From: Limisphaerales bacterium
Lineage (GTDB): Bacteria; Verrucomicrobiota; Verrucomicrobiae; Limisphaerales; UBA11358
DNA: 44,575 nucleotides
Direction: 5' to 3'
NCBI GenBank assembly: GCA_003152145.1
Contig: PLZL01000157.1
Span: 1 to 44,575 of the forward strand
In this document: in pieces, positions 1-44,575 of the stretch
Position numbering within the stretch: the first letter of the stretch is position 1
Layout: each line of letters starts with the position of its first letter
The notes under the pieces: generated by a model
The model's database searches: none
What the model saw: only the letters and a program-made list of their open reading frames with translations
Told to the model about the DNA's origin: nothing
Position numbers and translations under genes: made by a program

Positions 1-3000
1 GCCGGTCTTAGTTATCCAACAAACTTTCCGCTCATTCATTATCAGTCGGCGACGCCGGTTCTGGCGGCTGATATGTCGGCGATTGGGGGTAATGTTCAAG
101 GATACATTTTGAATGATTCTGCCAATCACAACATTGTTCTAACCGTGACTACCAATGCCCCCAACACTTTGCTTTGGACCGGAAACCAAAATGCCAATTG
201 GGATCTTAGCAGCAGGAATTGGGTGACTGCCGTCGGCAGCCTGGTTACGAACTTCTCAATGGGAGATATTGCCACTTTTGACGACAGCTCCAGTGTTACC
301 TCTGTGAACATCTCGGAAATTGTTGTTCCCAACCAGGCGACCAATGGCGTCGTCATCACCAATTCTGCCCGCGTCTATACCTTCAATGCCGCCGGTGGCG
401 CCATTATTGGAACTGCCAAAATACTCAAACAGGGCACGAATACCTTGATATTTAATGCATCTGAAGCCGGTCCGATCATTGTCACGGCGGGCGAAGTTGA
501 CGTTTCCGGTTCTGGAATTCTCGGGAACACAACGCTTTCTTCCAATACAGTGTTGAAGGTGGCTGGTGGCGGATCTGTCCTTGCTGGACTGAATTCTACA
601 GCTGCAATTGTGACGGTGGCAAATAACGGCAGTATTAGCGGGCCAATCGTATTAATTGGTGGCTCGCTCGTTAATGATGGAACTATAAGCGTTCCCACAG
701 GTTCGGAATTGGTGCAAACCAACAACGCAGTTTTGACCAATAATGCCGATGGCACCATGAATTTCGGATCAAGCAATCCTTCATGGGAAGGGTTTCCCGG
801 GACCACAATAGCAAACTTCGGCGTGATTTTCTGCAGTGGCGGACGGATTTTTACACGCGGACTCTGGTTCGGCAACGGCACGTTCTTTGATCCTCTCAAC
901 AACGGCCCACAAAACAGTAATTTAGGCCGGTTCAACCTAAGGGCCGATCCGAATGCCGTCTTGTCAGTCGGCGCCACTCCCAGTGGTTCGATTGGCGAGA
1001 TGTTTGTGCAAGGGCGTTTCGACCTTAGTGATGCTGCTAATAACAATAATTCCGGGGGCAGATTCCTGGTGGAAGTGGACACTGTCAACGGTATCAATGA
1101 TAAAGTCAACGCGACCAGATGGAATAATTTAGGAGGATGTTACTGGGTCATGACTAACTTGACCGGCACTTTCCAGTCCGGACAAAGCTTCAATGTGTTG
1201 GTAAATGCGAATGGCGCCGGTATTTCGAACTATGTTGACACGATTACTCTTTATCCGACGGTGCTGCCCACGGTTCCGGGGCCGGGATTGCAATGGAACC
1301 TCACAGGACTCCAAAATTATGGAACCATCGGAGTCACGAACAGCACTATGGTTTGGGATGGCGGCGGCACCGGAAATTGGAATACCAATGGCGACGTGGG
1401 TGTTTGGAAAAGCGGGCGAGTTTATGGCGATAATCAAGGCGCGGTTTTCGACGACAGGGCTTCCGGTTCAACCACCATCACCCTGACCGCGCCGGTTGCT
1501 CCGGCTGGATTTAATACGATGACCGTTACCAATACTGACCATGCGACTTTTACCAACGTGGTTACTACGGTTAGTATGCCGTCCTTCATGCCCGGCATCA
1601 TTGTCAGCAATGCCACAAAAAATTATACCTTTGTTGCCAATGCTCTAACCAACCGGATTACCGGCATGGCCGGCATTTACAAGACTGGCCCCGGCACACT
1701 GACACTTCTAACTTCCAATGATTTCAGTGGCGGCCTGACCATTGACGGCGGAACATTTGCGATGACAAATACAAGCGCACTTGGACCCAACGTCAATCAA
1801 ATCTACAACCAAATATTGATAGACAATAACGCCACCGTGAAGTTTTTTGGAACTATCAACCAAAACCTTAACCATTTCATTACGATAAATCAAAATGGCG
1901 GGACATTGGAAGTCTCGTCGAGCACCAACCTTTTGATGATGGATAGGAACATATTGGGAACCGGAAGTTTAACCAAAACAGGACCGGGCACCCTTATTCT
2001 TTCGCAAACGGGTGACGCCTACACCGGCGGCACGATTGTTAACGCAGGAACTTTGCGGTTAATTACGACGGCGGCGGGTTTCGGCTCCGTAACTCTGGCC
2101 AACAACACCGCGCTCGAATTGACAAATGGCGTTGGCGGAGCCGCGCTCGGGATAACACTCACAAATGCAATCAACATAACAGGTGCAGGAACGGCAATTA
2201 ATATCCTGGGTGTATCAACTAACATATCAAGCGGTCCTTGGAATGGTGGCGGAATGGCGACAATTACAACCACTAACGCTGCCAACTTGTTCGTGTTCAA
2301 TGCAAGTTTGAACAACTTTGGCGGAACGCTCTCGTTTGGCACGAGTTCAAACATCTTCCGGTTCAATAATTCCACCAACAGCAACAATTGCCTGGGCAGT
2401 GCAACCGCGACGTTTGATCTAGGGACGGGCGCCGCGACGCTGAACAATCTCAACGGCGCCGGATTGACTTACGACTTGGGAGCGCTGGCGGGTGGAGCCA
2501 ATACGGTTCTCACTGGCCGCGGCACTACCAACTCTTCCGCGCCCTCCGGGACGACTTATAGCATCGGGGCCAACGGCAGCAGCACGACGTTCTCTGGCAA
2601 GATCACCAATGGTTTGGCTTTCAATGGCGTGGGTGTTGACACCGTGTCCATCGTCAAAGTCGGCAGCGGCAGGTTGCTGCTCAATGGCGTCAGCACTTAC
2701 ACCGGCACCACCACCGTCAGCAACGGCGTGCTGGGCGGCACTGGCAGCATTGCCAGCCCGTTGACGGTCACCGTCGGCGGCACCTTGTCGCCTGGCGCAC
2801 CGGTTGGCACATTTACCGTCAGCAACAACGTCACCTTGGGTGGCACCCTGTTGATGGAACTCAACGAAGCCAGTTCGTCATTCAATGACATGCTCGCAGT
2901 CAACGGGACGATTGCTGCCACCGGCGCGCTGGTGGTTACCAACATCGGGCCGGACCTCTATAACCACACCACGTTCAAGCTGTTCAGCAAGGCGGTCACC

Positions 3001-3339
3001 GGGTTCAGTTCGGTGACGTTGCCGGCGAAGGATCCGAGTAACACGAAGACCTACACTTGGAATAACAACCTGTCGGTGGATGGCTCCATTCAATTAGTCA
3101 GCGGCGGCACGATTAATCCCAATCCGACCAACATCAGCTTCAGCGTGTCCGGCGGCATACTGAACTTGAGCTGGCCGGCGGATCGCACCGGCTGGCGTTT
3201 GCAGGTGCAGACCAATTCGTTGAGTGTGGGGCTGGGCAACAACTGGGTGACGGTGCCTGGTTCGACCAACGTGAACAGCGTGCCCATCCCGCTTGATGCC
3301 AACAATGGCAGCGTGTTCTACCGGTTGATTTATCCGTAA
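1..3339 (+). CDS. Autotransporter-associated beta-strand repeat protein, 5' end outside window
   Basis: The frame is open from the first base of the window, so the gene begins upstream; the first in-window ATG (73) is probably internal. About 1112 residues are visible. Three clear beta-strand repeat units (PATR/TIGR02601 type) are seen: one with KTGPGTLTLL followed by GGLTIDGGTF (about 1675-1760), one with LTKTGPGTLILSQTG then GGTIVNAGTLRL (about 1970-2060), and one with KVGSGRLLLNG then TTTVSNGVLGGTGS (about 2656-2755). Two W-x-G/NW...FDD modules (about 170-320 and 1348-1490) typically precede such repeats. The C-terminus (LSWPADRTGW to FYRLIYP) is a module I know from Verrucomicrobia secreted proteins. 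It is Asn/Thr/Gly rich with hardly any Cys, as expected for an exported beta-solenoid. The role is probably surface or extracellular structural or adhesive; no enzyme motif is visible. A hairpin terminator follows, so it is likely a separate unit from the pectinase operon. Confidence 0.85.
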   Translation, partial: AGLSYPTNFPLIHYQSATPVLAADMSAIGGNVQGYILNDSANHNIVLTVTTNAPNTLLWTGNQNANWDLSSRNWVTAVGSLVTNFSMGDIATFDDSSSVTSVNISEIVVPNQATNGVVITNSARVYTFNAAGGAIIGTAKILKQGTNTLIFNASEAGPIIVTAGEVDVSGSGILGNTTLSSNTVLKVAGGGSVLAGLNSTAAIVTVANNGSISGPIVLIGGSLVNDGTISVPTGSELVQTNNAVLTNNADGTMNFGSSNPSWEGFPGTTIANFGVIFCSGGRIFTRGLWFGNGTFFDPLNNGPQNSNLGRFNLRADPNAVLSVGATPSGSIGEMFVQGRFDLSDAANNNNSGGRFLVEVDTVNGINDKVNATRWNNLGGCYWVMTNLTGTFQSGQSFNVLVNANGAGISNYVDTITLYPTVLPTVPGPGLQWNLTGLQNYGTIGVTNSTMVWDGGGTGNWNTNGDVGVWKSGRVYGDNQGAVFDDRASGSTTITLTAPVAPAGFNTMTVTNTDHATFTNVVTTVSMPSFMPGIIVSNATKNYTFVANALTNRITGMAGIYKTGPGTLTLLTSNDFSGGLTIDGGTFAMTNTSALGPNVNQIYNQILIDNNATVKFFGTINQNLNHFITINQNGGTLEVSSSTNLLMMDRNILGTGSLTKTGPGTLILSQTGDAYTGGTIVNAGTLRLITTAAGFGSVTLANNTALELTNGVGGAALGITLTNAINITGAGTAINILGVSTNISSGPWNGGGMATITTTNAANLFVFNASLNNFGGTLSFGTSSNIFRFNNSTNSNNCLGSATATFDLGTGAATLNNLNGAGLTYDLGALAGGANTVLTGRGTTNSSAPSGTTYSIGANGSSTTFSGKITNGLAFNGVGVDTVSIVKVGSGRLLLNGVSTYTGTTTVSNGVLGGTGSIASPLTVTVGGTLSPGAPVGTFTVSNNVTLGGTLLMELNEASSSFNDMLAVNGTIAATGALVVTNIGPDLYNHTTFKLFSKAVTGFSSVTLPAKDPSNTKTYTWNNNLSVDGSIQLVSGGTINPNPTNISFSVSGGILNLSWPADRTGWRLQVQTNSLSVGLGNNWVTVPGSTNVNSVPIPLDANNGSVFYRLIYP

Positions 3340-3368
3340 AACAGGGGCGTTGCCTTCGGTTGTTCCGC

Positions 3369-3406
3369 GCCGGGGTTAAGTTAAAGACTTGGCCCCGGCT
3401 TGTCTT
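3369..3406 (+). terminator. Intrinsic terminator after the beta-strand repeat gene
   Basis: A 12-bp stem (3369-3380 with 3388-3399; GCCGGGG against CCCCGGC, then two G-U and three Watson-Crick pairs) closes a 7-base loop and is followed by TTGTCTTTTG. It sits 29 bases after the stop codon at 3337-3339 and ahead of the next gene's start at 3469, so it separates the two transcription units. Confidence 0.7.
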
Positions 3407-3468
3407 TTGCGGAGCGGAAAATTATTTTGGTTCAACTGTTCAACGCCGGGGCATCCAAAAAAATACAA

Positions 3469-5739
3469 ATGAAATTGGCCGTGAAATTCCTCTGCGCGGC
3501 GCTGGCGCTCGCCGCCACGGGCCGGGCCGGCGAAGTAAGGGTGGACTTGAACCCGCCGGACACGCGCAAGGATCTTCTCACGCCGCACTGGGAAAACTGG
3601 GCGTGGCACGAAGGCGGGTCCGGCTCGCAAATTATTGGTAATATCACCGTCACGTTCCGCGCCGCTACGAATGACGTATTGTCGCCGATTTTGTTCAAGG
3701 GCACGCTCGATTACGGCGCGCACATGGCTTCCGACGGCATCATCGTCAACAATCCCGCGAAAGGTGGCGTGGACATGATCATCGCCGGCCTGACACCCGG
3801 CAGACACACGGTTGTCACCTACCACAATGAAGTGCGCGATCGCGTTTTACCGGCAACTCTGGACGTGTCCGTCGGCAACACGCAGAAAATCAGCGGGCTG
3901 GTTTCCACTTATCGCGCCACCAACGATTACGAAATCGCCAGCGCATTTCTGGAAGTTGAGGCCGTGGCTGGAAAAGATGTCGTCATCCATTTCGAGCCGG
4001 CAAATTCCAGCGCCAACCGCAGCCTCATCATCAACGGCTTTGAAATTGACACCGTTGATCCGCACAAAAAGGCCGTCAAACCATCGCCCGCCAAAGACGA
4101 CGAACACTGGCCGAACGAACTGGCGCTGACGTGGACGCCGCCCGCCGGCGCGGCTTCACACCACTTTTATTTCGGGATAGATTCCAACGCGGTCGTGGCG
4201 GCGGCGCCTTCGTCGCCGGAATTCAAGGGCAATTTGACTTTGGCAAATTTCCCGCTGCCGCCACTGGACCATATGAAAAATTATTTTTGGCGTGTGGACG
4301 AAGTTGACACTGCCGGAAAAATCACGCGGGGGGAGGTCTGGCATTTCCGTCCGCGTTTCCTCGCGTTTCCGACGGCGGAGGGTTACGGACGTTTTGCGAT
4401 TGGCGGTCGCGGCGGTCGCGTAATTGAAGTCACAAATCTCGAAGACTATGATTTAACCAAAGGCGAAGCGGTGATTCCCGGAAGTTTCCGTGCAGCGGTC
4501 GAAGCCGACGTCCCGCGCACAATTGTTTTTCGCATTTCCGGCCTCATCAAACTGAAGCGTCCGTGCGCTGTTTCCAAACCGTATTGCACCATCGCCGGCC
4601 AGACCGCGCCGGGTGACGGTATCTGCCTTGCGAATTTTTCCGGCGGCGCGTATGGCACGCACGACGTCATTATCCGTTACGTCCGTTTTCGCATCGGCGA
4701 TTTTGCGAACAAGGCGATGGACGGCGCGGGTCTCGGCAGTTGCGACAATTGCATAATGGATCACTGCTCGATCAGTTGGAGTTCCGACGAAGGCACGAGT
4801 TCGCGCGGCGCGCACAACATCACGTTCCAGCGGAACATCGTGGCCGAGGCGCTGCATCACGGGCCGCATTACCGCGCCAGCGACCGGACGAAACTGGAGA
4901 CGCATGCGTTCGCCGGTTCCATCAGCGGCGACATCGGCAGTTACCATCACAACCTGCTCGCGGATTGCACGGATCGAAATTGGAGCCTCGCCGGCGGCCT
5001 GAATCAAAGCGGCGTCTACGCTGGTTATTTGGACATCCGCAACAACGTCGTTTACAACTGGACGGCGCGCACCACCGACGGCGGCGTCAAGGAACTCAAT
5101 TACGTCAACAACTATTACAAGCCGCACGCGCCGAATCCGTTTGTGAAATGGCTGCTCAAACTTGACCCGATCAATCCCGCGTGGGGCACGGAAAGCTATT
5201 ACATGACCGGCAACGTGCTCGAAGGTTTTGTGGACGAGACGAACAACTGGAGCGCGTTTGCCAACGGGCCGGAAGTCGGGAAACAGGTTCGCGTGGACAG
5301 GGAATTATATCCGTCCTACGTCACAACGCAGTCCGCGCGCGAGGCGTTCACGAACGTGCTCGCAAACGTCGGCGCGAATCTTCCGAGGCAGGATGTGATT
5401 GACCGTCACCTCATCGAGGAGACGCGCGACGGCACGACCCATTACACCGGCACGCGCGGGCCGACCTACGGCGACCGGCCCAGCCCGAATTATCCTGGCA
5501 TCATTGACACGCAAGCCGATGACAGGAGCGCCGAAGGTTCGCCGAATTTTCCATGGCCGGAATACAAATCCGCGCCCGCGCCGGCGGACAGCGACCACGA
5601 CGGCATTCCCGACGATTGGGAGAAAGCGCACGGTTTGAATCCGAGTGACGCGAGCGACGCCAACAAAGATTTCAACAGCGACGGCTACACGAATCTGGAA
5701 AAATATCTCAACTCGTTGGTCGGCGAGTATTCACTGTGA
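3469..5739 (+). CDS. Secreted PL1-family pectate lyase with N-terminal domains and a C-terminal calcium-type repeat
   Basis: The start at 3469 is preferred over the in-frame ATG at 3400 because it places a normal signal peptide (MKLAVKFLCAALALAATGRA) at the N-terminus, giving 756 residues. Order: an unassigned beta-rich domain at about 22-200; an Fn3-like domain at about 203-298 (LALTWTPPAG to YFWRVDEVD); a right-handed beta-helix lyase at about 298-650, opening with FPTAEGYGRFAIGGRGG and carrying the PL1 core motif MDHCSISWSSDE; and a thrombospondin type 3-like acidic repeat at about 707-750 (DSDHDGIPDDWE, then DFNSDGYTNLEKY). PL1 enzymes cleave polygalacturonate by calcium-dependent beta-elimination outside the cytoplasm. 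This is the first gene of the long plus-strand array. Its activity is inferred; the substrate could be another uronate polymer. Confidence 0.85.
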   Translation: MKLAVKFLCAALALAATGRAGEVRVDLNPPDTRKDLLTPHWENWAWHEGGSGSQIIGNITVTFRAATNDVLSPILFKGTLDYGAHMASDGIIVNNPAKGGVDMIIAGLTPGRHTVVTYHNEVRDRVLPATLDVSVGNTQKISGLVSTYRATNDYEIASAFLEVEAVAGKDVVIHFEPANSSANRSLIINGFEIDTVDPHKKAVKPSPAKDDEHWPNELALTWTPPAGAASHHFYFGIDSNAVVAAAPSSPEFKGNLTLANFPLPPLDHMKNYFWRVDEVDTAGKITRGEVWHFRPRFLAFPTAEGYGRFAIGGRGGRVIEVTNLEDYDLTKGEAVIPGSFRAAVEADVPRTIVFRISGLIKLKRPCAVSKPYCTIAGQTAPGDGICLANFSGGAYGTHDVIIRYVRFRIGDFANKAMDGAGLGSCDNCIMDHCSISWSSDEGTSSRGAHNITFQRNIVAEALHHGPHYRASDRTKLETHAFAGSISGDIGSYHHNLLADCTDRNWSLAGGLNQSGVYAGYLDIRNNVVYNWTARTTDGGVKELNYVNNYYKPHAPNPFVKWLLKLDPINPAWGTESYYMTGNVLEGFVDETNNWSAFANGPEVGKQVRVDRELYPSYVTTQSAREAFTNVLANVGANLPRQDVIDRHLIEETRDGTTHYTGTRGPTYGDRPSPNYPGIIDTQADDRSAEGSPNFPWPEYKSAPAPADSDHDGIPDDWEKAHGLNPSDASDANKDFNSDGYTNLEKYLNSLVGEYSL

Positions 5740-5751
5740 ACATTTGGAAAC

Positions 5752-7455
5752 ATGAAAAACAAAATCATCTTTGCAACGATTCTTTCACTCGCGACTCAAA
5801 TTGTTTTGGCCCGTGAAAGCTGGCCGGTGCCGGGTGAGGAAATCAAGGCGCGCGACGCGGCCTGGAACCAATACGAGCAGGGAGTCATCTCGAATGTGAC
5901 ACCGCAATTGGTCGAGTGGGAGAAAAAGGGCAAGCCATTCATCCCATGGGCGTCCAAGCCGGACGATTTGCCGCAGGCAAAAGTCCCGGCGTTTCCCGGC
6001 GCGGAAGGCGGCGGAAAATTTTCCTTCGGCGGGCGCGACGGAAGAGTTTTTGTCGTGACCAATCTCGACGACAGCGGGCCGGGCACGTTGCGCGAAGCGT
6101 GCGAATCCGCCGGGCCGCGCATTGTTGTGTTTAATGTTGCCGGCATCATTCACCTTAAGATGCCCGTTTTCATCGAAGCGCCTTACATCACAATTGATGG
6201 TCACACCGCCCCTGGCGACGGCATTTGCATCGCCGACAACGGCATCGTGGACAACGTTCATGACGTAGTTATTCGTTATGTGCGTTTCCGCCGTGGCAAC
6301 CCGGACATCTTCAACCGGCACGGCGTTCATTACGGCAATCCCGTCGGTAACATCATCATTGATCATGTCTCGGCGAGCTGGGGCAGCGACCAAAACCTCG
6401 ACACCTATCGCCATATGTATCAGCCTCCGTCTGGCGGGCCGGCCCTGAAACTTCCCAGCGTCAATGTCACAATCCAATGGAGCATCACCAGTGAGGCGCT
6501 GAACATCTACAATCACGCCTTCGGCGGCGACTGGGGCGGGCGCAACACCGCGTTTCATCACAATCTTCTGGCCTGCAACACCGGCCGCAATCCGAGCGTG
6601 GCGATGACGTATGATTTTAATTTCATCAACAACGTGCTGTTCAACTGGCGGCATCGTTCCGTGGACGGCGGCGATTCCAACAGCGTGTTCAACATCATCA
6701 ACAACTATTACAAACCCGGCCCGGCGACGATGGACAATGCTGTGCGCTACCGCATTCTTGAGCCGGCGCAAAGCTGGAGCAAAGCCAATCCGGTCAGCCA
6801 CTGGGGCAGGGCTTACGTGGCGGGCAACATCGTTGAAGGCAACGACGCGGTGACAAAGGACAATTGGAATGGCGGCGTGCAATTCAACAAGGCGCCGGAT
6901 CCAAACGCGAGCGGCGAAATCGCCAAGGGCTTGATTGACGACGCGGCGCAAAATGAAAAAATCATCGCGCAAGTCCGCGTGGACAAGCCATTCCCCATGT
7001 CGCCGGTGACAATTCAAAGTGCGCAGGACGCGTTCAAGTCGGTGTTGGATAATGCCGGCGCGACCTTGCCGCATCGTGATTCGGCGGACGAACGCGTTGT
7101 TAACGAAACGAGGACCGGAAAAGTTTGGAGCGAAGGCAAGGAAATCACACCGCCGCCGATGAAAGGACTGGCGAAGAATAATATCGGCACGGCGGGCAAC
7201 GGCATCATCACCGATGTGTCGCAAGTCGGCGGTTATCCAGAATACAAAGGCGATCCTGTCAAAAATTTGTGCGCCGACGGCATTCCACTTTCGTGGAAGA
7301 AAAAATTTCATCTCGACGTGAAAGACGGTTCACTCGCGCAAAAAGATTTGCAGGGCGATGGCTATACCGTCATTGAAAAATTCCTCTACGGCCTCGATCC
7401 GACAAAGAAAATTGACTGGAGCGATCCGCAGAGCAACGTGAATGCCTTGCGGTGA
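5752..7455 (+). CDS. Secreted PL1-family pectate lyase, compact form
   Basis: 567 residues with signal peptide MKNKIIFATILSLATQIVLA. After a short N-terminal segment, the lyase domain opens at about residue 78 with FPGAEGGGKFSFGGRDGR and VTNLDDSGPGTLREAC, the classical start of PL1 beta-helix lyases, and contains DHVSASWGSDQ at the position where its upstream neighbour has DHCSISWSSDE. The C-terminus (ADGIPLSWKKKF, then LQGDGYTVIEKFLYGLDP) is a degraded copy of the acidic repeat seen in that neighbour. The two lyases are therefore diverged relatives with different accessory domains. The gap to the upstream stop is 12 bases, and the stop overlaps the next start by 4 bases (GTGA), suggesting translational coupling to the transporter. 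Substrate presumed pectate-like. Confidence 0.85.
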   Translation: MKNKIIFATILSLATQIVLARESWPVPGEEIKARDAAWNQYEQGVISNVTPQLVEWEKKGKPFIPWASKPDDLPQAKVPAFPGAEGGGKFSFGGRDGRVFVVTNLDDSGPGTLREACESAGPRIVVFNVAGIIHLKMPVFIEAPYITIDGHTAPGDGICIADNGIVDNVHDVVIRYVRFRRGNPDIFNRHGVHYGNPVGNIIIDHVSASWGSDQNLDTYRHMYQPPSGGPALKLPSVNVTIQWSITSEALNIYNHAFGGDWGGRNTAFHHNLLACNTGRNPSVAMTYDFNFINNVLFNWRHRSVDGGDSNSVFNIINNYYKPGPATMDNAVRYRILEPAQSWSKANPVSHWGRAYVAGNIVEGNDAVTKDNWNGGVQFNKAPDPNASGEIAKGLIDDAAQNEKIIAQVRVDKPFPMSPVTIQSAQDAFKSVLDNAGATLPHRDSADERVVNETRTGKVWSEGKEITPPPMKGLAKNNIGTAGNGIITDVSQVGGYPEYKGDPVKNLCADGIPLSWKKKFHLDVKDGSLAQKDLQGDGYTVIEKFLYGLDPTKKIDWSDPQSNVNALR

Positions 7456-8690
7456 ACGGCCTGACCAAAAACATTTCAGGTTATGCGTGGGCGGTGGTGG
7501 CATTGCTCTGGCCGGTGGCGATGCTCAATTATCTGGATCGGCAGATGGTTGCCACCATCCGCGCCTCGATTCGCGCGGATATTCCGAGCATTGCGAATGA
7601 TCAGGATTTCGGCACGCTCATCGCAGTCTTCATGTGGGTCTATGCGTTCTTGAGTCCGGTGGGCGGATTCATCGCGGACAAATTCAATCGCCGTTGGACG
7701 ATCATCGGCAGCCTGTTTGTCTGGTCGGCGGTGACGTGGCTCACCGGTCACGCGCAAACTTACTCGCAGATGCTTTGCTTCCGCGCGCTCATGGGCATCA
7801 GCGAAGCGTTTTACATCCCGGCGGCGCTGGCGCTCATCGCGGATTTTCATACCGGTGGCACGCGGGCGAGGGCGGTGGGCATCCATCAAAGCGGCATCTA
7901 TGCCGGCCTTGCGCTCGGCGGCATCGGCGGCTACATCGCGCAGAGCAGTTCGTGGCGGAATTGTTTCACCTGGTTCGGCGCGGCGGGCGTGATTTACGCA
8001 ATGGTTTTGATTTTGGCATTGCGTGATGCGCCAAAAGAAAATGAAAACACTTCTGCAAAAAAATCCGTTACCGTTGCTGAAACTTTCCGCGCGCTCTGGA
8101 CGCAACCGGCATTTTGGATTCTTGTTGTCTATTTCACGTTGCCGGCCATCGCGGGCTGGGTGACAAAAAACTGGTTGCCGACTTATCTTGCAGACACGTT
8201 CCACCTCCAGGAAGGCCCGGCGGGACTGTCGGCCACAGGTTACATTCAAATAGCGTCGTTCATCGGCGTGGTGTTCGGCGGCGTGGTGGCGGACTGGTGG
8301 ATGAGCAAAACCGTGCGCGGACGGATTTACACGAGCGCGCTCGGCGTGCTGCTGCTCGTGCCCGCGCTGCTCGGACTTGGTTACGCGTGGAGTCTCGACG
8401 CGGCGATTGCATTCATGATTTTGTTCGGCTTCGGCTGGGGATTTTTCGACTGCAACAACATGCCCATCCTCTGCCAAATCGCGCGGCCAGAACACCGCGC
8501 CACCGGCTACGGTTTCATGAACCTCGTGAGCATCAGCGTGGGTGCGGGCGCGACGGTCGCGCTCGGCTGGATGCGCGACCACGGCATCAAATTTTCCGTG
8601 GCGTTCGCGGTGTCGGCGGCAGTAGCATTGGTGAGCGCAGGCCTGATTTTGCTGGTAAAACCGCGCACGGCAAATTTTGTGCAATCATGA
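7452..8690 (+). CDS. MFS transporter, anion:cation symporter (hexuronate-type) family
   Basis: 412 residues starting at GTG 7452, inside the stop of the preceding lyase gene. About twelve hydrophobic segments are visible. The first helix is followed by MLNYLDRQM, typical of the ACS family, which includes hexuronate carriers such as ExuT. The loop between helices 2 and 3 has the MFS motif A (GGFIADKFNRR). The ATG codons further downstream would remove the first helix, so GTG is the likely start. Lying between two pectate lyases and an aldolase-family gene, it probably imports galacturonate or unsaturated uronate oligomers across the inner membrane. Substrate assignment is by context only. Confidence 0.85.
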   Translation: MNGLTKNISGYAWAVVALLWPVAMLNYLDRQMVATIRASIRADIPSIANDQDFGTLIAVFMWVYAFLSPVGGFIADKFNRRWTIIGSLFVWSAVTWLTGHAQTYSQMLCFRALMGISEAFYIPAALALIADFHTGGTRARAVGIHQSGIYAGLALGGIGGYIAQSSSWRNCFTWFGAAGVIYAMVLILALRDAPKENENTSAKKSVTVAETFRALWTQPAFWILVVYFTLPAIAGWVTKNWLPTYLADTFHLQEGPAGLSATGYIQIASFIGVVFGGVVADWWMSKTVRGRIYTSALGVLLLVPALLGLGYAWSLDAAIAFMILFGFGWGFFDCNNMPILCQIARPEHRATGYGFMNLVSISVGAGATVALGWMRDHGIKFSVAFAVSAAVALVSAGLILLVKPRTANFVQS

Positions 8691-9610
8691 AATCACCTTT
8701 GACAGGAATTGTTCCGCCGATGGTCACGCCGTTGCGTGGCCGCGACGAACTCGATATTGCCGGTCTGGAAAAACTGCTCGAACACATTTTGTCCGGCGGC
8801 GTCAGCGGACTTTTCATTCTCGGCACCACCGGCGAGGGCCCCAGCTTGAGTTACCGCCTGCGCCGCGAATTGGTTGAGCGCGTTTGCAAACAGGTGAACC
8901 GCCGCGTGCCGATTCTCGTCGGCATTACCGACACCGCGTTTGCCGAGTCGGTCAATCTTGCGCGTCACGCGGCGAATTGTGGCGCGGACGCCGTCGTCGC
9001 CGCGCCACCTTACTATATGCCCGAAGGCCAGCCGGAACTGCAGGAATGGCTTGACCATCTCGTCCCCAAACTGCTGCTGCCGCTTTTTCTCTACAATATG
9101 CCGCCGCTGACGAAGGTTTCCTACGAAATCGAAACTGTGCGCCACGCGCTGGACCACCCGCGCATCATCGGGCTCAAGGACAGCTCCGGCGATTTGAACT
9201 ATTTCAAAAACGCCGCGTCGCTTTTGAAGCAGCGTCCAGACTGGTCATTGTTCATGGGCCCGGAGGGAAAATTGTTTGACGCGCTGCAACTCGGCGGCCA
9301 CGGCGGCGTGAGCGGCGGCGCAAACCTGTTTCCGAAAATTTACGTCAGCCTGTGCAAGGCTTTTCAGGCCGGCGATGTCGCTCGCGCGCAGCAATTGCAA
9401 AAACAAATTCAGCGCGTCGGCAGTTCGCTTTACCGCGTCGGCAAACATCCCTCCACCATCATCAAAGGCATCAAATGCACGCTGGCTTGCCTCGGCATTT
9501 GCAACGATTTCATGGCGGAACCGTTTCATCGCTTCCGTTCTGAAGAACACGAACTGGTGAAAACGCGCCTGAAAGAAATCGAGGCAGAATTGTCCAAGTT
9601 AAATTTGTGA
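8687..9610 (+). CDS. DapA/NanA-family class I aldolase or dehydratase
   Basis: 307 residues from ATG 8687, which overlaps the transporter's stop as ATGA. The same frame is open much further upstream, but that stretch is antiparallel in function to the transporter gene and the protein family begins at MKSPLTGIVPPMVTPL. Family landmarks are intact: GTTGEG at residues 46-51, Tyr136 in LYNMPP and the Schiff-base Lys164 in GLKDSSG. The family includes dihydrodipicolinate synthase, N-acetylneuraminate lyase, 2-keto-3-deoxygluconate aldolase and 5-keto-4-deoxyglucarate dehydratase. In this uronate context KDG or keto-deoxy-sugar-acid aldolase/dehydratase is more likely than lysine synthesis. Cytosolic. 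Confidence 0.88.
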   Translation: MKSPLTGIVPPMVTPLRGRDELDIAGLEKLLEHILSGGVSGLFILGTTGEGPSLSYRLRRELVERVCKQVNRRVPILVGITDTAFAESVNLARHAANCGADAVVAAPPYYMPEGQPELQEWLDHLVPKLLLPLFLYNMPPLTKVSYEIETVRHALDHPRIIGLKDSSGDLNYFKNAASLLKQRPDWSLFMGPEGKLFDALQLGGHGGVSGGANLFPKIYVSLCKAFQAGDVARAQQLQKQIQRVGSSLYRVGKHPSTIIKGIKCTLACLGICNDFMAEPFHRFRSEEHELVKTRLKEIEAELSKLNL

Positions 9611-9617
9611 AAACCCA

Positions 9618-11249
9618 ATGAACGACCTGCCGCCAAACTGCCGAAATCGCGCTCGCGACGGAGAACGTTTCTCCCTCTCCGCCCGTCGGACGGGGGAAGA
9701 GGGCCGGGGTGAGGTGGGTTCTTCTCACAAATTTGTCCGTTTCTGTATTCCTTTCGTGTGTTTCGCGTGTTTCGCGGTTCAATCTTCCCGCGCTACAGAT
9801 TTTGCGATTTTGAATCCCGGCGCATTTTCAAATTGCGTCGCGCATTTCAATGCGATGGAAGATGAAAACGTCACCAACTTCATTTCCAACGCCGATTCGT
9901 GGAGCTGGCTTCAAAAGGAAATTCCGTTTTTCGAGTGTTCCGACCGTGAAGTCGAAGAGATGTATTACTTCCGGTGGTGGTCGTTTCGCAAACATCTGGA
10001 ACAAACGACGAATGGATTTGTTTTCACGGAATTTCTCACCCGTGCCGCGCCTGTCAGCAGCGCGCTCGGCCATCACTTGATGGAAGGTCGCTGGTTGCAC
10101 GATCAAAATTATCTCGATGACTACGTCCGCTATTGGCTGCGCGACGAAAACAGCCGCCAGCAATTGCACAAATACAGCAGTTGGCTGGAGGACGCCCTCT
10201 GGCAGCGCTACCTTGTGACCGGTGACAAGCGGTTTCTCGTTTCACTGCTCGACGATTTGACGCGCGATTACCGGCAATGGGAACAAGAACGCCTGACCGC
10301 CAGCGGCCTGCTTTGGCAATACGACGTCCGCGACGCGATGGAGGAGTCCATCAGTGGCTCGCGCACGAACAAAAACCTCCGCCCAACCATCAACAGCTAC
10401 ATGTTCGGCAACGCCCGCGCCATCGCGGCCATCGCGTGGCTGGCCGGTAACAAAAAGACCGCCGATGAATTCGACGCGAAGGCGGCATTTTTGAAAAAAC
10501 TTGTGCAGGAACAATTGTGGTATCCCGCCGCCGGATTTTTTGAAGTGTTGCAAGATGATTGGAAATTTTCCAACGCACGCGAGGAAATCGGTTTCATCCC
10601 CTGGTATTTCGAGTTGCCGGACGACGAAACGAAATACGAGGCAGCTTGGACGCAACTAACTGACTCGCAAGGCTTTTTCGCGCCCTTTGGCATCACCACC
10701 GCCGAGCGACGGCATCCGCAATTCCGCACGCACGGCTACGGTCATTGCGAATGGGATGGGGCAGTCTGGCCGTTCGCCACGTCGCAGACGCTTGACGCGC
10801 TCGCGAATGTTCTGCGCGATTACAAATCGTCCGTCGTCACCAGGAGCGATTACTTCGACGCCTTTCTCACCTACGTTCACAGCCAGCATGCCGACGGCAA
10901 GCCTTACATTGGCGAGTATCTCGACGAAACGACCGGTCAGTGGATCAATGGTAAGGATGGCCGCAGCCGTTATTACAATCACTCAACCTTTGCCGATTTG
11001 CTCATCACCGGTGTTGCCGGTTTGGTGCCGCGCGCAGACGACACCGTTGAAGTTTGGCCGTTGTTGCCGGATGAAACTTGGAATTGGTTCTGTCTCGACG
11101 GCGTGGATTATCACGGTCACACGCTGACAATTCTTTGGGACAAAGACGGTTCACGCTACCATCACGGCAAAGGCTTGATCGTGCTGGCCGACGGAAAAGA
11201 AATTGCGCACGCGGACAAATTGGAGAAACTGGCCGGGAAACTCCTGTGA
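9618..11249 (+). CDS. Secreted MGH1-like (alpha/alpha)6-barrel glycoside hydrolase
   Basis: Up to 543 residues. The fold call rests on the helical pattern and on motifs such as HGYGHCEWDGAVWPF, GKPYIGEYLDE and YYNHSTFADLLITG, seen in MGH1-like / GH63-clan hydrolases; family number uncertain. The hydrophobic signal-peptide core FVCFACFAV is encoded by a dispersed repeat (9752-9779), and the 35 residues before it come from a palindromic repeat (9673-9703). Two starts are possible: ATG 9618, 7 bases after the aldolase stop, or GTG 9714, which gives a more ordinary signal peptide. Mature protein starts near ATDFAILNP. Acts outside the cytoplasm, probably on a pectin-derived oligosaccharide. Stop overlaps the next gene by 4 bases (GTGA). 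Confidence 0.75.
   Translation: MNDLPPNCRNRARDGERFSLSARRTGEEGRGEVGSSHKFVRFCIPFVCFACFAVQSSRATDFAILNPGAFSNCVAHFNAMEDENVTNFISNADSWSWLQKEIPFFECSDREVEEMYYFRWWSFRKHLEQTTNGFVFTEFLTRAAPVSSALGHHLMEGRWLHDQNYLDDYVRYWLRDENSRQQLHKYSSWLEDALWQRYLVTGDKRFLVSLLDDLTRDYRQWEQERLTASGLLWQYDVRDAMEESISGSRTNKNLRPTINSYMFGNARAIAAIAWLAGNKKTADEFDAKAAFLKKLVQEQLWYPAAGFFEVLQDDWKFSNAREEIGFIPWYFELPDDETKYEAAWTQLTDSQGFFAPFGITTAERRHPQFRTHGYGHCEWDGAVWPFATSQTLDALANVLRDYKSSVVTRSDYFDAFLTYVHSQHADGKPYIGEYLDETTGQWINGKDGRSRYYNHSTFADLLITGVAGLVPRADDTVEVWPLLPDETWNWFCLDGVDYHGHTLTILWDKDGSRYHHGKGLIVLADGKEIAHADKLEKLAGKLL
9673..9703. repeat. Palindromic repeat of the CCCTCTCC type
   Basis: CCCTCTCCGCCCGTC and GACGGGGGAAGAGGG face each other around one G, with 13 of 15 positions complementary. 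The continuation GGCCGGGGTGAGG is typical of a dispersed intergenic repeat. A related palindrome lies at 32880-32912. Here it falls within the annotated 5' end of a glycosidase gene. Confidence 0.65.
9752..9779. repeat. Three-unit TTTCGTGTG dispersed repeat that encodes a signal-peptide core
   Basis: Three near-identical 9-base units, TTTCGTGTG, TTTCGCGTG and TTTCGCGGT. The reverse complement of this repeat type occurs at 15277-15304. In the reading frame of the host gene it encodes F-V-C-F-A-C-F-A-V, the hydrophobic core of the signal peptide. Confidence 0.6.
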
Positions 11250-14200
11250 AAAGAATCCTCATATTTGTTTTTCTCGGAACTGCGCTGGCACTCGGCGCTG
11301 CCCCGAAAAAACTGTCGCCGATTGTTTCCCTCGGCACCGATGGCAAGTTGGTTTATGACGCGGATGATCACGGCAACCGCGTCCCTGATTTTTCGAACTG
11401 CGGTTACGCCGGCGGGGACAGGCCGATTCCCGATGCGCCGGTTCGCGTTGTCGTTTCGCCCGTCGCCGGCGACGAAGCGGCGCGAATTCAAATGGCGATT
11501 GATTACGTTGCTAGTCTGCCTGCCGACACCAACGGCATTCGCGGCTCGGTTTTATTGCTAAAAGGACGGCATGAAGTATTTGGTGGGTTGCAAATCACCA
11601 ACTCCGGCATTGTGTTACGCGGGCAAGGCATGGGCGAAGACGGAACGATTCTTGTTGCGGCGGGAGTTGATCGTCGCCCGCTCATCCGCATCACCGGTCA
11701 AAACGATCCTTCAAGCAGCTCCAATTCAAACTGGCAAATCACGGATGATTACGTTCCCGTCGGTGCGGCAAGTTTTCATTTGAAAAACGCCAGTGGTTTG
11801 AAAACCGGCGATACGATTCAGATTATTCGTCCGAGCGCGAAAGAATGGATTGATGCGCTCGGCATGACGGAATTTGGCGGAGGCATCGGCGATTGGAGGT
11901 TGGTTTGGCATCCGGGTGGCTATGATCTGGTTTGGGATCGTGTTATCCAAAAAACTGACGGCAATCTCGTGACGATTGACGCGCCCATCACGACAGCGAT
12001 TGAAACCAATTTTGGCGGTGGGCGAATCGAAGCGTATTTGTGGCCGGGACGAATTGAAAATACCGGCGTCGAAAACCTGCGTCTCGAATCCACCTTCGAC
12101 GCAAGCAATTTAAAGGACGAAAACCATTCATGGTTCGCAATCACAATGGTATGCGCGGCCAACACTTGGGTGCGCCAAGTAACGTTTGAACACTTTGCCG
12201 GTTCGGCGGTGGCGGTTTACGAAAGTTGCAAACGCGTTACGGTCGAGGATTGTATTTCGCTCACGCCCGTTTCGGAAGTCGGTGGCTGGCGGCGCAACAC
12301 GTTTTTCACGATGGGGCAACAGACATTGTTTCTGCGCTGCTGGGCAGAGCATGGTCGTCATGATTTTTCCGTCGGCCACTGTGCCGCGGGGCCGAATGCC
12401 TTTGTGCAATGCGAGGCGACGCTGCCCAGCGGTGACAGCGGCGCGATTGAAAGCTGGGCCAGCGGAACTCTTTTTGACAACGTGCGTATTGACGGTGGCG
12501 GTTTAAGCCTGATGAATCGCGGCAGCAATGGCGAGGGCGCGGGCTGGGCGTCGGCAAATTCGGTTTTATGGCAGTGCGACGCGTCGAGAATATCCTGCGA
12601 AAATCCGCCGACGGCGCAGAACTGGGCGTTCGGTTGCTGGGGCGAATTTGAAGGCAATGGTATCTGGCGCGAGGCAAATTCTTCTGTCCGTCCGGTTAGT
12701 TTGTTCGTGGCGCAGATAGCCGACCGGTTCGGCGCTGGCGCGGCGGCAAAAATTAAATTGATGCCGCGCTCGCTCGATGAATCCAGCAATCCCACGTTGG
12801 AACAGGCTGCGAAATTGATTGCCGATTCGCGCAAGCCCGCACCGCAACTTTCGGATTACATTGCGGCTGCCGCCATGCGAGATCCGATTTCAATTGAATT
12901 GAGAGACGCCAAAAGCATTGATGAAATTCCTGGTCCGGAATTCAAAATTAAAAATTCAAAATTAAAAATTACAGTCACGAACGGCTGGCTGGTCTGCGAC
13001 GGCAAATTGCTGATCGGCGGCGTTGAAGGGATCAACTGGTGGCGCGGCAACATGCGCCCGAGCGAAGCCCCGAATTACGGCGTGAATTTAACCCGCTTCG
13101 CGCCGGGACGAATCGGCCCCGGTTTCACTGATGATTTGAATGAAATCGCCGACGGCATAATTTCCCAAGACCAAGTCGCGCTCGATCACCACTACGGACT
13201 TTGGTATGACCGCCGTCGCGAGGACCACGAGCGCGTGCGCCGGATTGACGGCGATGTTTGGGCGCCGTTTTACGAACAGCCGTTTGCGCGCAGTGGCCAG
13301 GGCACGGCTTGGGACGGCTTGAGCAAATATGATCTCACGAAATTCAATCCGTGGTATTGGTCGCGGCTGAAGCAGTTCGCCGACATCTGCGACGAGCGTG
13401 GACTGGTGCTGTTCAACGAAAATTATTTCCAGCACAACATCCTCGAAGCCGGTGCACATTGGGCGGATTGTCCGTGGCGAACGGCGAACAATATCAACGA
13501 CACCGGCTTTCCCGAACCGCCGCCGTTCGCGGGCGACAAGCGGATTTTCATGGCGGAACAATTTTACGACGTCTTGAATCCAATTCGCCGCAAACTGCAC
13601 GAGAATTTCATCCGGCAGAACCTGAACAATTTCACCAACGACGCCAATCTCATCCAGTTCACCAGCGCGGAATTCACCGGCCCGCTGGCGTTCGGGCAGT
13701 TTTGGCTGGACACGATTGGCGGTTGGGAACGCGACACCCAAAGGCATCCGCTGGTCGCGCTGGCGGCGACAAAGGACGTGCAGGATGCGATTCTCGCCGA
13801 CGCAAAGCGCGCCGCGGTCGTGGACGTGATTTGCTTCCGCTACTGGTGGCAGACAGACAAGGGATTGTTCGCGCCGAGAGGCGGGCAAAACCTTTCGCCG
13901 CGCCAATTCGAGCGGCAATGGAAGGGCGGCGCGCCAAACGATGAAAATCTCGCGGCGATGACGGCAGAATACCGGCAGAAATATTCCGACAAGGCGGTGA
14001 TCGCTTGCGGGGAGGATGTGAACTTTGACGGTGCCTGGGCGTTTTTATGCGCGGGAGGCTCGATGCCGAATCTGCCGTCCACGACGGATGCGAAGCTATT
14101 AGCGGCGATCCCGCAAATGCAACCATGGCTGGCGGACAACGCGAAAAGAATTTGGGCATTGCGCCGACCGGGAAAACAAATTTTAGTTTACGGAAACAGC

Positions 14201-14353
14201 AGCACGGAACTGGATTTTTCCAGCGAATCCTGCGCGTTTCGTTTGAACGCGATTGATTCGCGCACCGGCAAAGTGACGCCCGGCTCCCAAATTGTTCAAG
14301 CCGGTGGCAAAGTAACATTGCCGGGCGGCATCATTTGGCTGACGCGAAATTGA
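11246..14353 (+). CDS. Secreted two-domain protein: beta-helix (pectate-lyase-like) plus C-terminal barrel-like domain
   Basis: 1035 residues from GTG 11246, overlapping the upstream stop; signal peptide (V/M)KRILIFVFLGTALALGA. Residues about 30-560 have the opening of secreted right-handed beta-helix proteins (DFSNCGYAGGDRPIP, then IQMAIDYVASLP and GSVLLLKGRHEV). Residues about 576-1035 (from GWLVCDGKLLIGG, with GINWWRGNM, LVLFNENYFQHN, VDVICFRYWWQTD) look like a separate alpha/beta-barrel hydrolase-like domain, possibly the DUF6298 type from memory, unverified. The two halves meet at an AT-rich tandem repeat (12940-12971) that encodes a Lys-rich linker. The function is unknown; the neighbours suggest a polysaccharide lyase or hydrolase for a decorated pectin region. 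The catalytic residues cannot be named. Confidence 0.75.
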   Translation: MKRILIFVFLGTALALGAAPKKLSPIVSLGTDGKLVYDADDHGNRVPDFSNCGYAGGDRPIPDAPVRVVVSPVAGDEAARIQMAIDYVASLPADTNGIRGSVLLLKGRHEVFGGLQITNSGIVLRGQGMGEDGTILVAAGVDRRPLIRITGQNDPSSSSNSNWQITDDYVPVGAASFHLKNASGLKTGDTIQIIRPSAKEWIDALGMTEFGGGIGDWRLVWHPGGYDLVWDRVIQKTDGNLVTIDAPITTAIETNFGGGRIEAYLWPGRIENTGVENLRLESTFDASNLKDENHSWFAITMVCAANTWVRQVTFEHFAGSAVAVYESCKRVTVEDCISLTPVSEVGGWRRNTFFTMGQQTLFLRCWAEHGRHDFSVGHCAAGPNAFVQCEATLPSGDSGAIESWASGTLFDNVRIDGGGLSLMNRGSNGEGAGWASANSVLWQCDASRISCENPPTAQNWAFGCWGEFEGNGIWREANSSVRPVSLFVAQIADRFGAGAAAKIKLMPRSLDESSNPTLEQAAKLIADSRKPAPQLSDYIAAAAMRDPISIELRDAKSIDEIPGPEFKIKNSKLKITVTNGWLVCDGKLLIGGVEGINWWRGNMRPSEAPNYGVNLTRFAPGRIGPGFTDDLNEIADGIISQDQVALDHHYGLWYDRRREDHERVRRIDGDVWAPFYEQPFARSGQGTAWDGLSKYDLTKFNPWYWSRLKQFADICDERGLVLFNENYFQHNILEAGAHWADCPWRTANNINDTGFPEPPPFAGDKRIFMAEQFYDVLNPIRRKLHENFIRQNLNNFTNDANLIQFTSAEFTGPLAFGQFWLDTIGGWERDTQRHPLVALAATKDVQDAILADAKRAAVVDVICFRYWWQTDKGLFAPRGGQNLSPRQFERQWKGGAPNDENLAAMTAEYRQKYSDKAVIACGEDVNFDGAWAFLCAGGSMPNLPSTTDAKLLAAIPQMQPWLADNAKRIWALRRPGKQILVYGNSSTELDFSSESCAFRLNAIDSRTGKVTPGSQIVQAGGKVTLPGGIIWLTRN
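12940..12971. repeat. AT-rich 14-base tandem repeat inside a coding region
   Basis: Two perfect copies of ATTCAAAATTAAAA (12940-12953, 12954-12967) and the start of a third. It resembles AT-rich intergenic repeats and encodes EFKIKNSKLKI at the boundary between the two domains of the host protein, in an otherwise GC-rich gene. Confidence 0.8.
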
Positions 14354-14359
14354 ACGAAT

Positions 14360-15274
14360 ATGAATTTCAAAATCATTTTCATCTGCGTAGCAGTGGCTGC
14401 CATCGCAAGTCCGGGTTGGCTGCAGAGTTCAGTTGCGGCGGACACGACAAACTCTGTTGCAGCTTCAGCCGACGCGCACCGCTACAAAATCGCCGTGTGC
14501 GACTGGATGATCCTCAAACGCCAAAAACTCGGCGCGTTTCAACTCACGAAGGACATCGGCGCGGATGGTGTGGAGGTGGACATGGGTTCGCTGGGCACGA
14601 ACGAGACGTTTGAGAGCGTGATCACGACTAATGCTGAAGTGCGCCAGCAATTTCTCGACAAGGCGCGCGAGCTTGGTCTCGAAATTCCGTCGCTGGCCAT
14701 GTCGGGTTTTTACGCGCAATCATTTGCCGGGCGGCCCACCGTGCCGCGCATGGCGCAGGATTGCATTGACACGATGAAGGCTATGAACGTGAAAATCGCG
14801 TTCCTGCCGCTCGGCGTGCGCAGCGATTTGGTCAAGCACCCGGAGTTGCGCTCAAATGTGGTTGAACGGTTGAAAATCGTCGGCAAGCAGGCTGAAAAAG
14901 CCGGTGTCATTATCGGCGTGGAGACGGAACTTCCGGCGGCGGAGCAGGTGAAATTGCTGGATGAAGTTGGTTCGCCCGCCATCAAGATTTATTACAACTT
15001 TTCCAACCCGCTGCAAAACGGATACGATTTGATTGCCGAACTTCGCACGCTGGGCAAGGACCGCATCTGCCAGATTCATTGCACGGATCAGGACGGCGTG
15101 TGGCTACAGGACGATCCGAAAATTGACATGACAAAGGTGAAGCAAGCGCTCGACGAAATGGGCTGGAGCGGCTGGCTCGTGATTGAACGGTCGCGCAAGG
15201 CGGGTGACTCGCGAAACGTAAAGGGCAACTTCGGCGCGAACACGGCGTATTTGAAATCCATTTTCCAAAAATGA
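14360..15274 (+). CDS. Secreted sugar isomerase/epimerase-like TIM barrel (AP endonuclease 2 superfamily)
   Basis: 304 residues with an N-terminal signal peptide (MNFKIIFICVAVAAIASPGW) and then a compact TIM barrel: AFQLTKDIGADGVEVDMG, IIGVETEL, IYYNFSNP, ICQIHCTD and LVIERSR follow the metal-ligand order E, D/N, H, E of the xylose-isomerase-like fold. At the second ligand this protein has Asn213, where I would expect Asp (YYDxxN) in relatives. A signal peptide on this fold is common in Verrucomicrobia and Planctomycetes; some exported relatives have been linked to 3-keto-glycoside cleavage, which is an alternative to isomerase activity. It starts 6 bases after the previous stop and its stop overlaps the next start (ATGA). 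Confidence 0.8.
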   Translation: MNFKIIFICVAVAAIASPGWLQSSVAADTTNSVAASADAHRYKIAVCDWMILKRQKLGAFQLTKDIGADGVEVDMGSLGTNETFESVITTNAEVRQQFLDKARELGLEIPSLAMSGFYAQSFAGRPTVPRMAQDCIDTMKAMNVKIAFLPLGVRSDLVKHPELRSNVVERLKIVGKQAEKAGVIIGVETELPAAEQVKLLDEVGSPAIKIYYNFSNPLQNGYDLIAELRTLGKDRICQIHCTDQDGVWLQDDPKIDMTKVKQALDEMGWSGWLVIERSRKAGDSRNVKGNFGANTAYLKSIFQK

Positions 15275-16968
15275 CGAACCACGAAACACACGAAACGACA
15301 CGAACTGAAATGACTTCGGGTAGGACAGGCGTCGCGCCTGTCTCCATTTTACTGAAGTTAGAGACAACCGCGACGGCTGTCCTACGCACAAGTGTTGCCG
15401 GCGCTGTCTCCTTGTTCCTGCTTGTGGCAGCACAAGCCGCGTTTGGAGCAGAACAAACTGTCGAACAATGGGGCATTTTCGAAATCGCGTTTAATGGCCC
15501 GACGAACGGCAATCCATTTCTCGACGTGAGATTGTCCGCACGCTTTACGCAGGGCGATTCGGCGGTTGAAGCAAGCGCTTTTTACGACGGCGACGGCATT
15601 TATCGCGTGCGCTTCATGCCGGAAACGCAGGGTGAATGGCACTACGTCACCGAAAGTTCCAGCGCGGAACTCAACGGCAAGGCTGGCGAATTCACCGCCA
15701 CAAAACCGTCGCCGCAAAATCACGGCCCGGTTCAGGTCGCGAATAGTTATCATTTTGCTTACGCCGATGGTGCGCCATACAGAGAACTCGGCACGACGTG
15801 CTATTTCTGGGAACTTCAGCCCGAATCGTTGCAGGAAGAAACGTTGAAGACACTCTCGACCTCGCCGTTCAACAAAATCCGCTTCTGCATTTTTCCCAAG
15901 CGCTACCAGTGGAACACCAACGAGCCGGCGATTTATCCGTTTGAAGGCGCGCCGTTGACGAACTGGGATTTTGCGCGGTTCAATCCGGCATATTTTCAGC
16001 ACATCGAGCGGCGCATCGCCGATCTGCAAAAACTCGGCATCGAGGCGGACATCATTTTGTTTCATCCCTACGACGGCGGACATTGGGGCTTTGACCGGAT
16101 GCCGGCGGATGCGGACGACCGTTATTTGCGCTACATCGTCGCGCGCCTTGCGGCATATCGTAATGTCTGGTGGTCGCTGGCGAATGAGTGGGATTTCATG
16201 AGGGAGAAAAAGGAATCGGATTTTGTGCGCTTCGGCGAAATCATTTCCGCGAACGACCCGTATCATCACCTGCTTTCCATCCACAACGGCTCGAAAATAT
16301 TCAACGACACGCTGCCATGGATCACGCATGCGAGCATCCAGAACGGCTCGGCGGTGGAAGACCCCGGACGCGCCGAACTTTACCGCGAGGTTTATCGCAA
16401 GCCCGTCGTTTATGACGAAGTGAAATACGAAGGCAATATCGAGAGCCGCTGGGGACAACTGTCCGGCGAGGAACTCGTGTTCCGGTTTTGGAACGCCACC
16501 GTTGCGGGCACTTACTGCGGGCACGGTGAAACTTACAAAAGCGATGACCAAATCCTTTGGTGGTCGAAAGGCGGCGTGCTCAAAGGCCAAAGCCCGCCGC
16601 GACTCGCGTTTTTGAAAAAAGTTCTCGACGACGCGCCGCCGGAAGGCATCGAGCCGATTGACAAATGGCAGCATCCCGAATACGGCGGCCAGCCCGGACA
16701 ATACTATTTGATTTACTTCGGCAAACAGACGCCCCAATCGTGGGAATTCCTTTTGCCTAAACCGCCGCTGGCCAAAGTCCAGTCGGCGAACGGCATGAAA
16801 TTCACTGCGGAAATTCTCGACACCTGGAATATGACCGTGACGCCGGTCAAAGGCATTTTCACGTTGAAGAAAAAGGATGACTATTTCTTTGGCGACAAAG
16901 ACGGCCGCTCCATCGAATTGCCCGGCAAACCTTACATGGTGATTCGCATCAAACGGGTGAATGATTAA
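15271..16968 (+). CDS. Secreted DUF5060-DUF4038-DUF5605 glycoside hydrolase (GH140-like)
   Basis: 565 residues from ATG 15271 (in-frame ATG 15310 is an alternative). After the leader, an N-terminal beta-sandwich (VEQWGIFEIAFNGP to GEWHYVTES, DUF5060) precedes a TIM barrel of the DUF4038/GH140 type (YRELGTTCYFWELQ, ADIILFHPYDGGHWG) and a C-terminal beta domain (DUF5605 type). Likely catalytic acids are Glu306 in SLANEWDF and Glu383 in VVYDEVKYEG, in the positions expected for a clan A retaining enzyme. Characterised GH140 releases apiose chains from rhamnogalacturonan II; other activities are possible. The first 45 or so residues are translated from two dispersed repeats (15277-15304, 15320-15385), and the signal-peptide core AGAVSLFLLVAAQAAFG follows. 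Extracytoplasmic. Confidence 0.82.
   Translation: MTNHETHETTRTEMTSGRTGVAPVSILLKLETTATAVLRTSVAGAVSLFLLVAAQAAFGAEQTVEQWGIFEIAFNGPTNGNPFLDVRLSARFTQGDSAVEASAFYDGDGIYRVRFMPETQGEWHYVTESSSAELNGKAGEFTATKPSPQNHGPVQVANSYHFAYADGAPYRELGTTCYFWELQPESLQEETLKTLSTSPFNKIRFCIFPKRYQWNTNEPAIYPFEGAPLTNWDFARFNPAYFQHIERRIADLQKLGIEADIILFHPYDGGHWGFDRMPADADDRYLRYIVARLAAYRNVWWSLANEWDFMREKKESDFVRFGEIISANDPYHHLLSIHNGSKIFNDTLPWITHASIQNGSAVEDPGRAELYREVYRKPVVYDEVKYEGNIESRWGQLSGEELVFRFWNATVAGTYCGHGETYKSDDQILWWSKGGVLKGQSPPRLAFLKKVLDDAPPEGIEPIDKWQHPEYGGQPGQYYLIYFGKQTPQSWEFLLPKPPLAKVQSANGMKFTAEILDTWNMTVTPVKGIFTLKKKDDYFFGDKDGRSIELPGKPYMVIRIKRVND
15277..15304. repeat. CGAAACACA dispersed repeat at the start of the GH140-like gene
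   Basis: CCACGAAACACACGAAACGA and its continuation form near-repeats of CGAAACACA. It is the reverse-complement orientation of the repeat at 9752-9779. It is translated as NHETHETTRTE directly after the start codon. Confidence 0.6.
15320..15385. repeat. REPIN-like double-hairpin element inside the GH140-like leader
   Basis: Perfect 9-base terminal inverted repeats GTAGGACAG (15320-15328) and CTGTCCTAC (15377-15385) enclose two short hairpins: GACAGGCG-TCG-CGCCTGTC (15324-15342, perfect) and GACAACCG-CGA-CGGCTGTC (one G-U position). Two inverted REP-type hairpins in about 66 bases is the architecture of REPINs. No transposase is encoded nearby. The element is read through in frame as part of the leader of the surrounding gene. 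Confidence 0.8.
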
Positions 16969-19615
16969 AATGAAATTTTCGTTTTTAAAATTCGTTCTCA
17001 CTGCTTTTATCATCTTCGTTTGCAGCTGGCTGAAGGCGGAAACAATCTCGATTGTAATTCCGACAAACGCCGCGCCGCGCGTGGAGTTTGGCGCGGAGAA
17101 ATTGGTCGAGGCGTTGAAGACGGTCAAAGTAGATGCGGCGATTGTTGATGCAAAAAGGGTTTCCGGTCGCAAAATTCATTTGGAGACGCCGCATGATTCG
17201 TCAATTGGCCGCGAAGGTTTCCGATTGGACGTGATGGGCAACACTGATGTGGCTGTCAGATCCGGCGACGATTCCGGCGCGCTTTACGGTTGTTTGGAAT
17301 TGGCCAAACGGATTCGTGCTGCCGGGGAATTGCCGACGACGGGAATTTCAAATTTTCACGACGCGCCGGCGATGAAACTGCGCGGCACGTGCATCGGGAT
17401 GCAGAAGACGTTCATTTTGCCGGGTAGAAAAGTTTATGAATATCCCTACACGCCGGAGTTGTTCCCGTGGTTTTACGACAAAAAGTTGTGGACGGAGTAT
17501 CTGGATTTCCTCGCCGCGAACCGCATGAACACGCTGTATCTCTGGAGCGGCCATCCGTTCGCGTCGCTCGTGCGGCTGAAGGATTATCCCTACGCCGTCG
17601 AGGTGCCGGACGCCGTGTTCCAAAAAAATCAGGAGCAATTCCGCTGGTTGGCGCAAGAGTGCGACAAGCGCGGCATCTGGCTGGTGCAGATGTTTTACAA
17701 CATCATCGTCTCGAAACCGTTCGCCGAGAAGAACGGAATTTCCACGCAGTTTTCCGCGCCGACACCGCTCACGGAAGATTACACGCGCAAATCCATTGCG
17801 GAATTTGTGAAGCAATATCCGAACGTCGGCCTGATGGTCTGTCTCGGCGAGGCGTTGCGCGACACGCCGAATCAACTGGAATGGTGCACGAACGTAATTT
17901 TGCCCGGCGTGCTGGACGGGATGCGCGCGGCGAATTTGAAGGAAGAACCGCCGGTCGTCATCCGCACGCATGCGATGGACCCGTATGCGATCATGCCCGC
18001 CGCGTATCAGGTTTATTCCAACCTGTTCACCGAGTCGAAATACAACGGCGAATCGCTGACCACATGGGAGCCGCGCGGAAAAGACCAGGCCACGCACCTG
18101 GCGATGGCCAAGCTCGGCGCGCACCTCGTCAACATCCACATCCTCTCCAACCTCGAACCGTTCCGTTACGGCGACACGGAATTCATCCGCAAATCCGTGC
18201 TCGCGTCGCGCGACCGGCTGGGCGCGACGGGCATTCATTTGTATCCGCTGTCGTATTGGAACTGGCCGTATTCGCCGGACATCGCCGAGTCGCCGCTGCT
18301 GCAATGGCAACGCGACTGGATCTGGTTCGAGGCGTGGTCGCGTTATTCGTGGAATCCCGACATGCCGGAAAACGAAGATCACGCCTACTGGATTTCGCGG
18401 CTCGCGGATTTTTACGGCAACACGAACGCGGCGGGAAAAATTTATGAAGCTTACAACAACGCCGGCGAAGTCGCGCCGCGCCTGATCCGGCGGTTCGGCA
18501 TCACGGAAGGCAACCGCCAGACGCTCTCGCTCGGCATGACTTTGGACGAATTGGTGAACCCGAAGAAATACAACGTGTTACCGGATTTGTGGGGATCGCA
18601 ATCGCCGGAAGGTGAGCGACTGGACGTGTATGTGAAAAACGAGTGGAACCATGAGCCGCACGTCGGTGAAACGCCGGATTCGATCATCGCGGAAGTTCTG
18701 GCGGAATCGAGCAACGCGGTCGCCGCCGCCTACGCAGCGGAGCCGCTGGTGGCCAAAAACCGCGACGAGTTTGAGCGTTTGCGCAACGACGCCCGCTGCA
18801 TTCAGGCGATGGCGGAAAATTACTCAGCCAAAGTGAAGGCGGCGGAGCTGGTTTTGCGCTACGACTACAGCCACGACATCGCGGACATGGAGGCGGCGGA
18901 AAAATTCCTGGCCGAAAGTTTTGCCGATTACCAGAAGCTCGTTGCGCTGACGGAGACGACTTACCACTACGCCAACTCCATGCAAACGTCGCAGCGAAAA
19001 ATTCCTGTCAGCGGCGGCATCGACGGCCAGGGAACGAACTATCTCTGGTCGCAACTCGTGCCGCTTTACAAAAAGGAATTGGGAGATTTTCAGGCGAAGG
19101 TCGCGCAGCTGAAACAAAACACCAATTCAATCCCGCCAGTTGAGGAATCGAAAATCAAGCCGTGGCCGGCGGGGCTGTTCACATTGATTTCAACGAACGC
19201 GGAGACTTACAAAGTTGAGGTCGGTGCAAAAGTGTTTACTGACCGGGACTACGCCATTCAAGGTCTCGCGTCGCAATTGAAAGGACTGACGGGAATCCGT
19301 TTTTCTCACACCGTGGCCAAAGACGGTTTTCCGCCGATTGAATTTGAAGCGAGCGAGCCGGTTTACGTTTTGGTCGGCTATTTCGACAGCAACCAAAAAG
19401 CGTGGCTGCAAGTGCCGAGGCTGGAATTCGCCGCGCAGGCCGATGAACGCGGCGGCGTGGACACGTTTCTGGAAAAAGCCGCGACGATTTCCAGCTGCCC
19501 GAATGTGAATATTCACGCGTTTCGCTTCGACGCCGGAAAACAAAAACTGGAACTCATCGGCAAAGGCAGCTTTGTGATTCTCGGTGCCGTGCCGCAGTTG
19601 GTGAAATTGAAATGA
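16961..19615 (+). CDS. Secreted GH20/GH67-like multidomain glycoside hydrolase
   Basis: 884 residues with signal peptide MKFSFLKFVLTAFIIFVCSWLKA. The first ATG (16961) overlaps the previous stop; ATG 16970, three codons in, is equally plausible. Residues about 25-130 form the alpha/beta domain found at the N-terminus of GH20, GH67 and related enzymes (VEFGAEKLVEALK, SGALYGCLELAKRI). A barrel at about 137-490 starts MKLRGTCIGMQKTF and includes FLAANRMNTLYLW, WLVQMFYNI, LMVCLGEALRD (Glu near 297) and GIHLYPLSYWNWPYSPD. A helical region and a C-terminal beta domain follow. The layout recalls alpha-glucuronidase/galacturonidase-type enzymes, which would fit pectin, but the exact family and catalytic pair cannot be fixed by eye. 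Probably periplasmic or extracellular. Confidence 0.72.
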   Translation: MIKMKFSFLKFVLTAFIIFVCSWLKAETISIVIPTNAAPRVEFGAEKLVEALKTVKVDAAIVDAKRVSGRKIHLETPHDSSIGREGFRLDVMGNTDVAVRSGDDSGALYGCLELAKRIRAAGELPTTGISNFHDAPAMKLRGTCIGMQKTFILPGRKVYEYPYTPELFPWFYDKKLWTEYLDFLAANRMNTLYLWSGHPFASLVRLKDYPYAVEVPDAVFQKNQEQFRWLAQECDKRGIWLVQMFYNIIVSKPFAEKNGISTQFSAPTPLTEDYTRKSIAEFVKQYPNVGLMVCLGEALRDTPNQLEWCTNVILPGVLDGMRAANLKEEPPVVIRTHAMDPYAIMPAAYQVYSNLFTESKYNGESLTTWEPRGKDQATHLAMAKLGAHLVNIHILSNLEPFRYGDTEFIRKSVLASRDRLGATGIHLYPLSYWNWPYSPDIAESPLLQWQRDWIWFEAWSRYSWNPDMPENEDHAYWISRLADFYGNTNAAGKIYEAYNNAGEVAPRLIRRFGITEGNRQTLSLGMTLDELVNPKKYNVLPDLWGSQSPEGERLDVYVKNEWNHEPHVGETPDSIIAEVLAESSNAVAAAYAAEPLVAKNRDEFERLRNDARCIQAMAENYSAKVKAAELVLRYDYSHDIADMEAAEKFLAESFADYQKLVALTETTYHYANSMQTSQRKIPVSGGIDGQGTNYLWSQLVPLYKKELGDFQAKVAQLKQNTNSIPPVEESKIKPWPAGLFTLISTNAETYKVEVGAKVFTDRDYAIQGLASQLKGLTGIRFSHTVAKDGFPPIEFEASEPVYVLVGYFDSNQKAWLQVPRLEFAAQADERGGVDTFLEKAATISSCPNVNIHAFRFDAGKQKLELIGKGSFVILGAVPQLVKLK

Positions 19616-19621
19616 CGAAAT

Positions 19622-19700
19622 CCAAATGACGAATGACGAAACATTGAAGTTGCAGAAAAACACCGCATTTTGTCAGCCTTGTTCATCATTCGTCATTTGG
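19622..19700. repeat. 19-base inverted repeat spanning the GH127-like start codon
   Basis: The arms 19622-19640 (CCAAATGACGAATGACGAA) and 19682-19700 (TTCATCATTCGTCATTTGG) are complementary at 18 of 19 positions, separated by 41 bases. The start codon 19626-19628 is in the left arm. The motif is a common dispersed-repeat type. The right arm encodes SSFVIW, which enters the signal-peptide core. Confidence 0.8.
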
Positions 19701-21707
19701 TATTCGATTTGTTTTCTGTTGTGCTTCACGTTGAGTGCCTTCGCAACCGATGCGGGCGTCGTTGACACGACTTCCAGCCCATTCGCTAAAGTCCAGACGG
19801 TTGGTTTGGGCGAAGCGCAATGGACTCATGGTTTTTGGGCGGAACGGTTCGAGCTTTGCCGGACGCAAATGGTTCCGAGCATGGCGCGGCTGATGCAGGG
19901 CACGAATTACAGCCAGTTTTATTATAATTTTGAAATTCTCGCCGGCCTCGTTGAGGGCAAATCGCACGGCGCGTCGTTCAACGACGGCGATTTATACAAA
20001 TTTCTCGAAGGCGCTGCGGCGACCTTGGCGGTGACAAACAACAGCCGGATAAACAACAAACTCGATGAAGTCATCGGCGTGATCGCACAGGCTCAGGAGA
20101 CGAACGGCTACCTTGACACCTGGGTGCAACTTCATCGACGTGCGGGTAATACGAACGTCATGCCGTTTTCCGACCCGAACAATTTTGAAATGTATAACTT
20201 CGGCCACCTGATGACGGCGGCGTGCGTGCATTATCGCGCGACGGGAAAAACGAACTTCCTCGTCGTCGCACGCAAAGCGGCGGATTTCCTTTGTGACGAA
20301 TTCAAAAATCCGACGCCCGGACTCGCGCGCAATGCCATCTGTCCATCGCATTACATGGGCATCGTGGAATTGTATCGCACTACGCACGAATCGCGTTACC
20401 TCGAACTGGCGAATAACCTCCTTGCGATGCGCAGCCTCGTAAAGGAAGGCACTGATGACAACCAGGACCGCGTTCCGTTCACGCAACAGGACGAGGCGGA
20501 GGGCCACGCCGTCCGTGCCAATTATCTTTATGCCGGCGCGGCGGATTTGTTTCTGGAAACCGGCGATGCAAACCTCTGGAAACCGCTCGCGGAAATCTGG
20601 ACGAATGTCGTCACAAAAAAAATGTATATCACCGGCGGCTGCGGCGCGCTTTACGACGGAGCGTCGCCGGACGGCGCAAAATATCAAAAAACCATCACGC
20701 GCGTGCACCAGGCTTACGGACGCAATTATCAACTGCCCAACACGACGGCCTATAGCGAGACGTGCGCGAACATCGGCAATGTCATGTGGAACTGGCGGAT
20801 GTTTCTGGCGACCGCCGATGCGAAGTTCATGGACGTGGTGGAACTCGCGCTTTACAACAGCGTTCTTTCCGGCGGCGCGCTCGACGGCACAAACTATTTC
20901 TACACCAACCCGTTGCGGGTGACCGATCCGATGCCGACAGAGCTCCGCTGGCCGCGGACGCGCGTGCCGTTTGTGAGTTCGTTCTGTTGTCCGCCGAATC
21001 TGGTTCGCACGATTGCCGAATCTGCTAATTACGCTTACGCAAAAACTGACTCTGCAATTTGGGTGAACCTTTACGGCGGCAGCGCAATGGAAACAAAATT
21101 GCCAAACGGTGAAAAAATCAAGCTCTCGCAGGAAACGGATTATCCGTGGAATGGCCGAGTGCGCATTAACATTGAAGCATGCGGAGAAAAAGAATTCGCG
21201 CTCAAGCTGCGGATTCCAGGTTGGGTAAACGACGCGAGTGTGAGAATCAACGATTTGCCCGCCGACTTTTCGCCGCAGCCGAGAAGTTATTTTGAAGTGC
21301 GCCGGACGTGGAAGCCTGGCGATTTTGTGGATTTGAATCTGCCGATGCCAGTGCGAGTGATGGAAGCGAATCCGCTGGTCGAGGAGGATTTGAACCAAGT
21401 TGCAATCCAGCGCGGATCGGTAGTTTATTGCCTTGAATCACCGGACTTGCCGCCGGGAGTGAAATTATCGGACGTGGTGATTCCATCGGATATCAATCTG
21501 GTCGTGCGTTACGATCGGCGGCTGCTCGACGGCGTGGTGGTCCTCGAAGGCAAGGCGCTGGCGCGGCAAAGCAAAAACTGGAGTGGCAGATTATACCGCG
21601 AGTTTCAGCCGGATGACCTCAAACCATTCAACGCGCGGTTCATTCCGTATTCGGTCTGGCAGAATCGGGGACCGTCGGAAATGTCCGTCTGGCTGCCCAG
21701 AAACTAA
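19626..21707 (+). CDS. Secreted GH127-like (DUF1680) glycoside hydrolase
   Basis: 693 residues. After an unusual repeat-derived leader (core SFVIWYSICFLLCFTLSAFA), the protein follows DUF1680: WTHGFWAERFE, FNDGDLYKFLEGAA, AQETNGYLDTW, then Glu378 and Cys380 in YSETCANIG and the Cys454-Cys455 pair in SSFCCPPN. In characterised GH127 beta-L-arabinofuranosidase, one Glu and three Cys in these motifs bind zinc and one Cys is the nucleophile; all are present here. A GH127 from a Bacteroides rhamnogalacturonan II system removes aceric acid, so arabinofuranoside or aceric acid are both possible substrates. No good ribosome-binding site is visible, and the start codon is inside a hairpin. It lies 10 bases after the preceding stop. 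Confidence 0.87.
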   Translation: MTNDETLKLQKNTAFCQPCSSFVIWYSICFLLCFTLSAFATDAGVVDTTSSPFAKVQTVGLGEAQWTHGFWAERFELCRTQMVPSMARLMQGTNYSQFYYNFEILAGLVEGKSHGASFNDGDLYKFLEGAAATLAVTNNSRINNKLDEVIGVIAQAQETNGYLDTWVQLHRRAGNTNVMPFSDPNNFEMYNFGHLMTAACVHYRATGKTNFLVVARKAADFLCDEFKNPTPGLARNAICPSHYMGIVELYRTTHESRYLELANNLLAMRSLVKEGTDDNQDRVPFTQQDEAEGHAVRANYLYAGAADLFLETGDANLWKPLAEIWTNVVTKKMYITGGCGALYDGASPDGAKYQKTITRVHQAYGRNYQLPNTTAYSETCANIGNVMWNWRMFLATADAKFMDVVELALYNSVLSGGALDGTNYFYTNPLRVTDPMPTELRWPRTRVPFVSSFCCPPNLVRTIAESANYAYAKTDSAIWVNLYGGSAMETKLPNGEKIKLSQETDYPWNGRVRINIEACGEKEFALKLRIPGWVNDASVRINDLPADFSPQPRSYFEVRRTWKPGDFVDLNLPMPVRVMEANPLVEEDLNQVAIQRGSVVYCLESPDLPPGVKLSDVVIPSDINLVVRYDRRLLDGVVVLEGKALARQSKNWSGRLYREFQPDDLKPFNARFIPYSVWQNRGPSEMSVWLPRN

Positions 21708-21781
21708 CCGCGAATAATATTGTGAACAAGAAACCGGCAGTTTTCAGGTTATGCTTTCGCCAGCAACATTTTAGATTGAAG

Positions 21782-22762
21782 ATGCCTATGCAAATCCGTC
21801 CATCCAGTCCGTTGTTGTCGGCGTTGGTATCACTTGTGGTGGCATTTTGGTTTTCCATCTCATAGGCGGCTGAATCAGATGCTCCGACGACGCCTCAAAA
21901 TCCCGTTTATCTTTTCACTTCATTCCGCGATGCCGACCAGAAATTCCTCCGGTTCCTTTACAGCTTTGACGGTTATCATTGGACGAACGTGCCGGGCACT
22001 TTTCTGGAAGCGAATGTGGGAACGAGCAAGCAATTCCGCGATCCGAGTTTGTTGCGTGGGCCGGACGGAATCTTTCATCTGGTCTGGACAGCAGGCTGGC
22101 ACGGTGACCAGGGCTTCGGCTGCGCAAGTTCCAAGGATTTGATCCACTGGTCGGATCAGAAATTTGTTCCGGTGATGACCAACGAGCCGACGAACGTGAA
22201 TGTCGGGGCGCCGGAACTTCTTTACGATGAGAATAATGACCAATTCATCATCGTCTGGGCTTCAACAATTCCCGGACGCTTCCCGGACAAGCTGGAAAAG
22301 CACGACAACAACCACCGCCTATATTTCACAACGACACGCGATTTCACGAATTTCGCGCCGGCGAAATTGTTTTTCGAACCGGGCTTCAGCGTGATTGACC
22401 CGTTCATTTTGAAGGACGGCAGCCGTTACGTTTTGCTTTGCAAGGATAATTCGCGTCCGAACCTGAACCTGCGCGTTGCCTTCGCAAAATCGCCGCTTGG
22501 TCCGTGGGAAAAGGTTTCCGAACCATTTACGGAACAATTCACAGAAGGGCCGTGCGCGTTGAAAATCGGTGACGACTGGGTGATATACTTCGACGCCTAT
22601 CGCCAGAAAATTTACGGCGCGGTGAAAACGCGCGATTTCGAGACGTTCACCAACATCACGGAGAAAGTTTCATTTCCCGAAGGCCACAAGCACGGGACGG
22701 CCATCCAGGTGCCGCGTGAGATGCTGGTGGGTCCGCTGCAAAACAAGTCGTCAAACGAATGA
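21782..22762 (+). pseudogene. GH43-like beta-propeller glycosidase interrupted by an in-frame TAG after the signal peptide
   Basis: From ATG 21782 (or 21788) the frame encodes a signal peptide ending LVSLVVAFWFSIS, then TAG at 21863-21865, and continues without any frame change as AAESDAPTTPQNPVYLFTSF and a GH43/GH32-like five-bladed propeller to TGA 22760-22762. The propeller has YLFTSFRDADQKF, FRDPSLLRGPDGIFHLVW, VGAPELLYDENN (likely general acid Glu) and VIDPFILKDG. Restart at GTG 21989 would give 257 residues without a signal peptide and without the first strand(s) of blade 1. The gene may be a recent pseudogene, a site of stop suppression, or a base-call error. Its neighbours are other pectin side-chain enzymes, so alpha-L-arabinofuranosidase-type activity would fit. 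Apart from the stop there is no sign of decay. Confidence 0.8.
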
Positions 22763-22789
22763 AAATTTGCTAAATCATAACCACAAGCC

Positions 22790-23449
22790 ATGAAAAAAAC
22801 ACTGCTCGTCATCGCAGCCGCACTGCTGACCGTGTCTGCTTTTGCCGCAAAGGAAAAGCCGGCGGCGACTGAATCCAATCTGGCGCCCGAACAAGCCGAG
22901 GCCAATTACACGCAGGCCATTGAAAAACGCACTGCCGATATTTTGGAAGTTCTGGCGTTGAGTGACACGAACCGGGCTGCAAAAGTCCACGATGCGGTCA
23001 TCGCGCAGTATCGTTCGTTGCGCGCGTGGCACGACGCGAACGATGACACGTTGAAGCAGGCGGCCAAAGACACGAATGTGGTCGCGCAAATTCAAGCGTC
23101 GCTGAAGACGTTGCACGATCGGTTCATTTCAGCACTTTCAGAATCTTTGACGCCGGCGCAGGTGGAGCAGGTGAAGGACAAGATGACTTATGGCAAGGTG
23201 AAAGTGACTTATGACGCCTACCTTGAAATCGTCCCCCGCCTTACCGACGCGGACAAGGCAAAGATTTTGGAATTGCTCAAGGCCGCGCGCGAGGAGGCGA
23301 TGGATTGCGGCAGTTCCAAGGAGAAGGACGCCGTGTTCAAAAAATTCAAGGGCAAGATAAACAATTATCTCTCCGCCACTGGCCACGACGTGGCGCAGGC
23401 CTACAAGGATTGGGGCAGAGCCGCGACCAACTCCGTGCCGCTGAAATAA
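22790..23449 (+). CDS. Exported DUF3826 protein
   Basis: 219 residues with signal peptide [19 protein letters not shown]. The rest is mostly helical and rich in Lys, Ala and Asp: [52 protein letters not shown], and a C-terminal part with [15 protein letters not shown] recognise the DUF3826 family, which is repeatedly found near pectin-degrading genes, especially in Bacteroidetes; its function is not known to me. The gene begins 27 bases after the interrupted GH43-like gene and ends 4 bases before the RraA-family gene. A periplasmic role in substrate handling is only a guess from location. Confidence 0.8.
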
Positions 23450-23453
23450 ATTT

Positions 23454-24119
23454 ATGGCCGAATGGAAATCTGACGCTGAACTATTCGCGCTTTTCACGCG
23501 CGAACTTTACACGCCGGTCGTAGGTGACATCCTCGACGACCTCGGTTACACACACCAATTCTTGCCACAAGCCATCCAGCCCTTGCGCGAGGAAATGAAA
23601 CTCGCCAGTCGCGCGATGCCTGTGGTGATGATTGATGTCTTCGGCAAACAGAAAAAACCGTTCGGCTTGCTGACTGAAGCGCTGGACCAGCTTCAGCCCG
23701 GCGAAATCTACCTCGCCAGCGGAGGCGAAATGCGCTGCGCCTACTGGGGCGAAATCCTTACCGCCACCGCGAAAAAGCGCGGCGCGGCCGGCGCGGTCAT
23801 CAATGGATTTCATCGCGATACGCCGAATGTTCTCGAACAAAACTGGCCGGTATTTTCACGCGGACGTTTCGCGCAAGATTCGGCGGTGCGAACGCAAGTT
23901 GTGGATTACCGTTGCCAAATTGAGGTCGGCCAGGTCGCGGTGCAACCCGGTGATTTGGTTTTCGGTGACCTCGACGGCGTGGTCATCGTGCCGAAGAAAG
24001 TCGAAGTTGAAGTCATTGAACGTGCCCTCGCCAAGGCGCGCGGCGAAAAACTCGTTCGCAAGGAAATCGAAGCGGGCATGAGCAGCACCGACGCTTTCAA
24101 GAAATACGGAATTTTGTGA
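23454..24119 (+). CDS. RraA-family protein (HMG/CHA aldolase-like)
   Basis: 221 residues, no signal peptide. The RraA fold is recognised by [12 protein letters not shown] near the N-terminus, [11 protein letters not shown] beginning at residue 90, [14 protein letters not shown] with Arg121-Asp122 (the pyruvate/metal-binding pair of class II HMG aldolases of this family) and [15 protein letters not shown]. In aldolase members these residues support cleavage of 4-hydroxy-2-oxo acids or decarboxylation of oxaloacetate; the RNase E inhibitor role of E. coli RraA is not expected here. The next gene, an altronate-dehydratase small subunit, starts in its stop codon (GTGA), which suggests a role in uronate-derived acid metabolism. 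The exact substrate is unknown. Confidence 0.87.
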
Positions 24120-24448
24120 AGCCGCATTGCTTTCAAATCCAACCTCAGGACAACGTCGCCACCATGATTGACGATGCGCCAGTCGGCGCGATTGACCTCA
24201 TCGGCGCGGCCCGAGGAGAAATCGTCACACTGGAAAAGATTTCACGCGGGCACAAGATTGCATTGCGTGATATCGCGGTAAACGAGGCTGTTGTGAAATT
24301 TGGCGTCCGCATCGGCCACGCGACGAAATCCATCCCACGAGGCGCGTGGGTTCACCTGCACAATCTCGCCAGCGATCTTGATGACCGTTCCGGCACGCTT
24401 GACCTTCACTCCGGCGCGCCGACGGACACCGCTTCAGCTTATGTCTGA
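24116..24448 (+). CDS. UxaA-family altronate dehydratase, small (SAF) subunit
   Basis: 110 residues from GTG 24116, overlapping the RraA-family stop by 4 bases. It is a single SAF domain: [25 protein letters not shown] and a final [19 protein letters not shown] match the N-terminal part of altronate/galactarate dehydratases. In E. coli UxaA this domain is fused to the catalytic part; here it is a separate gene whose last 8 bases overlap the start of the large subunit. Together they should dehydrate a sugar acid such as altronate to 2-keto-3-deoxygluconate in the cytosol. Confidence 0.85.
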
Positions 24449-25658
24449 CGTGCTTTTCAAAAAATCATGGTCCGGCTTTCTGCGCCCCGACGGTCGCAAA
24501 GGCGTCCGCAATCTTGTGCTCATCGTTTACACCGTCGAATGCGCGCAACACGTTTCCTACGCCATCGCCAACGGCGAAGAAGACACGCACGTCATTGGCT
24601 TTCCGGGTTGCTACGACAACGCCTATGCCATCCGGCTCATGCTCGCGCTCGCGCGGCATCCGAATGTCGGCGCGGTTCTCTCCGTCGGTTTGGGCTGCGA
24701 ATACACACAGCCCGAGAAAATTGCCGACGCGGTTCGCGCTTCGGGCCGGTCCGCCGAATGGTTTTTCATCCAGGAAAGCGGCGGAACGAGGGCATCCGTC
24801 GTGAAGGGAAAAGAAATTGTTGCCCTTCTTCGCGCGCAAATTCGCGAGGAAACTCCGCGTGTTCCAATGTCGCTCGCCGATTTGACGATCGGCTGTGAAT
24901 GCGGCGGCTCGGACGGCACGTCCGGTCTCGCGGGAAATCCAGCCGTCGGTGCGTTTTTCGATTTGCTCGTGGACGCGGGCGGACGGGCGATTTTTGAAGA
25001 GACGGTGGAGATGATCGGTTTGCGTGAACACATGCTCGCTCGCGCTGCAAACGCGGAAGCGAAACAACAACTCGCCGCCGCCTACGACAAAGCCGAGCGT
25101 TATTGTCGCGCTGTCCGGCAATGGTCGGTCTCGCCGGGAAATTTCGCGGGCGGCCTCACAACGATTGAGGAAAAAAGCCTCGGGGCATTCGCAAAATCCG
25201 GCACGCGACCGATTCAAGGCGTCATCCGCGTGGCCGAAGCGCCGCGCGGGCCGGGCTTGTGGATTCTCGACAGCGTGCCGGACGAGCATTTCATGCAGTT
25301 CGGCTACACGAATCCGAACGACACTGAGGGCATCATGGATTTGATCAGCACCGGTTCGCAAATCATCCTTTTCGTGACCGGGCGCGGCAGTGTCATCGGC
25401 GCTCCCATCGCACCGCTCGTCAAAATCACCGGCAACAGCGCGACGTTCCGCACAATGACGGACGACATGGATTTCGATGCTGGCCGCGTGCTGGCCGGTC
25501 AATTAACCTTGCCGCAAGCCGGTCGCGAATTGGCGGATTTGGTGGTCCGCGTTGCCGCGGGCGGGGTGAGCAAGTCCGAGGGTCTCGGACATCGCGAATA
25601 TTTCATCATGTATAAACATCAAAACACGCCGTCGCTTTCTGAAGGTTGTCGCGCTTGA
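24441..25658 (+). CDS. UxaA-family altronate/galactarate dehydratase, large subunit
   Basis: 405 residues from ATG 24441; the open frame extends upstream, but [21 protein letters not shown] is the normal beginning of this domain (FxGYxRxDGRxGxRN type). Family motifs: [41 protein letters not shown] and [11 protein letters not shown] near the C-terminus. Cys residues in GLGCE and GCECGG are candidates for the iron-sulfur or metal site. It should work with the SAF subunit encoded just upstream. With the MFS carrier, the SDR and the DapA-family enzyme it supplies part of an isomerase/dehydratase-type uronate route. Whether the true substrate is altronate, galactarate or another acid is not decided by sequence. 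Confidence 0.87.
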
Positions 25659-25665
25659 AAGCCGC

Positions 25666-26820
25666 ATGAACCCGCGCCAAAGCCTTGAAGCAATTCTGCA
25701 TCGCGAAGACCCCGGCCGGGTGGTCTATGCTCCGAATTACTGGCAATGGTTTTTTCACCACCTTTACCACGGGCGATTACCGACGGAACTGGCCGGTTGC
25801 CAGAACCATCTCGACATGCTCCGCGCGCTGGAGTTGGACGTGTTCAGCCGGAACGTTTACTGCGACCAGCGGCGTTGCTGGTTCGGCGGTTTGTCTGCCG
25901 AGCTGTTCAACGCTGGTGAGTGCGTGCAAACTGAAGTGGAGCAGCCCAACGGCGACCTGGTGATTGAGCGCACCTATCGGTTGTCGTCGGGCAAACTCAT
26001 GGAGCGCCAACGTTACGTCGCGGCGGAATCCACGCTCGTTCAAGAAAAATTCCTGGTGGATGACTACGAGACGCAGCTCCCAGTGTTTGAGGAATTCGTC
26101 ACAAACCGACGGTGGGTTTTCAATTCCGCACGCTGGAAATATTGGGTGGAGCGTGTCGGCGAACACGGTCTGCCGGTTGCCGGCGAGTTGTTCAGTCCGT
26201 TGAAGCTGCTGCACCTGGCCCTTGGGGCGGTGAATGCCACCTACCTCTTGACTGATAAGCCGGACTGGGCGAAAGCGCTTCTAGAAATTCACGAGGCCGC
26301 GCAACTTGATCTGGTCCGTCAGATGACGGAGGCCGGTGTGCCGGCGATGATGGCGATGGACAACCTCGACAGTGCGTTTCACACGCCGGAATATGTGGAA
26401 AGTTACAGCGCCTCGTTTTACGAAAAAGCCTCGGCGCTCTGCCACCAACGCGGCAGCACGTTTTTCATTCACGCCTGCGGCCGGCAGAAGGCAAACTTGA
26501 AACGTATTGCTGCTTGCGGCGTTGATGGTTTGGAAGGCGTCGCCAGCGCGCCGCTGGGCGACGTTGAACTGGACGAGGCCTTTGCTGAAACGGGCGACCG
26601 GTTCATCATCACCGGCGGCATCAGCGCGATGGACATTCAACGTCTGCCGGGCCGCCAGGCCGTGTTCGATTATGTCGGCAGCCTGTTCGAGCGCCTGCGT
26701 CCGTATCGCCATCGCTTCGTTTTTGCCTCAAGCTGCAACACCGCGATTTCAACTTCATGGAAAACGCTGGTTGATTTCCGCGACGCGTGGCGCGAACTTG
26801 GCGGGCGTGTTCCCTCGTAA
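25666..26820 (+). CDS. URO-D superfamily protein (methyltransferase-like)
   Basis: 384 residues, cytosolic. The uroporphyrinogen decarboxylase/cobalamin-methyltransferase fold is indicated by the pattern [25 protein letters not shown], followed by [12 protein letters not shown] and [13 protein letters not shown], and a final [12 protein letters not shown]. The HxCG and C-terminal Cys are in the zinc-ligand positions of MtaA/CmuA-type methyltransferases, whereas true HemE lacks them, so a methyl-transfer role is more likely than haem synthesis. No corrinoid protein gene is in the window. It lies 7 bases after the altronate dehydratase gene. A second, distant URO-D-like gene is at 31697. Physiological substrate unknown. 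Confidence 0.8.
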
Positions 26821-26833
26821 CCTCAAAGGAGCT

Positions 26834-27607
26834 ATGACAAAAATCGCAATCAAAAACACATTCGACCTGGCAGGCGAAACCGCGCTCATCACGGGCGGTG
26901 GAACCGGACTCGGTTTGGGCATGGCGAAATGTTTTGTCGCCTCCGGCGCACGCGTTGTGCTCGTTGGCCGCCGCAGGGCAGAACTGGACAAAGCCAGCGC
27001 CGCCCTGGGCGGGAATGCCTTTGCGCTCAACGGTGACGTGACGAAATTGGAAACCGCGTCCTCGATTGTTGACCGGGCCGAAAAACTCGCCGGTCCGATT
27101 ACCATTCTGGTCAACAACGCCGGCGTGCATTTGAAAAAACCGGCGACGAAAACATCCGACGCTGAATTTGCGAAGGTGATTCAAACGCACGTATTTGGCG
27201 CATTCGCGCTGACGCGCGAGGCGGGCCGCCGCATGGTGGCGCGTCGGGCCGGCTCGGTTCTCTTCACCGCTTCCATGGCGTCGTTGATGGGCATCCCGCT
27301 AATCGTCGCGTATTCCGCCGCAAAATCGGCCTACATCGGCATGGTGCGTTGCCTGGCGAACGAGTGGGGCGCGCACGGCGTGCGCGTCAACGCCATTGCG
27401 CCGGGCTGGATAGCTTCGGACATGCTCAATCAGGCCTTGAGTGGTGACCCGGCCCGCAAATCCAAAATTCTCGGCCGCACACCGCTGAATAAATTCGGCG
27501 AGCCGGATGACATTGGCTGGGCGGCGGTTTATCTTTGCAGCCAGGCGGCAAAATTTGTAACGGGCGTGATATTGCCGGTGGACGGCGGCGCGGCCATTGG
27601 ATTTTAG
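26834..27607 (+). CDS. Short-chain dehydrogenase/reductase (KduD or gluconate-5-dehydrogenase-like)
   Basis: 257 residues from ATG 26834, preceded by AAAGGAG (26825-26831) with an unusually short 2-base gap. The same frame is open further upstream inside the previous gene, but the family starts here. Landmarks: TGGGTGLG at residues 20-27 (nucleotide binding), NNAG near 95, Ser in FTASMAS, and Tyr160/Lys164 in YSAAK. The opening [13 protein letters not shown] resembles KduD and gluconate 5-dehydrogenases, which reduce or oxidise keto-sugar acids such as 2-dehydro-3-deoxygluconate, matching the pectin context. It is the last gene of the long operon, followed by a terminator. Confidence 0.85.
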
Positions 27608-27678
27608 TAGATTAACCAAACCGCCCACGCTACCGACTCCAGCTCCGGCCACAACGCCGGTCATATAAATCAAATTCA

Positions 27679-27719
27679 ACCCACGCGAGCGGCCTTCGGC
27701 AACGTGGGTCATTTTTTTT
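27679..27719 (+). terminator. Intrinsic terminator at the end of the pectinase operon
   Basis: A perfect 7-bp stem ACCCACG (27679-27685) with CGTGGGT (27703-27709) encloses a 17-base loop containing an inner GCC-TTC-GGC hairpin, followed after two bases by eight T residues. It is 72 bases past the SDR stop. The rest of 27608-27800 shows no convincing gene. Confidence 0.8.
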
Positions 27720-27800
27720 GCTATCTGAATTGCCGCGCCGCTGTTCTTCTGTAAAATCTCCCCATGTCGAGCGGCAAAAACAAAGTTTTCTCCCGACTGC

Positions 27801-30800
27801 ATGAGTAAATTGCACGAAGTGCGGGAAAACGAAGTCGCTTTCTGCGCAGATGTCAAATCTTGGGCAGACGCTTTATTTTCCTCGCATCCAGATTGGTTAT
27901 TTACACATGCCAAGATTGAACAATACGGAACGGGAAACAACAAACGTTCCGACCTGCGCATTTTTTGCAGAGGCAGCCAAACTCCGATTCTCGCTGGCGA
28001 AGTAAAACTTCCTGGAACTCCCGAGGGCCGCAGTCCATTCGACCCGTCATTGATGCAGGATGCCTTCAACAAGGCCGACAATATTCAAGCTCCGTATTTC
28101 TTTACTTGGAACGTCAACACCTTTGTCCTTTTTGACCGCAGCAAGTGGAAAGTCCCATTAATTGAGCGGCGATTGAAAGATTGGGATTTGGGATTTAATC
28201 TCAATTCCCCCGGCGACTGCAAACGCCCCGATGTTCACGCTTACATTCGCGACAAGTTTCTTCCAGAACTTTTTGAAATGTTGGCTGCCATCGTGAAAGG
28301 CGAAGTCGTCGAATGGGGCATACCGCCTGACGATGTTTTCATTCGCTCGCTGGAAAGTCATTTGGAATGGCCGGTGTTCGGCACTCGTGACTACCTCATC
28401 GCAGCATCAGCAGCAGACACAGCTTTTTCCGACAAATTGCAATCATGGATGGCGGAGGAGATGAATTGGACGTTTGATCCAGGCGATGCGAATAACTGGA
28501 GCGATACTTTGGAGCGCGCGGCCAGAACGCTTTGCTACATCTTTTCCAATCGGGCGATTTTTTACGAAGCAATCCGGGCGAAGTATCCTGACGATCTTAA
28601 CCATTTGAAGATGCCCCGGCGCGGACGCAACGAACAGCGCGGCATTTACGATTACTTTCGTGACCAGTTCAAACGCGCCGTTGCTGAAACAGGCGATTAT
28701 GAACCCATCTTTTATCCGCAAGTCGATGATTGGGCCGGCGCGCTGATTTTTTCCTCCGACATGGCCTGCGAAGGTTGGACGGGGTTGTTCAAGAATCTGT
28801 CTCAATACAACTTTCGTGAAATTCCATACGACATCATCGGCGGAATTTTTCAAAAACTGATTTCACCGGAAGAAAGACAAAAGTTCGGACAGTTTTATAC
28901 TAACGAAGACATCATCGACATCATCAATGCCTTTTGCATCCGGCGGGCCGGAGACATTGTCATTGATCCTGCGTGTGGTTCGGGCAGCTTTCTTGTCCGC
29001 GCTTACCATCGCAAAGCATGGCTCTCCGAACAAAAGGGTGGTGGACGACGCCATCAAGATGCCGGGAAAAGCCATCAGGAATTGCTGCACGAAATTTACG
29101 GCTGCGACATCGCATTGTTCGCCGCGCATTTGGCCACTTTGAACCTCGCCTCACGCCACATTGAAGACGAAGAAAATTATCCCTACATCGCCCGCGCCAA
29201 CTTTTTTGAAATACCAGATCACCGCGACAAGTTTTCAGTTGTCCCCGGATTGCGCGAAGCAAACGGGGAAAAAGATATGATTGCCGTGCCCTTACCGGAT
29301 GTGGACGCGGTGATTGGGAATCCGCCTTATGTGCGACAGGAAGGAATTCCAAAAGAAAGCGAACTGAAACGCCAGAAAGGCGAAACCAAGGAAGCCTACG
29401 AAGCCCGACGGAAAACCACCAAGGATTATCTTCAGGAACTTTGCAGAGAACTTTGGCCGGGACTGAAACTTTCTGGCCGCAGCGATCTTCATTGTTACTT
29501 CTGGCCGGTGGCAGCGAGTTTGTTGAAAGAGGGTGGTTATTTCGGCTTCCTGACTTCTTCCAGTTGGCTGGACGTTGATTATGGTTTTGCTCTTCAAGGT
29601 TGGATTTTGAAAGATTTCAAATTGATTGCGGTGATTGAAAGCCTGGATGAGCCTTGGTTCAAGGATGCGCGAGTCAAGACCTCCATCACCATTTTGCAAC
29701 GCTGCGATGACCGAAATAGCCGGATGGACAACGTCGTTAAATTCGTCCGCCTTTTTAGGCCGGTCAAAGACATTTTGGGCGACCGGTCGCACGGCGATGA
29801 AGCTGCCCGTCAAAATGCCGCTGAAGCGTTGCGCAAAATCATTCTTCAAACCAATGCGCCGCTTTCCAACGCCCAGATGCGTATCATTCCGGTCAAGCAG
29901 CAAGAATTGTGGGACGAAGGTGTGCGCGCCGGCACATTACTCAAGGCAGAAGAAATGGTGGAACCGGATTCCGAAGATCAGGAAGACGGGGACAACAACG
30001 GCTCGGCACTCAAGGAAGCAGCGGCGATGTATCGAATCGGCTCTGATTATGTGGCGGGCAAATGGGGACGCTTCCTTCGAGCGCCCGACCTGTATTTCCG
30101 GTTGATTAAAGATTACCAGAGCCGCCTCGTGCGGCTGGGTGAAATCGCCGAGGTTAAACGTGGAATCACGAGTGGCTGCGATGATTTTTTCATGCCACAC
30201 GATGTGACGGAGGAAGTTTTGGACAAGGTTAAAGAAGGATTGCTCTGGAACAATGTGGGACTGATGACCTCCTGCAAGCGGAGTGAAATCGAAAGCGGCA
30301 AGGTTCGGGTTGTCCGCGCTGGTGACAACACCTTGCACCCTATCGAAACCAAATATCTCAAACCAGAAGTTCATAGTCTGATGCAGGTAGATCGGCCAGT
30401 CATCCGCGCCAGCGATTTAGACCGGGTTGTTCTTTGGGTCAACGAACCACTTGCTGCGTTAGGACACTCCTATGCAGCCAAATATATCCGCTGGGGTTCT
30501 AGGCAAACATTCGCTTCAAAAAAATCCAAAGCTGTTCCAGTGCCGCTACGATCATCGTGTGTCTCACGACCACTATGGTATGACGTGACCAAAGATGAAA
30601 TAGGAGTTGCTTTCTGGCCTAAAGCGCAAAAATACCGTCATATCGTTCCGGCAAATCCTGAAGGTTTGATATGCAATTGCAATTTATACACGGTAGTTCC
30701 AGAGCTTGGAAATCGTTATGAGAGGATCGCGCTGACAGCGATTCTTAACTGCACATTGGTAGCACTCTTTAAATGTTTCTATGGCCGTTATGCCGGCACC

Positions 30801-31652
30801 GAAGGCACGCTTAAGACCGAGGTGGTAGATACTGTTCTTTTGGAAATCCCCGACCCGCGCGGTGTTTCCGCCGATTTGGCTGAACGCCTTGACAACGCTT
30901 TGAAGAAGATGATGCGGCGCGACGTGACGCATCTGGTTGAGGAGGCGTTGCTCCAATGCCATACCGAGGAAGCGATGCGGGAGATTCTACTCAAAGAGGC
31001 TGAACTCCCGACAGAGTTATGTCAGGAGGACAGACGCGAACTTGATGATTGTGTATTTGAACTCATCGGCGTCACCAATAAATCGGAGCGCAAAAAAATG
31101 GTGGATGAACTGTATCGCGTCACCACCGAGTATTACCGTTACCAGCGCACACAGGATATTCAGGCGATGGAGAATCGGGCCGGTAACAACGGGCGCCGGT
31201 TCGATGCACAGGATTTGGCTGGAAACATTTGGCAATCGCTATCTGAAAGCGAACGAGGGCCTGCTGTTATCGAGTGGCTCAAATCAGCCTACCCAAAGGC
31301 CGAAGCAGTCGAAATCCCAGAGGGCAATCCAACGGCTCTTGGGGCGAGTGATATGTTTGACCCCAACGGCGTCGTTTTCAAAGGCAACAAAGAGGCGCAT
31401 CATGTCCGCTATGCCAGCCCGGAGCAAGCCGCCTTGGTCGCGGCCTTGGCCGAATTTGGGATTCGAGGACACATTGAAGTTCCAAAATCGGCTGCGGACT
31501 GTGGCCGGGGTCTGAAGGAATTGCGAATTCGCATCAAATCCGCCGAAGAACATTTCACCGGGCTTGCCGCCTCCCGCACAGGCGCGCAATCGCTTCAAGA
31601 GAAAACCGCGACACTCCTTATGCACTGGTATGTCCACGGAAGGAACACATAA
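27801..31652 (+). CDS. Single-chain restriction-methylation enzyme, type IIG-like
   Basis: 1283 residues. An N-terminal PD-(D/E)XK nuclease-like motif is seen as Glu40, Asp51 (KRSDLRIF), and Glu67-Val-Lys69 (ILAGEVKL). The N6-adenine methyltransferase core has motif I DPACGSGSF at about 389 and motif IV NPPY at 507-510. A target-recognition-like region starts around residue 773 (LVRLGEIAEVKRGITSGCDD), with another region at about 1000-1283. One protein that both cuts and methylates is the type IIG/IIL layout; BREX PglX has a similar size but no nuclease motif of this kind. No specificity or partner gene is adjacent. The base composition is visibly more AT-rich than the neighbouring sugar genes (for example 28141-28200 is 25/60 G+C), consistent with transfer. 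A 14-codon leader frame (27764-27808) overlaps the start. Confidence 0.85.
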   Translation: MSKLHEVRENEVAFCADVKSWADALFSSHPDWLFTHAKIEQYGTGNNKRSDLRIFCRGSQTPILAGEVKLPGTPEGRSPFDPSLMQDAFNKADNIQAPYFFTWNVNTFVLFDRSKWKVPLIERRLKDWDLGFNLNSPGDCKRPDVHAYIRDKFLPELFEMLAAIVKGEVVEWGIPPDDVFIRSLESHLEWPVFGTRDYLIAASAADTAFSDKLQSWMAEEMNWTFDPGDANNWSDTLERAARTLCYIFSNRAIFYEAIRAKYPDDLNHLKMPRRGRNEQRGIYDYFRDQFKRAVAETGDYEPIFYPQVDDWAGALIFSSDMACEGWTGLFKNLSQYNFREIPYDIIGGIFQKLISPEERQKFGQFYTNEDIIDIINAFCIRRAGDIVIDPACGSGSFLVRAYHRKAWLSEQKGGGRRHQDAGKSHQELLHEIYGCDIALFAAHLATLNLASRHIEDEENYPYIARANFFEIPDHRDKFSVVPGLREANGEKDMIAVPLPDVDAVIGNPPYVRQEGIPKESELKRQKGETKEAYEARRKTTKDYLQELCRELWPGLKLSGRSDLHCYFWPVAASLLKEGGYFGFLTSSSWLDVDYGFALQGWILKDFKLIAVIESLDEPWFKDARVKTSITILQRCDDRNSRMDNVVKFVRLFRPVKDILGDRSHGDEAARQNAAEALRKIILQTNAPLSNAQMRIIPVKQQELWDEGVRAGTLLKAEEMVEPDSEDQEDGDNNGSALKEAAAMYRIGSDYVAGKWGRFLRAPDLYFRLIKDYQSRLVRLGEIAEVKRGITSGCDDFFMPHDVTEEVLDKVKEGLLWNNVGLMTSCKRSEIESGKVRVVRAGDNTLHPIETKYLKPEVHSLMQVDRPVIRASDLDRVVLWVNEPLAALGHSYAAKYIRWGSRQTFASKKSKAVPVPLRSSCVSRPLWYDVTKDEIGVAFWPKAQKYRHIVPANPEGLICNCNLYTVVPELGNRYERIALTAILNCTLVALFKCFYGRYAGTEGTLKTEVVDTVLLEIPDPRGVSADLAERLDNALKKMMRRDVTHLVEEALLQCHTEEAMREILLKEAELPTELCQEDRRELDDCVFELIGVTNKSERKKMVDELYRVTTEYYRYQRTQDIQAMENRAGNNGRRFDAQDLAGNIWQSLSESERGPAVIEWLKSAYPKAEAVEIPEGNPTALGASDMFDPNGVVFKGNKEAHHVRYASPEQAALVAALAEFGIRGHIEVPKSAADCGRGLKELRIRIKSAEEHFTGLAASRTGAQSLQEKTATLLMHWYVHGRNT

Positions 31653-31696
31653 ATTTTTCAATCAGCACTGAAACTTGATTTAAGCCAGCAATCGCC

Positions 31697-32773
31697 ATGT
31701 GGAAGGCAAATTGGGACCAGACCCGGAAACACTTCGTGGATTGGTGGAATCATGAAGGGCTGTTGATCGGCATGTGGGGTGCGCCGGAAGTTGGGCGCAG
31801 CATCCATGAAAACGTCGCCGTCCCGGTTCGCCCCGCCACGATAGAGGAGCGCTACTGCAACGCCACCTTCCGAGCGATGGAGAATCATTACCGGCTCTCG
31901 CGCTCGGTTTTCCCGCTGGACGTGTTGCCGAGTGCGACCACCGACCTCGGTCCGGGTTCACTCGCGCTTTTTCTCGGTTCGAAACCCGGTTTTGCCGAAG
32001 ACACGGTCTGGTTTCATCCCTGCATCGAACAGGAACTTGAACTGGAAAAACTGCCGCCGCTGAAATTTGATCCCCACCATCCCTGGTGGCGCACGACCGA
32101 AGACATCATCCGCCGCTGCGTGGAGCTTTCGCGGGGCAGGTATCTCGTGGGCTGTCCCGACTTGATTGAAAATGTGGACTCGCTCTCGTCATTGCGCGGC
32201 GCGCAGACGTTGCTCATGGACATGCTGGAGCGACCGGAATGGGTGGAACAAAAAATCCGTGAAATCAACGAAGTCTGGTTCACCGCCTATCAACGCATTT
32301 ACGACTTGATCAAACTGGAAGATGGCAGCTCGGCGTTCGGCGCGTTTTACCTCTGGGGACCGGGCAAGGTCGCCAAGCTGCAATGCGATGCCTCGGCGAT
32401 GTTTTCGCCGGCGATGTATCAGCGTTTCGTCGTTCCCATGCTCTCTGCGCAATGTGAGTGGCTGGATTACTCGCTCTATCATCTCGACGGCACGCAGGCG
32501 ATGAAACATCTCGACTCGCTGCTGGCGATCGAATCGCTGGACGCCATCGAATGGACGCCGCAGGCCGGCATCGAAACCGGCGGCAACAAGCGCTGGCATG
32601 ATTTATATCGCCGCATCCTCGCCGCCGGGAAATCCGTGCAGGTCGTCAATGTTGAGCCGCACGAAGTGCTGCCGCTGCTCGACGCCATCGGGCGGAAAGG
32701 TGTTTACATGCTCATCCAATTCAAGGATGAACGCGAAGCGGAGCAGGTTGGGGAGCGCGTGGGCATTTATTAA
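31697..32773 (+). CDS. Second URO-D superfamily protein
   Basis: 358 residues beginning MWKANWDQTRKHFVDWWNHEG, a start I associate with a Verrucomicrobia/Planctomycetes branch often labelled trimethylamine-corrinoid-protein-like or URO-D-like. Supporting motifs are YSLYHLDGTQAMKHLDSLL, IEWTPQAG and VQVVNVEPHEVLPLLDAIG, which match the C-terminal half of the URO-D barrel (here HLDG stands where HxCG is found in the methyltransferase at 25666). Hence the zinc site of MtaA-type enzymes appears altered. It is cytosolic. It follows the restriction gene by 44 bases and may have once been contiguous with the operon that ends at 27607. The function is unknown. Confidence 0.75.
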   Translation: MWKANWDQTRKHFVDWWNHEGLLIGMWGAPEVGRSIHENVAVPVRPATIEERYCNATFRAMENHYRLSRSVFPLDVLPSATTDLGPGSLALFLGSKPGFAEDTVWFHPCIEQELELEKLPPLKFDPHHPWWRTTEDIIRRCVELSRGRYLVGCPDLIENVDSLSSLRGAQTLLMDMLERPEWVEQKIREINEVWFTAYQRIYDLIKLEDGSSAFGAFYLWGPGKVAKLQCDASAMFSPAMYQRFVVPMLSAQCEWLDYSLYHLDGTQAMKHLDSLLAIESLDAIEWTPQAGIETGGNKRWHDLYRRILAAGKSVQVVNVEPHEVLPLLDAIGRKGVYMLIQFKDEREAEQVGERVGIY

Positions 32774-32812
32774 CGAACATGAACAAGTCCACGACAGTCG
32801 TTGTTTCTCCCT

Positions 32813-32912
32813 CTCTTCCGCAAAGCGGAGGAGCGGGGCTGGGAGAGGAGGCGGCTTTGATCGAAACCCCTCTCTCCGGCTCTCTCCCCACTCGTTCCTC
32901 GCGGGGAGAGAG
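32813..32912. repeat. Double-hairpin dispersed repeat between two genes
   Basis: First hairpin: CTCTTCCGC-AAA-GCGGAGGAG (32813-32833, one G-U). Second: CTCTCTCCCC (32880-32889) with GGGGAGAGAG (32903-32912), 10 perfect pairs. It is the same CCCTCTCC family as 9673-9703. It fills most of the 169-base gap 32774-32942; the AAGGAG at 32930-32935 is a good ribosome-binding site for the next gene, with a 7-base spacer. Confidence 0.75.
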
Positions 32913-32942
32913 GGGAAATAGCCGGCGCCAAGGAGAATCAGA

Positions 32943-33782
32943 ATGAGCCGGCCCATTCTACGTCACATCGCCAACCTTTGGACGCTCATGGGGCATCCAG
33001 CGAAAGAAAATGAATGGCCGCTGGAGCAAAAGCTGCGTGCGATCAAGGAGGCTGGATTCGACGGCGTGTGCTGGTCCGGCAGCCCGGAGTTGCAAGAGGG
33101 AACGAAACGACTCGGGCTGATTTTCCTTGGCGGGATGGCGTCGGGCAGCGCGGCGGAATTTCCGCAACTGCTTGGCGATTTGAAAAAATACGGCGCGCAT
33201 CATGTGAATGTGCAACTCGCCGCCGATGAAGTGCTGACGCCCGAAGCGCTCGAACTCGCGCTGGTGCTGAATCGTGAAGGCCGCAAGCTTGGCCTTGAGC
33301 CGGCCATCGAAACGCATCGCGGCACCTGCACCGAGACGCCGGAGAAAACTTACGCGCTGGCTGATGCGTATCAAAGGCAGACCGGCGAACTGCTGCCGCT
33401 CTCGTGGGACTTCTCGCATTTTGCCGTCGTGAAACACCTTATTCCTGAGAATTTCGTCAAGCGGTTGGTCGTCCGTCCCGATTTGATTAAGCACGCGCGG
33501 CAATTTCATTTTCGCCCGTTCAACGGTCATCATGTTCAAGTGCCCGTTACCGACGGCAAAGGAAATCTGACGCAGGAGTTCAATGACTGGCTGCCGTTCG
33601 CCGGGGAAACTCTCAAGTGCTGGCTCGCGGGCAATCGCAACACCAGTCGCGAAATTTTCATCTGCCCCGAATTAGGGCCGGTGGACGGTGGCTACAACCT
33701 TTCGATGCTGCCGAACAGTTGGGAGGACGCAAAAATCCTGCGCGGCGAGATTGATAAACTTTGGAAAAAGGTCAACCGCTGA
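32943..33782 (+). CDS. Cytosolic sugar isomerase/epimerase-like TIM barrel
   Basis: 279 residues, no signal peptide, start supported by AAGGAG 7 bases upstream. The xylose-isomerase-like metal ligands all appear present: Glu in PAIETHRGTC, Asp in LSWDFSHF, His in RQFHFRPFNG and Glu in ICPELGPVDG. The N-terminal segment (KLRAIKEAGFDGVCWSGSPE) is the first barrel strand-helix unit. It differs from the exported homologue at 14360, which has an Asn at one ligand. Together with the URO-D-like gene upstream and the PhyH gene downstream it forms a small cluster whose joint function is unknown; a role in converting an unusual sugar is plausible. Confidence 0.8.
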   Translation: MSRPILRHIANLWTLMGHPAKENEWPLEQKLRAIKEAGFDGVCWSGSPELQEGTKRLGLIFLGGMASGSAAEFPQLLGDLKKYGAHHVNVQLAADEVLTPEALELALVLNREGRKLGLEPAIETHRGTCTETPEKTYALADAYQRQTGELLPLSWDFSHFAVVKHLIPENFVKRLVVRPDLIKHARQFHFRPFNGHHVQVPVTDGKGNLTQEFNDWLPFAGETLKCWLAGNRNTSREIFICPELGPVDGGYNLSMLPNSWEDAKILRGEIDKLWKKVNR

Positions 33783-33800
33783 TTTATGCAAAGGAGTTTA

Positions 33801-33830
33801 ACCACGGATGGACACGGATGGACGCGGATG
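33801..33830. repeat. Threefold 10-base dispersed repeat
   Basis: Three consecutive 10-base units, ACCACGGATG, GACACGGATG and GACGCGGATG. The text is a familiar dispersed intergenic repeat in Verrucomicrobia-like genomes. It sits in the 151-base gap 33783-33933, otherwise without a visible gene. Confidence 0.75.
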
Positions 33831-33933
33831 CAGCCACCGTGAACCACGCCCCTGCCGCGCCGAAATCCGATGAAGGCGAATAGCCCGAAAGAAAATAGCC
33901 TAAAGCAACGCCCTGTGTTAGCCTAACTCCGCC

Positions 33934-34746
33934 ATGAAAATCGTTCCCGACTCACAACGCGAACTTTACAAAAAGGAAGGCTACCTGATTTTGCCGGGCA
34001 TCATCCCGCCCGCCATGATCGAAATGCTGCGCGAGGAATGTTCCTATTACCTCGGTTATTACGATTCCATCATGGACTCGAAGGGCGTGCAGACCGAAGG
34101 CATCAGCCATCGCGGCAAGCGCTATTTCATCAACAACCGCTACCGGTTGAGCAACCGGCTGTGGCAATTCATTTTCAGCGATTTGATGGCGCAGGTTGCT
34201 GAAGCCACGGTCGGGCCGGACGCGCAGCTTTTCCACGAGCAATGGGTCGTCAAAGGCGCGGAGCAGGGCATGAAATTTTCCTGGCATCAGGACAGCGGCT
34301 ACGTGAAATGGTATGACCCGACGACGCAGCACAAGCCCTACGTCACCTGCTGGTGCACGCTCGACGACGTAAGCGAAGAAAACGGCACGGTCTATATTTT
34401 GCCGCATTCGCGCGCGGGCACGCGGGACAAAATCATTGATCACATCAAGGAAGAAGGCTCGAACGACTTGATCGGTTACACCGGCAGCGATCCCGGCGAC
34501 CCGTTGATCGTTCCCGCCGGCAGCATCGTGGCGTTCGACAGCTATGTGCTTCATCGCAGCGGCCCGAACAAGACCAACCGGATGCGACGCGTATATCTGC
34601 CGCAATACAGCGCGGCACCAATCAAGCGTCCCGACGGCAAACCGTGGGCAATGGCCACGCCGTTCCTCAAAGGTGGCAAGGTCGTTTATGACCACGCGAA
34701 TGACACAGTGGAAAAACACGGACCCTTCCCGGCAGAAAAGAAGTGA
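33934..34746 (+). CDS. Phytanoyl-CoA dioxygenase (PhyH)-family protein
   Basis: 270 residues, cytosolic. The iron- and 2-oxoglutarate-dependent dioxygenase fold is shown by ELYKKEGYLILPGIIPPAM at the N-terminus and the facial triad: His118 and Asp120 in SWHQDSGY, and His207 in YVLHRSGPN. Between them are CWCTLDDVSEENGTVYILPHS and VPAGSIVAFDS, the usual PhyH strands. PhyH enzymes hydroxylate, or oxidatively demethylate or desulfate, small molecules; the many bacterial copies are mostly uncharacterised. It sits between the isomerase homologue and GH31, with a repeat-filled gap upstream and 84 bases downstream. Substrate unknown. Confidence 0.85.
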   Translation: MKIVPDSQRELYKKEGYLILPGIIPPAMIEMLREECSYYLGYYDSIMDSKGVQTEGISHRGKRYFINNRYRLSNRLWQFIFSDLMAQVAEATVGPDAQLFHEQWVVKGAEQGMKFSWHQDSGYVKWYDPTTQHKPYVTCWCTLDDVSEENGTVYILPHSRAGTRDKIIDHIKEEGSNDLIGYTGSDPGDPLIVPAGSIVAFDSYVLHRSGPNKTNRMRRVYLPQYSAAPIKRPDGKPWAMATPFLKGGKVVYDHANDTVEKHGPFPAEKK

Positions 34747-34830
34747 GCGAGAACAGCGCGCCGATGGCTGCGTGAACGCCAACATATTCCGCTTCATTCT
34801 TAAAACCTTTTGCGGCAAAATTACCGGCAA

Positions 34831-36834
34831 ATGAGCCAAGCCACTTCAGCATTTGGCCGCACTGGCAACCGCATCATTTGGTGTTGGAAGGAACAAATGC
34901 TATGGGTCGAGCCGTGGGGCAGGGACTTACTCCGCGTTCGCGCTACGGTGTTGCCCGAAATGCCCCTGCGCGATTGGAGCCTGCTTCCACCGGGAAAATC
35001 CGCCGCCAGAATCTCCATCAAAGGCGATTGCGCGCGGGTCGTGAACGGCAAACTCACCGCGACGATTGACGCAAAATCCGGCCGCGTCCGCTTTTTCAAG
35101 TCCGGTAGTGAAGAGTCGCTCGTCGAAGAAATTTTTGCGCGCACGAATTATCCGCCGTCGCGCACGTTCAAATCCGTCGATGGCGATTTGTTTCGTTGCG
35201 AAGCGAGCTTCACAGCATTTGACGACGAACGCATTTATGGCCTCGGCCAGCGGCGGCACGGATTGCTCGATCAAAAAGGTTGCGTGCTTGAACTCACGCA
35301 TCGTAATTCGCAGATTTCGATTCCGTTTCTCGTGTCCAGCCGTGGCTACGGTTTGCTTTGGCACAATCCCGGCATGGGCCGTGTGGAGCTTGGCCGCACG
35401 CAGACGCGCTGGGTAGCCGACGCCTCGCGTCTGATTGATTACGTCGTCACGACCGGCGACGGCTACGCGGGCATCCTGGAGCGCTACGCGGATTTGACCG
35501 GCCATGCGCCTGTGTTGCCGGAGTGGGCCGCTGGTTTCTGGCAATGCAAGCTCCGCTATAAGACGCAGGACGAATTGCTCACTGTTGCGCGCGAACACAA
35601 ACGTCGTGGCCTGCCGATGTCCGTTATCGTCATTGATTACATCCACTGGACGAAGATGGGCGAATGGAAATTCGACCCGGTGTGCTGGCCTGATCCGGCG
35701 GCCATGGTGCGCGAACTCGAATCGCTTGGCATCAAGGTCATGGTTTCCGTCTGGCCGACGGTGAATCCCGACAGTGAAAATTTCGCCGAACTGGAACGCC
35801 GCAACCTGCTCGTTCGCACTGAACGCGGGATGAACACGTTCATCCGCTTCACGGACACGAACGCCAAACACACGGTCATTTCCCATCTGCTCGACAGCAC
35901 GCACCCGGAAGCGCGCAAATTTCTTTGGAGCAAAGTGCGTGAAAATTATCTGCGCCATGGAATCAAAGTTTTCTGGCTCGACGCCATCGAACCGGAGATG
36001 GTCGCCTACGATCACGACAACGTCCGCTACCACGCCGGCAATGGACTGGAAGTCGGCTGCATTTATCCGATGTGCCAGCAACAGGCATTTTACGAAGGTA
36101 TGAAGGCGGCGGGCGAAACGGAAATCATCACGCTCGGTCGCGCGGCGTTTGCCGGTAGCCAGCGCTACGGCGCGGCGGTCTGGTCGGGCGACATCCACTC
36201 GACGTTTGAGGATTTGCAGCAGCAGGTGCGCGCCGGGTTGAACATCGGCCTGAGCGGCATACCGTGGTGGACGACCGACATTGGCGGCTTCTTCGGCGGT
36301 GAAATTGATACGCCCTATTTTCAGGAACTCATCGTGCGCTGGTTTCAATACGGCGTTTTCTGTCCGCTCTTTCGGTTGCACGGCTGGCGCAACAGTTCGC
36401 TGGCGCATTCCGAGACGTGTGATCCGACGCGCGGCGGTCCGAACGAAGTCTGGTCGTTTGGAGACCGCGCCTATAAAATCATCCGAGAATTCCTTTTTCT
36501 GCGGGAGCGTCTGCGTCCTTACATCATGAAGCAAATGAAGCTGGCCAGCGCCAAAGGCACGCCGCCGATGCGACCTTTGTTCTTCGATTTTGCCGAAGAC
36601 AAAAATTGTGCTGAAGTGGATGATCAATTCATGTTCGGGTCGGATTTGCTGGTCGCTCCGGTTCTGCACTCCGGCGCAACGAAGCGAAAAGTTTATTTGC
36701 CCGCCGGCGCGACGTGGACGGATGCCTGGACTGGAAAGAAATTCAAAGGCGGACGGACGATCGTTGCCGAAGCGCCGCTGGATAAAATCCCGCTTTATCT
36801 CCGTGACGGATGCAAATTACCCATTCGTCAATGA
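34831..36834 (+). CDS. Cytosolic GH31 family alpha-glycosidase (alpha-xylosidase/glucosidase)
   Basis: 667 residues from ATG 34831; an in-frame TTG at 34810 gives only seven extra residues. No signal peptide. GH31 features: YGLGQRRHGLLD, PEWAAGFWQCKLRYKTQDEL, the nucleophile Asp384 in FWLDAIEPEM, and the general acid Asp454 in AVWSGDIHSTFEDL followed by SGIPWWTTDIGGF. The WLDxxEP form is seen in alpha-xylosidases as well as other GH31 members. The adjacent GPH symporter gene fits the arrangement in which an imported alpha-xyloside or similar disaccharide is cleaved inside the cell. The substrate cannot be fixed from the sequence. Confidence 0.9.
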   Translation: MSQATSAFGRTGNRIIWCWKEQMLWVEPWGRDLLRVRATVLPEMPLRDWSLLPPGKSAARISIKGDCARVVNGKLTATIDAKSGRVRFFKSGSEESLVEEIFARTNYPPSRTFKSVDGDLFRCEASFTAFDDERIYGLGQRRHGLLDQKGCVLELTHRNSQISIPFLVSSRGYGLLWHNPGMGRVELGRTQTRWVADASRLIDYVVTTGDGYAGILERYADLTGHAPVLPEWAAGFWQCKLRYKTQDELLTVAREHKRRGLPMSVIVIDYIHWTKMGEWKFDPVCWPDPAAMVRELESLGIKVMVSVWPTVNPDSENFAELERRNLLVRTERGMNTFIRFTDTNAKHTVISHLLDSTHPEARKFLWSKVRENYLRHGIKVFWLDAIEPEMVAYDHDNVRYHAGNGLEVGCIYPMCQQQAFYEGMKAAGETEIITLGRAAFAGSQRYGAAVWSGDIHSTFEDLQQQVRAGLNIGLSGIPWWTTDIGGFFGGEIDTPYFQELIVRWFQYGVFCPLFRLHGWRNSSLAHSETCDPTRGGPNEVWSFGDRAYKIIREFLFLRERLRPYIMKQMKLASAKGTPPMRPLFFDFAEDKNCAEVDDQFMFGSDLLVAPVLHSGATKRKVYLPAGATWTDAWTGKKFKGGRTIVAEAPLDKIPLYLRDGCKLPIRQ

Positions 36835-36879
36835 TCTAGAACAGTTTTTATCATTTGGATCCGGGCTGAACATTTTTTC

Positions 36880-38235
36880 ATGAATAAAATCTCCTATCTG
36901 AAGCGCTTCAGCTATGCGTCGAGCGACATTGGCGGACAGCTTGTGTTCTGTGTCATTTCGTTTTATCTGCTCTATTTTTACACGGATGTGTATGGCATCT
37001 CCGCTGCCACCGCCGGCACAGTATTATTGATTGCCCGCTTTACCGATGCAATTGACGCTCCCATTTGGGGAATCATCTTTGACAAAACTCACAGCCGGTG
37101 GGGAAAAAGCCGCCCGTGGTTCCTCTGGCTTTGCGTTCCGTTCGCCACGTTTGGCGTGCTGACCTTCCTGACCCCCGATCTCGGCCATACCGCCAAGGTC
37201 TGGTATGCAGCTATCACCTATGTCATTTGCAGCATCCTCTACACGGGCATCAACACGCCAGTGACATCCATTCTGTCCGCTTTGACTCCAAATCCGCAGG
37301 AGCGGGTGATGCTGACCTGCTGGCGGATGTTTGGATCGAAGCTGGGCGTGCTGATAGTGAACCTGACGGCGCTGAAGATGGTCGCCTGGCTCGGACATGG
37401 AGACGACAGAAGAGGATTCATGTTAACCATGCCGATTTATGCGACGGGAGCAATTCTGTTGTTCCTGTTCGCGTTCCGGAACTTGGAGGAACAGGTCGTC
37501 GAGAAGAAACAAGCCTTGCCCATCAAAGACAGTTTCGGAGCCATCAAAGGCAACTGGCCGTGGATCATCATTTTCGCGAGCAGCCTCCTTTTTTGGATCG
37601 CATTCATTTCCAGGGTATCCACGGTTCCCTATTTCTGCGAATACACCCTGCACCGCAAGGATCTCATCAAGTGGGCCAACGCCATGGATTTCATCTCACT
37701 GGCGACGGTGTTCTTCCTGCCCTGGTTCTGCAAATGGACATCCAAACGAAATGTCTGGGCATTGGGTCTGCTAGGGATGGTGGTCGGACAATTGATTGTT
37801 TACCTCGGTGTGCTCAACGGCAACTCCGTTTCATTGATCATGACGGGCTGGATTTTTGGGTTTCTGGCCAGTGGCGTGGCCATGGCCATGCCTTTCTCAG
37901 TGCTCTCGGACAGCGTGGATTACGGTGAATGGAAGACTGGCATCCGCGCTCCGGGTTTTTTGACAGCCATCGGCGCCGCCTTTTGTTTGAAGGCGGGCAG
38001 CGGCCTGGGTGGAGCCCTGCCGGCATGGATCATGGACGCCCATGGCTACGTTCCCAATGTGCCTCAGACAGCTTCTTCGTTGAAAGGCATCGAGTTGGGT
38101 TTCATCTGGCTGCCAGCAGTGTTCTTTGCCCTCAGCATCATTCCCGTGCTGTTTTACAAAAAATATGAATTGCTGGAACCGCAGATTCACGCGGAACTGG
38201 ACCAGCGCCGGGCACGTTTGGCGAAATCGCCTTGA
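36880..38235 (+). CDS. GPH-family sugar:cation symporter
   Basis: 451 residues with about twelve transmembrane segments. The MelB/XylP signature is clear: the helix 2 region ARFTDAIDAPIWG with its conserved Asp residues, followed by FDKTHSRWGKSRPW. Later VLSDSVDYGEWKTG is also typical. GPH carriers import glycosides, pentosides or hexuronides with a cation. It follows the GH31 gene by 45 bases without another hairpin, so import and intracellular hydrolysis are probably co-expressed. Its stop is only 3 bases from the stop of the converging minus-strand gene. Confidence 0.92.
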   Translation: MNKISYLKRFSYASSDIGGQLVFCVISFYLLYFYTDVYGISAATAGTVLLIARFTDAIDAPIWGIIFDKTHSRWGKSRPWFLWLCVPFATFGVLTFLTPDLGHTAKVWYAAITYVICSILYTGINTPVTSILSALTPNPQERVMLTCWRMFGSKLGVLIVNLTALKMVAWLGHGDDRRGFMLTMPIYATGAILLFLFAFRNLEEQVVEKKQALPIKDSFGAIKGNWPWIIIFASSLLFWIAFISRVSTVPYFCEYTLHRKDLIKWANAMDFISLATVFFLPWFCKWTSKRNVWALGLLGMVVGQLIVYLGVLNGNSVSLIMTGWIFGFLASGVAMAMPFSVLSDSVDYGEWKTGIRAPGFLTAIGAAFCLKAGSGLGGALPAWIMDAHGYVPNVPQTASSLKGIELGFIWLPAVFFALSIIPVLFYKKYELLEPQIHAELDQRRARLAKSP

Positions 38236-38238
38236 AAA

Positions 38239-39417
38239 TTATTTCGGCCACTCGCCGTTCACAATCGGGAGCAATTGTAATTTCGCCGGATCAATCACGA
38301 CGTGCTTGATGCGTTTGCGTTCCCACGTGTAGGTGATGTGCACCAGCCCGTCGCTGGTTTGAATCACGGCGGGATAGGCAAATCCGTTCGGCGCATTTGG
38401 ATCGTCTTCCAAGACCAAAGCGGCGAACCAGTTTGTGTCATCCGGCGAAACGGCCACATTCAACGGACTGCGGCCTTTGTTATTTGAACCAGTGCGGATA
38501 TTGTGGTTATAGACCAAGAGTTGCCGACCGTCTTTCAAAGTCACCGCGTCAATGCCGGAATCGGGGTTTGGCAAACTGGTCAACGTCATGGCACCCCACG
38601 TTTTACCGTTGTCACTGGAAGTGATTTGAAAAATCTTATCGTTGCGTGTGCGGCCAACGGCTTCGAGTATCTCGCTTTTCAGAAATAAAATGCTCGGCTG
38701 AATCGCGCCGATTTCGTTGCCGTCGTTCACCGGCGGCGTGGCCGTCCACGTTTTTCCAAAGTCAGTCGTGCGCTCGAAATGCACCCGCCAGCCGCCGTCG
38801 CCTTCCGTGCTGCTGCCGCAAAGAATGTCGCCGTTCGCAAGCTGCACCGGCTTGTTTTTGATCGGGCCGAGAATCCCATCCGGCAAGCGCTGCGGTTTCG
38901 ACCACGTTTTGCCGTCGTCGGTTGAAGTCATCATCATGCCCCACCAGGTCGCCGGACTGGAGCCGACCTTGTAAAACAAAAGCAACGGACCATTTTTCGG
39001 CTGGAACAGAACCGGATTCCACGTCGGGAAGCGATTGGTGGCGAAGCCTGTTCCATCGGCGACGGCAACCGGAGGCGTCCAATTTCCATTTTCATTCCGC
39101 GAGACGTAAATGCAAACGTCGGAATTGCGCTCGGCTGTGCCGCCGAACCACGCGGCAACAAGGCCGGATTTCGTTTCCGCAATCGTCGAGGCGTGGCACG
39201 ATGGAAACGGGGCGTTCGTAAAAATGAATTCGGATTTCACGATGGCGTTTTGGTTTGTAACCGTCGCGCAGCCGGTGGTGGAAAAAGAAACAGCAAGTAT
39301 GGCGCAAACGAAATTCCGCCAGGTTTTGGAGTGCGCCAGTCCTCTGGCGCTATCAAAGCGGCAGAAGGCTGCCGCAGTCCAAAACACTATCGCGCCGTTC
39401 AAAACCTTCGATTTCAT
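38239..39417 (-). CDS. BNR/Asp-box six-bladed propeller protein (sialidase-like), lipoprotein candidate
   Basis: 392 residues on the minus strand. Three Asp boxes (STDDGKTW, TTDFGKTW, SSDNGKTW) and the BNR_2 opening FPSCHASTIAETKSGLVAAWFGGT identify the sialidase-like propeller. Members are usually annotated exo-alpha-sialidase, but many act on other sugars, and here a plant-polysaccharide substrate is more likely. The leader WRNFVCAILAVSFSTTGC ends in a possible lipobox, and about 25 residues before it are translated from the double-hairpin repeat at 39323-39385. ATG 39417 overlaps the stop of the rhamnosidase gene (ATGA), so the two are translationally coupled. It is the last gene of the minus-strand group. 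Confidence 0.8.
   Translation of the reverse strand: MKSKVLNGAIVFWTAAAFCRFDSARGLAHSKTWRNFVCAILAVSFSTTGCATVTNQNAIVKSEFIFTNAPFPSCHASTIAETKSGLVAAWFGGTAERNSDVCIYVSRNENGNWTPPVAVADGTGFATNRFPTWNPVLFQPKNGPLLLFYKVGSSPATWWGMMMTSTDDGKTWSKPQRLPDGILGPIKNKPVQLANGDILCGSSTEGDGGWRVHFERTTDFGKTWTATPPVNDGNEIGAIQPSILFLKSEILEAVGRTRNDKIFQITSSDNGKTWGAMTLTSLPNPDSGIDAVTLKDGRQLLVYNHNIRTGSNNKGRSPLNVAVSPDDTNWFAALVLEDDPNAPNGFAYPAVIQTSDGLVHITYTWERKRIKHVVIDPAKLQLLPIVNGEWPK
39323..39385. repeat. REPIN-like double-hairpin element in the leader of the BNR gene
   Basis: Terminal inverted repeats GTTTTGGA (39323-39330) and TCCAAAAC (39378-39385) enclose two perfect hairpins, GCGCCAG-TCCT-CTGGCGC (39333-39350) and GCGGCAG-AAGG-CTGCCGC (39358-39375). 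The architecture matches the element at 15320-15385 but the sequence is different. It is read in frame on the minus strand as FWTAAAFCRFDSARGLAHSK. Confidence 0.85.
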
Positions 39418-42400
39418 TCGCTGACGAAATGATAATTGCCGCTATCGAGATTCATCCTTAATGTGCTACTTACTTCCACAACGTGGACATCGTGTGAAAG
39501 AAGAAGAGGCTTGCCATTTAACGTGACGTGTTCAAAGCCCTGCGTGGGTAAACAAACCGTCGCCGTCGTGTTCACAGGAATTTCAATCTGCCAGTCGAAT
39601 TTATTTCCGTCACGATGCCATTCGCTGGAAATCAAACCGTAAGGCGAACGGTGCGTGGCTTTTACGAACGTCAAATCACCGACGGGCGTGGGTTCCATGA
39701 TGATGTGTTTAAAGCCCGGATGTGCGGGATCGGATTTTATCCCGGCGAGATTTTCGTAAAACCAAGTCACCAAGTCGCCGACGAGCATGACGTGGTTGCC
39801 GGAGTTCATCGTGGGATCGGCAGTGTTGCCGTTCCACAATTCCCAAATCGTCGTCGCGCCATGCTCAATCATGTAGCCCCAACTGGGATAATCTTTCTGC
39901 GACGCGATGGTGTAACACAAATCCGCGCGGCCATTTTCAGTCAAAACGCGGTTTAGATACTGGCCGCCAATCAAACCCGTGCCGATGTGTCCGTGCGTTT
40001 CGCCTTCAATCTTGCCCACGAGATGATTGAAAATTTTCTCGTGCATGTCGTCCGACACAAGGCCGAAAGCGAGCGGCAGCACGCAGGAGGTTTGCGTGCC
40101 GTTGCTGTATTGGCCTTTGTCGCGGTCGAGGAATTTTTCATTGAAGGCGGCTTTCAATTTCTCCGCGAGCGCGTGAAATTGCTGTGCGTCTTCAGTTTTG
40201 CCGAGTATCACCGCGTATTTTTCCATGAGCTTGCAGTCGTTATAAAAAAACGAAGTTGCAATCAATGTTGTGTCGCTAATCCGGTTTGTGTCGCGCGAAT
40301 GGATGAGCGTGAGATCTTCCGGCGGCACGCACCAATCGCCGTAATTGTCGCGCGAAATGATTCCGTTGCTGACGAAGCCGGACATCAAATCCATCCACTT
40401 TTTCGCGCTGCCGTAATGCTGAGCGACGATGCGTGTGTCGTCAAATTGCTCGCGCAACATTTCGGGAATGATGACGCCACTGCTTGGCCACGAGACGTTG
40501 TCGGAATAAATCGGCCAGTAGGCGGGCGCGACATCCGGCACGCTGCCGCTGTCGCGTTGCGCGTCGGCGATGTCCTGCAGCCACTTCGCGTAGAGATTCG
40601 AATTATCGAAGAGATAAGTCTCGCCGCGCGATTCCTCGGAACGGTCGCCGAGCCAGCCCTGGCGCTCATCGCGTTGCGGGCAGTCGGTCGGGATGCTGCG
40701 GTAATTCCCGCGCACGCCCCAGACAATGGCATCGTAAATTTTATTGAGCAGCGGATTTGAAGTTTCAAATTTCCCCGCCGTTTTCAAATCGTCGTTGACG
40801 ACGCGGCCTTCGAGCGAATCAAGCGTTGGCTTGCCGGGAAATCCGGTGACTTCAACGTAACGAAATCCGTGCGAGATGAAGCGCGGCTCGTAAATTTCCA
40901 TGCCGCCGCCGCGCAGCGTATAGCGATCCGTGGCCTTCGCACCGCGAAGATTGGCCAGATAAAGCGAGCCGTCTGGCTTCAAGGTTTCGGCGTGGCGCAA
41001 CGTAACGGTTGTCCCGGCTGCGCCGGAAACTTTCAGCCGGCACCAGCCGACCATGTTTTGTCCCATGTCAAAAATGAAAACGCCGGGAGAAACTTCCTGA
41101 ACGGAAACCGGCTTGAGTGTTCCCGTGACACGAATCGGCACGATCATTTGCGCGGAAATTTCCCCGCCCGGCCCGGCGACAAGTTGCGCCGGCTGCCATC
41201 GGGAAACGTCAAAACCGGTTTTGCTCCAGCCGGGCAATTCCTTGCGCGCGTCGTATTCCTCCCCGTCGAAATCGTTGTTTGCGCGAATCGGACCGTCAGT
41301 CGTCAGTTTCCAGGAACCGTCGCTGACGATTCTTGAGACCGAGCCGTCAGCGTATTCAATGCGAAGTTGCAGCAGCAATTTCGGCCAGCCGAAGCTCACC
41401 GTGCCTGAATAAGCCTTGCTGCGGTCGGCGTAAAAACGTCCGTTGCCGAGAATCACGCCGATGGCGTTCGCGCCGCGCCGCAGGTTTTTTGTGATGTCGT
41501 AAGTCACGTAAAATTCGCGCTTGTCGTATTGTGCGAACGCGGGCGACAACACGGCGTCGCCAACCTTTTCTCCGTTCAAATAAAGCTCCGACAGGCCAAG
41601 ACCGGAAAAACAAACCGTCGCACGCGCGATTTGTTTTTCGACGGGAAATTCCTTTCGCAAATAGCGCGCGGGTTGCACGCGCGATTCGGAAACGCGCACG
41701 TTGCCCCACGGCTCCATCCCAATCGGGCCGAGTTCTTTCGCCGCGACCCATTTTGAATCGTCAAAACCAGTCTTGTTCCAGCCATCATTTTCCTTGTCGG
41801 AAACCTTCCACGATTCATCGGTGGGAACGATTATCGGTTCGCCGCGATCAAATTCAATCGTCAGCAGGCCCACGATGCCCGCCGGTTTTTCGGCGCGGTT
41901 GGAGCCGGTGAACCCGAAAACGTTCGTGCCTGGTTCGAGTCGCCCGGTGATGTCGTTGTCCTTGACGCTGTGATAATTGTTACGCGCGCCGAGATCAAAT
42001 CCATTGAGCCAGCCGCGACATTCGTTATCGCCGGTGTAAACAAATTTCGCGCGGACGATGCGCCGGTCGGCCGGAATGACGACCACTTTGCGAAAGTAAT
42101 TGGTGCCGGGGGCGGCGGATTTTTCCGGCTCCCCGACGGGAAACCAAATCCAGCTTGTGCCCGCGAGATAATTCGTGACGTCCTCGCCGTCGAGGCCGAC
42201 CCATTTCGCGCCATCCCAGTCGGAAGGATTCAGCAACCCCATCGTCCACGAGGCAGTTTTGCTCCAGGCAGAAACATTTCCATCCTTGTCCCACACGTGG
42301 ACCTTCCAAAAACACTGCGCGCCGGACGCGAGCGGCTTGCCCGCGTAGGAAAATTGAATGGATTGGTCGGACGAAATTTTCCCGCTGCTCCACAAATCAC

Positions 42401-42659
42401 CTTGGTTCCCCGCCAGATTTTTTTCCGACGAGGCAACGAGAATTTCACAGGCGGTTTGCATTTGTCCGCGCTCGTTTGAATTCAAAATCCAGCTCAAGCG
42501 CGGTTGCGCGGCGTCAATGCCGAGCGGGTTTTCCAGATTTTCGCAACGCAGATCGCTGATGGAAATGGCGGCGCCGGCACAAAATGCAAAGCTGGAAATT
42601 ACCGCGAGGAGGGCGGCAGACTTGAAATGACACATCATCGGTTTCATGAGAATTGTCAT
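39414..42659 (-). CDS. Secreted GH78 alpha-L-rhamnosidase
   Basis: 1081 residues on the minus strand; the signal peptide core is HFKSAALLAVISSFAFCAGA, with possible starts at 42659, 42647 or nearby. Order: Fn3/Ig-like domain (LRCENLENPLGIDAAQPRLSW) to about 145; a beta-sandwich with YTGDNECRGWLNG; the rhamnosidase N domain (VCFSGLGLSELYLNGEKVGD); the alpha-barrel catalytic domain with PTDCPQRDERQGWLGD at about 656-672 (Asp/Arg/Glu of the GH78 active site) and IEHGATTIWELWNG; then a C-terminal beta domain. It removes terminal alpha-L-rhamnose from rhamnogalacturonan-type or flavonoid glycosides. It overlaps the downstream BNR gene by 4 bases, and is 152 bases from the upstream GH79-like gene. 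Confidence 0.93.
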   Translation of the reverse strand: MTILMKPMMCHFKSAALLAVISSFAFCAGAAISISDLRCENLENPLGIDAAQPRLSWILNSNERGQMQTACEILVASSEKNLAGNQGDLWSSGKISSDQSIQFSYAGKPLASGAQCFWKVHVWDKDGNVSAWSKTASWTMGLLNPSDWDGAKWVGLDGEDVTNYLAGTSWIWFPVGEPEKSAAPGTNYFRKVVVIPADRRIVRAKFVYTGDNECRGWLNGFDLGARNNYHSVKDNDITGRLEPGTNVFGFTGSNRAEKPAGIVGLLTIEFDRGEPIIVPTDESWKVSDKENDGWNKTGFDDSKWVAAKELGPIGMEPWGNVRVSESRVQPARYLRKEFPVEKQIARATVCFSGLGLSELYLNGEKVGDAVLSPAFAQYDKREFYVTYDITKNLRRGANAIGVILGNGRFYADRSKAYSGTVSFGWPKLLLQLRIEYADGSVSRIVSDGSWKLTTDGPIRANNDFDGEEYDARKELPGWSKTGFDVSRWQPAQLVAGPGGEISAQMIVPIRVTGTLKPVSVQEVSPGVFIFDMGQNMVGWCRLKVSGAAGTTVTLRHAETLKPDGSLYLANLRGAKATDRYTLRGGGMEIYEPRFISHGFRYVEVTGFPGKPTLDSLEGRVVNDDLKTAGKFETSNPLLNKIYDAIVWGVRGNYRSIPTDCPQRDERQGWLGDRSEESRGETYLFDNSNLYAKWLQDIADAQRDSGSVPDVAPAYWPIYSDNVSWPSSGVIIPEMLREQFDDTRIVAQHYGSAKKWMDLMSGFVSNGIISRDNYGDWCVPPEDLTLIHSRDTNRISDTTLIATSFFYNDCKLMEKYAVILGKTEDAQQFHALAEKLKAAFNEKFLDRDKGQYSNGTQTSCVLPLAFGLVSDDMHEKIFNHLVGKIEGETHGHIGTGLIGGQYLNRVLTENGRADLCYTIASQKDYPSWGYMIEHGATTIWELWNGNTADPTMNSGNHVMLVGDLVTWFYENLAGIKSDPAHPGFKHIIMEPTPVGDLTFVKATHRSPYGLISSEWHRDGNKFDWQIEIPVNTTATVCLPTQGFEHVTLNGKPLLLSHDVHVVEVSSTLRMNLDSGNYHFVSE

Positions 42660-42747
42660 CGAAGTTTATGCGGTCAGGAGGGATTTGACGAGTTGAGATT
42701 GTCCAAAAACTGGCAAGAATTTTGCGTGAAATGCAATTCGCAAAGGA

Positions 42748-42807
42748 GGCGCAGACGGCTCGGCTGTGCCGGAATACTTGAACTCGCGGGCGAGCCGCCC
42801 GCGCTAC
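42748..42807. repeat. Double-hairpin dispersed repeat between GH78 and GH79-like genes
   Basis: A first imperfect hairpin (GGCGCAGACG against CGGCTGTGCC, 42748-42770) and a perfect second one (GCGGGCG-AGC-CGCCCGC, 42786-42802). It lies in the 152-base gap 42660-42811 and directly follows the stop of the minus-strand GH79-like gene. No U-rich tail was seen, so it is listed as a repeat, not a terminator. Confidence 0.65.
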
Positions 42808-42811
42808 GAAA

Positions 42812-44254
42812 TTACCGGGCCGTGAATTTCACCAACGCCGCGCTCGCGGCCGGCAGGTTCAAGGAGAACTGGCCGTTCCGGGATGGCTTGGGCAACGCAG
42901 TCCATTTCCCCTTCCATACCGCGTCGTCCCGAATTTCCGCGCCTCCGAGCGTCACGTTGGTTTTGGCGGAAACATCGCCGCCGGGCGCGGTCAGGAAAAT
43001 CACCTGTCCGCGGGAATCTTCAAAGCCCGGAGTGAGGGTGACGTTTGCGGTGCGCGCCCCGGAACCGTGTTCCCGGTTGATGAGCGTGACGTAAATCGTT
43101 TTTTTGCAGGCCAGCGCGGCGAAAACGGCCAAGTTGAGGTTGTCCGGATTCGCAATCGTCGCGGGCAGCAGGCGTCCGTGACCACCCAGGGCGAACATTT
43201 TCTCCGCGTAGCCAATCGGATGAATGTTGCAGCCCTCCGGCGAAGTCCAGAAAGTCGCGTAACGGCTCGGCGCGTTTTCATCCCGCGCCGCCACGGTATC
43301 GCCGGTGTGGAAATTGATGCCGCTGGCGCCGTGCGCCGCCCACCACCACATGTAATCCAGCGCCCACAGCGCCGAGGCGAACGTGTCGCTTACGTCCTTC
43401 GCGCCGCCGTCGTAAAAGCTGTTCGCCTCCTCCAGGCGGTAGGGGAGTCCGTTGGAAACGATGGCGGGAACAAAAACATTGGCGAACTTCAAATAATGAT
43501 CGTCCATCGCCGGTGACAGGATTTTGTCGCGTGCCGCCGCCGGGTCTTTCACCTTCCGCGCGTCGCCGCCGGGATAATCGTGCTGTGACACAAACGCCAG
43601 CGGGCCATTGGTCCCAAACTCATTCGCAAAATCACGCGACCAGGATTCGTGCCCCGGCGAGACCCCCGGCCCGCAAAACTTCGCCCCCGGCGAATTTGTC
43701 GGCGCGGTGATTTGCGCGGCGTATTTTTTCCATTCGGCCAGATAGACGCCGTAGTTCGTGGAAAAAACATTTGGCTCGTTGCCAATGGCGAAGCAGGTCA
43801 GTTGCCTTTTGTAGTGGCGCAAAATGTAATTCGCCATTTTTGCCGCATCATCAGGATTGCCATGATTCAGGCGAAGCGTGTAAATCACCTTTACGCCGGC
43901 AGCCTTGGCGAAGGCGAACAGGCTGTCCACGTCCGCCTTGGTCGGCGTCGGCAGCGTCGGGCGATCCGCCGTGTTGCCACCGACGCGCAGGCTTTTTACG
44001 CCGAGTGTTTTGAAGGTGGCGACCAGCCGCTTGTTCGCAGGGCTGAAGAAGTGGTTCCCATTCGTGCCAGCGAGCGCGCGCTGCATCTCAAAACTCAATC
44101 CCAGGTAATCCGGCGCAATTTCCGCGCCGGCGCGCGCCGGTTCGAGGGTGACGCCCACCGGCGATTGCGCGAAACTGGAAAACACCGGCAGACCCAGCGC
44201 GCTCCCCAGCAATAAAAAAAACATCCTCGCCGGATGAGATTTGGGCTGTGACAT
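42812..44254 (-). CDS. Secreted GH79-like glycoside hydrolase
   Basis: 480 residues from ATG 44252-44254 on the minus strand; the frame is open upstream, but MSQPKSHPARMFFLLLGSALGLPVFSSFAQS is a complete signal peptide. Barrel motifs: APDYLGLSFEMQRAL, LRVGGNTADRPT, the putative acid/base Glu160 in FAIGNEPNVFS and the putative nucleophile Glu275 or Glu276 in RLEEANSFYDGG. This is the clan A arrangement of GH79 beta-glucuronidases/heparanase-like enzymes; a C-terminal beta domain (TIYVTLINREHGSG onward) completes it. Beta-glucuronic acid on arabinogalactan or rhamnogalacturonan side chains is the likely target. It starts the minus-strand group. Confidence 0.85.
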   Translation of the reverse strand: MSQPKSHPARMFFLLLGSALGLPVFSSFAQSPVGVTLEPARAGAEIAPDYLGLSFEMQRALAGTNGNHFFSPANKRLVATFKTLGVKSLRVGGNTADRPTLPTPTKADVDSLFAFAKAAGVKVIYTLRLNHGNPDDAAKMANYILRHYKRQLTCFAIGNEPNVFSTNYGVYLAEWKKYAAQITAPTNSPGAKFCGPGVSPGHESWSRDFANEFGTNGPLAFVSQHDYPGGDARKVKDPAAARDKILSPAMDDHYLKFANVFVPAIVSNGLPYRLEEANSFYDGGAKDVSDTFASALWALDYMWWWAAHGASGINFHTGDTVAARDENAPSRYATFWTSPEGCNIHPIGYAEKMFALGGHGRLLPATIANPDNLNLAVFAALACKKTIYVTLINREHGSGARTANVTLTPGFEDSRGQVIFLTAPGGDVSAKTNVTLGGAEIRDDAVWKGKWTALPKPSRNGQFSLNLPAASAALVKFTAR

Positions 44255-44426
44255 GCTGCCAAGATTAAAACGGCTTGCGTGCCATGTCACTCTTATTGCC
44301 GGATGCCAGCGCGCGAATGGAACGGATCCGAACAAGGCGCCGCGCAGCTCAATCGCTGCGTCGTGGACTCTGCTGGCGGAGTATATTGTGAATTCTGACT
44401 TATATTAATCGGTCAAAAGATTTTTT
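44255..44426. other. Gap upstream of the GH79-like gene, no gene seen
   Basis: The region should carry the promoter of the minus-strand group, but no convincing -35/-10 pair or operator was recognised. The stretch 44381-44410 is AT-rich. No RNA gene or long inverted repeat was found. Confidence 0.4.
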
Positions 44427-44575
44427 GTGAAGAGCCCGACCAAGCCAATGGCCGGTTTTCATTTATTGGCCGATCACAGAAAAACAGGACATTGGCAGGA
44501 CGACGTGACTTCGCTTTTTCAGGCCAGCGGGTGGATGTCACACAAGTCATTGAGTCAGCGACCTCCGGCAAAGCC
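44427..44575 (+). CDS. Possible 5' end of a plus-strand gene cut by the window edge
   Basis: A frame from GTG 44427 or ATG 44448 stays open to the end of the window (about 49 or 42 codons; MAGFHLLADHRKTGHWQDDV near the start). No ribosome-binding site or family motif was recognised. It could be a real gene diverging from the GH79-like gene or chance. Confidence 0.25.
   Translation, partial: MKSPTKPMAGFHLLADHRKTGHWQDDVTSLFQASGWMSHKSLSQRPPAK

Follow-up and report, generated by a model that had tools for sequence, protein, structure and literature searches.

Repeat-bearing leaders in the window

The window, by which is meant the whole 44,575-nucleotide stretch of Limisphaerales DNA analyzed here, includes four secreted-enzyme genes, selected in a preliminary description, whose leaders contain repeated DNA (Table 1). 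In all four the frame is open through the repeat into the hydrophobic core. The hairpin scan reveals just three hairpins scoring at least 14 in the window, one in each of the leaders at 15271, 19626 and 39417 (fold z-scores of −6.5, −3.8 and −4.6, respectively), and the start listing contains no ATG, GTG or TTG between the repeat and the core of these three. All of the leader palindromes are located at gene junctions.

Table 1. Genes and repeat features of the four leaders.
Feature	Position	Strand	Evidence or remark
MGH1-like glycoside hydrolase, repeat-bearing leader, alternative start GTG 9714	9618..11249	+	Pfam PF22422; start listing
CCCTCTCC...GAGGGCCGGGGTGAG-type stretch within codons 1–32, judged by eye to be a repeat	9671..9713	+	Sequence and peptide
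TTTCGTGTGTTTCGCGTGTTTCGCGGTTC arm coding most of the hydrophobic core	9752..9780	+	Start listing; same arm and partner arm in L221
DUF5060/apiosidase-like enzyme with repeat leader	15271..16968	+	Pfam
Exact TTTCGTGTGTTTCGTGGTTC copy, other-strand reading NHETHET	15276..15295	−	ATG 15310 can bypass
GTAG...CTAC REP dimer encoding GRTGVAPVSILLKLETTATAVL	15320..15385	+	Fold, hairpin scan; GTAG family in 11/20 relatives
GH127 enzyme with repeat leader	19626..21707	+	Pfam PF07944; leaders of 120 homologues
Palindrome 5′ arm (AATGACGAATGACGAA), contains start codon and MTNDE	19616..19640	+	Arm pairing, fold, hairpin scan
Palindrome 3′ arm (TTCATCATTCGTCATTTGG), codes SSFVIWYS adjoining the hydrophobic core	19682..19706	+	Arm pairing, fold, start listing
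BNR_2 sialidase-like lipoprotein, repeat in n-region	38239..39417	−	Pfam PF13088
Palindromic dimer (TTTTGGACTGCGGCAG / TTTTGGAGTGCGCCAG variants) in n-region	39323..39385	−	Fold, hairpin scan; family in 16/20 relatives

The element in the leader at 15271 is 66 bp long, lies within the ORF, folds at −44.8 kcal/mol, and reads GTAGGACAGGCGTC on the plus strand at 15320 and GTAGGACAGCCGTC on the minus strand at 15372–15385. It thus has the form of a GTAG REP, a short palindrome with a GTAG tag at one end that often occurs as an inverted dimer. Gene call P0241 (552 residues, start at 15310) retains this dimer and leaves out the NHETHET stretch. The two arms at 19626 are 88% complementary, and the SSFVIWYS residues lie directly N-terminal of the core; gene call P0001 (693 residues) begins at 19626 itself. 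Initiation at a TTG codon in the loop (19644 or 19650) could skip the 5′ arm, whereas the 3′ arm would still be included. In the lipoprotein gene the palindrome codes for approximately residues 11–32, ahead of the core.

At 9618, most of the core, CIPFVCFACFAV, is encoded by the arm at 9752–9780. The upstream stretch at 9671–9713 has an ordinary fold (z −0.4), and two CCCTCTCC-type family patterns have no match in the window, this stretch included; GTG 9714 could bypass it, so that it possibly lies upstream of the true start. The preliminary description had at least four secreted-enzyme leaders built wholly or partly from dispersed repeats of different families. We agree for the most part on "partly"; "wholly" does not hold generally, and the 9671–9713 stretch can be bypassed. 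Its suggestion that some orientations yield a hydrophobic core is borne out by FVCFACFAV and FACFAYFAV.

Beyond the four leaders, a motif scan of the window gave a single match (21290–21307, three mismatches), and therefore no cytosolic gene start in the window carries a motif match, as had been stated. An Rfam search returned no matches at gathering scores, and a promoter and terminator scan of positions 9000–20500 found fewer sites than in shuffled sequence.

Dispersal of the repeat families

Dispersal was judged from 20 relative genomes. The four window families are dispersed among these relatives, with matches in 11–18 of the 20 genomes: the TTCGTCATT heptamer in 15, TTCGTGTGTTTCG in 18, the GTAG pattern GTAGGACAGGC in 11 (at most 89 places in one genome) and TTTTGGAGTGCGCCAG in 16, several of the matching genomes having only 1–3 matches and G016 not rising above its control. 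Backward-motif controls gave 0–2 matches per genome and strand. A further heptamer, TGGATGTT, is absent from the window and matches in 13 of the 20 relatives.

A MITE would have terminal inverted repeats, a target-site duplication and a transposase that mobilizes it; inverted repeats are present at three of the four loci, and the repeat-free syntenic site for 39417 is too diverged for a target-site duplication to be read. GTAG REP families are characterized by a RAYT gene with the repeat on its flanks; matches to Y1_Tnp, the RAYT-type transposase domain, occur in 18 of the 20 relatives, counted by presence in the genome. A transposase of this type is a plausible mover for the GTAG family only.

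Leaders of orthologous genes

The MGH1-like gene has matches in 19 of the 20 relative genomes. In L221 an arm of the 9752–9780 type occurs with its partner, and together they account for the larger part of its signal peptide (AAKYANYAK ... FACFAYFAV), which the sister L224 also has. In L224 and L230 the arms are more diverged, and by eye the peptide pattern has been kept though the arms drifted. L231 has a peptide like the 9671–9713 product before its core, with a GTG after that repeat. One match, L225, which has an ordinary leader, includes a stop. dN/dS values of the window MGH1 and BNR genes against relatives are 0.06–0.14; both are under purifying selection.

Two syntenic BNR orthologues, L241 and L243 (78% identical), have an ordinary start directly 3′ of the preceding gene (MKLSKTFFIFAISLAPLFSGCA in L241), and in the window the repeat occupies the same place. 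Other repeat families appear in the leaders of L250 and L251 (WMLDV) and of L244 and L247 (GERVRVRG), where the repeat need supply just the start codon and a few residues.

For GH127, 120 homologues are listed of 7999; these share 71–83% identity with the window protein, its own entry aside, and 22 of them possess repeat-type leaders. A tree of all 120 listed rows has 17 leader changes; well supported branches force 9 changes for the ordinary, 8 for the N-type and 5 for the T-type leader. In the GH127 gene of L024 there is no later start before the core, and the same is true of L002 after the second arm.

With leaders typed by motif and by eye, and with orthologue rows that are not independent of one another, repeat-type leaders were found in 5 of 14 MGH1 and 5 of 17 BNR orthologues, that is, in 10/31 exported rows vs 0/15 for the cytosolic DHDPS-like gene (p = 0.011), which adjoins MGH1 in 14 of 15 genomes. 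The difference persists without the window rows (8/29 vs 0/15, p = 0.024) and without L231 (9/31 vs 0/15, p = 0.018). A strict count requiring a long repeat-coded part, for which the window MGH1 and BNR genes, L221, L224 and L230 are the positives, gave 5/31 vs 0/15 and is not significant (p = 0.12). From the match table, displaced starts occur in 0/15 DHDPS-like orthologues. In cytosolic PhyH, repeat-type leaders or displaced starts were seen in 0/120 homologues, other phyla among them. The cytosolic neighbours at 31697, 32943 and 25666 were considered as controls and set aside as too rare (3, 6 and 1 of the 20 relatives).

Genome-scale counts in relatives

The whole-genome comparison proposed in the preliminary description, in crude k-mer form over approximately 2.2 Mb of three relatives, went against its expectation: repeats overlapped the first 50 codons of 7/466 signal-peptide genes vs 16/1019 others (p = 1.0), and upstream DNA likewise gave equal rates (20/466 vs 48/1019). 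Equal rates in the first 50 codons are the outcome that the description had named as refuting its proposal, so far as the crude form goes. Repeats were here defined from non-coding DNA, and 43 pilin-type genes, 22 of them with false matches, were excluded. An earlier k-mer mask that appeared favourable (55/508 signal-peptide genes vs 75/1020 others) was dropped as too noisy because of chance 13-mers in coding DNA and a conserved pilin motif.

Palindromes in N-termini did not differ by crude export label (13/904 vs 10/1036, p = 0.40), nor did they in a second count (14 vs 9, p = 0.14). A first count on longer ORFs with a score of at least 16 (4/405 signal-peptide genes vs 1/731 others) was abandoned, the wider count (p = 0.40) being unsupportive. 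Per 10 kb, palindromes number 3.94 in intergenic DNA, 0.99 in exported N-termini, 0.51 in other N-termini and 0.18 in gene bodies. Called gene bodies contain 41 palindromes, of which 30 are in genes without an export label and 27 lie beyond codon 110; these palindromes may represent insertions that cytosolic genes translate. Leaders are therefore favoured per base and are not exclusive. An export signal follows the hairpin in 13 of 23 cases vs a base rate of 747/1940 (p = 0.09). Two rules were rejected: taking the first start codon downstream of the hairpin could not separate cytosolic genes, the true starts of which may be further down, and codon-aligned arm pairing fails as a general rule, arm positions agreeing in some cases only.

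The earlier interpretation is partly supported. That signal peptides are the coding region most likely to absorb insertions agrees with the orthologue and PhyH counts; the equal crude rates and the 30 of 41 body palindromes without an export label speak against it.

Interpretation

The families are dispersed; their copies in the leaders at 15271, 19626 and 39417 are part of the ORF, no start codon separating repeat from core; and some orthologues have such repeats whereas others lack them. We consider it probable that signal peptides tolerate repeat insertions, which sometimes capture the start codon or the core. Unrelated families (GTAG REP dimers, TTTTGGAGTGCG dimers, heptamer-armed palindromes and TTTCGTGTG palindromes) would land chiefly between genes and around gene starts, showing no clear preference for one class of gene. 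Once there, they would be favoured to persist as translated DNA in export leaders, presumably because an n-region can vary in length and sequence and is removed once the protein has been exported. In such a leader a stretch of the n-region would come from the repeat, in some cases together with the start codon, and in others (19626, 9618 and its orthologues, and WMLDV-type leaders) part of the core. Leaders would not be the sole coding place, as gene bodies also hold palindromes at lower density. The data support the view that repeats of several families have become parts of leaders more than once, other genomes included, and that export of the enzymes would require these parts to be translated. 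From the sequence we infer translation from the repeat-side starts, export, and an order of insertion followed by selection.

A bolder reading, which we regard as doubtful, is that palindromic repeats constitute a lasting reservoir from which export signals can be drawn ready-made, with a start codon and hydrophilic n-region from one arm and a hydrophobic segment from the other, such that one insertion could restore a signal peptide or produce a new one. Such a reservoir would be independent of frame because of the heptamer units: TGGATGT is translated as WMLDVGC whichever of the three frames is used and as NIQHPTS from the opposite strand, and TTCGTCA as FVIRHSS.

It is unlikely that the ORFs are over-long, with the repeats in 5′ untranslated DNA and translation beginning downstream. 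De Nocera et al. (2013; PMC3733652) argue this for many N-terminal REPs, and it fits, by reading, many repeat-overlapping ORFs of the crude test, the rest there being chance k-mer matches; it may also apply to L231 and, through GTG 9714, to the first stretch of 9618. At 15271, 19626 and 39417, however, the next starts fall in the core or past it, and downstream initiation would therefore destroy the export signal. Repeats are also still present in gene calls P0001 and P0241, and the GH127 genes of L024, and of L002 past the second arm, offer no later start before the core.

Slightly less likely again is retention of the palindromes as hairpins in the mRNA that modulate the translation, or the stability, of the cistron that follows, with coding incidental. 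The strong folds (z −3.8 to −6.5), which at 19626 take the start codon into the stem, and the position of every palindrome at a gene junction would suit such a role. Against it are the frame being open into the core in 4/4 window leaders, the DHDPS-like genes at neighbouring junctions without a displaced start, and the peptide pattern that L224 and L230, by eye, retain despite drifted arms. Decay of the repeat-bearing genes to a non-functional state is most improbable: insertions are generally harmful and the MGH1 match L225 (ordinary leader) has its internal stop, but the ORFs are full length, dN/dS of MGH1 and BNR is about 0.1, and the listed GH127 homologues are 71–83% identical to the window protein, its own entry aside.

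Tolerance of signal peptides for repeats would be a concrete way, open to testing, in which mobile repeats alter the signal peptides of bacteria, and it would partly explain the marked dissimilarity of leaders among orthologous enzymes. Comparison of orthologues can distinguish a leader coded by a repeat from a gene that has been called too long, and in Verrucomicrobia the annotated starts of secreted enzymes should be checked in this way.

Comparison with known systems

REPs at the NH2 terminus of ORFs have been described in Opitutus terrae by De Nocera et al. (2013; PMC3733652), where Opitutus exceeds the other genomes examined in its number of intragenic GTAG REPs; the N-terminal copies are there suspected to be largely untranslated, and many of the matches are DNA-repair genes. 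The element at 15320–15385 resembles these REPs in being a palindromic dimer whose two outer ends carry GTAG, in Verrucomicrobia and at ORF N-termini. It differs from that account in that here three leaders lack a downstream start, the genes encode exported enzymes, and further repeat families take part.

YPAL/RU-2, a 168-bp enterobacterial repeat, is found in the signal peptide of Yersinia YPO1552 (Delihas 2007; PMC2229807, PMC2759123), with YPO2495 noted as another predicted signal. The likeness is in mode of working, apart from any sequence kinship. Whereas those accounts concern one main exported protein, several repeat families, conserved enzyme families, many lineages and a cytosolic comparison are involved here. 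RPEs, the palindromic repeats of Rickettsiales, lie in frame in functional conserved genes (PMC2229807, PMC3733652) and are again alike in mode of working, as in-frame palindromic inserts in functional genes, apart from sequence kinship; the present cases differ in lying in export leaders, and the gene-body palindromes of the relatives may be more RPE-like. RPE, the Opitutus REPs and the Yersinia signal peptide are precedents. The phenomenon is known from single cases in other bacteria; in the uncultured group considered here it would be a recurrent one.

Repeats in the leaders of the window

A scan of the entire window for ungapped inverted repeats with a score of at least 14 returned only three, every one within the leader of a predicted exported enzyme and with a fold z value far lower than shuffles (Table). 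The preliminary description held that at least four leaders were built wholly or partly from repeats, and the palindromes and folds bear this out for 15271, 19626 and 39417. The fourth, at 9618, shows no departure from shuffles; two patterns for the CCCTCTCC-type family gave no match, even at 9671-9713, and therefore the family assignment of that stretch was made by eye.

Leader genes of the window and N-termini in which repeat and export signal are not separated by a start codon
Set	Location	Product or motif	Basis	Palindrome	Fold z
Leader	9618	MGH1-like glycoside hydrolase	Pfam		-0.4
Leader	15271	DUF5060/apiosidase-like enzyme	Pfam	15320-15385	-6.5
Leader	19626	GH127 enzyme	Pfam	19616-19706	-3.8
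Leader	39417 (- strand)	BNR sialidase-like protein	Pfam	39323-39385	-4.6
No start	G005 C6 17401	prepilin type
No start	G005 C6 18381	prepilin type
No start	G005 C77 51296
No start	G004 C11 10915
No start	G004 C12 37981
No start	L002	GH127
No start	L024	GH127
No start	L020	MGH1
No start	L022 3116	Tat (twin-arginine) motif RRHFLAAS
G, C and L denote relative genomes, their contigs and loci in relatives.

In-frame start codons indicate which repeats must be translated. At 15271, ATG 15271 and ATG 15310 both lie 5′ of the REP, and the next candidates (TTG, GTG) fall within the core. At 19626, the 5′ arm holds ATG 19626 and the loop contains two TTGs; the later TTGs are within the core and therefore the 3′ arm, at least, is translated. 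At 39417, ATG 39417, TTG 39402 and GTG 39387 are all ahead of the repeat, and the next start, GTG 39240, is past the cleavage region, with none in between. Since no start separates repeat (at 19626, the 3′ arm) from core, these three repeats would be coding if the enzymes are exported. Gene calls in the protein collection retain the repeats of P0001 (19626) and P0241 (the 15271 gene, start 15310). At 9618, GTG 9714 comes after the first repeat-like stretch, and most of the core (CIPFVCFACFAV) is a TTTCGTGTG arm.

The window also encodes, among carbohydrate genes, a 1283-residue protein (27801-31652) with matches to Eco57I/MmeI-type methyltransferases, which is probably a restriction-modification enzyme.

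Repeat families in related genomes

Relatives were found by GH127 alignment (114 loci, 80 kept), the best being mostly metagenome-assembled genomes of Verrucomicrobia subdivision 3/Limisphaerales. The patterns TTCGTCATT, TGGATGTT, TTCGTGTG, GTAGGACAGGC and TTTTGGAGTGCG are present in 15, 13, 18, 11 and 16 of 20 relative genomes, respectively, counts that include several genomes with 1 to 3 matches and G016, which equals its control; backward-pattern controls gave no more than two hits on either strand of any genome. Four of these five families are present in the window, the CCCTCTCC-type not being among those counted in relatives. The window repeats are real, and their families are dispersed in these relatives. 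Y1 transposases occur in 18/20 relatives and, for the GTAG (REP dimer) family only, such an enzyme is a plausible mover.

Leaders of orthologues and homologues

Strong BNR matches (E below 1e-100) were found in 16/20 genomes, and MGH1 matches in 19/20. Two matches to the BNR protein (G009 C130, G019 C39) align with its repeat part only. Among the 16 of 20 fetched loci with readable BNR leaders, four are of repeat type (L244, L247, L250, L251; 5/17 with the window). Their shortest reading begins within the repeat's last codons, so a start codon and a few residues suffice from the repeat. Loci L241 and L243 (BNR, 78% identical) possess an ordinary lipoprotein leader directly 3′ of the preceding gene's end; the window BNR has that end in common with them, yet carries a palindrome in its n-region.

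MGH1 leaders were readable in 13/20 loci (L223 and L235-L240 are outside the count), and those of L221, L224, L230 and L231 are of repeat type (5/14 with the window), L231 having a GTG 3′ of its repeat stretch. The L221 leader is MILAAKYANYAKGKLPMFFYFACFAYFAVQNSFA, its n-region and core being the two arms of a single palindrome; L221 and L224 are sisters (SH-aLRT 99), both with an arm-built leader. The MGH1 tree, comprising 11 of 15 sequences, holds three leader changes; the window clusters with L221/L224 and two ordinary-leader genomes, and L230 lies elsewhere. As judged from these sequences, the repeat leaders may reflect a single gain plus losses, or several gains. Against orthologues, dN/dS is 0.10-0.14 for the window MGH1 and 0.06-0.13 for the window BNR, values that indicate purifying selection. 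The orthologous MGH1 genes of L231 and the window (9671-9713), from different lineages, have a similar CSLSAQRMGGAGRG/FSLSARRTGEEGRG stretch immediately ahead of the core, which might reflect a hot spot for insertion or common ancestry.

As a same-genome control, a cytosolic DHDPS-like gene gave 15 matches of at least 69% identity, 14 adjoining MGH1; a 50-residue G008 fragment was excluded, and the G019 copy is split in two pieces. In the match table, matches start at residue 1 in 12/15 and at residues 2 to 4 in 3/15, with no displaced start in the 15. Repeat-type leaders number 10/31 in exported orthologues versus 0/15 here (p = 0.011), 8/29 without the window rows (p = 0.024) and 9/31 without L231 (p = 0.018), orthologues not being independent. 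A strict count requiring a long repeat-coded part gives 5/31 (window twice, L221, L224, L230; p = 0.12).

Among the best 120 of 7999 GH127 homologues, 21 have repeat-type leaders by motif and 22 with P0118 added by hand: six of type T (TNDE/FVIRH), 15 of type N (NIQH/WMLDV) and one other. Dropping the weak P0041, P0057, P0085 and P0118 leaves 18/120. The tree of this set requires 17 changes for the three main leader types, where shuffled labels average 20.2; well-supported branches give minima of 9, 8 and 5. Sister pairs include P0022 (type T) with P0041 (weak type N), and P0001 (window) with P0002 (ordinary). For DUF5060, seven repeat-type leaders were read in the best 120 of 7923 (P0241, P0267, P0270, P0293, P0344, P0345, P0358); the putative leaders of P0267, P0270 and P0345 run to about 100 residues, with stretches that resemble both arms of a GERAGVRA-type repeat. 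Reading the best 120 of 2362 homologues of cytosolic PhyH, a loose control with some sequences from other phyla, revealed no repeat-type leader.

Distribution of repeats among genes

Samples of 758, 739 and 673 kb from three relatives yielded 1528 called genes, 43 pilin-type genes being excluded from the counts and repeats being defined from non-coding DNA. Repeats overlap the first 50 codons of 7/466 signal-peptide genes versus 16/1019 others, and the upstream 150 bp of 20/466 versus 48/1019; neither comparison reveals a difference, and the enrichment in exported genes that had been proposed is not borne out by this crude test in these relatives. By reading, a plausible start follows the repeat in many listed first-50-codon overlaps, and certain others are hits due to chance.

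In an enlarged set that also covered a fourth genome and 36 loci (1940 genes of at least 150 residues), palindromes scoring at least 16 occur in 23 N-termini versus three mid-gene stretches; a crude core label divides the former 13/904 versus 10/1036 (p = 0.40). In nine of the 23, no start separates the repeat from the export signal (Table); that all nine are exported follows partly from the rule, which demands an export signal, and is a pattern rather than a test. Several other cases belong to the N_methyl, PD40, DUF5060 and glutaminase families, which we take to be exported.

The twin-arginine protein of L022 (3117-4217) carries within its first 70 codons a palindrome whose arms are about 50 bases long, and no start separates this palindrome from the motif. 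In L086 (G005 C6, 15377-19407), three near-adjacent prepilin-type genes, two recognized by Pfam N_methyl (one below cut-off) and one by motif, each have a strong palindrome by the start; in two of the three, the repeat is followed by no further start codon ahead of the prepilin motif.

Across 3.18 Mb, 234 palindromes score at least 16: 168 intergenic (3.94 per 10 kb), 14 in exported N-termini (0.99), nine in other N-termini (0.51), 41 in gene bodies (0.18) and two in C-termini (0.16). Leaders are the densest coding site per base, with no significant difference between exported and other N-termini in this DNA (p = 0.14). Of the body palindromes (G005, G020, G004, G014 and loci), 30 are in genes without an export label and 27 begin past codon 110, so coding palindromes extend beyond leaders. 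The preliminary claim that the cytosolic genes here have no such leaders agrees with the PhyH and DHDPS-like controls.

Proposed mechanism and comparison with known repeats

The repeats most likely insert without clear regard to gene class, and survival in coding DNA is most likely easiest in the n-region of export leaders. A repeat may supply the start codon, as at 19626; residues of the n-region, as at 15271 and 39417; or residues of the core, as at 9618 and in WMLDV leaders. Heptamer units encode an identical peptide whichever frame is used, and TGGATGT is stop-free on both strands, so in-frame capture is easy.

Among the best matches listed in open papers, we recognized no description of recurrent repeat-coded leaders in Verrucomicrobia, and the repeat peptides as a query returned no open paper. 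Known work includes Delihas 2007 (PMC2229807, PMC2759123), on YPAL/RU-2 in YPO1552 and other enterobacterial repeats, and De Nocera 2013 (PMC3733652); the latter, of the genomes it examined, finds the most intragenic GTAG REPs in a verrucomicrobium, Opitutus terrae, and considers that translation may not extend to many of the N-terminal copies. The gene-body palindromes of the present relatives may be REP insertions like those of Opitutus.
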